DNA of 51,064 bases. Origin: Clostridia bacterium (lineage in GTDB: Bacteria; Bacillota; Clostridia; Oscillospirales; Acutalibacteraceae). The notes beneath the pieces were generated by a model, which ran no database searches, was not told where the DNA came from, and saw nothing but the letters and a program-made list of their open reading frames with translations. Shown here piece after piece: positions 1-51,064 of this stretch (position 1 is the stretch's first letter; every line of letters starts with the position of its first letter). The stretch spans positions 1-51,064 of the forward strand of contig JAFYUI010000017.1 of assembly GCA_017549565.1 (NCBI GenBank). The letters run 5' to 3'. A program made the position numbers and the translations under genes.

Positions 1-128
1 AGTAAAGAATTATATTCTTCTTCGGTAATTTCGGTTTGTCCGATTATAGTTTGCAAACCAATAATATATCCGTTTTTTATTGTTTTAAAATATTTCATAA
101 TATACCCCCTATGCTATGGCTAACCAAT
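1..128. repeat. Terminal direct repeat (circular overlap), left copy
   Basis: These 128 bases are identical to 50937-51064. The repeat covers the 5' part of a small phage gene and the end of the next one, so it is not an insertion element or a cos/att structure. It most simply means that a circular molecule of about 50,936 bp was opened at an arbitrary point. The leftward gene fragment at 1-98 is the same gene as 50822-51034. Confidence 0.93.
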
Positions 129-579
129 TATATGTAACACCTTGTTTAACGGGATAATTTGCTGCACGGTGATTAAATACAGCTTGTGTTTCGGTTATAC
201 TGTTTATCACATTGGCACCGCCGATATAAAAATTCGGCGCAGTTGTATTTCTATCTTCATATACAACATACATAGGTTTTTCCATAATTGAGGTATATAA
301 AGCACCCAAACAAGCATTTTCTTCTACATCTGGGTTAGCATTTGTCCATATAATTATTATTCTTGGAATTACGCCTAAATTGTGATAAAAAACTCGGTAA
401 GATGAAGCAAACTCAACAGTACCACTTGTATATTTAAGACCACCGCCACCGCCTGCTTCAATACTTTCGATTTCGGCGGGCATTTCGGCGGGTAACATTT
501 TTTCGGTTTTGCCTGTCTTATTGCGTATTGCGTCGGCTATATTTTCTAATGTTGCATTTTCAATAAATACATTTGGCAT
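109..579 (-). CDS. Phage tail fibre-associated protein
   Basis: This 156-aa protein follows the tail fibre gene; its ATG overlaps that gene's TAA stop. The N-terminal half has the pattern seen at the start of many Firmicutes phage tail and baseplate accessory proteins: a predicted helix with IADAIRNKTGKTEKMLPAEM, then IESIEAGGGGG as a glycine hinge. The rest is beta-rich with no recognisable catalytic motif. By position it is part of the adsorption apparatus, either a second fibre component or a fibre tip. The family assignment rests on the N-terminal motif and on context; its exact function is unknown. Confidence 0.7.
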   Translation of the reverse strand: MPNVFIENATLENIADAIRNKTGKTEKMLPAEMPAEIESIEAGGGGGLKYTSGTVEFASSYRVFYHNLGVIPRIIIIWTNANPDVEENACLGALYTSIMEKPMYVVYEDRNTTAPNFYIGGANVINSITETQAVFNHRAANYPVKQGVTYNWLAIA

Positions 580-1697
580 TAGTAAGCCACCTCGTTTCCG
601 TCGACAATAGAAGCGTTTATTATATTTGCAATTTCTTGTTTGTCAGCGTCAGTTAAAATATATCCTTGATTTCCAGCGTGTTTTATGACATCCGCTATCG
701 TTGCGGGTTTTTGGTTATAATAGATATTAGCATTATATAAGGGCTCGTTATCTTCAGATATACCAATTAACTCCCATTGCTCTTCACTACCGCCATAATA
801 AACATCCGTAATACTTGTGTAAGCAAATGCACTGTGTTCAATGCTTGTCACGCTATCGGGTATATAAACGCTTGTGAAACTTACATCATCGATGAATGCA
901 TATTCACCAATGCTTCTAACGCTATCGGGTATAACTAAGCTTGTGAGGTCATTATGGTCGAAGCCATCAATCGAAACCACAGGATAACCATCAATAAACT
1001 TTGGTATTATACGGTTGCCCGATATATTGTAATTGCAACGGGTTATATGCACTTCCCTGTCAATAATTTCATAGGTAAGAAAATGCAATATATTATCACC
1101 GCCAGCATCCTTGCCATCTTCCCCCTTTTCACCCTGTGGGCCTGGCTCGCCCTTTTCGCCTTGCGGACCTGTATCACCCTTTTCACCTTTAAGTGCGCCA
1201 TTATCGTATGCTTGCTTTACCTTAAGCGCGGCGTCGGATGCTTCAAGAGCTTTGCGCTCAAGCTCTGAATACGAAATACGGTTTTTGCCGTCACTTGCTA
1301 CACCTTCGGGTTTGTTTTTCAACTTAAGTTCTGCCGGGAATGTGTACATTTCCCACTCAGCACCTTCAGTGTTCATACCGGTTATCGAAAGCACTACATG
1401 CACTATACCGCCATACCGTGTATCTCGTTCTTCGAGAGTATAACATACCTTCGAAGCATCCTCTCGGTAGAGTTCGGCAGGTGCAGTACGAAATACCTCA
1501 CCGGCACCGTTATAAACTTCAAAACGGTAATATCCGTTACCGCCATTTTCTTGTAACGCTTCAACCTCTTCAAAGATTTCGGCGGGTAAGTCAAAATAAA
1601 CACGCATTCGTTTATGCTCACCTTGAACACCGCCAAACTGCCGCCCTGCAGGTGATATTCCGTTTTTTGAAACCGAATATCTAATTTCCCTAATCAT
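579..1697 (-). CDS. Phage tail fibre: BppU-like N-terminus, collagen repeat, BspA-type LRR
   Basis: This 372-aa protein starts at MIREIRYS, behind a strong AAGGAGG 7 nt upstream; an upstream in-frame extension has no such site. Residues 1-135 resemble the baseplate/BppU-type N-terminal domain that anchors fibres to the tail. Residues about 175-200 are Gly-X-Y collagen-like repeats (GEKGDTGPQGEKGEPGPQGE), expected to form a trimeric stalk. Residues about 215-335 carry leucine-rich repeats of the BspA/LRR_5 kind (LVIPDSVRSIGEYAF, VYIPDSVTSIEHSAF). It is probably the receptor-binding fibre. LRR_5 units are more usual in bacterial surface proteins, so the tip may have been captured from a host. 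Function is inferred from architecture and position. Confidence 0.82.
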   Translation of the reverse strand: MIREIRYSVSKNGISPAGRQFGGVQGEHKRMRVYFDLPAEIFEEVEALQENGGNGYYRFEVYNGAGEVFRTAPAELYREDASKVCYTLEERDTRYGGIVHVVLSITGMNTEGAEWEMYTFPAELKLKNKPEGVASDGKNRISYSELERKALEASDAALKVKQAYDNGALKGEKGDTGPQGEKGEPGPQGEKGEDGKDAGGDNILHFLTYEIIDREVHITRCNYNISGNRIIPKFIDGYPVVSIDGFDHNDLTSLVIPDSVRSIGEYAFIDDVSFTSVYIPDSVTSIEHSAFAYTSITDVYYGGSEEQWELIGISEDNEPLYNANIYYNQKPATIADVIKHAGNQGYILTDADKQEIANIINASIVDGNEVAY

Positions 1698-1721
1698 TTT
1701 ATTGCCTCCTTTTTTAAATTT

Positions 1722-1749
1722 AAAAGCGCCCACTTTCGTGAACGCTTTT
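1722..1749 (-). terminator. Hairpin terminator/attenuator after the polyvalent protein gene
   Basis: On the minus strand the RNA folds AAAGCGTTCAC / GTGGGCGCTTT around an AAA-containing loop, just after the stop of the giant gene and before the tail fibre. It is followed by only a short U-rich stretch, so it may be a partial terminator that lowers fibre expression. It resembles the hairpin at 17293-17316. Confidence 0.55.
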
Positions 1750-1754
1750 ATAAA

Positions 1755-4700
1755 TTATTGTTTTAAAAGATATTGTTTAGCTTTATTATCAATTTCAATA
1801 TCTTTTGCCGCATTGCGTTTTTCGGCTTTGGAAACCCCGCCGCTACCGTCAGTATCGGCGTATTTAACACTCGTTGCAGTTTTGAATAGCAGATATTCCT
1901 TAATATCGATGCCAATAGATTTCATATAAGCAATTTTGGCAATTTCTTCACCGTCATCTATTAGACCTTCACTCATACCTTCATCAAGCATTTGTTGGCG
2001 CAGTTTTTTATACAAGGTTTTATTTTTACGCTTAGCTTCGTAAAGCTCATCAAAACGGTCGGTGTCACGTGTCATAACCTTGACCGTCTTTTCTTGTGCA
2101 ATAATTGTTAATATATCGCTTTGAATATCTTCCTTGGTTTCATCATCAAAGCTTTGATATGTCTTGTTTTCCGTAAGGTCTTTAAGATATCCCTTTGCTT
2201 CCTTAGTAACATCGCCATCCTTACGGTAAAGCTTCTTTATATTCGCCTTAATATCCGCATCGCTTACACCTCTATCAAGCAAGTGTTGATATATTCGCTG
2301 ATACTCGGCATTGTCGCCCTTCTCTGCCGCTTTAATAAGTGCCGAATATTTGTCATTACCCTCAACACCCGTGGCGGCGAATATCGTGCCTTGCAGGTCG
2401 CCCTTCGGCTTACTGATGAAAGCAATATCAATAACGTTCCAAGCAGCTCGAAGGTCGCGTAAAACATTTTTAACCGGCACACCGGTAAATGCGGATAAGC
2501 TTCCCGCTAAACTTTCAAACTTTTCAAGAATTGTTTTATTCTCGTTGTTCAATACCTTTAAGGACTGCGCAAAGTCACTTATTAAGCTCATATCTGCACG
2601 CTCAACTGTATAACCTTCAAATATTGAAACAATATCCTTTACCAGCGGTATTAAATTGAGTGGATTAATATCCGAAGCGAAATTACTTCCAAAAGCCGTC
2701 AAATATTTTTCGAGATATGTTTCATCCTCGTCATCATCCCTCGCGGCTGTAATCAAAGATTTTAAAGCAGCATTTAAAAGCACATTGCCAACAAACGCCG
2801 CTACCGCTCGGCCTGCAAACTTTCTTCCCGATTTGGTTTTACTACCTGCTGCACTTGCCGCTGACATCAAAAGATTAAGTGAAACCGTCGGCTCAGACAT
2901 AAACGAAGAAATCATATTTGCAATTTCCGATTTATCACGCATCAAATGCGAACGAGAAAGCGTAGAATCATAAACCTGCGTATGATTTATAACCGATGTA
3001 AAACGTGCGCTGCAAGCTTCGTAAAATTCCTTTGTACCGGGAGTGTAATTTCCTTTGTCGGATATTTCTGCCTTGACTGCCGCCCATATATGCCCCCATG
3101 TTATTTGGTCAGCCATAGCAGCGCCAAACGATAGTACATCATCACGATAACTTGAATCTTTAATATCGAAAAATGCTTTTGTCTTATCCTTCATACCCAC
3201 AGGCATTTCACGTAACAACCATTTAGTTGTCGAAACACCTGTGCTGGTATCAAAGCGTCCCATTTCCTTAATGCCTGCTACCGCCGCGTATTTAACCATT
3301 TCCTCATAATTCTTTGAAACGTTATATTTCTTCGTTTTTAAAAAATGCTTGGGGTCAACATACGCCATGGCGCGCATAATAGCTGATGGTTGTTGAATTG
3401 TCACCGAAGCGGATGCAAGCACTGCACCCTTTTTAAATTTGCTTATTAAATTACTGAGTATTGTGTTATCACCGGATTTACGAACATTACCGTTCATATC
3501 CTTTATAAACTGCTCAATATATTTAACTGATTCAGAGCCGAACGCTCTTTCAAGCTCTGCTTTAACGCTTTTACCCGAAATATCGCTTTCAATAACATTT
3601 CCTTCAGCATCAACCGATGGCATTTTGAAATTTAGTATTTTTTCCATTGTGTCAATGGGAATAGCCAAAGCATTATACATACACATACGGTCAATATGAC
3701 TTGCACACACTTCGCTAAAATCGGATAATATTAACGGTGTTTTAGCGCCTTCGCTTACATTATGAGTAAATGACGAATGTTTTAATTTGGTATCACTGGT
3801 AATTGCTGAATTGCTGGCAAGATAATTAGAAGCCGAATTATAAGGCACATAATATCCTTCGTTGTATTTTTCAAAACCTGACATTTGCATAGAAGTTTCA
3901 TTGCCAAGTGCCGCCATATCAACCGAAAGATATTCCACCATAGCATCGGCATATTGTATTTGTTCTTTGGTTAACCAGTCAAACACCTTCATTATGTCAG
4001 TTTTAGAAATTCGGTGTGCTGCAGAATCAATTTCCGATGTCATTGCAGAAACAACTGCAGAAAGCTTTTTGCCATCCTTAATTGCCTTTTTATATTTTTT
4101 CGCAAACTCTGAAACAGTTAAAGCTGTCGGAGGAAGAACCACACCGCCTTCAAACAAATGCTTCGTATTTTTAAGCTCGTTGCCATATTCGCGCCTTGCA
4201 GTTGCATATAACAATAATGCCTGTTCGCGTGTTAATTTAATGCTGTGGCCGTCCTCGGTGGTTAATTCAAGTGTGTCATTATCCCACTTGGAATAATTGT
4301 ATTTTTCTTTGATACCTTGAATATACACGTGAGCCGACTCCACATTTCGATACCATTTATCCTGGCCCTTAACAAAATCACCGAATACTTTGCGTAATAC
4401 ACCTCCAATATTATCAAAGAAATATACAGGAGTCATATTCTTATATTTAATTTCTTTATCAAATATAGCAGTACCGGGTAGTTCTTTTTTTGTTGATTTG
4501 CTTGTCAAATCCTCAAGCTCTTCAACGCCTATTTCGGTTGCGTCGAATTTTTTGCCGTTAATAAATATTTTGTTTTCGTCGTTTATAAGCCACTCAAAGT
4601 GTTCAACAATATTTCGAACTTGTGCCGTTTCAAGAATGCTTAAATCCCTTAATTTTTTACCCTCAAGCTTTTCCTCAAGAGTTTTTAACATTTCAATTAT

Positions 4701-7700
4701 ATCGGGGTCGTATTTTGTGGCCAAAATATCGGGATTATCTTTGACAGTATCATAGGCGTTCTTATAAAACACACGCAAAGTGCGAAGGTCTTTTGTCCTA
4801 AATGGTGAGGTATCATTAAAGTTAAATACCGCTACCGTTCTAAAAGCGAGTTCTTTAAGCTCCTGTGGCACGTGCTTGGCATCAGAGTTTGAACGAAGTT
4901 TTGTATCCATTCTGCTGACGCTTCGACGAATACACTCAATATTACGGGTTTTATCTGCGCGTTCCTCACGCTGCGCAGTAATTTTTTTTGAAATTTCACT
5001 ACGGCGCTCGGCAAGACTTTTGTTTTGCTCAATAATGCGCTTTTGGTATTGGCCGATTTTCCTTTCATAGCTTTTGGTTAAATTTTCCAGCATTCTGTCA
5101 TTAATTTCTGTGGTTTCGGCAAGAGCTCGGCGCAGGTCGGTGCTTGCCTTGTGTTCACTCTCTGCCAAATCATTCATACCGCTTATAAATTCATCCAAAG
5201 TAATTTTGCCGTTCTTAAAATCTTCTGATAATTTATTCATTTTTTCAACAAAGTACGGTGACGCATCGGAAAATTTTTTATTGACTTTTTCTTTTGGCTT
5301 GGGTATACTATTATCAGACACAGAGTCGATGTACGGTTCAGCCATAGTCTTTTGACTATGCCCCGTAATTGTAGACTCTGTGTCTTCTATTTTTAATAAT
5401 TCAAATGTTTTGCCTTCGGGTGTTAAAACCCTTAATGAATGAACCTGACCTTTTCCATACATAACGCAAACCGCCACATTACCAATTTGCTTATTAAGAA
5501 CTACAGGTGCCGCAAAGGTCACTGATACATTACCTTTTCCTTTGTGATTTTTATGACCTGTTATTGCTTTTCCTCTTTTAAGTACGTAAGGAGCTGAGAT
5601 AATAGCGGCAGCTTCTGCATCATTGTTAATATAATTACGGACGCTTTCAATAGTACCGGCATCAAAGATTATAGACCCATATTCTTTTCTTTGAATTACA
5701 TAACCAAAATGATTTTTTAACAACTCATCAAGCACTTTATAATATGGCTTACCACTTTGCTTATTATAAACTACTGTCGCAACTGGCTGCATTTTGTTAA
5801 TTTCATCGAGATGTTCACGTAGCTGTTCTTTTAAACTGCTATCATTATTCTTATCCCAAGAAATATCCCACGAACGCACTTGTTCTCTTGTTAAAGAATA
5901 TTTAACCCCTCCATTATCTACACGTGTGTTTTCGCCCGAACGGGTGACGCGTGCAATACGGTCATTTATATACTTCAAATCTTCGGTAAGTGTGCGGTTT
6001 TGTGCAGCACCCGAAAGCTTATCAATAATGCTTTGCAACCAGTCTTTGATTTTTTGTAAAATGTCGTGTTGCTTGGCCGCCATTTCTTCAAGCGCAGTTG
6101 TTACCTTTTCGGCATTGCTGCCAAACAAGGTTTCTTCCGCTACAAAATCGGCAACAATTTCACGCTCTATGCTTTCCCGAGTGTAAGCATCGCGTATCTT
6201 TTTAGGTATCCATTGTGAATTTTTGCGATTTTCCCAGTATATATTAACCCAAGTATCTATAGCTTCTTGACGGCTGCCCTCGAAGGGTGCGCCGTTTTCT
6301 TTTTCCAAAGCATCACGAACATACTTTTCAAAGCTATTACTTTGCTGCATTAAATATTTTTTAAAGCTCTCATACCTCTTAAGGCCTTCAAGATAATGGG
6401 TAAATTCGTGCTTAAACACCTCAATATACATTTCCGTAACCGCAAGGTTTGGATTTAAGTAAATGGTTTTAGTATCGGGGTCATAAGCGCCCTTAACATA
6501 TCTATCACTCCACTGAACAGTAATTCCGAATTTTTTGGCAATATCCTTAAGGTGACGCATCCTGTTATCTTCGCGTTGCCCGGTGATAATTGCCCTGGCG
6601 GTTTCCTCGTCGGTAGATTTGCGATATATCGACTTGCTTTCAGGTTCGCGAAGGCCAAACCTTTCACTTTCGTTTTCAGAAGTGCCGCTATCGTTATTAG
6701 AATCAGCAACATCGTTATTGGAATTATTGGAAGCGTTATCAGAATTATCCGAATCGTTTTCAGGCATAAAAGAAGCAGGCCCGTTATCAAGGTCTGCTTC
6801 ACTTACACCATTATTCTCTTTTAAAATACCGTTATCAGCCACGATTATAATTTGCTCTGGGTCAAAAACTCCTACCGACCAAGTTCCTTGCGCTTCCTTA
6901 AGGTTTTGATATAAATAAGAATCATATCCTAACTTCTTCAAAAATTCACGCACATAAACATTTGCAGGCGCTTCGTATTTGTCTGAGAAAAATCCATCCA
7001 TTTCCGAAACACGGTTACATTCGTCTTGGCTCATAATACCATAATCAACTAATTGCTTACATATGTTATATGCACCAAATCGACCATCATCGCGAACAAT
7101 TAGGGGATTTTTGGCTAATACATAAGTTTCTAAAATATGACCGCTTCGTTGCTGTGCATCGCGCCTTTTAACAGTAAGGGCTGCAGATAATGTACCAAGA
7201 TGAAACACACCGTCGCCATACTTGAATTCATCAAATAAATTCGGTGACCAATGGAACAAAGACATTATTGTGCCATCTTCAGTTTTAAAAATGGTATCCG
7301 AAAGCTTATCTTGTAAGTTCTCGCTTAATAATCTGCCAACACTATCAATAGCTTTAAGTTTTATTCTTCGTATACTTCCAAGAAAACCTTCATCAAGTCC
7401 AGACCCCAATCTCTGTGTGGGTCCGACTTCTCCTGAAGAAATCCACCCTGACTCGCCTGCTGCCACATTTTTGTCAGGTATTCCCGTTGACGACTGTTCA
7501 GTTCCCAATTCTCCGCGAATAATTTCGGTATTAACACTGTATTTCCGTTGATTGTTTTGGCTTCCACTAACGGCTGATACTCTTCTTCCTGCCAATAACT
7601 CGGGGTCTGTACTGCCATTTATATCATCTCCTGTAACGGTTTGTTGTCCGTTATTTATTATATCACCGTTTGCATTTGACTGCAATGCTGAATTTTGCAC

Positions 7701-9824
7701 ATTCTCACCATTTGCACTTGACTGCAATGTTGAATTTTGCACATCCTCACCATTTGCACTTGACTGCAAAACGGGGGTTTTGGTTTCTAACTTTTGAAGT
7801 GTTTGTCCAAGTATCAAGGAACGAGGTGCATATGCTTGGACTTCTAAAGCAAGTTGGCCGATGTCCGAATCTTTAACCTCGCCTTTTTCATTATCCAACT
7901 TAACGGTTTGATAAAGTTTATTTACTTTATCAGGATAAATAGCTCCATCGTTAACATTTTCTTGGTAAATAGATAAAACCGCATTAACTCCGCCTTCTAA
8001 GTTGTTAATTTTCTCACCTATTATGCTATACATTTGTTGTGATGCAGTTTTCGATACCTGATTTGCCGCAACAAGCATTTGTCCAATAGTTAAATCTGAA
8101 TGGTCGCCACTTATAACCTTATCACACAATTTTATAAGATTTTTATTTTTAGTGGTCTCTTTAAAATATGTAGCAATATCGTTTATATTAGCTCCAACCT
8201 GCCCAACTACAGATTTATAATTCTTTCCGTACGCCTGTATATTTGCCTCACTGTATGCAGCAGCAATGTTTGAAGATGCACCCATAAAGGAAGCCGATAA
8301 AGCACCTATCAAACCCTCGTATGCGGCTTGACTTAGTGCTCCCAATGGGTCATCGAAAATCGTTGTATCATCTACGCCTAAAAGTAACTCTGTAAACAGC
8401 GGCCCCAAAATCGATTGTAATCCTTCCTCGACAAATTCCCCGACTGCATTTCCGGTCATCTTTAATGCTGCTTTAGCAAAAACGCCAGAAAACTTACTTG
8501 ATAAATTACTCACTATTTCACCAGTTAATGCGCCGCCTGCGGGGTTAAAGCTCGCACCGAGCAAAGCTTCTAATCCACATTCCGTAACAGTTGTAACTGT
8601 TGCATAAAATAATAATTTATTCGGGTCAGTAACACCCTTTTGTATTCCCTCTTTATACGCACCGCCAAAAACACTTGGCGCAAATGTTGCTGTGCTAACA
8701 AATTGTGCTAATGCTCCACTTCCACCTAACCCACCTGTAGCAATTGCCATAGCCATTGGCACCATATTTTGTGCCATATTAGTGACAGTGTCTTGTATAG
8801 CAATATTCACACTTTGTCTGTTCTCAATAAAATGCTGTTTTAATACCGAACTTGCAATAGCGTATGGCGAGTCTGTTTTATCCTTTAGGCCACTTACAGA
8901 ATCTTGACCAGTAATTAAGTTATATCCAGTTTTCAAGCCATCAAATGTATTAACAAAATAATTCACTAATCCCGTTTCCATATAAAGGTCCATCTGATTG
9001 CCGAATCTGTTGATAGAAGTTTGTATTTCCTTTTCCTTTGCCGACAAAACAGGTATTTCATTTATTTTGACAGAATTATTTCCTAATTTAAGCGTTCCAC
9101 CATAAGCGGTATCGTTATACATTTGGCGAGCCAAAACATTTGACTTTTTTTGTCCATTAAGCTTTGTATCACTTGTCAATATCGACTCTTCAGAAGCAAC
9201 TTCCTTTTTGTAGTTTTCAAGCATTTTATAGGTTTCAATGGTATCGCGCTCTGCTTCGGTAAGTACCATACCTTTCATTTCCTTTTGAGCATACTCTCTA
9301 AAACGATTGGCACGAGCAACGTTATTGGGATTATCAGTTGCAAATATATCATATTGTTTTTTTAGCGTATCTCCCAATACATTTGCAACCCCATATTTTA
9401 ATACAATATCTCTTTCTTGCAAATTCAAATCTTGTCCTGCGGCAATTTTATTTTTTGCTGAATTTACAAGTAATTTTTCATGTATTGGTATTTTACCTCG
9501 GCTGTAATTTAATTGATTGACATATTCCTCATCGTAATATTTAGAGCCAACTGTCGTCAAAAGAAACTCTGATTCTGTTTTTTGTTTAATATCTTGCAAG
9601 ATACGGTCACTTTTAGGAATAACGGTTTCACCTTTTGCATTAGTTACATAATTTTGTTTGTGAGGATTAGGAATGAATTTTTTAATATCGTTTTCTAATT
9701 TTATTTTTTTCGCAAACTCTGGGTCTGGGTCGCCAATAGCCCCCAACTTTAAAGCATCAAATACTTCCGTCTTAGTTGTGGCTTGCGACCCTAATTTTTT
9801 AATATCAAACTGTTCGGTTTTCAT
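1755..9824 (-). CDS. Giant phage polyvalent protein (putative ejection protein) with ART-like and zincin-like domains
   Basis: This 2,689-aa protein is by far the largest in the window. Residues about 355-520 are Gly/Ala-rich and amphipathic, as in phage ejection proteins. Residues about 685-727 hold three 14-aa repeats (LQSSANGEDVQNST type). Residues about 860-1000 resemble the ADP-ribosyltransferase-like fold of polyvalent proteins (FHLGTLSAA, then GYDSYLYQNL and FDPEQI). A zincin-type HEFTHYLEG motif lies at about 1137-1145, and a further polyvalent-associated domain at about 1320-1495. A coiled coil spans about 1535-1630, and the C-terminal third resembles large-polyvalent-protein C-terminal domains. 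It is likely packaged in the virion and injected with the DNA to modify or protect against the host; that role is inferred from family and position. It sits next to other tail/virion genes. Domain edges are by eye. Confidence 0.8.
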   Translation of the reverse strand: MKTEQFDIKKLGSQATTKTEVFDALKLGAIGDPDPEFAKKIKLENDIKKFIPNPHKQNYVTNAKGETVIPKSDRILQDIKQKTESEFLLTTVGSKYYDEEYVNQLNYSRGKIPIHEKLLVNSAKNKIAAGQDLNLQERDIVLKYGVANVLGDTLKKQYDIFATDNPNNVARANRFREYAQKEMKGMVLTEAERDTIETYKMLENYKKEVASEESILTSDTKLNGQKKSNVLARQMYNDTAYGGTLKLGNNSVKINEIPVLSAKEKEIQTSINRFGNQMDLYMETGLVNYFVNTFDGLKTGYNLITGQDSVSGLKDKTDSPYAIASSVLKQHFIENRQSVNIAIQDTVTNMAQNMVPMAMAIATGGLGGSGALAQFVSTATFAPSVFGGAYKEGIQKGVTDPNKLLFYATVTTVTECGLEALLGASFNPAGGALTGEIVSNLSSKFSGVFAKAALKMTGNAVGEFVEEGLQSILGPLFTELLLGVDDTTIFDDPLGALSQAAYEGLIGALSASFMGASSNIAAAYSEANIQAYGKNYKSVVGQVGANINDIATYFKETTKNKNLIKLCDKVISGDHSDLTIGQMLVAANQVSKTASQQMYSIIGEKINNLEGGVNAVLSIYQENVNDGAIYPDKVNKLYQTVKLDNEKGEVKDSDIGQLALEVQAYAPRSLILGQTLQKLETKTPVLQSSANGEDVQNSTLQSSANGENVQNSALQSNANGDIINNGQQTVTGDDINGSTDPELLAGRRVSAVSGSQNNQRKYSVNTEIIRGELGTEQSSTGIPDKNVAAGESGWISSGEVGPTQRLGSGLDEGFLGSIRRIKLKAIDSVGRLLSENLQDKLSDTIFKTEDGTIMSLFHWSPNLFDEFKYGDGVFHLGTLSAALTVKRRDAQQRSGHILETYVLAKNPLIVRDDGRFGAYNICKQLVDYGIMSQDECNRVSEMDGFFSDKYEAPANVYVREFLKKLGYDSYLYQNLKEAQGTWSVGVFDPEQIIIVADNGILKENNGVSEADLDNGPASFMPENDSDNSDNASNNSNNDVADSNNDSGTSENESERFGLREPESKSIYRKSTDEETARAIITGQREDNRMRHLKDIAKKFGITVQWSDRYVKGAYDPDTKTIYLNPNLAVTEMYIEVFKHEFTHYLEGLKRYESFKKYLMQQSNSFEKYVRDALEKENGAPFEGSRQEAIDTWVNIYWENRKNSQWIPKKIRDAYTRESIEREIVADFVAEETLFGSNAEKVTTALEEMAAKQHDILQKIKDWLQSIIDKLSGAAQNRTLTEDLKYINDRIARVTRSGENTRVDNGGVKYSLTREQVRSWDISWDKNNDSSLKEQLREHLDEINKMQPVATVVYNKQSGKPYYKVLDELLKNHFGYVIQRKEYGSIIFDAGTIESVRNYINNDAEAAAIISAPYVLKRGKAITGHKNHKGKGNVSVTFAAPVVLNKQIGNVAVCVMYGKGQVHSLRVLTPEGKTFELLKIEDTESTITGHSQKTMAEPYIDSVSDNSIPKPKEKVNKKFSDASPYFVEKMNKLSEDFKNGKITLDEFISGMNDLAESEHKASTDLRRALAETTEINDRMLENLTKSYERKIGQYQKRIIEQNKSLAERRSEISKKITAQREERADKTRNIECIRRSVSRMDTKLRSNSDAKHVPQELKELAFRTVAVFNFNDTSPFRTKDLRTLRVFYKNAYDTVKDNPDILATKYDPDIIEMLKTLEEKLEGKKLRDLSILETAQVRNIVEHFEWLINDENKIFINGKKFDATEIGVEELEDLTSKSTKKELPGTAIFDKEIKYKNMTPVYFFDNIGGVLRKVFGDFVKGQDKWYRNVESAHVYIQGIKEKYNYSKWDNDTLELTTEDGHSIKLTREQALLLYATARREYGNELKNTKHLFEGGVVLPPTALTVSEFAKKYKKAIKDGKKLSAVVSAMTSEIDSAAHRISKTDIMKVFDWLTKEQIQYADAMVEYLSVDMAALGNETSMQMSGFEKYNEGYYVPYNSASNYLASNSAITSDTKLKHSSFTHNVSEGAKTPLILSDFSEVCASHIDRMCMYNALAIPIDTMEKILNFKMPSVDAEGNVIESDISGKSVKAELERAFGSESVKYIEQFIKDMNGNVRKSGDNTILSNLISKFKKGAVLASASVTIQQPSAIMRAMAYVDPKHFLKTKKYNVSKNYEEMVKYAAVAGIKEMGRFDTSTGVSTTKWLLREMPVGMKDKTKAFFDIKDSSYRDDVLSFGAAMADQITWGHIWAAVKAEISDKGNYTPGTKEFYEACSARFTSVINHTQVYDSTLSRSHLMRDKSEIANMISSFMSEPTVSLNLLMSAASAAGSKTKSGRKFAGRAVAAFVGNVLLNAALKSLITAARDDDEDETYLEKYLTAFGSNFASDINPLNLIPLVKDIVSIFEGYTVERADMSLISDFAQSLKVLNNENKTILEKFESLAGSLSAFTGVPVKNVLRDLRAAWNVIDIAFISKPKGDLQGTIFAATGVEGNDKYSALIKAAEKGDNAEYQRIYQHLLDRGVSDADIKANIKKLYRKDGDVTKEAKGYLKDLTENKTYQSFDDETKEDIQSDILTIIAQEKTVKVMTRDTDRFDELYEAKRKNKTLYKKLRQQMLDEGMSEGLIDDGEEIAKIAYMKSIGIDIKEYLLFKTATSVKYADTDGSGGVSKAEKRNAAKDIEIDNKAKQYLLKQ
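7645..7770 (-). repeat. Three 42-bp tandem repeats inside the polyvalent gene
   Basis: The unit encodes the 14-aa motif LQSSANGEDVQNST and is present three times, the third diverged. Period is exactly 42 bp, so changes in copy number keep the frame. It forms a low-complexity linker between the N-terminal membrane-active region and the ART-like domain. Confidence 0.85.
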
Positions 9825-9837
9825 TTAATGCACCCCG

Positions 9838-10719
9838 CTAATACAAACCATTTGTATTTGTTAGTTCTATATAAGAATTAGATTTCCTGTCCCACCTATA
9901 AAACTTTCCATTTGCTTTATGAATTCTATAGTTAAGGCCATCCACGGTATATGTGGCGATTTGCCCGTTAGCAAGTTTTGCCGACTGCAATTTAACGCCA
10001 TTGATATTATTAGGTTGATAGCCATTTTCAAATGCTCCACCATTATAAATATCCTTGTTTATGCTTCCCGTATATGGACTTACACCTTTGGGCAATTCCA
10101 AGGTTTTACCCGATTTGTTATCAACATAACGAATATACTCTTCGCCATCTTTAGTTATTGCATAACAGTCCACGCCGTTGCTCTTAAGCGTGCCCTCGTA
10201 ATCGCTTCTTAACAACCCATTGGTTGTTCTAATCATGTAAGATGCCTTTTCCTGCGCTGCATTATTAGCACTCACCTGCTCAGCTGCCGCCTTTGCTTTT
10301 GCTGCTCTTTCTTCTGCCTCCAACGCATCGTATGTATTATCAATTTCCATTTCGGTTGCAAGGCGGTTTTGCTCAATTTCCGAAAGACTATTATCACGCT
10401 GCAGATTAATTTTTGAAATATCCGCTTGTTTTTGGCGGTTTAATGCATAACCGGCATTTGCCGCAGAAAGTTGTACAGCAGTTTGTTGGGTTCGGTTAAG
10501 ACCTGAATCCGTAAGACCTAAATTAGCCATACTTTCGGCCACTTTGCGCTCATTTATAAGCTTCTGCACCGCTATCGTGCGTTGTTGGTCATCATAGGCA
10601 GTGCCAACATCCTTAATGCTTGCATCGGCATTGGCGTTAACTACCGCCGCCCGTTTATCGCTAAGCTCGTTATTTTTCTTTTTGTTTTCTTCTCTTTGCG
10701 CAGACAAACTCGTCGCCAT
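9838..10719 (-). CDS. Coiled-coil internal virion/tail protein
   Basis: This 293-aa protein begins at an ATG overlapping the previous stop (TAATG), showing translational coupling with the 741-aa tail gene. Residues 1-165 are Ala/Gln/Lys/Glu-rich and predicted long helices (for example NQLRRQKQADISKIN-like heptads), while residues about 170-293 are beta-rich with repeated Tyr/Gly turns. In short-tailed phages, genes at this position just before the giant ejection protein often encode internal virion proteins. I do not recognise a named family. Confidence 0.65.
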   Translation of the reverse strand: MATSLSAQREENKKKNNELSDKRAAVVNANADASIKDVGTAYDDQQRTIAVQKLINERKVAESMANLGLTDSGLNRTQQTAVQLSAANAGYALNRQKQADISKINLQRDNSLSEIEQNRLATEMEIDNTYDALEAEERAAKAKAAAEQVSANNAAQEKASYMIRTTNGLLRSDYEGTLKSNGVDCYAITKDGEEYIRYVDNKSGKTLELPKGVSPYTGSINKDIYNGGAFENGYQPNNINGVKLQSAKLANGQIATYTVDGLNYRIHKANGKFYRWDRKSNSYIELTNTNGLY

Positions 10720-12944
10720 TATCTTGCACCTCCTGTGGTCCTGTATTTAATCTCCATACCGTCAACAGCAATAACACCTTGGCTTGAAAGCTCAAGCCCA
10801 ATGCGAAGCACATTGCGAGCGCACGGGAAAATCGCCTTGCTGTCGATATAACCGGGTGTGTATGCCTGTGTTTCGGTACCGTTTAAATAAATATCGTGCT
10901 CTTCTTGGCTTTGGTCGGTGATTACCTTAACGGTTATCGGCTCACCACCATTGTTACCAAGCTGTAGGTTGATTTTATCAATATTCTTTCGTGTGCTTGC
11001 CTCGCCAAAGGTAAATAACTTGGTGCGAAGGGTTGTTAGGATGGGGCGTTCTTTAACCTCAAACAAATCCTCATAACCATTTTCATTAAGACAACTGAAA
11101 ACTTTATCAACCGACAAGTTATTTTCTGCAAGTGCATGGTTTAAAATACAACAGTTTGCAAATCCTTCGCCTTCATAATACGAGCTAAATAAAATTTTGC
11201 CATCCAATTCGCAAATATATGCTTTATCAAGTTCTAAAGGCAATTCCCAAATGTACCACGGTATTCGAATGTTCGCATCCTCGGTCTTTGAATAGCTCGC
11301 AACATGGGTGTAGCCATAGCAGTTATAATCCATAAGATAGAGTTTGTTGCCGCTCATAATACAATAATAACCGTTCCAGTCGCAAGCAGTGGGCGCACAG
11401 TCGATATTTTGCTTCAAATCACGTGCAACCATTTCCGAAACGCAAAAAACACTTCGCTCGTTATATTGGCTTTCATTTACAAGTGTGTAAACATTACCAT
11501 TGTCACCAAGCCAAACAAGACGATTTCGGCAAAGCTGTATTGTTTCGGGGTGTGAACACCCAACATTTGGGTTAATTTGCACCAATGGAAAATACACACT
11601 TGAAGCAACATAATCAACTACACTTTGATTTATAAGGTTTTCAGCCGTTATGTCAGTATTTTGCTGATATTTGGTATAAAAAATGCCGCTACCGTTTTCT
11701 TTGAAAATAATCAGCATATCCGCCTGTTTGCCAAAGCTGGTAACCGCCGTCGAACTTTCACCCACACGAAAATAATTGTTTTCAGAAAAATAAAGTGGAT
11801 TATTAAGGTCAGACCATACAACAAGGTTTTCATTGCCTTTGCTTGTATTTCCGCCTAAGAACAAACGGGTACCACCTTCAATACCGGCCGTACCGCCGCC
11901 GAACCACTCACACTGAGTCATTTTGAAAATTTTATCCTTTTCTTCATCAGTTGCTAAATATGGTGCTTTTATAACAAGATTATCTATTAGACCTTCATTT
12001 TCCTTTGTAATATAAGCAATAGTGTCGTCTTCACTTCTAAAAAACAACTGATTATAAAAAACTGACAACTTAAGTCCGTCTGCACCTGCCTTAGCTTCTG
12101 TCACCCATTCAGATGTTTCCCCTTCGAGCACTATTTCATGAGTAACCGTTTGCATACCCGTAGCAGTTTTAGTGGTCAGTTCAGCTGTCACAGTCATTCC
12201 CTTGTATTCTTTACCGTTACACGAATGTAACAAAGAATACCTCATCTTGTGACCCTTTTCCCAACCATCGCCGACAACAGGGTTGTAAGCGGTATATGAT
12301 ATTTTATAATAATCACTTAACAAATTATATCCCTCAAACTGCACGCCCGATGACATTACTTCGTCCTTTTCCATTGAAAAACTACCGTCCGCTTTACAAT
12401 TTGTCACAACCAACGGCACATAATAATCTTCTTCAGGCACAAATTCAAAGCGATTTTCCGCCTTATCTTCCGAATATTCGAGCTTATAAACTTGGTAATT
12501 TGAGGTAAACAAATATATAGCATTATCATTTTGTGTGAGGAAATAGGTTATTTGCTCATCAAATTCCAAAAATGAAATTGCGGGAAGCTGTGAAATTTCT
12601 TCTTCGTTTTTTTGCCAATAAAAAGACAAGTCAGTTTTAAATATACCGTCATTATCATAATCGGTATCCTTTTGCACAACCATCAAGACATAATCTTGGT
12701 ACTTTATGTTGGACCATAATTTATAAAAAACTTTTCGGTAACCAACGCGGCCGATAAGCTTGTTATTTAATGCCATAATACCCGGTCTTGTTTTTAAAAC
12801 GCCATCTTGAAACCACACATTTTTTGCTTGTGTGAGCTGGTTATCAAGCACCTCGCTTACACCGTCTCGAAGGTTTAAGCCACCCGCTAAATCGGGTACC
12901 TTAAGCACCTTTGCGCCCTGCGGCCTTAATTTTGGAAATTTCAT
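10719..12944 (-). CDS. P22 gp10-like tail stabilisation/hub protein
   Basis: This is a 741-aa protein starting at MKFPKLRPQG, chosen because a perfect GGAGG lies 9 nt upstream. The N-terminal segment DLAGGLNLRDGVSEVLDNQL followed by AKNVWFQDGVLKTRPGI is typical of podovirus head-completion/tail-hub proteins of the P22 gp10 type. The remainder is beta-rich with recurring hydrophobic strands, compatible with a propeller. It would close the portal channel and hold the tail after DNA packaging. It lies directly downstream of the 118-aa adaptor, as expected. No tape-measure gene is present in this cluster, which supports a short-tailed virion. Confidence 0.72.
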   Translation of the reverse strand: MKFPKLRPQGAKVLKVPDLAGGLNLRDGVSEVLDNQLTQAKNVWFQDGVLKTRPGIMALNNKLIGRVGYRKVFYKLWSNIKYQDYVLMVVQKDTDYDNDGIFKTDLSFYWQKNEEEISQLPAISFLEFDEQITYFLTQNDNAIYLFTSNYQVYKLEYSEDKAENRFEFVPEEDYYVPLVVTNCKADGSFSMEKDEVMSSGVQFEGYNLLSDYYKISYTAYNPVVGDGWEKGHKMRYSLLHSCNGKEYKGMTVTAELTTKTATGMQTVTHEIVLEGETSEWVTEAKAGADGLKLSVFYNQLFFRSEDDTIAYITKENEGLIDNLVIKAPYLATDEEKDKIFKMTQCEWFGGGTAGIEGGTRLFLGGNTSKGNENLVVWSDLNNPLYFSENNYFRVGESSTAVTSFGKQADMLIIFKENGSGIFYTKYQQNTDITAENLINQSVVDYVASSVYFPLVQINPNVGCSHPETIQLCRNRLVWLGDNGNVYTLVNESQYNERSVFCVSEMVARDLKQNIDCAPTACDWNGYYCIMSGNKLYLMDYNCYGYTHVASYSKTEDANIRIPWYIWELPLELDKAYICELDGKILFSSYYEGEGFANCCILNHALAENNLSVDKVFSCLNENGYEDLFEVKERPILTTLRTKLFTFGEASTRKNIDKINLQLGNNGGEPITVKVITDQSQEEHDIYLNGTETQAYTPGYIDSKAIFPCARNVLRIGLELSSQGVIAVDGMEIKYRTTGGAR

Positions 12945-12969
12945 AACTTTTAAAACCTCCTTTATTATT

Positions 12970-13326
12970 CTAATCAACAGTCGGAATAACATCATTAACT
13001 TCACTCATCCTCGAAAGCTTTGTTCGGCGTTGCTGATATTCGGTTGACCACATATATTGCTGTGTATCATCACCTTCAGCATTGGCGATATAGCCCGCTA
13101 CACCGCACATTAAAACATCGTGTGCCTCTTGGGGCAGGTCGATTTCTTCCGAAAGCGATATAATCGGCTTGCGGGGTAGCTCACAAATATGCCTTAAATC
13201 GTTATATACAAGGTTAAATATTCCAGTTGCGCGGTTCATAACACGCTGTGTCAGCTGACTGTTACCATCGTTATCACTGTATCCAAGCACCGCTATCGCT
13301 TGTTTTATAACATCATTTGCAGTCAT
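12970..13326 (-). CDS. Head-tail adaptor (P22 gp4-like)
   Basis: This 118-aa, mostly helical protein lies between the portal and the gp10-like tail protein. It contains LTQRVMNRATGIFNLVYNDLRHICEL and QEAHDVLMCGVAGYIANAEGDD, patterns found in phage head-completion adaptors that bind the portal ring. The assignment rests on size, helical content and position. Confidence 0.62.
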   Translation of the reverse strand: MTANDVIKQAIAVLGYSDNDGNSQLTQRVMNRATGIFNLVYNDLRHICELPRKPIISLSEEIDLPQEAHDVLMCGVAGYIANAEGDDTQQYMWSTEYQQRRTKLSRMSEVNDVIPTVD

Positions 13327-13338
13327 ATAATCAACTCC

Positions 13339-15138
13339 TTAATATTCTTGCGGTATTATTTCCTGCCCCGCCACTTCGGGAGGCATATCGGTTGGCACAA
13401 CACCGCTGCCATCATCAACAGTTGGTGTTGTTGGGGTTGGTGTGGGCGGTTGCATTGCCGCCTTTAATTCTTCCCTTGCTTCCTTTAAAAGACCTTCCTT
13501 ATCGGGTATAATGCCCTGTGGCAAGCGTTCAAGATACTGTACCTTGTTAATAAGCCCCTGTGATAAAAGCACATCAAGGGTGGCTATGGTAGATGATACG
13601 TTCCATAACGGATTAGCGCCAACATCCACACGAACGCTTATAAGCAGGTCCTTGTACCTTTCGGCGTTAAATGGCATATAATAAGTGCCGTCCTTATCTT
13701 CAATACGAATTTGGCGGTTGCCGTAAAGATTAAGCCAAAAATCCGCCCATATGCGCGCAATATCCTCAATAAAGCTGTAAAAATTGTTTTGGTACAGCTG
13801 CAAGGGTTGTAACGATGCCTCTCGGCTTTGAATAATTGCGGCGGCATTGTCCGGGCGAAGAGTACCAAGCGCCGCATCGGTTGCGCCGTTGTCGGTTAGC
13901 ATATTGTTGGCGTGGTCATTAAGCCCTGTAATCAGCTGACCGTTAAATGCAGGCGGTGAAATATGCCTTACTGCACCCGCAACATCTTCTGCGCCACCGT
14001 ATACCTCAATTACTTCGCCAGGGTTGTTGGTGATTTTTTGCTGCACTATATCACGGTTTACCACTGTTTTCGGCATACCCGAAAGCAAAAGCGCCCATAT
14101 TGCCGAAGAAACACCGCGGTTAAGCGCAATTTGGTTGGGAATTTGATATGTAATATCCGATGAGCCGTAAATACAGCTGTTTTGGTTGTTCCAACACATT
14201 TTTGCTAACGGATATAAGGTAAGGCCTGTGTCCCATGGCGCACGAACAACAGATTTTTCGGTCACCTTAACCGCCATAACCTTGTAACCGCTACCGTCTT
14301 CGTTATATTCTTTATAAAATTTTGTTAAAACGGTTACGCGTTGGCTGTCGCTTGGCTCGGCTTCACCCATTGCACCGGCATTAACCTTGTATGAATCTGC
14401 ACCGTCGGGCACAATGTTTTCAATATCCTCGGCCGAACGCTTATTTCTTTTGGCTTCTCTGCGAACGTCAGCACAATTTAAGCGCTGTGATATAATTATC
14501 CAGGGTTGTTTTTGCACCTCTTGGCAGTTTGGCTCACCAAAGCAAACATTTTCAACATTTAATATTTCAAAATCAATGTCGCCCTTAATAGGTTGCTTTT
14601 TTGCTTCGTCGGCATAAAGGCCTGTTTTAATATCGCCATCCCAAAACGTGTAAGCAATGCAGGTACCCGAAATATAAGCGTTGCGAAGCGCAGTTTCTTT
14701 TTTGATATCAAATTTAACGCGCTCACCTGTTATTCTGAAATAATCCGACAAAATCGATGTTATTACCGATATTTCGGCATTATCCATTTCGCCAACAAAC
14801 TCTGCGCCCGACTTAATATCCTGTCGGTACTGCTCAACCTTATCCTTAAGCCCTGAATTATCAGGCACACCGTCGGCGCTGTAATTAACCGCTACCGGCG
14901 CGGCAGTAATGCTTGATATTTTATAGTCGGCAATTCGTTTAATGAGGTTACGGCGCACAAGCGGGCGTGTATTACCGCTTTGAACACCGCGCCATTGGTC
15001 GCCAACATAAAAGCGCTCATTTACTTTGCTTTGCTCAAAAATACCCTTTTCGCCAATACTGGCCTTATAATCATTACCTTTTGTATATTCTGAAAAAACC
15101 TCTTTCGGTGAGGTTTGAATTGTCAAATTTATGCTCAT
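13339..15138 (-). CDS. Portal protein
   Basis: This 599-aa protein forms the dodecameric ring through which DNA enters and leaves the capsid. The N-terminal region (RFYVGDQW, LVRRNLIKRIADYKISSI) and the central part (NQIALNRGVSSAIWALLLSG, then RPDNAAAIIQSREASLQPLQ) are typical of phage portals. The C-terminus is Pro/Thr-rich and probably flexible. It starts with a reasonable ribosome site. Its position is unusual: it follows the scaffold and capsid genes rather than sitting between large terminase and scaffold. Confidence 0.88.
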   Translation of the reverse strand: MSINLTIQTSPKEVFSEYTKGNDYKASIGEKGIFEQSKVNERFYVGDQWRGVQSGNTRPLVRRNLIKRIADYKISSITAAPVAVNYSADGVPDNSGLKDKVEQYRQDIKSGAEFVGEMDNAEISVITSILSDYFRITGERVKFDIKKETALRNAYISGTCIAYTFWDGDIKTGLYADEAKKQPIKGDIDFEILNVENVCFGEPNCQEVQKQPWIIISQRLNCADVRREAKRNKRSAEDIENIVPDGADSYKVNAGAMGEAEPSDSQRVTVLTKFYKEYNEDGSGYKVMAVKVTEKSVVRAPWDTGLTLYPLAKMCWNNQNSCIYGSSDITYQIPNQIALNRGVSSAIWALLLSGMPKTVVNRDIVQQKITNNPGEVIEVYGGAEDVAGAVRHISPPAFNGQLITGLNDHANNMLTDNGATDAALGTLRPDNAAAIIQSREASLQPLQLYQNNFYSFIEDIARIWADFWLNLYGNRQIRIEDKDGTYYMPFNAERYKDLLISVRVDVGANPLWNVSSTIATLDVLLSQGLINKVQYLERLPQGIIPDKEGLLKEAREELKAAMQPPTPTPTTPTVDDGSGVVPTDMPPEVAGQEIIPQEY

Positions 15139-15175
15139 TTTTCCACTCCCCGTATTTATGTCGTTATATGCGAAA

Positions 15176-15198
15176 AAGCGCCAGGTTTTCTGGCGCTT
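15176..15198 (-). terminator. Hairpin with U-tract between HeH protein and portal genes
   Basis: Minus-strand RNA forms a 9-bp stem AAGCGCCAG/CTGGCGCTT with a five-base loop followed by UUUU. It sits after the capsid-HeH pair and before the portal, so it probably reduces read-through and raises capsid over portal. Confidence 0.75.
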
Positions 15199-15212
15199 AA
15201 TTTCTTATAGTT

Positions 15213-15467
15213 TTATTCTTCTGATTCTTTTTCAAATTCCTTAATTTTTGCAAGCTTTTCGGGCTTGGTTTTGCAACCGGTAAGGTCAATGCCCTTTTCA
15301 GCCGCATAAGCTTCAAGCTGGTCAACCTTCATATCATCAAGGGATAGAGGTGTGCCTTCGGTAGTTACAGAAACAACCTCATAGCCACGGTCAATTAAAT
15401 TATCTCTTTCGCGTTCGGTTTCAACGGTTTTGATAATGTTGCCATACTTATTTTTTAGTGTGAACAT
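15213..15467 (-). CDS. Small head protein with HeH/LEM-like domain
   Basis: This is an 84-aa protein immediately downstream of the major capsid gene. Residues about 45-75 (LDDMKVDQLEAYAAEKGIDL then KTKPEKLAKI) match the helix-extended-loop-helix fold often seen in small phage head proteins. The N-terminal part (NKYGNIIKTVETERERDNLI) is probably a short beta-helix unit. A role in capsid completion or decoration is inferred from position. Confidence 0.65.
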   Translation of the reverse strand: MFTLKNKYGNIIKTVETERERDNLIDRGYEVVSVTTEGTPLSLDDMKVDQLEAYAAEKGIDLTGCKTKPEKLAKIKEFEKESEE

Positions 15468-15520
15468 TTATTTTTCCTCCCATAAATCACGGGGAAGCTA
15501 CTGCTCCCCCGCTTATGAAA

Positions 15521-16414
15521 TTACTGCGAAATTGCAGCAGCAATATTTTCAAGGTTGCTCTTTTTAACAAATGCATCGTAATATACGCGATAATCAAACT
15601 TGTATGCATCTGCACCAAGATTTTGTTCGGGTGTAAATACGCGCATTGTTTCGCTCTTCTTAACAATATGTGAAGCTGTTTTCGGAAGCGCAAGCATACC
15701 GATATTCTTAGCACCTTCTGTGGGCTTAAGACCACCGTTCTCGGTATCATCGGTATATTCAGTCTTCATACGACCGTCAGCTACAGGAATAATTGCAGCA
15801 CCGTTGATAGTTTTGACCTTGAGGTTAATATCACCCTGCTTGAAATCCGAAACGGTAATATGGCGCTGAATTTCAGTTGAAGTCATAAGAGCCGCATAAA
15901 CATCGGGATTTATGAAAACTACTACTTCAGCATCAAAACCGGCCTTTGATTGAACTTTGTTAATGAGTTCAACAAGCTGTGCATACACCTTTGTTACATC
16001 AAGAGTAACGGTGTTTTTCTTGTCGATAGCAATTTTAGCGAGTTTTGAAAGAACATAGCTATCCATTTCGGGAACAACTTTAGTTCTTATATATTCGCCC
16101 ATTACCTGACCTGCAAGATTTGCAATACCGGTTTCATCCATATCTTCACGGTCAATTTGCAAAGAACGAGCACGGTCTTGCGATAATTCAAAAGACTGTT
16201 GCGCAACTGTAATCGCACCTTGTGTGAAACCGGTTTCGCGATTATAGTCTGCAAGACCAACAAAGTCAATGTCAGGGATTATTACGGTTTTGGCGCCAAC
16301 GAATTTAGCGCGCATTACATTATCGGTCATAAAACCGGTAACTGATTTTTGTACCAACATTTTGTCAAGTTCGCCCGAAAATTTTGAGGCGAATTCTAAA
16401 GTATTAATTGCCAT
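15521..16414 (-). CDS. Major capsid protein, HK97 fold
   Basis: This 297-aa protein follows the scaffold gene and has a strong GGAGG 8 nt before its ATG. It shows the pattern of small HK97-fold coat proteins: an N-terminal arm, the segment VIIPDIDFVGLADYN then ITVAQQSFELSQDRARSLQI, a helical P-domain spine (LVELINKVQSKAGFD), and the A-domain stretch VVVFINPDVYAALMTSTEIQ. It lacks the long delta domain of HK97 itself, so a separate scaffold is expected, and one is encoded directly upstream. Confidence 0.88.
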   Translation of the reverse strand: MAINTLEFASKFSGELDKMLVQKSVTGFMTDNVMRAKFVGAKTVIIPDIDFVGLADYNRETGFTQGAITVAQQSFELSQDRARSLQIDREDMDETGIANLAGQVMGEYIRTKVVPEMDSYVLSKLAKIAIDKKNTVTLDVTKVYAQLVELINKVQSKAGFDAEVVVFINPDVYAALMTSTEIQRHITVSDFKQGDINLKVKTINGAAIIPVADGRMKTEYTDDTENGGLKPTEGAKNIGMLALPKTASHIVKKSETMRVFTPEQNLGADAYKFDYRVYYDAFVKKSNLENIAAAISQ

Positions 16415-16447
16415 TTTAATTTCCTCCTATTTTTTATTTTCTAATGG

Positions 16448-17242
16448 CTATTTGCCCCATAACCCTTCCATAAGGGCCGAGGCGGTTTTATCGACATTAT
16501 CGCCACTTGTGGCCATACTGCCGGCACTGCTTGCCGCTGCTTTGGCTTCACTTGCCTTTGCTGCGGCGATTTTTTTGTTTTCTTGGTGCTGATGAAGTAA
16601 ATAAGCGTGAACAAGGTCCTTGCCTTCAGCTGCTGCACGTCTTACCGATTCGGGAAGGTTGGCAAATTCTGAAAGTTCGGGAAATTCTTTTTGCAGTTCA
16701 ATAAACTCATTTGCCAAGCGGGTGTTAATGTTCTGCTCGGCTGTGGCTTCATCCTGCAAACGCTTATTTTTTGCAGCATCAATTTTTCCTTGCTTCCCGT
16801 TTTGGTAATGCTCCATCATAATGTTGATGGTCTCAGTATCATCACCAAACCTTTCGGCAAGCTCGCGTCGGTAAGCTTCGTCCTGTTCAGTTTCAAAACT
16901 GTTTATCAGGTCTTTTACCGATACGCCCTTAAGGTCTGCAATTCTTTCAAGTTTTTGGTATAACCCGTCATAATGCATACCCTTTTGCGCCCATGTGGCC
17001 GCTTCCTCTCGTGTAAGGCCCTTGCTTTCGTGGTTATACTTAATTTCCAAGAAAGGTGCAGGCGATACCTCGGGGTTATCGGTCGCACTTGCGGCATTAT
17101 CAGCGCTATTGCCGCTACCGTCAGCATTATTTGTGTTTGCTTCATCCTGTGGTGCACCATCGGGTGCAGCTTCCGCATTCTCTACTGCCGGTGTTTCCGG
17201 TTCTGTTGATGTGGTGTTCTGTAAAACCGTGTTTTGTTCCAT
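16448..17242 (-). CDS. Capsid scaffold protein
   Basis: This is a protein of about 264 aa directly upstream of the coat gene. Residues 1-60 are acidic and low in complexity, the middle is charged helix (RELAERFGDDTETINIMMEH, then a Lys/Gln-rich coil), and the C-terminus ends in ALMEGLWGK, a likely coat-binding tail. This is the classic scaffold layout. Two ATGs lie 6 bp apart; I prefer the second (17242) because AGGAG is 9 nt upstream of it and only about 2 nt from the first (17248). Confidence 0.8.
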   Translation of the reverse strand: MEQNTVLQNTTSTEPETPAVENAEAAPDGAPQDEANTNNADGSGNSADNAASATDNPEVSPAPFLEIKYNHESKGLTREEAATWAQKGMHYDGLYQKLERIADLKGVSVKDLINSFETEQDEAYRRELAERFGDDTETINIMMEHYQNGKQGKIDAAKNKRLQDEATAEQNINTRLANEFIELQKEFPELSEFANLPESVRRAAAEGKDLVHAYLLHQHQENKKIAAAKASEAKAAASSAGSMATSGDNVDKTASALMEGLWGK

Positions 17243-17292
17243 TTTCATTACTCCTTTCCCCTATGGTGTGGGGATAAATATTTACAAACAAA

Positions 17293-17316
17293 AAGAACGC
17301 CCACAAAAGCGTTCTT
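17293..17316 (-). terminator. Hairpin with U-tract upstream of scaffold gene
   Basis: Minus-strand RNA folds into an 8-bp stem AAGAACGC/GCGTTCTT followed by UUUUU, between the 81-aa membrane protein and the scaffold. It could end terminase transcription or act as an attenuator. The loop contains GTGGG, also present in the hairpin at 1722-1749. Confidence 0.68.
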
Positions 17317-17327
17317 CCTGAAATGTA

Positions 17328-17573
17328 TTAAATTGTTTTGCTTTGGTCGGGCGGAAAGCCGTCATATTCAAAGAAATTTCTTTCCTCACGCTCGCGCTTT
17401 TCCTTAAGACGCTTCATTTTTGCCAATTCCTCCTCGCTTAAAGGTGGTGGCTCGGTTTTCGGTTCTTTGGCAAGTATCTTATGATATCCAACCAAAAAGC
17501 CCACAATGGCGAAAATAAGGCATAATAGCAATATAAGCACAACCAATATTCCGCACATTATCACATTTGACAT
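17328..17573 (-). CDS. Small single-pass membrane protein in the head cluster
   Basis: This 81-aa protein has a very hydrophobic segment at residues 5-30 (IMCGILVVLILLLCLIFAIV) followed by a Pro- and charge-rich cytoplasmic tail (LAKMKRLKEKREREERNFFE). It lies between the large terminase and scaffold genes. I recognise no family. A role in lysis regulation or membrane assembly is possible, but nothing in the sequence proves it. Confidence 0.65.
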   Translation of the reverse strand: MSNVIMCGILVVLILLLCLIFAIVGFLVGYHKILAKEPKTEPPPLSEEELAKMKRLKEKREREERNFFEYDGFPPDQSKTI

Positions 17574-17610
17574 AATCGTTTCACCTCTTTTTCAGCAAGT
17601 TACAGGCAAG

Positions 17611-18966
17611 TTAAGTCCACCCGCCGTTCATATCTTCGGCGCTGATGCCGTTATAATGCTCATAACGCTCCTGCGCAGACATGTGTTTTTTAATCGTTGG
17701 GTCTTCGGCTCTGAAGAACCGCATATCATAAAAGCAATACCGCAAGGCATCCATTAAGTGATTATTCTCATCAGCCGGCACATTAAGGCCGCCACCTGTC
17801 TTGTCCTGCTTCCAGGTATAAGCCGAAAGCTCGGCTATTGTGTTTTCGCACTTTGGATGAACGAATATTTTATATTCCTGAATGGCGGTAATGCCATTTA
17901 TTATACTGTCCTTACCCTTAACCGACGGAACGACACGACTTACACCCAACCGTTTCAAATCATCAATACTCTTTGGTTCGGCACAGTCGGCACGGATGCG
18001 CTCCTTCGCAAAGCCCTTTTTCTTTATCATTTCGGCAATATCCGAATTAAGCATTTGCTTTTGGTAATGCTCATCATATATGTAAATTTCTTTACTTATG
18101 GGATTTGCCGCTATCGCAATAAAAGCTGTGGGGTCGTTAACATAACCAAAGTCAAGCCCTTGCAAATACTTAAATTGCCAACTAACGTCTTTTTCTTTTC
18201 CGCTATCATCGGTGTATTTACCAAGCATTTTTGGGTCAAAGGCCAAGGTTTGCCAATTTTCATATACAAGACCTTCTGCGATACCCCACTCGCCAAGGCC
18301 CGAAACCGTATATTTTCGGTAATTTTCTGCCTTCATACGCTCAAATACTGCAATATCGGTTTTATCAAGAAATTCATTGCACATATAATTCGTGCTATAT
18401 GTAGAAACATTTGGAGAAGGGTTATCAAAAAACCTCTTTTTCAGCCAATGCAGTTCACTCCAAGGGTTAAAGGTTAAGGTTGTTTGCTTAAAAAGGTGCG
18501 GCGGTATGTTACCGCGCGGTACCGAAAGGTCGAGCTTATCGAAATCGGCTTCGGCGTTAAGCTCAAATGCTTCCTCTATCCACGCCCAACACAAATAACC
18601 TTGTGAAACCGTTGTCGATGCCAGCTTTAAAACATCATCAAAGCCGCGAAATAATATCTTCTGGCCTGTTGGCTTATATGTCATTTCCATTGGTGATACC
18701 GTATTGTGCCAAAGATGCGCCACACCAAGTTTTTGTTGTGCCCATTTAAGCTGTGCAAATGTACTGTCACGGTGTGTATTCATAACCCCACGAACAACCA
18801 GCAGGTTACTTTGTGGGTATTTCATAAGGCGGTATATAAAATTTAAAGCGGTTGTAGCACTCTTTTTTGAGCCCTTACCGCCTTTTAGTACTCTATACCT
18901 ATGTTTATCTACCCAATAATCACCATAGCCGCTACCGACAATTTCAGGCAAGTACAGCTTTATCAT
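17611..18966 (-). CDS. terL: Terminase large subunit
   Basis: This is a 451-aa packaging motor. The ATPase half has a deviant Walker A at residues about 29-40 (GGKGSKKSATTA) and a Walker B ending in EE (CWAWIEEAFE). The nuclease half has the expected acidic residues in GLDFGYVNDPTAF, RADCAEPKSIDDLKRLG and HLMDALRY. This places it in the PBSX/phage terminase-large family. Its start overlaps the small-subunit stop by four bases (ATGA), so the two are translated together. Confidence 0.93.
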   Translation of the reverse strand: MIKLYLPEIVGSGYGDYWVDKHRYRVLKGGKGSKKSATTALNFIYRLMKYPQSNLLVVRGVMNTHRDSTFAQLKWAQQKLGVAHLWHNTVSPMEMTYKPTGQKILFRGFDDVLKLASTTVSQGYLCWAWIEEAFELNAEADFDKLDLSVPRGNIPPHLFKQTTLTFNPWSELHWLKKRFFDNPSPNVSTYSTNYMCNEFLDKTDIAVFERMKAENYRKYTVSGLGEWGIAEGLVYENWQTLAFDPKMLGKYTDDSGKEKDVSWQFKYLQGLDFGYVNDPTAFIAIAANPISKEIYIYDEHYQKQMLNSDIAEMIKKKGFAKERIRADCAEPKSIDDLKRLGVSRVVPSVKGKDSIINGITAIQEYKIFVHPKCENTIAELSAYTWKQDKTGGGLNVPADENNHLMDALRYCFYDMRFFRAEDPTIKKHMSAQERYEHYNGISAEDMNGGWT

Positions 18967-19358
18967 TTTGGCAGCTCATCTTCCCCGGCGAAAAAAACGA
19001 CATTATTACTAATCGAAGCGGAATCCTTTTGAAGCTTGCCCTTAACCTCTAAAAGCATTCTGATGGCTTCCATATTGCCTTCGTCAACCTTCTTGCCTAT
19101 CTGCTTCCACGCTTTCGGAATCATACTTGAAGTGTAGTTATCAACAAGGCACTCTACATAGCCCATAAATTCGCTGTCGTGCTGCCAATTATAGAAGGTT
19201 GTCCGCGAAATATTAAAATCTTTACACAACTGACTTACCGTTCTGTCGTCTTCGGGGTCCACAAGTGCCTCCGCAACCTTTCTTTGCTTTGGTTTTAGGT
19301 TTGGGTACATCCCTTTTAACGTGGTTGGAATATCTTCCGTTTTGTTCACTTTTGTCAA
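18963..19358 (-). CDS. terS: Terminase small subunit
   Basis: This 131-aa protein has a helix-turn-helix at residues about 40-65 (TVSQLCKDFNISRTTFYNWQ) as in small terminases that bind the packaging site, then a helical oligomerisation region. It is coupled to terL through an ATGA overlap. The 215 bp upstream hold a long inverted repeat (19387-19420) that could be part of the packaging or late-promoter signal. Confidence 0.87.
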   Translation of the reverse strand: MTKVNKTEDIPTTLKGMYPNLKPKQRKVAEALVDPEDDRTVSQLCKDFNISRTTFYNWQHDSEFMGYVECLVDNYTSSMIPKAWKQIGKKVDEGNMEAIRMLLEVKGKLQKDSASISNNVVFFAGEDELPK

Positions 19359-19386
19359 CTTTTTTCACCGTCCCTTTATATAGAGT

Positions 19387-19420
19387 CTTGCGCGCACGCA
19401 CATACACGCCCACGCGCAAG
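19387..19420. promoter_or_regulatory. Inverted repeat upstream of terS (candidate pac or late-regulator site)
   Basis: The arms CTTGCGCG and CGCGCAAG are perfect complements separated by 18 bp of CAC-rich sequence, in a GC-rich island within AT-rich DNA. It lies between the bidirectional terminator and the terS start. No U-tract follows, so it is not a terminator. Function is inferred from position only. Confidence 0.45.
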
Positions 19421-19468
19421 CTTTCCCACCGTCACCACCCACCAACTTTTCCTATATCGGCGCAAAAT

Positions 19469-19517
19469 AAAAAATCAGACAGTTTGGCCATTCCTTTGAC
19501 CACTTGTCTGATTTTTT
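19469..19517. terminator. Bidirectional terminator between late regulator and terS
   Basis: A 13-bp stem AAAAAATCAGACA/TGTCTGATTTTTT has A and T runs on both sides, so it should work on either strand. It separates the 144-aa regulator from the terminase-led late operon, implying that the late operon has its own promoter in 19359-19468. Confidence 0.82.
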
Positions 19518-19573
19518 ACAATATCATTATAACATGGGAATTTACCCCTATGTTCCCAGATTTTTCCCAACTT

Positions 19574-20008
19574 TTATAACTCAACTATGCCATACTCACT
19601 GCGGGTAAACTTTTTAAGGGCGGTGTCCTTCAACCGATAAAGCGAAGATTTTTCTATGTTCAACTCTTCACACAGCTTAACAACGTGGTTATCTATCGGG
19701 TTAATATAAAAACCGTCAAGAACTCGCCTTTCCTTTTGGTCAAGCGCGACAAGACCCTTTTCGGTAAGTTCGATAAGCGCTTCAACAACCTTTAAGCTGA
19801 AGCCCAGGCGTTCACGCTCGGCAATGTTGTCAAGCATCTTTTCTTCCTGGCGGCTCATACCACCCTTAACCGGCTCAGAGGTTGAAACTCCGCGAAGCGA
19901 TATGTAACGCTCATTTAAAATAAAAATTCTTTCCCTAAGGTTGTCCCTTGCCTTAAGGCGCTGCGGATATGTTTTCAAGTCTTGTATTGCCTCTTGCTGA
20001 AAATTCAT
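19574..20008 (-). CDS. Late transcription regulator, sigma-70 region 4-like (ArpU/RinA type)
   Basis: This 144-aa protein is helical. Its C-terminal 45 residues (KERRVLDGFYINPIDNHVVK then LNIEKSSLYRLKDTALKKF) resemble the helix-turn-helix of sigma-70 region 4 and of ArpU/RinA phage regulators. Such proteins activate the late promoter in front of the terminase genes, and that is exactly where it lies. Its DNA target could be the inverted repeat at 19387-19420 (inference). Confidence 0.75.
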   Translation of the reverse strand: MNFQQEAIQDLKTYPQRLKARDNLRERIFILNERYISLRGVSTSEPVKGGMSRQEEKMLDNIAERERLGFSLKVVEALIELTEKGLVALDQKERRVLDGFYINPIDNHVVKLCEELNIEKSSLYRLKDTALKKFTRSEYGIVEL

Positions 20009-20319
20009 TACTGCACCTCCCTAATATTGATTTTGCCTAAAAATCTTTGCAACTCGAATTGACCGTAACTGTAATTTGTGCCGTGGTTTTTGTTGTACAG
20101 CTCGCAAAGTCGATTAAATGCATCCAAGTCTTTTGTATCATTCCAAAGTTCAGGCGACTTTTTTCGGGCTTCCGCTACCGGTTTCTTTACATATGGGTTA
20201 TTCTTCTTAAGACTTGCCTTTCGGTTTTCTTCCCAGCAATACGGACAAAGCCGCGTTAATTTTCTTTCGCTATAAAACTTCTTACCGCATTTACACTTGC
20301 GTCTATATAACTCAGCCAT
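20008..20319 (-). CDS. Small zinc-ribbon phage protein
   Basis: This 103-aa protein has an N-terminal CxC...CxxC knuckle (CKCGKKF then RLCPYCWEEN), a basic middle and a C-terminal helix (LGKINIREV). I start it at the ATG in MAELYRR, which sits inside the end of the upstream DnaJ-like gene: the sequence reads KGGGDG-stop in one frame and GGTGG plus ATG in the other. The same junction is reused one gene upstream. Function unknown; nucleic-acid binding is likely. Confidence 0.6.
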   Translation of the reverse strand: MAELYRRKCKCGKKFYSERKLTRLCPYCWEENRKASLKKNNPYVKKPVAEARKKSPELWNDTKDLDAFNRLCELYNKNHGTNYSYGQFELQRFLGKINIREVQ

Positions 20320-20821
20320 CGCCACCACCCTTTAAACCAACTATCTTTTCGGCCTCATTGTAAGCGTTTTGAATAGTTAAAAAATAATCATCGGTACCAC
20401 CAGTATCTGGATGTGCCGCTTTTATCACTTGTCTATATCTTTTCTTTAGTTCTTTCGGTTCGGGTATTATATCAAAACCCAAAACTTTAAAACAGTCCGG
20501 TATATTTTGAGGTTTAGGAAGCGCTTTAAGTCCCGCAACCCATGTTTGCAATTCGTAAATGCCACGTTCTGTCATGCGTGCAATATCTTCTAAAGTTAAA
20601 ACTACCTGTGCAAATACATCCGAGCCGTATTTGACATTCGAACCGTGTGCTTGTGCATTTTCTATACTATGCTCAAATCGATAAAGCTGACCCTTATACC
20701 AAAATTCAACCCAGCAAGAAAAACGGTCCCAATTATAGTCATATTTATCTGCACCAAAGCGTTGCATTACCTTTTCAAGTTTCGCCTCATAGGAACTCGC
20801 ATCTGCATACTGTTTAGCCAT
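20312..20821 (-). CDS. Phage DnaJ-domain protein
   Basis: This is a 169-aa protein. Residues about 105-160 form a J-domain (CFKVLGFDIIPEPKELKKRY, then the diagnostic HPD in AAHPDTGGTDDYF at about 137), the part that stimulates DnaK-type chaperones. The N-terminal 100 residues are unrelated to DnaJ and may bind a phage substrate. It ends in KGGGDG, overlapping the start of the next gene. It could recruit host DnaK to phage replication or assembly, as known for other phage J-proteins, but the partner is inferred. Confidence 0.78.
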   Translation of the reverse strand: MAKQYADASSYEAKLEKVMQRFGADKYDYNWDRFSCWVEFWYKGQLYRFEHSIENAQAHGSNVKYGSDVFAQVVLTLEDIARMTERGIYELQTWVAGLKALPKPQNIPDCFKVLGFDIIPEPKELKKRYRQVIKAAHPDTGGTDDYFLTIQNAYNEAEKIVGLKGGGDG

Positions 20822-20837
20822 CGCCACCACCCTTTAC
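20312..20837 (-). repeat. Duplicated gene-junction cassette (KGGGDG-stop/ATG)
   Basis: About 20 bp encoding KGGG, then overlapping stop and ATG, occur at two consecutive gene joints (about 20314-20333 and 20816-20835). In one joint the stop is TGA, in the other TAA. It links three genes through the same ribosome site (GGGTGGTGG). Confidence 0.72.
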
Positions 20838-21149
20838 ATACTTTTTACTACAGTTATAACAGTCATAGCAGTAACCGCTATCGTCGTTGATATGTTCGCA
20901 CCCGTCGCAAATGTTGTGACTGTTGCGTTTTGCTATCAAAAGCAATTCTTTATGCTTATTAAAAAGTCCATCAAAGCCATATATCGTTTCTTTAAGCAAT
21001 TCGTGATTGCTATTAAGATGTTTTTCCATTATGCGTTCCCAGTTTTTCAACAACACTTCATATACTCTTTGCTTTATACGAAAACCAAAACAAAAGCCGG
21101 CTATAAAGCACAATATCATAATCACGATAACTACTACGCTGACTTTCAT
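20814..21149 (-). CDS. Membrane-anchored Cys-rich small phage protein
   Basis: This 111-aa protein has an N-terminal transmembrane segment (residues 4-24, VVVIVIMILCFIAGFCFGF), a helical linker, and a C-terminal cysteine cluster (CDGCEHINDDSGYCYDCYNC) able to bind zinc. It ends in KGGGDG, the same C-terminus and the same overlap with the next gene as its downstream neighbour. Function unknown. Confidence 0.58.
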   Translation of the reverse strand: MKVSVVVIVIMILCFIAGFCFGFRIKQRVYEVLLKNWERIMEKHLNSNHELLKETIYGFDGLFNKHKELLLIAKRNSHNICDGCEHINDDSGYCYDCYNCSKKYVKGGGDG

Positions 21150-21337
21150 TATTGTTCACCCACCATTTCATAGGTTTTTTCAAAAATATCGGGCTTACAA
21201 GGATATTGCTCACCGTTTACTCCTGTAATGATATAATCGCCTGCACTTGCTTTCATATCGCCCTCAAGAGTATGTATGATTATTTCTTTATCTGTTTGAT
21301 ATGCTTCAACTACAACAGGTTTTTTCCTGTATTTCAT
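21149..21337 (-). CDS. Conserved phage PGDYI-type protein
   Basis: This 62-aa protein has the layout of a common small Firmicutes phage protein: [14 protein letters not shown], a middle [20 protein letters not shown], and an end FEKTYEMV. Homologues are widespread in prophage early regions but have no established role. Confidence 0.7.
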
Positions 21338-21341
21338 TTAA

Positions 21342-21731
21342 TCACCCCCCCATTTCTTTTAAAATGTTTTCAGCGCCCTCGTGAATTTCCCAATACAGAT
21401 AAGGCTCATTGTCACTTGGAAATAATGCTTTCAACCTTTCCGCAAACTCATTAAGGTTAGCAACTTGGCACTCACTATAAGTTTTGATAAGGTTGTCCTT
21501 TTCGGTTTTCAACAACTCAAATTTTTCTTTTAAAGAAATCAAATCAGAAGTTAAATTTGAGTTCTTTTCTTCAAGGCGGTTGATTAGGTCAAGGGCTCCA
21601 CGAAAATATTTTTTACAATTAGACCTATCAACCTTTACAAAGGCGGGACAATCTTTGCAACTTGCACCATTTGTTGTGCAACATTCCAATGCCTTTTTAA
21701 TATCGTTATCGGTTAGTTTTTTATCGGGCAT
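21342..21731 (-). CDS. Cys-rich/coiled-coil phage early protein
   Basis: This 129-aa protein starts at MPDKKLT behind AAGGAGTG. The N-terminus has the CxxC-type cluster ALECCTTNGASCKDCPAF common in Clostridia prophage proteins, followed by a coiled coil (LINRLEEKNSNLTSDLISLK). It is probably a small zinc-binding protein; role unknown. Confidence 0.6.
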   Translation of the reverse strand: MPDKKLTDNDIKKALECCTTNGASCKDCPAFVKVDRSNCKKYFRGALDLINRLEEKNSNLTSDLISLKEKFELLKTEKDNLIKTYSECQVANLNEFAERLKALFPSDNEPYLYWEIHEGAENILKEMGG

Positions 21732-21736
21732 TGTTG

Positions 21737-21955
21737 TCACTCCTTTTCCATTCCACAGCAAGGACTTTGTCCGTATGTTTCTTCATCTTCAACCCAATAA
21801 TCGCACTTAATAGTCAAGCTATAATAACAATGATAATCAGGCATTCTATCAATAGCTCTTGCGATATCTCCAACTGTCTTGCAAGTTTTTTCATATTGTT
21901 CTTTATTTTCACAACAATTATTTCTGTTTTTGCAATTCTCACACTTATAAATCAT
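21737..21955 (-). CDS. Small Cys-rich phage protein
   Basis: This 72-aa protein starts at MIYKCENC. It carries several cysteine pairs (CENCKNRNNCC, CDYW, SPCCG) and a central helix (VGDIARAIDRMPDYHCYY). Its start lies inside the end of the upstream gene. I recognise no family; zinc binding is likely. Confidence 0.55.
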   Translation of the reverse strand: MIYKCENCKNRNNCCENKEQYEKTCKTVGDIARAIDRMPDYHCYYSLTIKCDYWVEDEETYGQSPCCGMEKE

Positions 21956-22349
21956 TTTCTTTACCTCTCTTTTCAAGTTCTGCTTCTGCTTCCTCTTTGG
22001 TGAGGAATACATCACCCTTTAACCAACTATCCATTAACAACCAATCAAACTGTGCTTTTTCAAGCATAAGATTTGTTTTGCAATTAGGTCTTTCTACAAC
22101 TTTTATGATACGTGAAAAGTCTATCTCATCTTCTTTTGCTTTCATATATTCGTTATCATAAAAAGTTTCGTGGATATAATACACCACATCCCCAACCTTA
22201 CAAGGTGGTACTATAACACCGTTTGCTAAAAGGTAGTCAACTATTCTCTCCAACTTTGTAGTAAAATCAAACCAATGGTCACTATTTAGAAATTTCATCG
22301 TGCGTATTTTTTCTTTGCACAACCCTGCCAACCTATCTTTATTGCTCAT
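21945..22349 (-). CDS. Hypothetical phage protein
   Basis: This 134-aa protein has a central KOW/SH3-like stretch (VPPCKVGDVVYYIHETFYDN) of the kind seen in many phage early proteins, and a charged C-terminal helix (TKEEAEAELEKRGKE). The downstream gene begins within its last codons. Function unknown. Confidence 0.58.
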   Translation of the reverse strand: MSNKDRLAGLCKEKIRTMKFLNSDHWFDFTTKLERIVDYLLANGVIVPPCKVGDVVYYIHETFYDNEYMKAKEDEIDFSRIIKVVERPNCKTNLMLEKAQFDWLLMDSWLKGDVFLTKEEAEAELEKRGKENDL

Positions 22350-22352
22350 CCC

Positions 22353-22733
22353 CTACACCTCACGCTTGTTGGTAAGAGCAACTGAACGCTTGAGGGAAAT
22401 CTTCCCCCCCGCACCTGCTTTTATATCGACCGTGCCGCCCGAAGAAAGACCGATAGTAATTTTATAAATCTTATCCTCAGCAATTAAATCGACCGCGTTA
22501 ATAAGGAAATCAAAAACAGCTTGGTCAACCGCTTTAACGTTATGTATTTCATCATCCTTTAAAAGCATATCTCGAAGCTCGACCTTGGCAACTTCGGCAC
22601 GTTCTTTCAGTTGCTGATACGCACGGGCTTGAGCACAACTACAAGCCATTGTGCCTTCCTCTATTGCCTGCTCCTGTGTTTCGTATTCTTCGGCTATTGT
22701 CTGACCGCAGAATTTACATACTGCTAAAACCAT
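22353..22733 (-). CDS. Hypothetical phage protein with zinc-knuckle N-terminus
   Basis: This 126-aa protein starts at MVLAVCKFCGQ, supported by GGAGG 7 nt upstream; a longer reading frame has no such site. It has CxxC (CKFCG) and CSC cysteines at the N-terminus, a helical centre (ERAEVAKVELRDMLL) and a glycine-rich C-terminal beta segment. Its start overlaps the end of the ASCH gene. Function unknown. Confidence 0.58.
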   Translation of the reverse strand: MVLAVCKFCGQTIAEEYETQEQAIEEGTMACSCAQARAYQQLKERAEVAKVELRDMLLKDDEIHNVKAVDQAVFDFLINAVDLIAEDKIYKITIGLSSGGTVDIKAGAGGKISLKRSVALTNKREV

Positions 22734-23011
22734 AATAAAACCTCCACTTTTTCTATTTTTAAAATATATCCTTCCCACCCGGGAGCTGCGCCCCACTCTT
22801 CTCGACCTGGACCTTCGTGAAGAGTGCAAACGCATACCATAAGCGGCGAAGTTCTTTTATAACCCGCCCGAAAACGAATTCTAAACGGTTTCCCGTCGGA
22901 ATATTTACCTAAACGAGCAATATAATACGGTGACTTGTCCCGGTATTCTTCCGGTTTAACCTTTGTGGCTATCATCTCAAACCACTTTGTTTTAATCGGT
23001 AAAGTTAGCAT
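22724..23011 (-). CDS. ASCH-domain protein
   Basis: This 95-aa protein opens with MLTLPIKTKWFEMIATKVKP and the conserved EEYRD, then a GYKRTSPLMVC strand and a C-terminal ILKIEKVEVL. This is the compact PUA-like ASCH fold, which binds RNA or modified nucleosides. Phage copies are common beside small early genes; the ligand is unknown. Confidence 0.78.
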   Translation of the reverse strand: MLTLPIKTKWFEMIATKVKPEEYRDKSPYYIARLGKYSDGKPFRIRFRAGYKRTSPLMVCVCTLHEGPGREEWGAAPGWEGYILKIEKVEVLLWF

Positions 23012-23023
23012 ATTTGCACCTCC

Positions 23024-23227
23024 TTATCGGTAAAGAAAAACTTTATCCGCACACTCAGCTTCTTCAACTTCAACAATTTTAGTTCTTAGCTCGTAATAAA
23101 CTTTATCCCCATGGGCATCCGCAACCCCACCACTTGTCAATTCGGGAATAGTTAAGATAGTCGAAAATTCGACATCCGCACCTGCTGGCATTTTAGAAAG
23201 CTCCGCCATTAATTCAAATACTTTCAT
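23024..23227 (-). CDS. Small hypothetical phage protein
   Basis: This 67-aa acidic protein begins MKVFELMAELSKMPAGADVE and is predicted alpha/beta. It lies 3 bp downstream of the DUF3102-like gene, in the same operon. I recognise no specific family. Confidence 0.5.
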   Translation of the reverse strand: MKVFELMAELSKMPAGADVEFSTILTIPELTSGGVADAHGDKVYYELRTKIVEVEEAECADKVFLYR

Positions 23228-23230
23228 AAG

Positions 23231-24244
23231 CTAATCCTCCAACGGAAAACCGATATCGGCAAACTTTGTCTTTATAATACCGTGATATTTCTTCATAGCC
23301 GCACCGTATTTTGCCGCAACATCGGGATTTTCTTTTTTAAGTGTTTCAAGTGATGCAAGAAGCTTATCATAATCAGCAGCCAATGCTTCAAAGAAGAAAG
23401 TAAACTTTGTGGCTTCGGGTGAAGAACTAACCGATAACTGCTTTTGAAGTTCTTCGGCCTGCTTAACTGCTGCCGCAACTTGTCCCTCGGCAATAGCGAC
23501 TTTATTTTTATAGTCTTCAATTTCTTTAATCGCCTTAGCGTTTGCTTCATTTACTGCGGCATCACGCTCGGCTTCAAGTTTTTTCTTAAGCTCGGCTTTT
23601 TCTGACTTAGCGGTCTTTTCGTATTCCTTCTTGGCTTTTATTCTTTCGGCTTCACGAATTCTTAAAAGTTCTTCAGCGCTCGGCTCTCTGACCGCCACCT
23701 CAGTCGGCTTGTTTTGCGCCACTTCTAATTCTGCCTCAAGCTCACGGATGCGCTCTTCGGCTTCTGTCAATTCATCATCCTTATCAGCGATTTCCTCCTG
23801 AAGCATACCTATTTGCTCGCCCTTTTGGTCATTGGCGGCAACAAGTTCCTTAACCTGTTCAACCGTCATACCGGCAAGGTCATGACTTTCTACAAAATCC
23901 TGCCTGTCCGGTGCGGGTATATTGCTTATAAGTGCAAGCTTTGTAATGCCGAGGTTTGCATTCAACTGCAAAAACGCTTCGCCGTGGGCTTCCATTGTGG
24001 AAATGTATGTATACGCCTGGCGTTCTTTAATATTAAGCGACGCTTCGGTATATTCGCCGAAGGTCGAATAACCCAGTTTTTCATAAAGCTTTGTATCTCG
24101 CATACGCTTTAGGCATTTACATGCCTCAACCAAATTTATCCAGGCCGCATTAGCGTAAAGCTTAATTTGGTTATCTAATTCCTGCGCCTGCTGTTCGGCG
24201 GCAAGTGTTGTGCTTTCAAAAACTGTCATTTCTTTATTTTCCAT
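23231..24244 (-). CDS. DUF3102-like coiled-coil protein
   Basis: This is a 337-aa protein. Residues 20-140 resemble the DUF3102/plasmid-associated domain (AWINLVEACKCLKRMRDTKL, LGYSTFGEYTEASLNI), a helical module with a helix-turn-helix look that is often found near PcfJ in mobile elements. Residues 140-265 form a long, strongly charged coiled coil, and the last 60 are helical. This architecture is compatible with DNA binding plus oligomerisation. It is a reasonable but unproven candidate to read the dispersed nonamer described in the findings. Confidence 0.7.
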   Translation of the reverse strand: MENKEMTVFESTTLAAEQQAQELDNQIKLYANAAWINLVEACKCLKRMRDTKLYEKLGYSTFGEYTEASLNIKERQAYTYISTMEAHGEAFLQLNANLGITKLALISNIPAPDRQDFVESHDLAGMTVEQVKELVAANDQKGEQIGMLQEEIADKDDELTEAEERIRELEAELEVAQNKPTEVAVREPSAEELLRIREAERIKAKKEYEKTAKSEKAELKKKLEAERDAAVNEANAKAIKEIEDYKNKVAIAEGQVAAAVKQAEELQKQLSVSSSPEATKFTFFFEALAADYDKLLASLETLKKENPDVAAKYGAAMKKYHGIIKTKFADIGFPLED

Positions 24245-24254
24245 TTTTTACTCC

Positions 24255-25895
24255 TTATGCTGTTTTACTTTGTAATATTTTCGGGTTGCCGTGGCGGTCA
24301 CGCTTACTGCCATCTTTAACCCATTTAAGCCAGGTGTCAAAAAATTCCTTTGCTTCGGGCGTAAGCGGCGTGCTATTGCCACGCCCTTGAACCTGCCTTA
24401 AATCAGAGCTGTGCATTTCAATGGTATATAATGCCTTATCGGGCTCTGCAGTTGACCGCAAAAAGCAAATCGCCAGTTTACCTTCTAAATGGCGCGCTGC
24501 ATAACCGCCTACACAGTGGTGCTGATTTTTACCTTCAAGAATTATTTCGGCCGTAGTTTCGGGCACCATAATCAAATACTTATCGTCGCTAAAGCAATAA
24601 AGCTTTTTATATTTTGCAATATATTTCTTGGCCGCTTTTTCCTTTTCGGCAAACTTCTTGGCTTCTTCTTCGGCTTGCTTTGCGTTATATACCTCAACTG
24701 CCAAATCGTGATGCCGTTTTAAATGCTTCGGAAATATAACAACGGGGTCAGTTAAATCGTATTTAAGTTTTTTTGCCATACTTAGATAATCAAACCACTC
24801 AATTTTAATCGACACCACATTAACGTTGCGCTTGCAAGCTTGCTTATAAATGTATTCAAGCTTATCCAAAAGCGATATTTCAATAGGACAGTTTTCAATA
24901 ACACTCATTAAATAACCGTGCTTTAGTTTCGCATCAACCATACCACCGTATTTAAGAGCAAACTGCATACTATCATTACCTGTAACCTTGGCAAGTTCCC
25001 GTTTCATCTTTAAAAAATCCAGGTCATCACCGAGCTCTCTGAACGCTTTGAAGTCCTGCTTTGACATTTTGAAGAATTCGGGCAAGCTCTTCGCCTTCCA
25101 GTTTACGTAAGGGTGCGACTTAAGGCCTACCTCTACAAGATTTTTAATTACCGAATAATACCCCATCTTTTGCAATATCTCAATTTGCGGGTATTCACAA
25201 AATCGGCTGAGGTATTTCATATATGGCACTTCTATAACCGAATAACCCCTGCGCTGTGCAAGTTCTTCATAATGGTCGGCATACTCGGCAAGCATATTGT
25301 ATTTTAAAAAAGTGTCTTTTAAGTTATTAAGACCAATTACCGTATACGAATTATCAGGAATATTGTAATACCACGAGGTTGATTTGTTAAATGGTTCAGC
25401 AGCAACCTTTCTTTCATAAAACCCACCGTAATAATCCTTATGGTACTGCACCGCTTTACCGGGGCGAAAAACATACAAGCTTTGATTATATTTTAAAAAT
25501 TCCACTTTAGGTCTATGGTTATATTCGCTGTACGATTTTGCCGCTATCTTGGCCTGAGCATATACAAGATTTTCATTAACCTTATGAATAACAACCACAC
25601 GCTGCTGTTCGTAAAGGTTTTTACAGCTTTTAGATTTTCCAATGTTTTTGACCTGCGCTGTTTTATGGCAATGCGGGCACACCGCATAATCGTTATGCCT
25701 TGCCCGCCACAGCTCGTCCTCTTCGGCGGTCATTGTGCGGTTAAAGCCCACAATAAAATCCTTGTTACAGTTGGTACACTCAACGTGCCGTTTTCCTGAA
25801 GGTAAGGTTTCATAAAACAAATATCTTGAAAACAAGCTTTCAATTTCTTTCATTTCGGCTTTGCTAAAAAGCCGAGGTTTTGGCATATCACTCAT
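24255..25895 (-). CDS. PcfJ-like protein
   Basis: This is a 546-aa protein. The N-terminus has a zinc-binding region (CTNCNKDF, then CPHCHK), and the C-terminus has the PcfJ signature QHHCVGGYAARHLEGKLAIC followed by GRGNSTPL near residues 455-510. PcfJ was named on a conjugative plasmid but is widespread in phages and elements of gut bacteria; its function is not settled. It sits next to a PcfK-like gene, the conserved partner. Confidence 0.85.
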   Translation of the reverse strand: MSDMPKPRLFSKAEMKEIESLFSRYLFYETLPSGKRHVECTNCNKDFIVGFNRTMTAEEDELWRARHNDYAVCPHCHKTAQVKNIGKSKSCKNLYEQQRVVVIHKVNENLVYAQAKIAAKSYSEYNHRPKVEFLKYNQSLYVFRPGKAVQYHKDYYGGFYERKVAAEPFNKSTSWYYNIPDNSYTVIGLNNLKDTFLKYNMLAEYADHYEELAQRRGYSVIEVPYMKYLSRFCEYPQIEILQKMGYYSVIKNLVEVGLKSHPYVNWKAKSLPEFFKMSKQDFKAFRELGDDLDFLKMKRELAKVTGNDSMQFALKYGGMVDAKLKHGYLMSVIENCPIEISLLDKLEYIYKQACKRNVNVVSIKIEWFDYLSMAKKLKYDLTDPVVIFPKHLKRHHDLAVEVYNAKQAEEEAKKFAEKEKAAKKYIAKYKKLYCFSDDKYLIMVPETTAEIILEGKNQHHCVGGYAARHLEGKLAICFLRSTAEPDKALYTIEMHSSDLRQVQGRGNSTPLTPEAKEFFDTWLKWVKDGSKRDRHGNPKILQSKTA

Positions 25896-25907
25896 ACTTG
25901 CACCCCA

Positions 25908-26273
25908 CTACATAAGGTCCATAAGTGATATCTTGATATCATTTTTATGACCGCTACCGTTAACTGAAGCGCATAAATCAATTCTCATTTGAAATTCTAC
26001 GTCAGCGCCCGGGAAATAAAACTTAACCGCTTGCTTATATACCTCAAGGTCGCTGATAGCACTACCGGCATTTTTGGCAATTTCTTTGCAACAAGTCGCT
26101 ACTGTTTTATCATTTTCGATAATCGCCTGTGCAAATTCATCCTCTTGGCGGCAAAATTCTAAAAGTGCCGCTATCGTTGGCTTTAAAATCACATCTGCAG
26201 CACCCGAAAGCTTTGAAGCATTTACTTCTTTTTCTAACTTTTCTTTTGCCTTGTTAAATAAAATTTCATTCAT
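25908..26273 (-). CDS. PcfK-like protein (AcrIIA9-related family)
   Basis: This 121-aa protein matches PcfK across its middle: helix FCRQEDEFAQAIIENDKT, then TVATCCKEIAKNAG, and the C-terminal VYKQAVKFYF with a beta tail. The PcfK family includes AcrIIA9, a published Cas9 inhibitor, so an anti-CRISPR role is possible but not shown by sequence alone. It lies directly upstream of PcfJ in the same operon. Confidence 0.72.
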   Translation of the reverse strand: MNEILFNKAKEKLEKEVNASKLSGAADVILKPTIAALLEFCRQEDEFAQAIIENDKTVATCCKEIAKNAGSAISDLEVYKQAVKFYFPGADVEFQMRIDLCASVNGSGHKNDIKISLMDLM

Positions 26274-26326
26274 TTCACTTTGCTCCTTTTGATACTTTAA
26301 ATTACTTTAAAATTTATGTGCTAAAT

Positions 26327-26875
26327 CTATTCCGTCAGCCAGTCACCTACCTTCCACTCAGGTAAAACGGCTTGGTCGCTTCGATACATTATGACCGACA
26401 AATACCAATGGCCGTTATATTCGTTATATCGCGCGAAGGTACGCACAAATTTAAAGCCCTTATACCGCCTTTCCCAATAAGCCGCATCATCCGCTCGACG
26501 TTTGGCAAGAAGCTCAACACCACGGCGGCTAAACGATGCATCCTTTGTTTTAATAACCGGCTTTTCAAGATTTCGGCTGTGCTTGATTCTTCGGCGGCCT
26601 TGTGCATCCTTTGTAAAGTATCGCGCCGCCGCTTCAGGCCCAAACCGTTCGGGCTGAAACCTGTCAGCATTAACACGCACGCCCTTTGGCCAACAGTCCT
26701 CATACGCTTCACGTGGAAGGCCACCCGTTAAAAACATGTGAAAGTGCCAATTACTACGCCCTGCGTATCTGCCCGTTTTATATTTAACCTCTTCTATCGA
26801 ATAATAATACTTAAACGGTGCTTCAAGTTTCCTTTTAGTTTTTATAAGTCGCTCATCCGCAACACCACTCGCCAA
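26327..26875 (-). CDS. Rep-like replication protein, C-terminal part (HUH type)
   Basis: This 182-aa reading frame begins without a normal start (TTG, no ribosome site). It contains the HUH-type histidine pair WHFHMFLTGG at about residue 43 and the downstream stretch ARYFTKDAQGRRRIKHSRN found in rolling-circle/phage-type Rep proteins. It is in the same frame as 26888-27202 and is separated from it by one TGA and four codons, so the pair looks like a single gene of about 290 codons with a nonsense codon. It may be a pseudogene, a read-through product or two polypeptides. Confidence 0.65.
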   Translation of the reverse strand: MASGVADERLIKTKRKLEAPFKYYYSIEEVKYKTGRYAGRSNWHFHMFLTGGLPREAYEDCWPKGVRVNADRFQPERFGPEAAARYFTKDAQGRRRIKHSRNLEKPVIKTKDASFSRRGVELLAKRRADDAAYWERRYKGFKFVRTFARYNEYNGHWYLSVIMYRSDQAVLPEWKVGDWLTE

Positions 26876-26887
26876 AAGTTTGTTAAT

Positions 26888-27202
26888 TCATTTAAGCTCA
26901 GCCGCACGGCGCCGTTTTATTCGGCGGAAGTAATTATCCACATCGGCTAAAGCGTCATCATAACTTTGCGGTGCTTTGCTTTGCTCGTATGTAGGGCACA
27001 TAAAAATATCACTGTTATCGAAATTGGCATTGATATCTCTTATCGCCTTTTTTCGCATTTGTGTATCGTTATATTTCTTTTGTGCCGCCCTGGATGCCTT
27101 GCTCTTGGGCTCCCTTGTCGGCATCCGTCGGCCATCTGCCCAAACAGGGAAAAAATCAACCTCTAAAAGCGGGCCGGATATTATTTTCTTTTCTCTTTCC
27201 AT
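26888..27202 (-). CDS. Rep-like replication protein, N-terminal part
   Basis: This 104-aa protein has the start of the same Rep family: SKASRAAQKKYNDTQMRKKA, INANFDNSDIFMCPTYEQ and the basic helix VDNYFRRIKRRRAAELK, then TGA. In full-length relatives this runs straight into the WHFH core encoded at 26327-26875. Its ATG lies 3 bp after the DUF6017 stop with AAGGCGGTAGGG as ribosome site. Confidence 0.62.
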   Translation of the reverse strand: MEREKKIISGPLLEVDFFPVWADGRRMPTREPKSKASRAAQKKYNDTQMRKKAIRDINANFDNSDIFMCPTYEQSKAPQSYDDALADVDNYFRRIKRRRAAELK

Positions 27203-27205
27203 ACC

Positions 27206-27664
27206 CTACCGCCTTATAAACCTGCTCAAAAAATTCTCACTGTCTGCTTCAGACTCAAAGTAAGAATTATAAAGCGCCGTGCGAATATATGTTTTAAGGC
27301 GTTTGATTTTATATTCCGCTTGCCTGAAACGAGATATAACACCCTCTACATGCTCGTGTTTAATATTTAAATATATCAGCGCAACATTCTTGGCCAAATG
27401 CTCTGCGCCCGAAATTCTAACAGGCGCATCATCAGGTAATATCAAAACCTCGGTGATTATATTTGCTATTGTTTCGGCGAACGGCCTGTCCGTTTCCGAA
27501 AAGCAGTCAGTTTCTATTTGCACGCAAACATAATCAAATACTGTATAAAACGAATATTGCTTAATGTGTTGCAGAAGCTTTTCCTGGACCTGACTTGACT
27601 TTGACTGTGACTCGCACACTGTATTTGAAATTGTTTTATTTTCCCTCATCATTTCACTCTGCAT
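27206..27664 (-). CDS. DUF6017-domain phage protein
   Basis: This is a protein of up to 152 aa. Its C-terminal 90 residues (ISGAEHLAKNVALIYLNIKH, then FRQAEYKIKRLKTYIRTAL) match the DUF6017 domain found at the C-terminus of replication-initiator-A-like proteins. The N-terminus is short and probably disordered. The start is uncertain between ATGs at 27664, 27652 and 27649. A replication-associated role is likely from family and position beside Rep. Confidence 0.66.
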   Translation of the reverse strand: MQSEMMRENKTISNTVCESQSKSSQVQEKLLQHIKQYSFYTVFDYVCVQIETDCFSETDRPFAETIANIITEVLILPDDAPVRISGAEHLAKNVALIYLNIKHEHVEGVISRFRQAEYKIKRLKTYIRTALYNSYFESEADSENFLSRFIRR

Positions 27665-27833
27665 TCCTTTTTTAAGTTTTCTTTATTTTTGCGGTTTCGA
27701 AGTTATCAAATGGCGGAATTAATAATATAGAATACAAGGCCGAATTAGAGTCCTTTTCCGACTCTTCAAAATAAAATCAAAACCCGCTTTTCAAAGAACA
27801 TTTTGGACTGACGTTTCCGTCAGTCCGTTAATT
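27665..27833. other. Gap between DUF6017 gene and Cys-rich gene
   Basis: No gene is visible in these 169 bp. A strong 9-bp hairpin GGACTGACG/CGTCAGTCC (27805-27826) follows the upstream gene's stop, and a second hairpin with AGAGTC/GACTCT arms lies at about 27744-27762. A leftward promoter for the replication genes is plausible here, but no box pair is convincing. Confidence 0.5.
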
Positions 27834-28244
27834 TTAGTTTTTATTTTGAATACACACATAAGCGTTCTGCCTGTCCTGTATTTCGAGATATATCGCCGCC
27901 AAATGCACCCTATACGCCGCGCGGTGTGTTGCATCATCAGAAGCAAGATAACTGTTGTGTATTGCATTAAAACGCGCTTTTAGTTGCTCAGGCGTATAAT
28001 TCTTATATGTAAGCCGCGCGGCGGCAACCTCATCACGATTTGCTGTAAAAACAAATATCTGGCGGTTATCGGTATTGTGCTTTAATTTGCAGTCTGCACC
28101 ACTCATAAAACAGTTACCGTCATAATGTTCGCACTTACTGTGACAGTCAAAGCATATAAAATCGTGCTCTTTATCACACCAAATATATTTTTCGGCATCA
28201 GTATCACGGCACTTAACACATCTATTCTTTGCTTCTATCGCCAT
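27834..28244 (-). CDS. Cys-rich phage early protein
   Basis: This 136-aa protein starts at MAIEAKNRC, behind GAGGTGGAAAG. It has an N-terminal zinc-finger-like array (CVKC, WCDKEHDFICFDCHSKC, CFMSGADC) and a C-terminal helical domain (YTPEQLKARFNAIHNSYL). It is a likely nucleic-acid-binding protein of unknown function. Confidence 0.6.
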   Translation of the reverse strand: MAIEAKNRCVKCRDTDAEKYIWCDKEHDFICFDCHSKCEHYDGNCFMSGADCKLKHNTDNRQIFVFTANRDEVAAARLTYKNYTPEQLKARFNAIHNSYLASDDATHRAAYRVHLAAIYLEIQDRQNAYVCIQNKN

Positions 28245-28464
28245 TTGCTTTCCACCTCTTAACATCATCGTCTATTGCATTCAACTGCAAAATGCTTAAT
28301 TCTCTGCACAGCTTGTGGCAGCGTTCTTTATAATATTGGTTTTCTCGACGTTCCTTAATATAAGAACATCCCAAAATTACAAAACATATAAAAAAGATAA
28401 TTCCTATTCCCAAAAACACCCACAACGGTGCGCCACTGATAAATATGTAATTATCCATTGACAT
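28222..28464 (-). CDS. Small single-pass membrane protein
   Basis: This 80-aa protein has one membrane segment at residues 13-35 (PLWVFLGIGIIFFICFVILG) followed by a charged helix. GAGGTTC lies 6 nt before the ATG. Its 3' end overlaps the next gene. Function unknown. Confidence 0.55.
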   Translation of the reverse strand: MSMDNYIFISGAPLWVFLGIGIIFFICFVILGCSYIKERRENQYYKERCHKLCRELSILQLNAIDDDVKRWKANGDRSKE

Positions 28465-28543
28465 TTGAACCTCTTTCGTTTATAATATAAGTACATCATT
28501 TTACTTTGCACCTTTTGAAGTTCCCGCTTCGAAGGTGCATTTT

Positions 28544-28756
28544 TTATTGCCCTTTCATTGCTTTAATAAACGGGGCTTTGGGAATCCGAACACGAGTCCC
28601 CATTAAAATCACTGGAAATGGAAAAGGATTTTCACCGTTCCTTACGCAAACATTAATACTATATGGATTACAACCCAATATTGGTGCAATATCCTTTGGG
28701 ATTAACATTTCTTTGGGCATTGCCTCAATCTCTTCAAGTTTTACTTTCTTTACCAC
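28544..28756 (-). CDS. Excisionase-like DNA-binding protein
   Basis: This 70-aa protein has the winged-helix pattern of small phage excisionase-type proteins: EMLIPKDIAPILGCNPYSIN (helix-turn-helix) then NPFPFPVILMGTRVRIPKAP and a C-terminal helix. Such proteins assist the integrase and bend the att site. It is encoded on the opposite strand from the integrase, about 2.7 kb away. Assignment is by pattern. Confidence 0.62.
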   Translation of the reverse strand: MVKKVKLEEIEAMPKEMLIPKDIAPILGCNPYSINVCVRNGENPFPFPVILMGTRVRIPKAPFIKAMKGQ

Positions 28757-29015
28757 GATTTATATCGCCCTTTCTTAAAATATTGGAATGAAACATTTTA
28801 AGGTGAAACCAAATGCGGTCAATACCGCCAAGCCGAAGCTCAGAACGCTTACTGTGTTCGGCTTCCTCAAATGCCTTGGTTATCGAATCCGCTACCACAA
28901 GCCATTCTTCATAACTAAGCTCAGCCGCAGCTTTCATAACCGCTTCCATTTTCGCCTTATCCAAACTATCACCTACTTTTACCCTTCTTACCCCTTCACT
29001 ATTACTTCTTGACAC
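28734..29015 (-). CDS. Hypothetical phage early protein
   Basis: This 93-aa protein is mainly helical (LDKAKMEAVMKAAAELSYEE, DSITKAFEEAEHSKR). It overlaps the start of the excisionase-like gene. Its first codons form one arm of an 18-bp inverted repeat whose other arm lies 107 bp upstream. No family recognised. Confidence 0.52.
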   Translation of the reverse strand: MSRSNSEGVRRVKVGDSLDKAKMEAVMKAAAELSYEEWLVVADSITKAFEEAEHSKRSELRLGGIDRIWFHLKMFHSNILRKGDINRGKESKT

Positions 29016-29136
29016 GAATTTATAATTGTAAATTTTTAAGGATGTTTCAAAAAAGCCATTTTATTTTGGAAGTGATTTGTTACCGCTTAACTATCGGTGG
29101 AAGAAAAAAGCACCGCACCAAGAAGTAATAGTGAAG
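28994..29136. repeat. 18-bp perfect inverted repeat around the early promoter region
   Basis: The arm at 28994-29011 is the exact reverse complement of 29119-29136, with 107 bp between them. The left arm is the start of the 93-aa gene; the right arm is non-coding. It could be a regulatory site or the flank of a small invertible segment. Nothing else is recognisable in the 107 bp. Confidence 0.7.
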
Positions 29137-29202
29137 AGATAAGAAGTTATTGTTTTTAATCTCACCAACCGTTATAATTCAAAATAGAAAGGTGGTGATT
29201 TA

Positions 29203-29373
29203 ATGAATAATTTTTGTCCTTTTGTTAATGGCCCTTGCAACTCGCTTTGCAAATTTCTAAAAGCTGAGCCAAGTTTCGGTATATTTGGCGTATCAAAATT
29301 TTGCGCAATAGAAAGGTCTATAGAACAAATAAATGATTTATCAAATGCAGTCGCCAAATTAGAAAAGCGATAG
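29203..29373 (+). CDS. Small Cys-containing protein (56 aa), rightward
   Basis: This short gene begins MNNFCPFVNGPCNSLCKFLK after a clear AAAGGTGGTG site 7 nt upstream and ends in a helix (NDLSNAVAKLEKR). It has four cysteines in its first 35 residues. It runs opposite to its neighbours and its 3' end overlaps the gene at 29359-29625 tail to tail. The ribosome site and codon pattern argue that it is real; function unknown. Confidence 0.6.
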   Translation: MNNFCPFVNGPCNSLCKFLKAEPSFGIFGVSKFCAIERSIEQINDLSNAVAKLEKR

Positions 29374-29625
29374 TAAATCTTCCGTTTTAAAAATTTCACT
29401 TGTATTTAGCACCGTTGCAGACTCTGAAACTGCTGTAATATGTTCCGACACATAATGCAGTATTTCTCGAGCTTCTTTAGCGGTGCATTTTTTTGCCGAT
29501 AAAATTGAAATGATTTCTTTAAATGTTCCCGCACAAAGCTCTTTTCTTTCATCTGCAGGAAAAAGCCGAACTTTTCCATCTGATTCAATGACCGAAATTA
29601 ATGCTTCGTTAATTTCATTTCCCAT
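29359..29625 (-). CDS. Hypothetical phage early protein
   Basis: This 88-aa protein begins MGNEINEALI, preceded by AAAGGTGG at 8 nt. The body is helical (TFKEIISILSAKKCTAKEAR, ILHYVSEHITAVSESATVL), recalling small regulators that sit beside phage repressors. No specific family is recognised. Confidence 0.55.
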   Translation of the reverse strand: MGNEINEALISVIESDGKVRLFPADERKELCAGTFKEIISILSAKKCTAKEAREILHYVSEHITAVSESATVLNTSEIFKTEDLLSLF

Positions 29626-29645
29626 TCTCTCATCCACCTTTCAAA

Positions 29646-29810
29646 TTAAATTCGACACTCGCGGTCGATACGCTTGGTTTTAGTATTGGGACAACCCTTG
29701 TTGAACTCGTAGCATCTTTTGCAAAACATACTGTGCGCATCGGGGTAAAAATTCGTTGTTCTTTTTTTCTTCGCCGTATCTTCAGCCAAAACCGTTTTAT
29801 TTTTCTTCAT
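29646..29810 (-). CDS. Small Cys-rich basic protein (54 aa)
   Basis: The product begins MKKNKTVLAEDTAKKK and has a small cysteine cluster (MFCKRCYEFNKGC, ECRI). GGTGGGTGAG lies upstream of the ATG. Just upstream is an operator palindrome (29834-29852) matching the one in front of the Cro-like gene, so this gene is probably under the same phage control. Function unknown. Confidence 0.55.
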   Translation of the reverse strand: MKKNKTVLAEDTAKKKRTTNFYPDAHSMFCKRCYEFNKGCPNTKTKRIDRECRI

Positions 29811-29833
29811 CGTCTCACCCACCTTTTAATTTT

Positions 29834-29852
29834 ATTGCACATTTCGTGCAAT
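29834..29852. promoter_or_regulatory. Phage operator, perfect copy
   Basis: The perfect palindrome ATTGCAC-ATTTC-GTGCAAT lies between the Cro-like gene and the 54-aa gene. The same sequence with one change occurs at 30074-30092 beside the Cro promoter. It is probably bound by the Cro-like protein or by CI. Confidence 0.72.
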
Positions 29853-30052
29853 TATTTCGCAAAAAAAATTTCTTCAACTGTGCGACCGTAATGTTGTGCT
29901 AGTTTTATTTTGATTTCGTCGCGCGGTATTCTATTACCGGTTTCATACATTGACAACGCCGTTACACTAATACCAACAGCTGCAGCAACATCTTTTTGAG
30001 GAACATTTCCCCTAAGTAATGTTAATCTCTTGCCAATTGTTATAGAATTCAT
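29852..30052 (-). CDS. Cro-like XRE repressor
   Basis: This 66-aa protein is a single XRE helix-turn-helix (GKRLTLLRGNVPQKDVAAAV, GISVTALSMYETGNRIPRDE). It is divergent from the CI-like repressor and has its own promoter, with an operator copy just after the -10 box and another beyond its 3' end. It most likely commits the phage to lytic growth by repressing cI. Confidence 0.8.
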   Translation of the reverse strand: MNSITIGKRLTLLRGNVPQKDVAAAVGISVTALSMYETGNRIPRDEIKIKLAQHYGRTVEEIFFAK

Positions 30053-30073
30053 TTATTTCACCTCGCCTTTTAA

Positions 30074-30092
30074 ATTGCACATTTCGTGTAAT
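30074..30092. promoter_or_regulatory. Phage operator at the Cro promoter
   Basis: The near-palindrome ATTGCAC-ATTTC-GTGTAAT lies just downstream of the leftward -10 box. It differs by one base from the operator at 29834-29852. Confidence 0.72.
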
Positions 30093-30095
30093 TGA

Positions 30096-30124
30096 ATATT
30101 AGCATACATTTTTTGTTTTGTCAA
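30096..30124 (-). promoter_or_regulatory. Leftward lytic promoter for the Cro-like gene
   Basis: Minus-strand TTGACA (30119-30124) and TAATAT (30096-30101) are separated by 17 bp, a strong sigma-A-type promoter pointing to the Cro-like gene. The operator at 30074-30092 overlaps the expected start. Confidence 0.8.
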
Positions 30125-30130
30125 GCATAA

Positions 30131-30147
30131 ATTTCACAAATTGTAAA
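30131..30147. promoter_or_regulatory. Candidate second operator between divergent promoters
   Basis: The imperfect palindrome TTTCACAAATTGTAAAA lies midway between the two divergent -35 boxes. Its position is right for a CI or Cro site, but the match to the other operators is poor. Confidence 0.4.
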
Positions 30148-30155
30148 ATTATTTC

Positions 30156-30184
30156 TTGACTATTCCACAAAGCGTGGATATAAT
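30156..30184 (+). promoter_or_regulatory. Rightward promoter for cI with spacer operator
   Basis: TTGACT and TATAAT are separated by 17 bp. The spacer contains a TCCAC-AAAGC-GTGGA palindrome at 30164-30178, so a bound repressor would block polymerase. It differs from the ATTGCAC operators, suggesting that CI and Cro read different sites. Confidence 0.8.
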
Positions 30185-30206
30185 AACAATATAAGGAAGT
30201 GATTAT

Positions 30207-30824
30207 ATGAAACAATTCAGTAATATTTTACGCCAGTTGCGTATATCAGATAATTTAACACAAAAACAATTAGCAGACGCTTTAGGTTTGGCATTCAGTA
30301 CAATTAGTATGTATGAACGTGGAGAACGCGAACCTGATTTTGAAACGATGGAAGCCATTGCAGATTATTTTAATGTCACAATGGACTACCTTCACGGCAA
30401 AACCAATAATATTTCCTTTGAAAATATTATTCCGCTACCGAATATGAATAAAATCCCATTGCTGGGTACTATTGCTTGCGGCGAACCTATCCTCGCTGAA
30501 GAGAATATTGAAAGTGAAATAAATATCCCTGAAGACATACGCGCCGATTTTGCTCTTCGTTGTAAAGGTGACAGTATGGTGGATGCACGTATAATGGATG
30601 GCGATATTGTTTATATTCGTCAACAACCTACAGTAAACAATGGCGAAATTGCGGCCGTACTAATCGGTGACGAAGCTACACTCAAGCGTGTTTATCTTTC
30701 TGCCAACACCGTAACACTAATGCCCTGCAACCCGAAATACCAGCCATACGTATATACCAATGAGCAATTAAACGAAATTCGAATCCTCGGCAAAGCCATC
30801 GGATTTACAAGCACTGTTTTTTAG
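30207..30824 (+). CDS. CI-like repressor with S24 (LexA-type) peptidase domain
   Basis: This is a 205-aa protein. Residues 5-60 are an XRE helix-turn-helix (LRQLRISDNLTQKQLADALG, TISMYERGEREP). Residues 80-205 are a LexA/S24 self-cleavage domain with Ser123 in GDSM and Lys160 in TLKRVY, and a likely cleavage site at Cys91-Gly92. It should maintain lysogeny and be inactivated by RecA during DNA damage. It has a consensus promoter and an upstream GGAAG site. Confidence 0.92.
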   Translation: MKQFSNILRQLRISDNLTQKQLADALGLAFSTISMYERGEREPDFETMEAIADYFNVTMDYLHGKTNNISFENIIPLPNMNKIPLLGTIACGEPILAEENIESEINIPEDIRADFALRCKGDSMVDARIMDGDIVYIRQQPTVNNGEIAAVLIGDEATLKRVYLSANTVTLMPCNPKYQPYVYTNEQLNEIRILGKAIGFTSTVF

Positions 30825-30834
30825 GAGTAATATT

Positions 30835-31356
30835 ATGTTTGATATTTTAATTTATCTCCTTACACTTTTAAATCTGTATTCCATTAAAGAGGTTGTATTC
30901 ACTTCTTCAGCTGGGTGGTTTTTCAAAGCTTTTATAATTGCCTTCTCTATAATAACTGCAATTGCTATATATGTTATAAAATCCGGCAATGAAAACCGTA
31001 TCGAATATACTGAAGAAGTACGCCAAGCGCTTAACCTCTACCGCCAAGATATAGAACGAAATGAAGAATTCAAAAAAACATATTCAGGTTTTAATGAATT
31101 TTATAAATTATTTGAAAGCGGTATAGAAGGCAGAGAATTTTTGTTTTGCAAACTTCCAAACGAATATCGTTATCTTTTGTCTAATAAATTAATTGAAGAA
31201 AAAAACACACAAGAATTTAACGAGCGTTTTTCAAGTTTTGACGAATTTTATCGTTGGTACAATACTACTGAGGGAAAAGAATATGACCTCTTAAATTTAC
31301 CACCCGAAATTTTTCACCAATTAATAGACAAGGAAAATAAAAATGCAATAAATTAG
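30835..31356 (+). CDS. Small membrane protein downstream of cI (lysogeny-associated)
   Basis: This 173-aa protein has two N-terminal transmembrane segments (residues about 3-20 and 27-48) and a charged cytoplasmic domain with a repeated motif (FNEFYKLFESGIEGREF and FDEFYRWYNTTEGKEY). It has its own GGAG site and follows cI by 10 bp, so it is expressed in the lysogen. Genes here often encode superinfection exclusion or host-modifying proteins; that role is inferred from position. Confidence 0.62.
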   Translation: MFDILIYLLTLLNLYSIKEVVFTSSAGWFFKAFIIAFSIITAIAIYVIKSGNENRIEYTEEVRQALNLYRQDIERNEEFKKTYSGFNEFYKLFESGIEGREFLFCKLPNEYRYLLSNKLIEEKNTQEFNERFSSFDEFYRWYNTTEGKEYDLLNLPPEIFHQLIDKENKNAIN

Positions 31357-31449
31357 TTTGCACTCAACTGCAAAACCGCAATAAAATAAAAACTCCGCCC
31401 CGGTGCTACCAACACCAAGACGGAACTGCGATAGAAAGGAGGGTGTTTT

Positions 31450-32589
31450 ATGCTTTGCCGCAAATGTAAAAAAGAAATACCGGAAAGTTCTTTATACTGC
31501 AATTTTTGCGGTGCCAAACAAACAACAAAAACCACGGCCGCGAAATCACGAGGCAACGGGCAAGGTTGTGTTTATAAAAATAAACGAGGATTATGGGTTG
31601 CCGAAATCACACGCGGTTATGACACCCAAACCTTGCCGAACGGTAATATAAAGCTTTTGCGACGGAAAGCCACAAAATCGGGATTTTCAACCAAACGTGC
31701 CGCTTTAGAATATTTGCCATATCTTAAACAAACAATTACCACCACTGACTTAAATATTAAATTCAAAGACCTTTATGAAAAATGGCTACAACTTCACGAG
31801 CAAAAGGTCACACACGACACCATAAACTGCTACAAGGCAGCATTTAAATATTTTTCACCGCTTTATTATGTTGAAATTTCAAAAATAAAAACCGAACATT
31901 TACAAAAATGTGTTGATGCCTGTCCTAAAAAGAGACAAACAAAAAAGAATATGAAATCACTGTGTACAGCATTATGGAAATATGCCACGCAGCTTGATAT
32001 TGTTGACCGCAATTACGCAGAATTTATTTATATTGCGCCCGAAGAAAAAACCGAAAAAAACGCTTTTTCAAAAAAAGAATTGCAACTGATGTGGGATAAG
32101 GTCGATATTTTCCCAAATCTTAAATATGTCCTTATTCTTTGCTACACCGGTATGCGCATTGGCGAAATGCTTAACGCCAAAACCAGTAACTATAACCTTG
32201 AAGAAAACTATTTTATTACAGGTTCAAAAACCGAAGCGGGCAAAGACCGAATAATAACCATTTCACCACGTCTTTTACCCTTCTTTGAAAATTTCGGCAA
32301 AAGCGAATACCTTTTCTTTGAGGAAGCGCAAAAGCCTTCCGATAAAAAATTCCGTTACGATATATATTACCCAGCACTTTCCGCTATCGGACTCGATATT
32401 ATTGAAGAGGACGGAAGCCATAGATACAACCCACACTGCTGCCGCCACACTTTTGCGACCATGATGAAAAATGTGGATGCGCCTGCAACCGATAAACAAA
32501 AGCTTATTGGTCATAGCAAATTCGAAATGACGGCATATTATACCCATACAGATATTGAATCTCTGCGTCAAATCACGAACAATTTGTGA
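31450..32589 (+). CDS. int: Tyrosine integrase with N-terminal zinc ribbon
   Basis: This 379-aa protein starts behind AAAGGAGGG. Residues 3-23 are a zinc ribbon (CRKC then CNFCGAKQ), followed by an arm-binding domain and the tyrosine recombinase core. R236 (GMRIGEM), H329 and R332 (HCCRHTF), H355 (LIGHS) and nucleophile Tyr364 (YYTH) are all present, so it looks active. Its stop is 66 bp before a partial tRNA-Pro, the expected attachment core, as in many phages that integrate into tRNA genes. Confidence 0.92.
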   Translation: MLCRKCKKEIPESSLYCNFCGAKQTTKTTAAKSRGNGQGCVYKNKRGLWVAEITRGYDTQTLPNGNIKLLRRKATKSGFSTKRAALEYLPYLKQTITTTDLNIKFKDLYEKWLQLHEQKVTHDTINCYKAAFKYFSPLYYVEISKIKTEHLQKCVDACPKKRQTKKNMKSLCTALWKYATQLDIVDRNYAEFIYIAPEEKTEKNAFSKKELQLMWDKVDIFPNLKYVLILCYTGMRIGEMLNAKTSNYNLEENYFITGSKTEAGKDRIITISPRLLPFFENFGKSEYLFFEEAQKPSDKKFRYDIYYPALSAIGLDIIEEDGSHRYNPHCCRHTFATMMKNVDAPATDKQKLIGHSKFEMTAYYTHTDIESLRQITNNL

Positions 32590-32654
32590 ATTTTTATTTC
32601 ACCGCCATTTCACCATCAATTGCCGCAAACCCTTTGTTTATGCGGTTTTCAAAG

Positions 32655-32702
32655 TGACTGGGGGTCAAGAGGCCGCAGGTTCAAGTCCTGTCACTCGGAC
32701 CA
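32655..32702 (+). other. Attachment core: 3' two-thirds of tRNA-Pro (GGG)
   Basis: Reading from the anticodon stem, the sequence gives loop CTGGGGG (anticodon GGG), stem TCAAG, T-arm GCAGG-TTCAAGT-CCTGT, acceptor CACTCGG, then A and CCA. The 5' third of the tRNA is absent; the bases upstream are integrase-side sequence. This is how an att core next to an integrase looks. No intact tRNA-Pro occurs elsewhere in the window. Confidence 0.82.
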
Positions 32703-32771
32703 AAAAGCAGTTTCAACCATTTGGTTGGGACTGCTTTTTCTTTTTAAGTTTGTGTGACAGGACTTGAACCT
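32677..32771. repeat. Inverted copy of the tRNA-Pro T-arm
   Basis: AGGTTCAAGTCCTGTCAC at 32677-32694 recurs as its exact reverse complement at 32754-32771. The pair encloses the acceptor end and terminator. In RNA this would form a long hairpin that traps the T-arm. It is part of the tRNA debris described in the findings. Confidence 0.82.
32702..32739 (+). terminator. Terminator after the tRNA-Pro att core
   Basis: A stem with outer arm AAAAAGCAGT/ACTGCTTTTT and inner CAACC/GGTTG is followed by a T-run. It would end transcription of the intact tRNA gene in attB, and of int in attL. Confidence 0.85.
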
Positions 32772-32897
32772 TAAGAAGGCACGAACCGTTAAGAAAAACA
32801 GTATGGTATACTGTTTTTTAGGTGAGTGGTGCGAAGGCGGGTACCGAATACGAAGTATTGGGTCGCCAAGCAGTGCAGATTGCCAAAGGCAAGATGC

Positions 32898-32915
32898 GTC
32901 CTGTCACTCGGACCA
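32898..32915 (+). repeat. Second tRNA-Pro 3' end remnant
   Basis: GTCCTGTCACTCGGACCA is identical to 32685-32702. Upstream (32820-32897) are short palindromes such as ATAC-GAA-GTAT and TTGCC-AAA-GGCAA rather than tRNA sequence. Confidence 0.75.
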
Positions 32916-32952
32916 AAAATCCCAACGAGACTTTTGTTTCGTTGGGATTTTT
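32916..32952 (+). terminator. Terminator after second tRNA remnant
   Basis: A 13-bp stem AAAATCCCAACGA/TCGTTGGGATTTT with a T-run. The same terminator is duplicated after the third remnant at 33214-33249. Confidence 0.85.
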
Positions 32953-32969
32953 CTTTTCAGTAATAGATT

Positions 32970-33130
32970 TTGAACCTGCGGCCGATTGACACCCAAGGGG
33001 GTCAGGCATTGAGAACGAGCGCTCACGGCGTGAGATACAGCGAGTTCGAAATGGCGCAGCGGTCAAAAGTTGCCCACGCTCCAAGTGGATAGAAACTTTT
33101 GGGCACCGCAAGAGGTAGCCGCAGGTTCAA
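32970..33130. repeat. Inverted pair of tRNA-Pro variable-loop/T-arm fragments
   Basis: GCCGCAGGTTCAA at 33118-33130 has its reverse complement at 32970-32982. Each arm continues with more weak tRNA-Pro resemblance (for example CAAGAGG at 33109). The space between is filled with micro-palindromes such as CTCAC-GGC-GTGAG. Confidence 0.72.
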
Positions 33131-33213
33131 GGTCTCGGCTGCCGCCTCGGTCGGTGCTTCTGTGCTTCGCACAGAGGTGTCCAACGGACACCCGCACCCT
33201 GTCACTCGGACCA
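33109..33213 (+). pseudogene. Third tRNA-Pro remnant, T-loop interrupted by micro-hairpins
   Basis: The sequence follows tRNA-Pro from the anticodon stem through TTCAAG (33109-33131, with a 2-bp insertion), is interrupted by 66 bp (33132-33197), and resumes CCTGTCACTCGGACCA (33198-33213). The interruption consists of perfect hairpins with 3-base loops, TGTGC-TTC-GCACA and GTGTCC-AAC-GGACAC. It cannot be a functional tRNA unless spliced, and I see no group I intron features. Confidence 0.68.
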
Positions 33214-33249
33214 AAAATCCCAACGAGACTTTTGTTTCGTTGGGATTTT
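33214..33249 (+). terminator. Duplicate terminator after third tRNA remnant
   Basis: This copies the terminator at 32916-32952; with the preceding CCTGTCACTCGGACCA about 51 bp are duplicated 298 bp apart. Confidence 0.85.
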
Positions 33250-33256
33250 CTTTATC

Positions 33257-33997
33257 TTATTTCAATTCCTTTGTATGCAGTCCAGAACAAGAAATTGGTT
33301 GCTGACCTGCAAACAAATGCGATGTGTCACCAATACCAACAAAAATTCCGTGAGCTATTGGACGTGTAGCAATGTGCTGTTCCATATAAAGTGTTGTCAC
33401 CGAAGATGGCGGCAAGAAAATAGAATTCCACACAGCGACAAGTGGCATATTTAAAATATGTGCAATAAGCGAAGTGCCAAGCCCAAAATGGCAAAACAGC
33501 GCAATGGTCTTTTCTCTTTTGGCATCTGCTGAAATCTTATATAAATTACCCTCTCGCTTATAGCCATGGCTTTCAAGCAGCGCATCAAACTCTTTGCAGT
33601 TGCTTTCATAAGTGGCGGCAATTTCACTGCCGACTAAAAGCTCGCTTTGCTTCCACTTATTTATGTCGTAAAGGTCGCTGTCCCCTGTCCAAAGCTCGGG
33701 CGGCATATTCCAAGGCGATTTCATATTTTTATAAAAATCGGTGTCATACTGGCAGTTAAGTGCTGCGGGAAATTCACGCAACCAGTCAAGCACAACGGGG
33801 GTTATGCCAAGTGCCTCAGCAGTGGGCTTGGCGGTAAGCTGAGCCCTACCAAGCGGCGAAACATAAATATCCGTAATATTTTCATTTACAAGCTTTTTTG
33901 CAAGCAACTGTGCTTCCCTTTGCCCTCTTTCAGTTAAAGAATCGGTGGGATAATAAGGGTCGCCGTGGCGAATTATCAGTATTTTCAAATTTCTCAC
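33257..33997 (-). CDS. Histidine phosphatase family protein (phosphoglycerate mutase-like)
   Basis: This 246-aa protein has the RHG motif at the N-terminus (LIIRHGDPYY), the second motif SPLGRAQLTAKP and the later catalytic His in ALFCHFGLGTS, so it belongs to the histidine phosphatase superfamily. Substrate cannot be told from sequence. The start is GTG at 33997 or possibly TTG at 33988; no site is strong. It is the first ordinary chromosomal gene beyond the tRNA debris. Confidence 0.85.
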   Translation of the reverse strand: MRNLKILIIRHGDPYYPTDSLTERGQREAQLLAKKLVNENITDIYVSPLGRAQLTAKPTAEALGITPVVLDWLREFPAALNCQYDTDFYKNMKSPWNMPPELWTGDSDLYDINKWKQSELLVGSEIAATYESNCKEFDALLESHGYKREGNLYKISADAKREKTIALFCHFGLGTSLIAHILNMPLVAVWNSIFLPPSSVTTLYMEQHIATRPIAHGIFVGIGDTSHLFAGQQPISCSGLHTKELK

Positions 33998-34112
33998 AAC
34001 CTTGTTTTATATTAAAACCATTATAACACACTTTTTAAAATTGTGTTAGCATTTTAAAATTTTTAATGACTTTTTCTACAAATTGTGCTAAAATTTTTAC
34101 GAGGTGAGAATT
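33998..34112. other. Short divergent intergenic region
   Basis: This AT-rich gap lies between two divergent genes. It holds a GAGGTGAG ribosome site for the rightward gene; promoter boxes are likely but not distinctive. Confidence 0.5.
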
Positions 34113-34868
34113 ATGTTCTTTGAAACAAAAGAAACTATACCTGCTGGCGTTGGGTTTTCAACCTTTGACGTCACCCATTTGATTTGGCTTTTCGCAACAG
34201 TTGTTTCTATCACGGCGCTTGCGATTATTTACCGCAAGTTGAATTTTAAAAACCGAAATATTGTGCGAACAATTTTGGGCGTAATCATTGTTTTGTGCGA
34301 AATAATTAAGAATATTGTTGCCATAGCAGTTGGTGATTTCGGCATTGGGCATCTACCCTTTCACCTTTGCGGAATAAACATTTTGCTTATTGGTTTTGAC
34401 CTTATAAAGCAAACAAAAACCGTGCGCAATTTTCTTTATTACATTGGTATTCCGGGCGCCATGTTAGCATTGCTTTTCCCTAATTGGACAGTGCTTCCTT
34501 GTATGAACTTCTTTCATATACATAGTTTTACCATTCATCTATTGCTTGTTATGTATCCTGTTATTTTGGTTACAAGCGGTGAAGTTAAACCCAATATCAA
34601 AACCATGCCAAAGTGCATTTTGCTGCTTATTGGTTTAGCGATACCCATATATTTTATAAACTTGATTTTTGACACAAACTTTATGTTTTTAATGTCACCC
34701 GATACCGGAAATCCGTTAGAATTGTTTCAAAAGTATTTAGGCAGTCATCTTTGGGGCTTCCCAATATTACTTCCCATTATAATGTTTATAATGTATCTAC
34801 CATTATTTATAATATCAAAACTTGAGAAAAAAGAAAAAATAGAAGAAAAAGAAACTATAACCGTATAA
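34113..34868 (+). CDS. YwaF/TIGR02206-family membrane protein
   Basis: This protein of about 251 aa has six or seven predicted membrane helices with the family pattern HLIWLFATVVSITALAII, GIGHLPFHLCGINILLIGF, IPGAMLALLFPNWT and FFHIHSFTIHLLLVMYPV. I start it at the ATG of MFFETKE, 5 nt after GAGGTGAG. YwaF-like proteins are integral membrane proteins of unknown function in Firmicutes. Confidence 0.82.
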   Translation: MFFETKETIPAGVGFSTFDVTHLIWLFATVVSITALAIIYRKLNFKNRNIVRTILGVIIVLCEIIKNIVAIAVGDFGIGHLPFHLCGINILLIGFDLIKQTKTVRNFLYYIGIPGAMLALLFPNWTVLPCMNFFHIHSFTIHLLLVMYPVILVTSGEVKPNIKTMPKCILLLIGLAIPIYFINLIFDTNFMFLMSPDTGNPLELFQKYLGSHLWGFPILLPIIMFIMYLPLFIISKLEKKEKIEEKETITV

Positions 34869-34905
34869 AAAAAAGACTTGAAGATTAACTTCAAGTCCTT
34901 TTTTT
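34867..34905. terminator. Bidirectional terminator (YwaF-like / glycosyltransferase)
   Basis: The stem GACTTGAAG/CTTCAAGTC is flanked by A and T runs between two convergent genes. Confidence 0.9.
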
Positions 34906-34909
34906 ATAA

Positions 34910-35974
34910 TCACCCTTTAATTAACTTTCTAATTGCCATTTTTAGTTTATAAACGATATAATCTTTAAGTGTTGCTCTCTCTAAACACTTTATAAAACCA
35001 TTAACATCATCATTCTCTAAAGCAATTTTTAATTTTTGTTGCGTTTTATTCAAACCCTTATCATCTGCATAATAATTTTCTTCTTTGCAAATTGAATAGA
35101 TTTTATTAAATAATTGTTTAGTTTGCGAACCGTTGAATGAGTTGCGATAATATAAAGCGTTTTCAATCGGTCTGTTATTTTCTTCAAAAACTTTTGCTTC
35201 ACTTTTCCATTCAAATTCCGGAAAAAGTTTTTTAAATAACTTATTTGCTTCTAAAGTTACCTCAAAAGCGTTACTTCTTGGTTTGCCAACTAACGAATTC
35301 TGTCTAAAAATATAATTATATAATGCATCTTCTACAAATCCAATAGAATTGATTGCAGCATAATATTCAATGCAAAACATCCAATCTTCGCCGTGACTTC
35401 GTTTTTCATTAATTCTAATATTGTTTTTGTTTATAACGTCCAAAACAAAAATTTTATTCCAAAGACATGATAAACAATTATTGTTTTCATTTGAAAAACC
35501 TATTAAACATTTCACAATTTCTTCACGAATTTCTTCGTTATATAAAACGCGATTTTTAAATCTTGATTTTATAGTTAAAGTTTTTCCGTTTAAAAACACT
35601 TTCTGATAATTACAGCAAACACAATCTAATTTATCATTTGATATTGCTTTAATCATTTTGGAATACATTTTAGAATCTATGGTGTCATCTGAATCAACAA
35701 AGGTTATAAAAGGCATTGTAGCGTTATCAATACCGCAATTTCTTGCAGCGGCTACACCTTTGTTTTCATTATGTATAACAATTATTCTGTTATCTTTCTT
35801 TGCATAAGCATCTAAAATTTGAGCACTTGAATCAGTCGAACCGTCGTTTATACAAATAATTTCTAAATTCTTATATTCTTGATTTATAATGCTGTCCAAA
35901 CAATCAGCCAAATATTTTTCGCTGTTGTAAACAGGAATTATTACGGAAAGTCCCTCACAATTTTCATTACTCAA
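34910..35974 (-). CDS. Family 2 glycosyltransferase
   Basis: This 354-aa protein has a GT2 fold at residues 9-120: LSVIIPVYNSEKYLADCLDS, the nucleotide-binding ICINDGSTDSS, and the metal-binding VDSDDT. The C-terminal half is Lys/Asn-rich and helical, typical of cell-wall or exopolysaccharide transferases. I prefer the TTG at 35974 because GAGGGGG is 8 nt upstream; the longer frame to 36046 lacks a site. It is divergent from an XRE regulator. Confidence 0.85.
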   Translation of the reverse strand: MSNENCEGLSVIIPVYNSEKYLADCLDSIINQEYKNLEIICINDGSTDSSAQILDAYAKKDNRIIVIHNENKGVAAARNCGIDNATMPFITFVDSDDTIDSKMYSKMIKAISNDKLDCVCCNYQKVFLNGKTLTIKSRFKNRVLYNEEIREEIVKCLIGFSNENNNCLSCLWNKIFVLDVINKNNIRINEKRSHGEDWMFCIEYYAAINSIGFVEDALYNYIFRQNSLVGKPRSNAFEVTLEANKLFKKLFPEFEWKSEAKVFEENNRPIENALYYRNSFNGSQTKQLFNKIYSICKEENYYADDKGLNKTQQKLKIALENDDVNGFIKCLERATLKDYIVYKLKMAIRKLIKG

Positions 35975-36017
35975 AATGATAACCCCCTCAGATTTTATCA
36001 TTATTATAGCAACGTTT

Positions 36018-36051
36018 TCCACAAATATCAATACATAATTCCACAAATATT
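36018..36051 (+). promoter_or_regulatory. 12-bp direct repeat upstream of XRE gene
   Basis: TTCCACAAATAT occurs at 36018-36029 and 36040-36051, 22 bp apart, in the gap between the glycosyltransferase and the XRE gene. The TTCCACAAA half also appears in the CI operator spacer. It is a likely binding site for the adjacent regulator. Confidence 0.55.
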
Positions 36052-36103
36052 AAATTTAATATAATAATATAGAATTAATGATTTTGTAGAGAGAAGGACT
36101 TTA

Positions 36104-36397
36104 ATGCGAGAATTTTCGGAAATAGCAAAAGAATTACGAGAGTCAAAACACCTCACTCAAACTCAACTTGCTGAAAGAATGTGGGTTAAAAAATCCATTA
36201 TTTCAGCATACGAAACTGATGCCAGACCTCCCAGTCTTGACTTGCTCATTAAATATGCAAAAGAATTTAATGTTTCAACAGATTATTTATTAGGTATAGA
36301 AAGTAATAAAGCCATAAAAGTTGATAATCTTACAGATGCACAAATAAACATCTTAAATGATTTGATAAATGAATTTATAAAAAAGAATAAAGAATAA
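36104..36397 (+). CDS. XRE-family transcriptional regulator
   Basis: This 97-aa protein has an XRE helix-turn-helix (LRESKHLTQTQLAERM, KSIISAYETDARPPSLDLLI) and an acidic C-terminal helix. It is similar to the N-terminus of the phage CI repressor but lacks a peptidase domain. The upstream direct repeat and the adjacent glycosyltransferase suggest local regulation. Confidence 0.85.
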   Translation: MREFSEIAKELRESKHLTQTQLAERMWVKKSIISAYETDARPPSLDLLIKYAKEFNVSTDYLLGIESNKAIKVDNLTDAQINILNDLINEFIKKNKE

Positions 36398-36431
36398 AAA
36401 AGGACTTGGAAAAATCTTTCCAAGTCCTTTT
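36396..36431. terminator. Terminator between XRE gene and GGGtGRT gene
   Basis: The stem AAGGACTTGGAAA/TTTCCAAGTCCTT is flanked by A/T runs; it serves both convergent genes. Confidence 0.88.
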
Positions 36432-36461
36432 AATTATGCATTCCGAATGACTAATTCCGAA

Positions 36462-37463
36462 TCATTTATTAAGTGCTTCGTTAACTGCAACTGCGCAAGC
36501 AACAGTCATACCAACCATTGGGTTGTTACCAGCACCGATAAGACCCATCATTTCTACGTGAGCAGGAACTGATGAAGAACCTGCAAACTGAGCGTCAGAG
36601 TGCATACGGCCCATAGTATCGGTCATACCGTAAGAAGCGGGGCCTGCAGCCATATTATCGGGGTGGAGTGTACGACCTGTACCGCCGCCCGATGCAACTG
36701 AGAAGTACTTCTTGCCTTGTTCGATACATTCTTTCTTATATGTGCCTGCAACGGGATGTTGGAAGCGGGTTGGGTTGGTTGAGTTACCTGTGATAGAAAC
36801 GTCAACACCTTCCTTGTGCATGATTGCAACGCCTTCGCGAACATCATCAGCACCGTAGCAACGAACCTTTGAACGTTCACCGTTTGAGAAAGCAGTTTCT
36901 TCAACGATGGTAAGCTCACCTGTGTAATAGTCAAACTTGGTTTGAACATAGGTAAAGCCGTTGATTCTTGAAATAATCTTAGCAGCGTCTTTACCAAGAC
37001 CGTTAAGAACAACACGGAGAGGTTCTTTTCTTGCTTTGTTTGCGCTGCGAGCAAGACCGATAGCGCCTTCAGCAGCAGCAAATGATTCGTGACCTGCAAG
37101 GAATGCGAAGCATTTTGTTTCATCTCTTAAAAGCATTGCGCCGAGGTTACCGTGGCCGATACCAACCTTACGGTCGTCAGCAACTGAACCGGGGATGCAG
37201 AAAGACTGAAGACCAACACCGATTTTTTCAGCAGCTTCAGCAGCAGACTTAACTTCGTCCTTAATAGCGATAGCACAACCTACAACATAAGCCCAAGCAG
37301 CGTTTTCAAAGCAGATAGGTTGAATACCCTTAACGATGTTATAAGCATCAACGCCGGCTTTGTCACAGATTTCCTTTGCCTCTTCAATGGAGGAAATGCC
37401 ATGCTTTGCAAGTTCAGCGTTAATTTGATTTATTCTTCTGTCATAACTTTCAAATAATGCCAT
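36462..37463 (-). CDS. GGGtGRT protein
   Basis: This 333-aa protein begins at MALFESYD, with AAGGAGGAAAC upstream; the longer frame runs into the partner gene. It carries the name-giving VASGGGTGRTLHPDNMA at residues about 258-270 and the conserved SYGMTDTMGRMHSDAQFAGS. This family is conserved in many anaerobic Firmicutes and other groups but its function is unknown. It is nearly always next to the NifU-like partner found here. Confidence 0.88.
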   Translation of the reverse strand: MALFESYDRRINQINAELAKHGISSIEEAKEICDKAGVDAYNIVKGIQPICFENAAWAYVVGCAIAIKDEVKSAAEAAEKIGVGLQSFCIPGSVADDRKVGIGHGNLGAMLLRDETKCFAFLAGHESFAAAEGAIGLARSANKARKEPLRVVLNGLGKDAAKIISRINGFTYVQTKFDYYTGELTIVEETAFSNGERSKVRCYGADDVREGVAIMHKEGVDVSITGNSTNPTRFQHPVAGTYKKECIEQGKKYFSVASGGGTGRTLHPDNMAAGPASYGMTDTMGRMHSDAQFAGSSSVPAHVEMMGLIGAGNNPMVGMTVACAVAVNEALNK

Positions 37464-37476
37464 TATTGTTTCCTCC

Positions 37477-38169
37477 TTATTCTTCTCTTGGGTCGATGAG
37501 ACGAGCAGCATCATCAACACGGCCATACTGACCGCTTGCCTTTGCTAATGCTTCGTTAGCATCCATACCCTTTTTAATCATTTCCATCATCTTGCCAAGG
37601 TGTACAAACTTATAGCCGATGATAGCGTCGTTTTCGTCAATAGCGATTTTGGTGATATAACCCTCAGCCAATTCGAGATAGCGTGGGCCCTTTGCCTTTG
37701 TAGCAAAGGTTGTACCAACCTGTGAACGAAGACCCTTACCCAAGTCTTCAAGACCAGCACCAATGGGAAGACCGCCTTCAGAGAAAGCAGTTTGTGTACG
37801 ACCATAAACGATTTGTAAGAACAATTCGCGCATTGCGGTGTTGATAGCGTCACAAACAAGGTCAGTATTAAGTGCTTCAAGGATGGTTTTACCAACCAAA
37901 ATTTCAGAAGCCATAGCAGCCGAGTGTGTCATACCCGAGCAACCAAGTGTTTCAACCAAAGCTTCTTCGATAATACCCTCTTTAACATTAAGGGTTAATT
38001 TACAGGTTCCCTGTTGAGGAGCGCACCAGCCCACACCGTGAGTAAGGCCTGATACATCTTTAACCTCTTTAACTTGAACCCATTTGCCCTCCTCCGGAAT
38101 GGGAGCAGGACCGTGATATGTGCCTTTTGCTAAAGGACACATATTTTCTACTTCATGTGAATAGTTCAT
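37477..38169 (-). CDS. NifU-like iron-sulfur scaffold protein (GGGtGRT partner)
   Basis: This is a 230-aa protein. Cys49 and Cys56 (GWCAPQQGTC) and Cys77 (LGCSGMTH) are spaced like the three cysteines of the NifU/IscU scaffold fold, though the domain is embedded in an unusual longer protein. It lies just upstream of the GGGtGRT gene in one operon with a strong promoter and AAAGGAG site. An iron-sulfur or metal-related role is likely; the exact reaction is not known. Confidence 0.85.
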   Translation of the reverse strand: MNYSHEVENMCPLAKGTYHGPAPIPEEGKWVQVKEVKDVSGLTHGVGWCAPQQGTCKLTLNVKEGIIEEALVETLGCSGMTHSAAMASEILVGKTILEALNTDLVCDAINTAMRELFLQIVYGRTQTAFSEGGLPIGAGLEDLGKGLRSQVGTTFATKAKGPRYLELAEGYITKIAIDENDAIIGYKFVHLGKMMEMIKKGMDANEALAKASGQYGRVDDAARLIDPREE

Positions 38170-38198
38170 ATATGTACTCCTTTCGGTTATATAACAAT

Positions 38199-38227
38199 AT
38201 TATATCAAAAACGACATTAAAAAACAA
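38199..38227 (-). promoter_or_regulatory. Promoter of the NifU-like/GGGtGRT operon
   Basis: Minus-strand TTGTTT and TATAAT are 17 bp apart, about 30 bp before the NifU-like start. Confidence 0.72.
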
Positions 38228-38246
38228 TAGTCATTATGATAGTTTT

Positions 38247-38528
38247 TTAACAAATTTGTGCCAAAATACTGTTAAAATAATCAGTGGCGGCAGCTTGTTC
38301 AGCCAACATTAAATTTTCCTTTTGCTCGAAGTTAACTTCACTTTTGCAAATTGCCAAAATTTCGGCCTTTAAAATTTCACATCTGCCAAAAATTAAATTA
38401 ACAAGCTCTTTGCAATTTTCGGGGTTCTTTTCGGTTATGACACCGCTGATTTTTGTGGCTTCAATAACCGCTTTGCCAATAATTTTCGAGCCCATTTCCA
38501 TTTCAGCCGATAATAAATTTTCTTGCAT
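38247..38528 (-). CDS. Hypothetical small helical protein
   Basis: This 93-aa protein starts at MQENLLSAEMEMG after GAGAGGTG. It is acidic and all-helical (MGSKIIGKAVIEATKISGV, IAILAICKSEVNFEQKEN) with four Cys/Asn-rich turns. It lies between the EnvC-like gene and the NifU-like operon; function unknown. Confidence 0.6.
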   Translation of the reverse strand: MQENLLSAEMEMGSKIIGKAVIEATKISGVITEKNPENCKELVNLIFGRCEILKAEILAICKSEVNFEQKENLMLAEQAAATDYFNSILAQIC

Positions 38529-38546
38529 AAAAACACCTCTCACTAT

Positions 38547-38571
38547 AAAAGCCACCAAAAAGGTGGCCTTT
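38547..38571 (-). terminator. Terminator after the EnvC-like gene
   Basis: Minus-strand stem GGCCACC/GGTGGC with a TTTT tail, directly after the M23 gene stop. Confidence 0.85.
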
Positions 38572-38575
38572 ATTT

Positions 38576-39769
38576 TTAGAAATAGCTCATTGGGTTAACC
38601 CAAGCATTATTTTTCATAACACCAAAGTGCAAGTGCGGACCTGTTGAACGACCTGTTGAGCCGAGATAACCAATAATTTGTCCCTTTTTAACATAGGTGC
38701 CGTTTGAAACGGTAACACTGCCCATATGTGCATAATATGCCTTATAATTTGCACCATTAAACGAACCGTGGTCAATTGCGACATAGTTACCATAACCGCT
38801 GCCACAGCAGGTTTTAAGCGGGCTTTTGCCATAATTATGCTTACATGACTTAACGCAAATATAAACCTTACCGTCAGCCATTGCATAAATCGGTATACCA
38901 TATTGACCGTTAGAAACGTCAACACCGTTATGCATTCTGCCCCAACGCTTACCAAAATATGATGAAATGCGTCTTGTGGTGGTGGGCCATAAGAATTTAC
39001 CGTCGTTTACAAGGTTGCCACCGGCACTGCCGTATAAAATTTGGTTAAGGTCGGCTTCCATTTGTTGAAGCTCGCGGTCAACGGCATTTTTGTCAGACTG
39101 GGTTGCGCTTTGTTCCTTATTTATAGAATTGATAACCTTTTGAATTTCGTTAGCATCGGCTTGAAGCTTTGCTTGGTCCTTAGCAATTTCGGCCTTTACG
39201 GCTGATTGCTCCTCCAAAAGTTTATTGTTTTCTTCAATCTTTTTATTAAGTCGCTGAATTTCAGCCGCAATATCCTCCATCATTTTTTTATCCTTTGCGG
39301 AAATTGATGCAGTAAGTCGGGCAAGCTGCAAAAATTCAGAAAAGCTTTTTGCACCCAAAAGAATTTGCAAATTGCTGCCGGTATTGCTCATTTGAACGGC
39401 GCGAAGACGCCTTTTGAATTTTTCTTTATCAGCTTCAATTTGCTTATTATTTGCTTCAATAGTTGCTTTGTTGTCATCGATTTGTTTATTGATAGCAGCA
39501 ATTTGTTGGTTGCAGGCATTTATCTTGTTGTTAACAACCGCCATTTTGCTTTCAATTTTATCTTTAAGCTTTTTTTGTTCGTTTTTATCTTTTTTAAGCT
39601 GATTAATTTCAGCTTGAAGCTTTGATGATTCCTTTTCAAGCGCATCAATTTCCTTTTGAATTTCAGAAGCTGATTTAGCGCTTACAGGAGTTGAAGACAT
39701 CACAGCCGTACCACTGATTACAACAACTATTAAAACAAGCGATAAAAGTTTAAAAAGTTTTTGTTTCAT
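38576..39769 (-). CDS. EnvC-like M23 peptidase / FtsEX-activated amidase activator
   Basis: This is a 397-aa protein. Residues 1-31 are a signal peptide, residues 32-235 a long coiled coil (IQKEIDALEKESSKLQAE and further heptads), and residues 255-397 an M23 LytM domain with the zinc motifs HNGVDVS and HLHFG, plus AHM. It lies downstream of FtsX. In Gram-positives FtsEX controls such coiled-coil hydrolases (PcsB/EnvC type) at the septum. A Cys-containing insert (CVKSCKHNYGKSPLKTCC) is unusual. Confidence 0.88.
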   Translation of the reverse strand: MKQKLFKLLSLVLIVVVISGTAVMSSTPVSAKSASEIQKEIDALEKESSKLQAEINQLKKDKNEQKKLKDKIESKMAVVNNKINACNQQIAAINKQIDDNKATIEANNKQIEADKEKFKRRLRAVQMSNTGSNLQILLGAKSFSEFLQLARLTASISAKDKKMMEDIAAEIQRLNKKIEENNKLLEEQSAVKAEIAKDQAKLQADANEIQKVINSINKEQSATQSDKNAVDRELQQMEADLNQILYGSAGGNLVNDGKFLWPTTTRRISSYFGKRWGRMHNGVDVSNGQYGIPIYAMADGKVYICVKSCKHNYGKSPLKTCCGSGYGNYVAIDHGSFNGANYKAYYAHMGSVTVSNGTYVKKGQIIGYLGSTGRSTGPHLHFGVMKNNAWVNPMSYF

Positions 39770-39792
39770 TAAAATCTCCTAAAAGGTTTAAG

Positions 39793-40839
39793 TTATATTG
39801 CCGCAAATTCGCTGCCCTCGTGTTTTAAGTATTTGCCAATCATAATTGCACTGCCTATAACACCTGCAAAAATGCCAATTGCCGCAAACATAAGGAAGAG
39901 GACAAATGCCATATCGCCGTATTTAACAACAGAGCCAAGAGATTTAACAATGGTTTCGGTTGCGATACGATAGCAGAAGTAAAGTAAAACCTCTGAAATA
40001 ACGGCGGAAATTAAGCCAATTATCATACCCTCAACCACAAAGGGAATTCTTACAAAAGCGTCGGTTGCACCAACTGCCTTCATAATGCTTATTTCAAGCT
40101 TGCGGCTGTACATTGTAATACGAATTGTGTTTGAAACAATTACAAGAGCGATGATAACCAAAATTGCAATAATCCAAAAGCCCGCAACGCCGATACCTTT
40201 TTTCAAAGCATTTATGGTGTTTGCCATTTCACTTTGTGAGGTGATTGAAGCAACACCCTCAAGCTTTTCAATTTGCTTTATAGTTTCATCAAACTTTGCC
40301 ATATCACGCATTGTAACCTTTGCCGCACAGGACATTGGGTTTTCCTCATCAAGAAAAGCAAAGTCATCCTTCATATCATCGGGTATTAAATGCTTGGCAT
40401 CTTCAAGCCCTTTTTCACTTGAAACATATTCGGCATTTAAAACATTATCAAGCTTTTCAATTTCAGCACACAGTGCCTTTGCTTCTTTTTCATCGTGAAT
40501 GATATAGTCAGTTTCTTTAATACCGTTTTTATCACCCGCCGGGGTTTGGGTGGTGTTTTCAGCACCGCTTTCGGCAGTGCTTTGGGTAGCGCTTGCTGTA
40601 TCGTCCTTTTCATCGTTTTCATAAAGCGCCCAGTTATAGTCCTTCATAGAAACGATAACGACATTTTGCTCCTCCAAATTGCCGATAGCAAGATTAACAT
40701 TTTCGGAAATTAACACTGCAAGACCCATAATGGTCATACAAGCAACCAAAACACCAACCGACGCCAATGTCATAAGGCGGTTTGCCCAGGTGTTTCGCAC
40801 ACCCTCGAAGGCGAGATATTTAATACTTGAAAGCTTCAT
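39793..40839 (-). CDS. ftsX: Cell-division protein FtsX
   Basis: This 348-aa protein has an N-terminal helix (residues about 20-42), a large extracellular loop with an Asp/Thr/Ala-rich insertion, and three C-terminal membrane helices (VAGFWIIAILVIIALVIVSN and later). The arrangement is that of FtsX, the permease-like partner of FtsE. Its start overlaps the ftsE stop (TAATG). The extracellular loop is expected to touch the downstream EnvC-like protein. Confidence 0.9.
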   Translation of the reverse strand: MKLSSIKYLAFEGVRNTWANRLMTLASVGVLVACMTIMGLAVLISENVNLAIGNLEEQNVVIVSMKDYNWALYENDEKDDTASATQSTAESGAENTTQTPAGDKNGIKETDYIIHDEKEAKALCAEIEKLDNVLNAEYVSSEKGLEDAKHLIPDDMKDDFAFLDEENPMSCAAKVTMRDMAKFDETIKQIEKLEGVASITSQSEMANTINALKKGIGVAGFWIIAILVIIALVIVSNTIRITMYSRKLEISIMKAVGATDAFVRIPFVVEGMIIGLISAVISEVLLYFCYRIATETIVKSLGSVVKYGDMAFVLFLMFAAIGIFAGVIGSAIMIGKYLKHEGSEFAAI

Positions 40840-41555
40840 TAAATATCACCTCCAACATTGTCTGCCACAATTTTGCCGCTATCAAGCATAATTACACGGT
40901 GCTGAAAATCGCGTACAAGGTTGTGGTCGTGGGTTACCATTAAAATGGTTGTACCCTTTCGGTTAATTTCGGTTAAAAGCGAAACGATTTCATAAGACAT
41001 ATTGGGGTCAACATTACCTGTGGGCTCGTCCGCAATGATAAGGTCAGGTGAATTTACAAGTGCACGAGCAAGACCGACACGCTGCTGCTCGCCGCCCGAA
41101 AGCTGATTAGGCATTGAGCGTGCCTTGTGGCCAAGACCAACCTTTGCAAGTGCTTTTGAAACCTCTTTACGAATGTCTCTGCCGTCAGCACCGACAACGC
41201 GCATTGCAAATGCAACATTGTCAAAAACATTCATCGTGGGAATAAGGCGGAAGTCCTGAAAAACAATGCCCATTGTTCTGCGAAGCATTGGAACATCTTT
41301 TCTTTTCATTTTCGTAAGGTCAAAGCCGTTAACGGTGATTTTGCCTGTGTTTGCCTTTTCTTCACGCATTATAAGCTTCATAAAGGTACTTTTACCTGCA
41401 CCCGAAGAGCCAACTACAAAAACAAACTCGCCGTTGTTTATTTTAATATTAACATCATCAAGTGCGTGGGTGCCTGTTTGGTAGGTTTTAGACACACCGC
41501 GAAACTCGATAATCGGTTTAACATTTTGTTCAGTAAACTGCTGAAAGTTTTCCAT
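40839..41555 (-). CDS. ftsE: Cell-division ATP-binding protein FtsE
   Basis: This 238-aa ABC ATPase has Walker [10 protein letters not shown] (about 49-57), signature LSGGEQQR, Walker [10 protein letters not shown] and the conserved THDHNLV. With FtsX and the M23 protein it forms a complete FtsEX-hydrolase division module transcribed leftwards. Confidence 0.93.
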
Positions 41556-41578
41556 TTAAAAATTCCTTTTTAAAAAAA

Positions 41579-42652
41579 TCAGTATTTAATAGGGTTGCTC
41601 TTTAAATATTTGTTAACCATTAAAGCGATTTTAAAGATAATTGCGTGGTCAAATTCTCTTAAATCAAGACCGGTGATTTTCTTAATCTTTTCAAGGCGAT
41701 AAACCAAGGTGTTGCGGTGAACAAACAATTTTCTTGAAGTTTCTGAAACATTAAGGTTGTTTTCAAAGAAACGCTGAATTGTGAAAAGTGTTTCACCGTC
41801 AAGACTTTCAATAGAACCACGCTTAAATACTTCCCTTAAAAATGTTTCACAAAGGGTTGTGGGAAGCTGATAAATAATGCGGGCAATACCAAGATTGTCA
41901 TAAGAAACTATGGTTTTTTCGGTGTCGAACACCTTACCAACCTCCAAAGCGGCCTGTGCTTCTTTGAAGGAGCGAGCCAAGTCTTTAAGGTTAGAAACGG
42001 TTGTACCTATGCCGATAACAACTCGTGTATAAAATTCACCTGAAAGGGTATCAACAATAGTTGCTGCCATTTTTTCGATAGTCTTGGGCTCAATTCCCTG
42101 TGCGGTTTCTTTAACCAAAGCAATGTCGGTTTCGTTAATGCTGATAACAAAATCCTTTGCCTTGTCGGGGAAGAGATTTTGAATTACATCATAAATTGAA
42201 ACATCGGTTGCTTCAACAGCGCGAATGATAATAACTGTGCGGGAAACATCGTTATTGAAATAAAGCTCACGCGCTTTTATGTAAATATCACCCGGCAAGA
42301 TATTGTCCAAAATAATGTTTTTGATAAAGTTGCCACGGTCATATTTTTCATCATAATAAAACTTAACATTTGCAAAAGCAACTGCCAAAATTGAAGCATA
42401 CTTACCTGCTAAAACATCGTCACCCTCAACAAAAACAGAATAACTGATGCCCTGATTTGCGCCAAGAGTTTTGTATGTATAGCCGTTTTCAACGCAAAGC
42501 TCATTTGTAAGATTAAAAGCAGGGATAGTTTCCCCTATCTTTGACAAATCGCTTGAAGCGGTAACTGTGAAGTTTTCATCGATAACACCAAAAGGTCTGT
42601 CAATACAATCCTTCATTTGATGAATTACACCTTGAAAAAGACGGTTAGCCAT
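41579..42652 (-). CDS. PucR/CdaR-family transcriptional regulator
   Basis: This 357-aa protein has a GGDEF-like/PucR central domain (TRVVIGIGTTVSNLKDLARS) and a C-terminal PucR helix-turn-helix (RFFENNLNVSETSRKLFVHR, NTLVYRLEKIKKITGLDL). Such proteins regulate purine, sugar-diacid or other catabolic genes. It lies upstream of the FtsEX operon on the same strand; its target is unknown. Confidence 0.82.
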   Translation of the reverse strand: MANRLFQGVIHQMKDCIDRPFGVIDENFTVTASSDLSKIGETIPAFNLTNELCVENGYTYKTLGANQGISYSVFVEGDDVLAGKYASILAVAFANVKFYYDEKYDRGNFIKNIILDNILPGDIYIKARELYFNNDVSRTVIIIRAVEATDVSIYDVIQNLFPDKAKDFVISINETDIALVKETAQGIEPKTIEKMAATIVDTLSGEFYTRVVIGIGTTVSNLKDLARSFKEAQAALEVGKVFDTEKTIVSYDNLGIARIIYQLPTTLCETFLREVFKRGSIESLDGETLFTIQRFFENNLNVSETSRKLFVHRNTLVYRLEKIKKITGLDLREFDHAIIFKIALMVNKYLKSNPIKY

Positions 42653-42831
42653 TTAAAGAACACATCCTTAATAATAATTATAATTATACAAATTTATTGT
42701 ACACAAAATCGCTCTGTTTTGCAAGATAAAATTGCAAAAAAGTTACAAAAAAATTACAAAATGAAAATGTTTATTAAAAAATCTTCAAAAATATGGTAAA
42801 ATTCAAAAAAATGATTGGAGAAATTACCATT

Positions 42832-43734
42832 TTGTCGAAAAATAAAACCGTTGGCATAATTTGTGCCCTGCTTGCAAATTTAATCTTTGGTTTTAGCTTT
42901 ATTTTTTCTAAAACCGCATTGCAAATTGCACACCCGCTTGTTATATTAAGCGTACGGTTTACAGTGGCTTTTCTAACCTTAAATTTGCTGTTGCTAACCA
43001 AAAAATTTAAAATAAATTTAAAGGGCAAATCAAAAACAAAGCTAATAATGATGAGCATTGCCCAACCGCTTTTATATTTTATTTTTGAGCTTTACGGCCT
43101 GTCGCTTGTGTCCTCTGCCCTGTCCGGTGTTATCATTGCACTTGTACCGGTTGCGGTTATGCTTTTGGCGGCGGTGTTTTTAAAGGAAAAATCCACACTT
43201 TTACAAAAGCTTTGCACTATACTTTCTATCGCCGCAATTTCGGCAATCAGTGTTATTTCCAATAACGGTAAGAAGAGCTATTTTTTAGGTATTATTTTGC
43301 TTGTTTTAGCGGTTTTGTCGGCGGCGGTTTTCAATATTTTAAGCCGCAGTGAATCCAAAAAATTTACTGCCTTTGAGCGCACTTATATTATGTTTTTATG
43401 CGGTGCTTTGGGCTTTAATTTAATTGCAGTTTGTGTTTTGAAATGGCAATATTTTACCCAAATTTGCACCGCCTTTCAAAGCATAAATTTCATAATTTCT
43501 ATCATTTATTTAGCCGTAATTTCTTCGGTTTTGGCCTTTCTTTTATACAACTTTTCAACCTCAAAAATACCCGCTGTGCAGTCATCCTCTTTCTCTAATA
43601 TAATCACCGTTGTAACAGTAATTGCAGGTGTTTTAATTTTAAAAGAAAGCTTTAATATTTGGCAGTTTTTACTGTGTGGTATTATTATTTTAGGTGTGTT
43701 TGGCGTCAACACTTTTACACCGAAAAAGGAGTAA
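42832..43734 (+). CDS. EamA-family transporter (DMT superfamily)
   Basis: This 300-aa protein has ten predicted membrane helices in two EamA repeats (GIICALLANLIFGFSFIFSK and SIIYLAVISSVLAFLLYNFS). I place the start at TTG 42832 because GGAG lies 11 nt upstream and the longer frame from 42793 overlaps promoter-like sequence and has no ribosome site. Substrate unknown. Confidence 0.82.
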   Translation: MSKNKTVGIICALLANLIFGFSFIFSKTALQIAHPLVILSVRFTVAFLTLNLLLLTKKFKINLKGKSKTKLIMMSIAQPLLYFIFELYGLSLVSSALSGVIIALVPVAVMLLAAVFLKEKSTLLQKLCTILSIAAISAISVISNNGKKSYFLGIILLVLAVLSAAVFNILSRSESKKFTAFERTYIMFLCGALGFNLIAVCVLKWQYFTQICTAFQSINFIISIIYLAVISSVLAFLLYNFSTSKIPAVQSSSFSNIITVVTVIAGVLILKESFNIWQFLLCGIIILGVFGVNTFTPKKE

Positions 43735-43738
43735 TTTT

Positions 43739-44419
43739 ATGTACAAATATGACTTGCATGTTCATTCAGCACCATCCAGCGCATGTGGAAAAAACAGCGC
43801 GTCAGAAATGGTAAAACGATATAAAGAATTGGGTTTTTCGGGCCTTGTTTTAACCAACCATTTTTATCACGGCTCTTCGGGAGTTGACCGTTCACTCCCG
43901 TGGAAAGAGTGGGTTAAAGAATATTCTAAAGATTATTACTCGGCTCTTGAAACTGCAACAGAGCTTGATTTTGACCTGCTTTTCGGTATTGAGCATCCAT
44001 ATAGTTTTGGTAAAGAGTGTTTAGTTTATGGCTTATCGCCTGAATTTTTAATGGAAAACCCACAGCTTAAAGCAGAAGATATTGCACTTTGGTCAAAAAC
44101 CGTTCACGAAAACGGCGGGTTTATTGCCTATGCTCACCCGTTTAGAAACCGATATTATATACCAAACCCATATGATATGCCCGACTTAAGCTTTGTTGAC
44201 GGTGTTGAATGCTATAACCATTGCAATACAGCCGATGACGACGAGCGCGCGGTTAAAACCTTTAAAGATAGTGGTAAAATTATTATTGCAGGCGGTGATA
44301 AGCACGCAATCAATTTTGATAAAACCTTTGGCATTATGACAAAGGAAAGAATTAAAACCATAGACCAGCTTATAGATGTGCTTAAAAATAATAAATTTGA
44401 GCTCTATTTGGGAGAATAG
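43739..44419 (+). CDS. PHP-domain phosphoesterase
   Basis: This 226-aa protein starts at MYKYDLHVHSAPSS behind AAAGGAG. It shows the PHP metal-binding pattern HVHS, NHFYHG, FGIEHPYS, AYAHPFRN and GGDKH, a full set of histidine/aspartate ligands. It follows the EamA gene by 4 bp. PHP proteins hydrolyse phosphate esters; the substrate is not evident. Confidence 0.87.
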   Translation: MYKYDLHVHSAPSSACGKNSASEMVKRYKELGFSGLVLTNHFYHGSSGVDRSLPWKEWVKEYSKDYYSALETATELDFDLLFGIEHPYSFGKECLVYGLSPEFLMENPQLKAEDIALWSKTVHENGGFIAYAHPFRNRYYIPNPYDMPDLSFVDGVECYNHCNTADDDERAVKTFKDSGKIIIAGGDKHAINFDKTFGIMTKERIKTIDQLIDVLKNNKFELYLGE

Positions 44420-44425
44420 CAAAGC

Positions 44426-44450
44426 AACCCACACCAAAATAGTGTGGGTT
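44426..44450 (+). terminator. Terminator after the PHP gene
   Basis: The stem AACCCACAC/GTGTGGGTT follows the PHP stop by 7 bp, with a weak T-rich tail. Confidence 0.78.
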
Positions 44451-44518
44451 GTTAAATTTTGCTATTTGATTAACAAAATGAAATATCTCGCTTTCGCTCG
44501 CCGTAAGCGATTTACATT

Positions 44519-44550
44519 AAAAAACCACGTTCTTGCAAACGTGGTTTTTT
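44519..44550. terminator. Terminator of the DUF4279 operon
   Basis: The stem AAAAAACCACGTT/AACGTGGTTTTTT has A and T runs on both sides, downstream of the leftward DUF4279 gene. Confidence 0.85.
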
Positions 44551-44586
44551 CTTGCGAAAGATCGACTAAAAGTAGCGTAACCACTC

Positions 44587-44988
44587 TCACTCCATTACAT
44601 ACAAATCAATATCAATTTCTGTTCTTGTTGCGTGACAAAAATCGATAACCTTTAGCGATGGCGCAAGGCACGGACTTGCATTGGAACTGTAGACAGTCGG
44701 AACAATTTCTAATGTGTAGTCAACACCAAGTTCGTTTTTCATTTCATTTAGAATATCAATTTTATCTAAGAGAGAAGCAATGGTTATATGCATTTGATTT
44801 TCGACTATAACATCGTAGTTATTGCAACGACCAAACTCCCATAAAGCAAAATCATATAATGTTCCGTTTTTTCGCTTATCTCCGATTTTCCATGTCTTAC
44901 TTGGAATCAGTCCAAGTCTTTTTGTTATAACATCGGGATCAAAATCGCCAGTGATTTTGAAGTATGTATAGCAAGTATTTTTTGTCAT
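44587..44988 (-). CDS. DUF4279 protein
   Basis: This 133-aa protein starts at MTKNTCYTYF after AAAGGAGAA. It matches DUF4279: YFKITGDFDPDVITKRLGLI, then SKTWKIGDKRKNGTLYDFAL, and a beta C-terminus (LYVME). Its start overlaps the four-helix-bundle stop by four bases (ATGA), so the two are translated together. DUF4279 has no settled function; some relatives are proposed immunity-type proteins. Confidence 0.82.
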   Translation of the reverse strand: MTKNTCYTYFKITGDFDPDVITKRLGLIPSKTWKIGDKRKNGTLYDFALWEFGRCNNYDVIVENQMHITIASLLDKIDILNEMKNELGVDYTLEIVPTVYSSNASPCLAPSLKVIDFCHATRTEIDIDLYVME

Positions 44989-45338
44989 TTCGTATTCTCC
45001 TTTGCAGTCTTGCAAGATGCAATCAGCAACCTACGGATATTGCCGCAAAGTTTCTCGGTATATTGATATGTAGCTGTATCTATTCTCTTGGTTTCATACA
45101 TCAGCTTTAACCAGTAGCTTGTTTCGTTGGATTCCTTCAAGGCAATTTCTAACTTGGCGACAAAGTCCTTTTTGCTCTGTGCATACTGCGCTTCGTGAAT
45201 ATTGGCACCTACTGATGTACCTGATCTTGCAAGTTGATCAGTCATATAGGAACTTTTCGGCGCAGTTACACCATCCACAAGATTAACAATAGCAACTGCA
45301 AATTCAAAAGATAAATCAAGTAATTTGTTTTCGGACAT
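44985..45338 (-). CDS. Four-helix-bundle protein (S23/TIGR02436, Avd-like)
   Basis: This 117-aa protein starts at MSENKLLDLS behind AGGTGC; the longer frame upstream only reads through the palindrome array. It has the family pattern FEFAVAIVNLVDG, RSGTSVGANIHEAQ and LKESNETSYWLKLMYETK. Relatives include the protein encoded in 23S rRNA intervening sequences and the Avd accessory protein of diversity-generating retroelements. There is no reverse transcriptase here. It heads an operon with DUF4279 and is preceded by the 4+4 palindrome array. Confidence 0.87.
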   Translation of the reverse strand: MSENKLLDLSFEFAVAIVNLVDGVTAPKSSYMTDQLARSGTSVGANIHEAQYAQSKKDFVAKLEIALKESNETSYWLKLMYETKRIDTATYQYTEKLCGNIRRLLIASCKTAKENTK

Positions 45339-45388
45339 AAAAGCACCTACTTTCTTTGGAATTATATCATAATTTGTTATGTTTTTCA

Positions 45389-45556
45389 ATGATATATCGC
45401 TTGCGCAATATGATATACGGCTTGCACCGCATGATATATTTGCGTTGCAAATATGATATAATATCCGTTCCTTCATATGCCGCAGGCATATATCATCTGC
45501 GCAGCAGATATCATAGCATCAGCTATATCATCCGTTCTGCCAGGAACGGATATCAT
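45389..45556. repeat. Symmetrical palindrome array: 4 x ATGATAT then 4 x ATATCAT
   Basis: ATGATAT occurs at 45389, 45410, 45431 and 45453, and its reverse complement ATATCAT at 45490, 45508, 45525 and 45550. Between them sit unrelated short hairpins (for example CGC-TTG-CG type, TTTGC-GTT-GCAAA, ATGCC-GCA-GGCAT, ATCTGC-GCA-GCAGAT). The whole 168 bp can fold as one branched structure whose stems are the ATGATAT/ATATCAT pairs. It lies between the tRNA-Glu terminator and the four-helix-bundle gene, so it is that gene's leader or an element of its own. Confidence 0.85.
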
Positions 45557-45558
45557 TG

Positions 45559-45598
45559 AAAAAAGTCACCTTTGTCGGTAGACAAAAGTGACTTTTTT
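45559..45598. terminator. Bidirectional terminator next to the palindrome array
   Basis: The stem AAAAAAGTCAC..TTTGTC / GACAAA..GTGACTTTTTT ends the leftward tRNA transcript and borders the array. Confidence 0.88.
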
Positions 45599-45600
45599 CG

Positions 45601-45676
45601 TGGTGACCCGTACGAGATTCGAACTCGTGTTACCGCCGTGAAAGGGCGGTGTCTTAGGCCTCTTGACCAACGGGCC
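45601..45676 (-). tRNA. tRNA-Glu (UUC)
   Basis: The 76-nt sequence folds as a complete cloverleaf: acceptor GGCCCGT/ACGGGTC with one wobble, anticodon arm CCGCC-CTTTCAC-GGCGG (anticodon TTC), T-arm ACGAG-TTCGAAT-CTCGT, discriminator A and encoded CCA. It is cotranscribed after tRNA-Met. Confidence 0.95.
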
Positions 45677-45685
45677 ATTTAAAAA

Positions 45686-45762
45686 TGGTGGCTGTAATTG
45701 GATTCGAACCAATGACACTGCGGGTATGAACCGCATGCTCTAGCCAACTGAGCTATACAGCC
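45686..45762 (-). tRNA. tRNA-Met (CAU, elongator type)
   Basis: The 77-nt sequence folds as a complete cloverleaf with acceptor GGCTGTA/TACAGCC, anticodon CAT, T-arm ATTGG-TTCGAAT-CCAAT and encoded CCA. A consensus promoter lies just upstream. Confidence 0.95.
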
Positions 45763-45783
45763 ATAACTTAAAGCGACTTGTAT

Positions 45784-45812
45784 ATTATAACGAACAAGGA
45801 CCAATTTGTCAA
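45784..45812 (-). promoter_or_regulatory. Promoter of the tRNA-Met/Glu operon
   Basis: Minus-strand TTGACA and TATAAT are spaced 17 bp apart, 22 bp before tRNA-Met, an ideal housekeeping promoter. Confidence 0.88.
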
Positions 45813-45852
45813 GTACTTTTTTTATTTTTTACAAAGTTTTACATTTTATATA

Positions 45853-45880
45853 TTGACACGATAGAAATATATGGTATAAT
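45853..45880 (+). promoter_or_regulatory. Promoter of the Crp/Fnr gene
   Basis: TTGACA and TATAAT with a 16-bp spacer, 45 bp before the Crp/Fnr start; the palindrome that follows overlaps the transcript start. Confidence 0.8.
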
Positions 45881-45885
45881 ATAAT

Positions 45886-45909
45886 AAAGTGTATCAAATG
45901 AAACACTTT
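45886..45909. promoter_or_regulatory. Near-perfect 24-bp palindrome at the Crp/Fnr start (auto-operator)
   Basis: The arms AAAGTGTATCA and TGAAACACTTT differ from perfect symmetry by one base around a two-base centre. It lies just after the -10 box, so binding there would repress; the encoded Crp/Fnr protein is the obvious candidate. Confidence 0.68.
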
Positions 45910-45925
45910 TAGGGGGTGTTAATTA

Positions 45926-46561
45926 TTGAAATATGATACCTTTTTCCTGCTCAATGGTCTAAACAAACAACAAATTTGCGAAATTGTCGCAAATTTTTCA
46001 TCGCCTATTTTATTTAAAAAGGGTGATATTGTTTACAGCAGTCAAAAATTTTCAAACGCTATTGGCTATATTTTAAAGGGTGTTGCCGTCGCAAAAGCCG
46101 ATAATCAAAACGAAACCCATTTAAAAACCTTTGAAAAAGGTATGTCCTTTGGGGCGGCAGCAGTTTTCGGAAATGGCGAGCATTATATAAGCACCATTAC
46201 CGCCAAAACTGATTTAGAGGTTTTGTTTGTTGCTGAAAACGAGCTTTTGGCAATTTTTGAAAAATATCCCCAAACAGCAGTAAATTACATTACCTTTTTA
46301 TCCGAAAAAATAAGGTTTTTAAACAAAAAGCTTAATGTCGTGTCTTCATCGGGTACTGAAAACACCGTTTTTAAATACCTAACCTCACTTGCAGATAAAA
46401 ACGGTGAAATTTTAAATTTCAAAAATATGTCGCTTGTTTCAAAAACGCTTGGCATAAGCCGTGCTTCGCTTTACAGGGCTTTAAGTGACCTTGAAAAAAG
46501 CGGCTATATTATAAAAGAAAATAATTATATAAAGGTGATTAAAAATGAAAAAAGTAATTAG
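45926..46561 (+). CDS. Crp/Fnr-family transcriptional regulator
   Basis: This 211-aa protein starts at TTG with AGGGGG upstream. It has a cyclic-nucleotide-type beta-barrel (residues 20-110) and a C-terminal winged helix with the recognition segment KTLGISRASLYRALSDLEKS. It has only one cysteine, so it is not an Fnr-type iron-sulfur sensor; its ligand is unknown. It overlaps the next gene by 17 bp and likely regulates the ABC transporter operon through its own palindrome. Confidence 0.85.
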   Translation: MKYDTFFLLNGLNKQQICEIVANFSSPILFKKGDIVYSSQKFSNAIGYILKGVAVAKADNQNETHLKTFEKGMSFGAAAVFGNGEHYISTITAKTDLEVLFVAENELLAIFEKYPQTAVNYITFLSEKIRFLNKKLNVVSSSGTENTVFKYLTSLADKNGEILNFKNMSLVSKTLGISRASLYRALSDLEKSGYIIKENNYIKVIKNEKSN

Positions 46562-47519
46562 TATTTTAATGGTAGTTTGTTTGATTTTCAGTTTTGCTGC
46601 TTGCAAAACTAAAATTAATTTAAAAGAAGTTTCCTGCAACATTTACGGCATTGCAGGGCCTACGGGCGTTGGTCTTGCCAACCTTATGCAAAAGGCCGAA
46701 AGTAAAGACGGTGCTTTAAATTATAACATTGCTTTGGCTGCAAATAACGATGAAATAGTTGCTAAAATTAAAAACGGTGAAGCAGATATTGCCGCAGTTG
46801 CGACTAACCTTGCTTCAACCCTTTACAACGCAACAAAGGGCGGCGTTCAAGTCTTAGCCGTTAACACATTAGGCGTTTTGAATATTGTTGCAAAGGGTTA
46901 TGAAATCGACTCTATTGATGACCTTAAGGGCCTTACAATTTATTCTACCGGTCAAGGTGCGAACCCAGAATATATCATAAGCAATATCATTGAAAACAAT
47001 GGCCTTACAGTAGGTAAAGATGTTAAAATTGAATTTGTAAACCAACCGCAAGAGCTTGTTGTAAAAATGAAGCAAAACGAAAAAGCGGTAGTTGTGGCTC
47101 CCCAACCTGTTGCTACCAATATTACCGCTAATGTAGAAGGCGCAAAAATTGTTATCAACATAAACGATGAATGGAATAAACTCCACGCAGAAGCTCTTAC
47201 AATGGGTTGCATAATTGTTAGAAAAGAATATGCCGATGCAAATCCAGAAGCCGTTAAGGCATTCCTTAAAGAATATAAGGAATCTATTGAAAAGGCAAAC
47301 AGCGACATTGAAGGTACTGCTGCACTTTGTGAAAAATATAAAATTATTGCTCCTGCAGCGGTTGCTAAAAAAGCAATTCCTCTTTGCAATATTGTTTATC
47401 AGGACGGCAAAACCATGAAAGCAAACCTTTCTGCATATCTTGATTTTCTTTTCAGAGAAAATGCAAAAAGCATTGGTTTCAATTTGCCCGCTGATGATTT
47501 CTATTACGGAGTAAGCTGA
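46545..47519 (+). CDS. ABC transporter substrate-binding lipoprotein (NMT1/TauA type)
   Basis: This 324-aa protein has a lipoprotein signal (FSFAAC) and the SBP pattern of the NMT1/TauA/SsuA group (GEADIAAVATNLASTLYNA, TIYSTGQGANPEYII, VVVAPQPVATN). Substrates of this group include sulfonates, taurine, nitrate and pyrimidine precursors; the substrate cannot be told here. It is translated from within the end of the regulator gene. Confidence 0.85.
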   Translation: MKKVISILMVVCLIFSFAACKTKINLKEVSCNIYGIAGPTGVGLANLMQKAESKDGALNYNIALAANNDEIVAKIKNGEADIAAVATNLASTLYNATKGGVQVLAVNTLGVLNIVAKGYEIDSIDDLKGLTIYSTGQGANPEYIISNIIENNGLTVGKDVKIEFVNQPQELVVKMKQNEKAVVVAPQPVATNITANVEGAKIVININDEWNKLHAEALTMGCIIVRKEYADANPEAVKAFLKEYKESIEKANSDIEGTAALCEKYKIIAPAAVAKKAIPLCNIVYQDGKTMKANLSAYLDFLFRENAKSIGFNLPADDFYYGVS

Positions 47520-47523
47520 TTTA

Positions 47524-48264
47524 ATGAAGAAAATTTTAAAAGGCACTGCCATATTAACACTTTGGTTGTTAATATGGCATGTGACCGCTGTAATTATAAA
47601 TGATAATTTTCTAATACCTACCCCGCTTGAAACCTTAAAGGCATTATTCGTCCTTTGTCAAACCGAGCAATTTTATCTTGCCGTTTTTAAATCAATTTTT
47701 CGCATAGTCATCGGCTTTATTTTAGGCGTTACGGTTGGTTTCTTGGGTGGCATTGCCGCAAATAAGTTTTCGCTTTTTAACGATATAACCAAACCCGCTA
47801 TGCAGGTTATAAGAGCTGTACCTGTGGCTTCGTTTATAATACTTGCTTTCTATTCTTTTGAAAGCAATGAAATGCCAATATTTATTGCTTTTTTAATGGT
47901 GTTACCAATGATTTGGTCAACAACACAAACCGCCCTTGCGGGTATTGATGACAAATTTCTTGAACTTGGCAAGGTATACAAGCTTTCTTTTTGGAAAATT
48001 TTCTTTAAAATAAAATTGCCGTTTATAATGCCAACACTTCTTACCTCTTGCCTTACTGCGCTTGGTTTTGCGTGGAAGTCAGGCATTGCGGCAGAGGTTA
48101 TCTGCCGACCACAACTTGCATTAGGCACACTTTTAAACGACAACAAAAACTATTTTGATATGCCCGCCGTATTTGCAATTACTGTGGTGGTTGCCTTGCT
48201 TTCAATCGTTTTAGAAATTGTTTTAAAACAAGTCGTTAGGAGGGTTTTAAATGCTAAAAATTAA
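47524..48264 (+). CDS. ABC transporter permease (SsuC/TauC type)
   Basis: This 246-aa protein has about six membrane helices and the cytoplasmic EAA loop (ALAGIDDKFLELGKVYKLSF, then LPFIMPTLLTSC), typical of binding-protein-dependent permeases. It starts 4 bp after the binding-protein stop and overlaps the ATPase by 14 bp. Confidence 0.85.
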   Translation: MKKILKGTAILTLWLLIWHVTAVIINDNFLIPTPLETLKALFVLCQTEQFYLAVFKSIFRIVIGFILGVTVGFLGGIAANKFSLFNDITKPAMQVIRAVPVASFIILAFYSFESNEMPIFIAFLMVLPMIWSTTQTALAGIDDKFLELGKVYKLSFWKIFFKIKLPFIMPTLLTSCLTALGFAWKSGIAAEVICRPQLALGTLLNDNKNYFDMPAVFAITVVVALLSIVLEIVLKQVVRRVLNAKN

Positions 48265-48814
48265 AAACCTTTCCTTTTCCTTCGGCGAAAAGCTGGTAAT
48301 AAATAACTTCTCGCTCAGCATTGAAAATGGTGAAAAAATTTGGCTGTCAGGTCCGTCGGGTTGCGGTAAAACCACACTTATAAAGCTTATTTTAGGGCTT
48401 TTAAAAGCCAATAGCGGAGAAATCGACCTTGGTGGTATGACACCGTCGGTTGTTTTTCAAGAAAACCGCCTTTTGCCCTTTTACACCGTTATGCAAAACA
48501 TCGAACTTGTCGGCGGTGACAAACAAAAGGCCAAAGAAATTCTTTTGGCGCTTGGCATTGGGGAAACCGAAAATTCATACCCATCTTCCCTTTCGGGCGG
48601 TATGAAGCGGCGTGCCGCTATTGCAAGGGCATTATCGGTAGATTTTGATTTGCTTATTTTAGACGAGCCCTTTAACGGCATTGATGAAAAGAATTTAGAA
48701 CTAACCATTAACTGCATAAAAGAATTTACACAAGATAAAACCGTTATTCTCATCACCCATAATCCCGAAGAAGCACGCCTTTTTGGGGCTAAAAAAGTTG
48801 AAATAAATAATTGA
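48251..48814 (+). CDS. ABC transporter ATP-binding protein (short SsuB type)
   Basis: This 187-aa ATPase has Walker A GPSGCGKTT, Q-loop VFQENRLLP, signature LSGGMKRR, Walker B LLILDEPFNG and switch His in ITHN. All motifs are present, but it is about 50-60 residues shorter than typical SsuB/TauB because the C-terminal extension is missing. It completes the Crp-binding protein-permease-ATPase operon. Confidence 0.87.
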   Translation: MLKIKNLSFSFGEKLVINNFSLSIENGEKIWLSGPSGCGKTTLIKLILGLLKANSGEIDLGGMTPSVVFQENRLLPFYTVMQNIELVGGDKQKAKEILLALGIGETENSYPSSLSGGMKRRAAIARALSVDFDLLILDEPFNGIDEKNLELTINCIKEFTQDKTVILITHNPEEARLFGAKKVEINN

Positions 48815-48839
48815 CAGTATGTTATATTTATAATATAAT
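48811..48839 (+). promoter_or_regulatory. Promoter of ddh
   Basis: TTGACA overlaps the ATPase stop codon, and TATAAT follows after 17 bp; 20 bp separate it from the ddh start. Confidence 0.85.
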
Positions 48840-48859
48840 TTAACCTTGGAAGTGATATT

Positions 48860-49843
48860 ATGATTAACATAGCAATTTTGGGATACGGAAATTTAGGTCG
48901 CGGTGTTGAATGTGCAATTAAAAACACAAATGATATGAAGCTTTCATACGTGTTCACCCGTCGCCCACCCGAAACAGTTAAAATTTTAACCGAAAGTGCT
49001 ACAGTTTGCCACATTGACGAACTTGTAAGTAAAAAAGATGAAATTGATGTTTTAATAATTTGCGGTGGCAGTGCAACTGATTTGCCGGTGCAAACCCCCG
49101 AATATGTTAAATATTTTAATGTTATCGACAGTTTTGATACACATGCTAAAATACCCGAGCATTTTGAAAATGTTGATAAAAATGCTCAAATTAGTGGCAA
49201 AATCGGTATTATTTCAGTTGGTTGGGACCCGGGTATGTTTTCACTTAACCGACTTTATGCAAACGCTGTGTTACCAAACGGTCAAGATTATACATTTTGG
49301 GGCAAAGGCGTTAGCCAAGGCCATTCTGACGCAATAAGACGCATCGATGGCGTCATCGACGCCCGTCAATATACCGTACCGGTTGATGAAGCGGTAGAAA
49401 GTGTAAGAAAGGGCGAAAACCCAACACTTACAACCCGACAAAAGCACACACGCTTGTGCTATGTTGTGGCTGAGGATAATGCTGATAAGGCGTTAATTGA
49501 AAAGCAAATCAAAGAAATGCCCAACTATTTTGCCGATTATGACACAACCGTGCACTTTATAACAATGGAAGAAATGAAGCGTGAACACTCTTCACTTCCA
49601 CACGGCGGTTGTGTTATCAGAAGCGGCAAAACGGGCTGGGAGCTTGAAAACAACCATGTTATTGAATACAGTTTAAAACTTGATTCAAACCCCGAATTTA
49701 CAGCAAGCGTTTTGGTTGCTTATGCTCGCGCGGCATACCGCTTAAACCAAAAGGGTGAATATGGTTGCAAAACTGTTTTTGATATTCCCCCTGCCCTTTT
49801 ATCACCAAAAAGCAGCGCAGAAATTGTTAAAGAATTGCTTTAA
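48860..49843 (+). CDS. ddh: meso-Diaminopimelate dehydrogenase
   Basis: This 327-aa protein has the NADP-binding GYGNLGRG motif at residues 8-15 and the Ddh pattern CGGSATDLPVQTPEYVKYFN, GIISVGWDPGMFSLNRL, GKGVSQGHSDAIRRIDGVID and ATVRHGGCVIRSGKTG-type loop. It converts tetrahydrodipicolinate to meso-DAP in one step, for lysine and peptidoglycan. It is a core metabolic gene and marks the end of the chromosomal part, immediately before the phage holin. Confidence 0.92.
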   Translation: MINIAILGYGNLGRGVECAIKNTNDMKLSYVFTRRPPETVKILTESATVCHIDELVSKKDEIDVLIICGGSATDLPVQTPEYVKYFNVIDSFDTHAKIPEHFENVDKNAQISGKIGIISVGWDPGMFSLNRLYANAVLPNGQDYTFWGKGVSQGHSDAIRRIDGVIDARQYTVPVDEAVESVRKGENPTLTTRQKHTRLCYVVAEDNADKALIEKQIKEMPNYFADYDTTVHFITMEEMKREHSSLPHGGCVIRSGKTGWELENNHVIEYSLKLDSNPEFTASVLVAYARAAYRLNQKGEYGCKTVFDIPPALLSPKSSAEIVKELL

Positions 49844-49887
49844 TATTAAAAAACACTTAGAGTTTAACTCTAAGTGTTTTTTGTTTA
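49844..49887. other. ddh-holin junction: likely chromosome/phage breakpoint
   Basis: Only the terminator and a few bases separate the chromosomal ddh gene from the phage holin. There is no tRNA or other copy of the attachment core found next to the integrase. If this is the other phage end, the joint is not a normal att site. Confidence 0.7.
49848..49882. terminator. Bidirectional terminator at the ddh-holin junction
   Basis: The stem AAAAAACACTTAGAGT/ACTCTAAGTGTTTTTT serves both converging genes and spans the presumed host/phage joint. Confidence 0.9.
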
Positions 49888-50091
49888 TTATTTAACTTCG
49901 GGTAAGCCCTTAATACAAGTAAGTATTGTCACCACACCCGAAAGCGCACAAGCGCTTAAAAGACCTATCCAATCCACTTCTGTAATTCCAATTGTATTTG
50001 TGCCAATAAGCGCAAGTGCTGTTTCGGCCATAGTTTTAAGCGCGCGTATACCCGCCGCTTTAAGCCATTTTAAAAATTTTTCGTTTTTCAT
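49888..50091 (-). CDS. Phage holin (r1t-like)
   Basis: This 67-aa protein starts at MKNEKFLKW, with its ATG overlapping the endolysin stop (TAATG) and GGGGG upstream. It has two short membrane segments (ALALIGTNTIGI and WIGLLSACALSGVVTILTCI) and a GLPEVK tail, as in r1t-type holins. It makes the pores that time lysis. Confidence 0.8.
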   Translation of the reverse strand: MKNEKFLKWLKAAGIRALKTMAETALALIGTNTIGITEVDWIGLLSACALSGVVTILTCIKGLPEVK

Positions 50092-50822
50092 TATTTTACC
50101 CCCAAAATCTTTTTCCAAGTGTTTACACCAACACAGCCGTCGGGCTTTAAGCCATTATTTCTTTGATAAAGAATGACCGCATTTTTTGTATCTTTTCCAA
50201 ATTTGCCGTCAACCTTTACACCCACCGCTTTTTGAATAAGCTTTGTAAGATATGGGTATTTATAACTGATTCGCTTTTTGCCAACCGCTTTTTTAGCAAC
50301 GCCCTCACATTCGGCTCCCCATTTTCCATCAGCACCGAATTTAGGAAACTCAAAACCGTCTAATATAGCCGAAACCTGCCATTCTCTAACGACATTAAAA
50401 TCTGCTTTATTAAATTCCTTTTCACCATTAAGGTAAGGTGCAGGGTCGACAAATTCGTTGTTGATTTTGATATCAAAGTGAAGATGCGCACCCGTTACAT
50501 TGCCGGTAGCACCCATATAGCCGAGCACCTGTCCTTTTTTAACGGCTTGTCCCGCTTTAACTGTACGACTGCCCTTTTTCATATGTAAATATCGTGTATA
50601 GCAACTACCGTGGTTGAGCTCTACATATTCACCCGCCGATGATGAATTTTTTGAAATTTTTACAATGCCGTCAGCAAATGCAACTATATAATCAAGTGTT
50701 GAGCCCTCACCAACAATATCAATGCCATTGTGCATTTTGCGTTTACCAAAAATTGTTCGCATACCATAGGGACTTGTCACCTTATGTTTGCCTTTTTTAA
50801 GCACAGGGTTTTTATATTCCAT
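50091..50822 (-). CDS. Phage endolysin: M23 peptidase plus peptidoglycan-binding domain
   Basis: This is a 243-aa protein. Residues 1-140 are an M23 LytM domain (HNGIDIV and HLHFD zinc motifs), and residues about 185-243 a peptidoglycan-binding domain (VDGKFGKDTKNAVILYQRNN). It overlaps its neighbours by one base at each end. It is distinct from the chromosomal EnvC-like M23 protein. Confidence 0.88.
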   Translation of the reverse strand: MEYKNPVLKKGKHKVTSPYGMRTIFGKRKMHNGIDIVGEGSTLDYIVAFADGIVKISKNSSSAGEYVELNHGSCYTRYLHMKKGSRTVKAGQAVKKGQVLGYMGATGNVTGAHLHFDIKINNEFVDPAPYLNGEKEFNKADFNVVREWQVSAILDGFEFPKFGADGKWGAECEGVAKKAVGKKRISYKYPYLTKLIQKAVGVKVDGKFGKDTKNAVILYQRNNGLKPDGCVGVNTWKKILGVK

Positions 50823-51034
50823 TATTCACTCACCTCCTCGCTATATTCCACAGTTTCATATAATTCCCAAGTCAAATCTTCCTTCAACCTGTAATCCCAA
50901 CCACTTTCAGCAATGGGTTTATTGCGAATGATTTGAAGTAAAGAATTATATTCTTCTTCGGTAATTTCGGTTTGTCCGATTATAGTTTGCAAACCAATAA
51001 TATATCCGTTTTTTATTGTTTTAAAATATTTCAT
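50822..51034 (-). CDS. Small phage tail/lysis-module protein
   Basis: This 70-aa protein (MKYFKTIKNGYIIGLQTIIG, TEITEEEYNSLLQIIRNK) belongs to a frequent class of short Firmicutes phage proteins between tail fibres and lysis genes; function unknown. It overlaps the endolysin by TAATG. Its 5' end repeats at 1-98 because the molecule is circular. Confidence 0.65.
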   Translation of the reverse strand: MKYFKTIKNGYIIGLQTIIGQTEITEEEYNSLLQIIRNKPIAESGWDYRLKEDLTWELYETVEYSEEVSE

Positions 51035-51064
51035 AATATACCCCCTATGCTATGGCTAACCAAT
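50937..51064. repeat. Terminal direct repeat (circular overlap), right copy
   Basis: This is the exact copy of bases 1-128. Features in it (the start of the 70-aa phage protein and the last codons of the 156-aa tail protein) should be counted once. Confidence 0.93.

Follow-up and report, generated by a model that had tools for sequence, protein, structure and literature searches.

Why does a prophage of a gut bacterium carry the same nine-base word again and again on only one of its strands? In the window, the whole 51,064-nt stretch of Clostridia bacterium DNA analysed here, the nonamer CCGCTAYCG occurs in 19 exact copies between positions 692 and 32389, all on the + strand and none on the - strand (Table 1, given as the reverse complement CGRTAGCGG). 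Dinucleotide shuffles of the window produce a mean of 0.35 copies and a maximum of 2 (n = 100), bearing out a preliminary description that had reported 19 same-direction copies with fewer than one expected by chance. One-base variants share the direction, as also claimed there: positions 1–32700 hold 10 one-mismatch forms on + and 1 on -, and this sole exception (CCGATATCG) has a palindromic core and so overlaps a + strand match at 23250. Three near-copies, quoted at 852, 921 and 3277, are present but start at 850, 919 and 3275.

A one-stranded word in two prophages

Every one of the 19 sites is within a coding ORF; 17 are in genes that run leftward and the other 2 in genes that run rightward. 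The leftward-gene sites fall in phases 1 and 2 (9 and 8, respectively), phase 0 being the one that would put TAG in frame, and the + orientation is kept in both rightward genes, cI and int. Within-gene synonymous shuffles give a mean of 0.95 copies and a maximum of 5 (n = 2000), compared with 19 observed. The earlier argument that differing frames and the orientation in cI and int leave codon bias insufficient therefore holds, and the claim survives the codon-preserving shuffle proposed as its check. It survives the other proposed check as well, a strand count in related phages: the prophage of a sister species (G067, L115) carries 11 copies, 11:0 on one strand. This prophage retains 6 of 9 aligned window sites, versus 21.7% of GC-matched 9-mers (P 0.005), and two of the six differ from the window solely at the degenerate base. 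Numerous short words depart from codon shuffles in these genomes, which lends something to the idea that the motif just follows from sequence composition, codon bias or repeats in the proteins. That idea is nevertheless exceedingly improbable given the two coding phases and antisense copies, the shuffle maximum, and conservation in the sister prophage above background, including swaps at the degenerate base only.

Enrichment in the phage is selective, with CGRTAGCGG at 6.4 times its level in the sampled chromosome, versus 0–1.2 times for 10 of the 11 words it was compared with, which are likewise strand-polar or else resemble KOPS/SRS; the phage has the eleventh, GAGAAGGG, once per strand. Of 80 viral-contig loci with distant terminase relatives, 73 are without CGRTAGCGG and the other 7 carry one or two copies; portal and PcfJ protein searches of viral contigs found no relative.

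Table 1. Candidate Chi-like sites and phage genes in the window; the strand of a site is that on which CGRTAGCGG reads
Feature	Positions	Strand	Gene or remark
Site CGATAGCGG (+ strand reads CCGCTATCG)	692..700	-	tail-fibre-like gene
Site CGGTAGCGG	1840..1848	-	2689-aa ORF
Site CGGTAGCGG	2798..2806	-	2689-aa ORF
Site CGGTAGCGG	4829..4837	-	2689-aa ORF
Site CGATAGCGG	6685..6693	-	2689-aa ORF
Site CGATAGCGG	10569..10577	-	retained in G067 prophage with other allowed R/Y base
Site CGGTAGCGG	11686..11694	-	retained in G067 prophage
Site CGATAGCGG	13290..13298	-	absent from aligned G067 prophage
Site CGGTAGCGG	14288..14296	-	portal gene; retained in G067
Site CGGTAGCGG	14889..14897	-	portal gene; retained in G067 with other allowed R/Y base
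Site CGGTAGCGG	17112..17120	-	
Site CGATAGCGG	18108..18116	-	terL; retained in G067
Site CGGTAGCGG	18929..18937	-	terL; retained in G067
Site CGGTAGCGG	20172..20180	-	first rightward of terS; absent from aligned G067
Site CGATAGCGG	20875..20883	-	absent from aligned G067
Site CGGTAGCGG	25951..25959	-	gene with weak PcfK match, under Pfam cut-off
Site CGATAGCGG	26168..26176	-	same gene as 25951..25959
Site CGGTAGCGG	30432..30440	-	antisense to rightward cI-like gene
Site CGATAGCGG	32381..32389	-	antisense to rightward int gene
Portal protein	13339..15138	-	phrog_156
Major head protein	15521..16414	-	phrog_422
Terminase large subunit (terL)	17611..18966	-	PF04466
Terminase small subunit (terS)	18963..19358	-	phrog_24579
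Replication initiation protein	26327..27202	-	phrog_3584, two adjacent ORFs
cI/S24-type repressor	30207..30824	+	
Tyrosine integrase (int)	31450..32589	+	

Abundance and polarity on the host chromosome

The word had been placed only in the phage part, a statement that holds within the window and fails genome-wide: the host (G000) has 106 copies of CGRTAGCGG, 87 of them outside this prophage. These 87 in about 1,456 kb amount to 0.060 per kb, and the phage is roughly ten times denser. At this density about one site is expected in the 18-kb chromosomal part of the window, so the zero found there says little. The chromosomal density is lower than the 0.2 per kb reported for E. coli Chi (PMC3784561).

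The chromosomal copies exceed codon shuffles (40 shuffles, 637 kb of coding sequence) in both directions, with 28 observed versus 5.6 co-directional with genes and 32 versus 6.0 anti-directional. These stretches were picked after the site list had been viewed and are site-rich (0.091 versus 0.060 per kb genome-wide); scaled to the genome-wide density, the excess is about 3.4-fold. Five genomes outside the host's six-genome AddB clade have 28 sites versus 12.5 expected (2.2-fold). Excess over a reversed-pattern control is not unique to this clade, as 5 of 64 other genus genomes also reach a ratio of 3.9, with lower counts than the clade; the host ratio would be about 3.5 without its prophage copies. 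The chromosome shows the same R degeneracy, CGAT and CGGT ranking first and second among four-base extensions of AGCGG. Bare AGCGG is unexceptional among pentamers: its rank is 22 of 1024 in 60 related viral loci, 89 of 1003 in prophages of the genus and 115 of 1023 in the host's own chromosome. In the host genome, then, CGRTAGCGG is over-represented as befits a short, asymmetric Chi-like word. Of 66 sampled chromosomal sites, 64 fall in open frames at least 100 codons long.

Across three related species, neighbouring sites have the same orientation in 152 of 189 pairs: 47/59 in the host, 47/62 in G067 and 58/68 in G045, where 100 of 109 sites were covered. In 160 kb sampled from G067 no site was found. 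Composition-matched 9-mers agree in 1376 of 2560 pairs (53.7%) and CGRTAGCGG, in the contigs used for them, in 40 of 48. Local GC skew was tried as a strand marker (38 of 66 sites agree) and dropped because it follows genes; the marker then became third-position skew per contig (55 of 66 sites), corrected for the turn at dnaA. With gene direction controlled, the leading strand holds 45 of the 60 in-ORF sites. One stretch with an ambiguous skew sign (L149) was excluded from the third-position-skew, leading-strand and matched-9-mer analyses. With the same control, CGGTAGCGG is the most polar of 22,301 9-mers in the pooled sample, and ranks third of 18,733 and 120th of 21,345 by sampling batch. 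The polarity is carried by this CGG form (26:3 in ORFs); CGATAGCGG is weakly and unexceptionally polar on its own (19:12, with 29 of 306 composition-matched 9-mers as polar). Sites beside dnaA are the exceptions to leading-strand polarisation: three lagging-facing sites lie on one side of dnaA in host contig G000:C8, where GC skew turns at the gene; two sites in G067:C6 and three in G045:C4 would, by analogy, be placed likewise. Both the over-representation and the polarity of CGRTAGCGG on the chromosome are moderate.

Strand polarity independent of gene direction is also what a KOPS/SRS-like sequence would show, with the phage adapted to its replichore. Such polar motifs direct the FtsK/SpoIIIE translocase and are densest towards the terminus. 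However, the dnaA-bearing contig, with 6 sites in 48.7 kb, is not poor in sites, and for KOPS one would not expect a phage to be enriched 6- to 10-fold. The genome has another polar family, rich in purines (GGGGAAG, AAGGGGA, GAAAGGG), which we take to resemble KOPS/SRS more than CGRTAGCGG does; this family is unenriched in the phage. A translocase reading is on this evidence unlikely. A dif site, searched with a B. subtilis-like pattern, was found in 0 of 4 genomes.

Candidate readers of the word

Two phage-borne functions had been proposed beside Chi: repressor operators dispersed like mycobacteriophage stoperators, and a mark for packaging or segregation to which a protein of the phage binds, for instance the DUF3102 protein. 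The motif is indeed asymmetric, unidirectional and dispersed over the phage. Mycobacteriophage stoperators are repressor-bound sites that are mostly intergenic, whereas all 19 copies here are intragenic and keep their orientation in the rightward genes; genomes of the host clade moreover bear the motif on many contigs, with no dense cluster in G045 (same 100 of 109 sites). Neither proposal is supported by these observations, and we regard both as very improbable.

The reading that we prefer, at a probability of about 0.7, is that CGRTAGCGG is a Chi-like signal read by the AddAB of this clade, which the prophage carries densely and in a single orientation. This was the remaining option of the preliminary description, and it gains support from the presence of AddA and AddB, the AGCGG end, the chromosomal excess and polarity, and the one-stranded sister prophage. 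The host AddA scores 773 bits, above the cut-off, and its AddB is alignable to that of B. subtilis, in which F68 and F210 are described as Chi-binding residues (PMC4824097). Our comparison with published Chi-binding residues covers these two, as given in that source; their equivalents, F64 and F200, are conserved in 50 of 50 aligned AddB proteins of the genus. The host thus has a candidate cognate helicase-nuclease, of Gram-positive type and with two conserved phenylalanines at its putative Chi-binding locus.

The last five bases of CGRTAGCGG equal the Chi-like 5′-AGCGG-3′ of B. subtilis, which, according to PMC8022716, has not been shown to stimulate recombination there. Unlike AGCGG, the enriched word has nine bases and requires the 5′ CGRT. 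It shares its 3′ end with S. aureus Chi, 5′-GAAGCGG-3′, but differs in the 5′ part, and GAAGCGG itself is near expectation in the window phage (5 versus 4.15). Statistics alone do not name the reader of a motif, and a chromosome-wide polar motif of another host protein (a nucleoid, segregation or replication factor), mimicked by phages, would account for them too. We consider this doubtful in view of the AGCGG half common to known Chi sequences, the AddAB of the host and the precedent for phage over-representation of Chi.

That precedent comes from lambdoid phages lacking a recombinase, in which Chi is described as over-represented (PMC3784561). The phage studied here resembles them in being temperate, in having no recognised recombinase and in over-representing the Chi-like word more strongly than its host does; it differs in having an AddAB host and in exceeding the host density about tenfold, theirs being E. 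coli's 0.2 per kb (PMC3784561). No recombinase was recognised among PHROGs matches (34 of 35 phage ORFs searched, terL being assigned by Pfam); 12 of the 34 have no match, so a divergent one could remain. The sites here run through the whole phage, which is a further difference from the lambdoid phages.

If AddAB reads the word, the phage load probably makes the host repair nuclease mend phage DNA instead of destroying it. On entering a double-strand end, AddAB would read CGRTAGCGG from its GG end, which is rightward on the map. This would fit a free end near terS, the presumed packaging start, created by the terminase cut of a concatemer and followed by leftward packaging, in what would be the direction of the late genes. 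The first sites that it would meet are 20172 and 20875, some 0.8 and 1.5 kb from terS; there AddAB would cease degradation and load RecA, sparing phage DNA and promoting the formation of concatemers via host recombination. Site density is 0.48 per kb from terS to the replication genes, not above the 0.62 per kb left of terL.

Related words across the genus

Phages elsewhere in the genus carry related words, a hint that closely related species have diverged in their Chi. It is possible, though we hold this only tentatively, that the divergence runs through RNAGCGG words and that phages track the version of their host; Chi would then be a lineage password limiting the hosts whose AddAB spares the phage. 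These words are usually preceded by G, and CGRTAGCGG is assigned to the six-genome AddB clade. GRGAGCGG would be the version of another set of genomes and of three phages, in which GAGCGG has strand counts of 15:0, 23:1 and 11:0. GAAGCGG shows 23:0 and 17:0 in others; in the G077 prophage, where it is mostly without the leading G, it is the top 7-mer of stretch L129 (23:0) and occurs 21 times versus 6.1 expected. In AddB, A202, near F200, is clade-specific (40 G and 4 S elsewhere), and F197, also near F200, is replaced by I, L or V in 37 of 44 proteins outside the clade. These substitutions beside Chi-binding F200 could be the matching change in AddB, although the alignment has 33 clade-specific columns, of which A202 is just one.

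Three wider candidates were set aside. GRGAGCGG, as Chi of other genus members, reaches at least twice its reversed control in 10 of 64 genomes, has a ratio under 1 in each of the 6 genomes of this clade, and is unpolarised in a G013 sample (8 same, 8 different pairs); one-stranded in three phages, it is retained for the divergence reading only. GAAGCGG, as the G077 Chi, is enriched 1.3- to 3.8-fold in 7 of 7 sampled chromosomes in both gene orientations and is thus unspecific to G077; its genus-wide ratios are ambiguous. The third candidate, overall enrichment of AGCGG among related phages, amounts to 844 versus 660 in the 60 viral loci, yet the pentamer rank is the unremarkable one given above. 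Inside top-ranked 7-mers AGCGG ties for second among pentamers, which is suggestive only (7 of 64 loci, a count that takes in the window and its sister as well as two stretches from a single contig).

PMC8022716 counts, beyond E. coli, just four bacteria with an identified Chi or Chi-like motif, of which three are Gram-positive, and PMC6344619 describes the C. difficile Chi sequence as not yet determined. Our analysis adds a supported Chi candidate in an uncultured Clostridia clade, reached through its phage, and suggests a route to other Chi sites, from dense one-strand prophage words to a check of chromosomal polarity. It would carry the idea of phages bearing their host's Chi over to an AddAB host, and the motif together with the AddB residues offers a testable handle on the evolution of Chi recognition.

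A one-strand motif in the prophage and its relatives

The window is the entire contig C13 of a 1.49-Mb genome in 37 contigs, and its prophage abuts the left contig end, so that the far end of the phage may be missing. CCGCTAYCG (CGRTAGCGG on the opposite strand), claimed in the preliminary description as a one-strand repeat, proves exactly so, with 19 copies on the + strand and none on the other. The motif is sharp: changing any single position leaves 0–2 copies on +, except at the C/T position, which is divided 11:8 among the window copies. Seventeen copies lie in leftward genes, where they occupy two phases; the other two, in rightward genes, retain the map orientation. Codon bias, already dismissed as the cause in that description, is ruled out by within-gene synonymous shuffles, which give a mean of 0.95 copies and a maximum of 5 in 2,000 trials. 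At a density of 0.58 per kb in the phage, CGRTAGCGG reaches 6.4 times its level in the sampled chromosome and is alone in standing out; of eleven other polar or KOPS-like words, ten reach only 0–1.2 times the chromosomal level and the eleventh, GAGAAGGG, has one copy on each strand of the phage.

The terminase closest to that of the window (88% identity) lies on contig C25 of another genus genome, G067. The 19.8 kb surrounding it carry 11 motif copies in a single direction, with one further copy about 4 kb to the left. Alignable DNA of the two prophages is 77.9% identical; six of the nine alignable window sites are kept as the motif and, in two, only the degenerate base is altered, compared with 21.7% of GC-matched 9-mers kept by the same rule (P 0.005). 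More distant terminases in viral contigs mark 80 loci, of which 73 lack the motif and 7 have one or two copies, as expected of a host-specific signal.

Two prophage ORFs match different parts of a single replication initiator family, which makes this a split or broken gene. A terL match occurs in 64 of 70 genus genomes, usually singly. The host also has a second head module, located between ABC-transporter genes, with the gene order of the window phage, a 67% identical terL, a phrog_422 major head protein and a phrog_156 portal. This module is not motif-rich, shows no integrase in the eight ORFs scanned and may represent a GTA-like element or a domesticated capsid.

Features of the window prophage and the second head module of the host
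Feature	Position	Basis or remark
Prophage	window, 1 to about 32,600	
terL, integrase		Pfam
terS, portal, major head protein		PHROGs
cI		S24-type
Replication initiator	window, 26327-27202	phrog_3584; C- and N-terminal parts in two neighbouring leftward ORFs
Second head module	G000:C25:109539-117752 (L131:9539-17752)	

Abundance and polarity on the chromosome

The claim that the motif is confined to the phage fails at genome scale, where 106 copies (61 +, 45 −) are found, compared with 25 of the word read backwards. Outside the prophage there are 87 in about 1,456 kb (0.060 per kb), one tenth of the phage density. A 725-kb sample of the host chromosome, picked after the site list was known, holds 66 (0.091 per kb) and is site-rich. 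Within its ORFs, 28 co-directional and 32 anti-directional sites are observed where codon shuffles give 5.6 and 6.0, a 5.2-fold excess that scales to about 3.4-fold for the genome as a whole. In five genomes that lie beyond the motif-rich clade described below (G004, G043, G047, G053 and G077), 28 sites are present against 12.5 expected (2.2-fold). The R position is equally degenerate on the chromosome (20 A, 17 G, 1 C, 1 T). In 460 kb, CGAT leads the ranking of four-base extensions of AGCGG, followed by CGGT. Points against the Chi role considered below are the low density and moderate enrichment of the motif on the chromosome, and its absence from 160 kb of G067 (C25:1-100000 and C21:1-60000), where the genome mean predicts about nine copies.

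Orientation is independent of genes (31 co-directional, 33 anti-directional and 2 without a long ORF among the 66 sampled sites) and mostly steady along a contig. Neighbouring sites point the same way in 47 of 59 pairs in the host, counting 81 of its 87 chromosomal sites, in 47 of 62 in G067, with the 12 at the prophage contig end excluded, and in 58 of 68 in G045, another clade member, counting 100 of 109 sites. For 9-mers of matched composition the figure is 1376 of 2560 pairs (53.7%), versus 40 of 48 for the motif in the same stretches. With the leading strand assigned per contig from the replication component of third-position GC skew, 55 of 66 sites lie on it, as do 45 of 60 in-ORF sites once contig C8 is divided at dnaA, where the skew turns. 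When words are ranked with gene direction controlled, CGGTAGCGG is 1st of 22,301 9-mers (3rd of 18,733 and 120th of 21,345 in the separate sampling batches), GGTAGCGG 1st of 27,129 8-mers and GTAGCGG 10th of 13,342 7-mers; the CGA form is far less polar (19:12). Also against a Chi role, three sites on one side of dnaA in the host face the wrong way, as would, by analogy, two in G067 and three in G045.

Two further word families were observed in the host chromosome. GGGGAAG, GAAAGGG, AAGGGGA and AAGGGAA form a separate purine-rich family with strong, gene-direction-independent leading-strand polarity, which we take to be a KOPS/SRS candidate from its resemblance to such sequences. Words of the AAGCTCG/CGAGCTT type far exceed Markov expectation on both strands (CGAGCTTGA, 33 versus 2.9 in the sample).

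A candidate Chi site of AddAB

The host encodes both AddA and AddB, and the motif is a candidate for a functional Chi site of this enzyme. Six of the 70 genus genomes are distinct by count and ratio jointly, with 93–111 copies (prophage copies of the host, 19, and of G067, 12, included) at 3.9 to 10.9 times the reversed control. The remaining 64 have a median ratio of 2.1; five of these also reach 3.9, with fewer copies, and another five have at least 90 copies at ratios of 1.0–1.9. The six form a supported clade (SH-aLRT 100) in a quick-search tree of 50 AddB sequences, an AddB match being present in 65 of the 70 genomes. The closest named relative of the host AddB is that of an 'uncultured Clostridia bacterium' MAG (95% identity).

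Host AddB aligns lengthwise to B. subtilis AddB structures. F68 and F210, whose mutation weakens the Chi response in B. subtilis (PMC4824097), correspond to F64 and F200, which are invariant across the 50 aligned AddB. The motif shares its 3′ end with AGCGG of B. subtilis and GAAGCGG of S. aureus, the reported Gram-positive sequences; the same source gives stimulation of recombination by AGCGG in B. subtilis as not demonstrated (PMC8022716).

In lambdoid phages, Chi sites are concentrated between the replication genes and terS; the window phage differs, its sites showing no such concentration, which counts against the Chi reading. Chi is over-represented in lambdoid phages that lack a recombinase (PMC3784561). 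PHROGs matches of 34 of the 35 phage ORFs (terL being assigned by Pfam) include no recombinase, 12 of the 34 having no match at all. The enzyme recognizes Chi when arriving from the 3′ (GG) side, so the window sites face an enzyme travelling rightward. By analogy with lambda and P22, packaging would begin near terS and proceed leftward along the late genes; the free end remaining could then admit a rightward-moving enzyme, which would first meet the sites at 20172 and 20875.

Related words in other phages and species

One-strand words sharing this 3′ end are also carried by further genus prophages and by some viral contigs. GAAGCGG is one-stranded in the G077 prophage (23:0) and in L284 (17:0, with a preceding G in 12), as is GAGCGG, mostly after GR, in G056 (23:1), G050 (15:0) and viral contig L276 (11:0). 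In another contig (L285, IMGVR_UViG_3300029305_008666), whose replication protein is 58% identical to that of the window phage, all seven major-strand TAGCGG are followed by G (TAGCGGG), and two TAGCGG lie on the other strand.

Genome-wide, GRGAGCGG has a ratio of at least 2 in 10 of the 64 other genus genomes, including G050 and G056, and stays under 1 in each of the six CGRTAGCGG genomes. Two results speak against the wider pattern: GRGAGCGG showed no polarity in a G013 sample, and bare AGCGG is ordinary among pentamers. Titles and abstract openings of open-licence literature yielded no Chi assignment for such Clostridia, and one article describes the C. difficile Chi sequence as not yet determined (PMC6344619). 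If the pattern is real, Chi may, tentatively, vary in its 5′ half between congeneric species.
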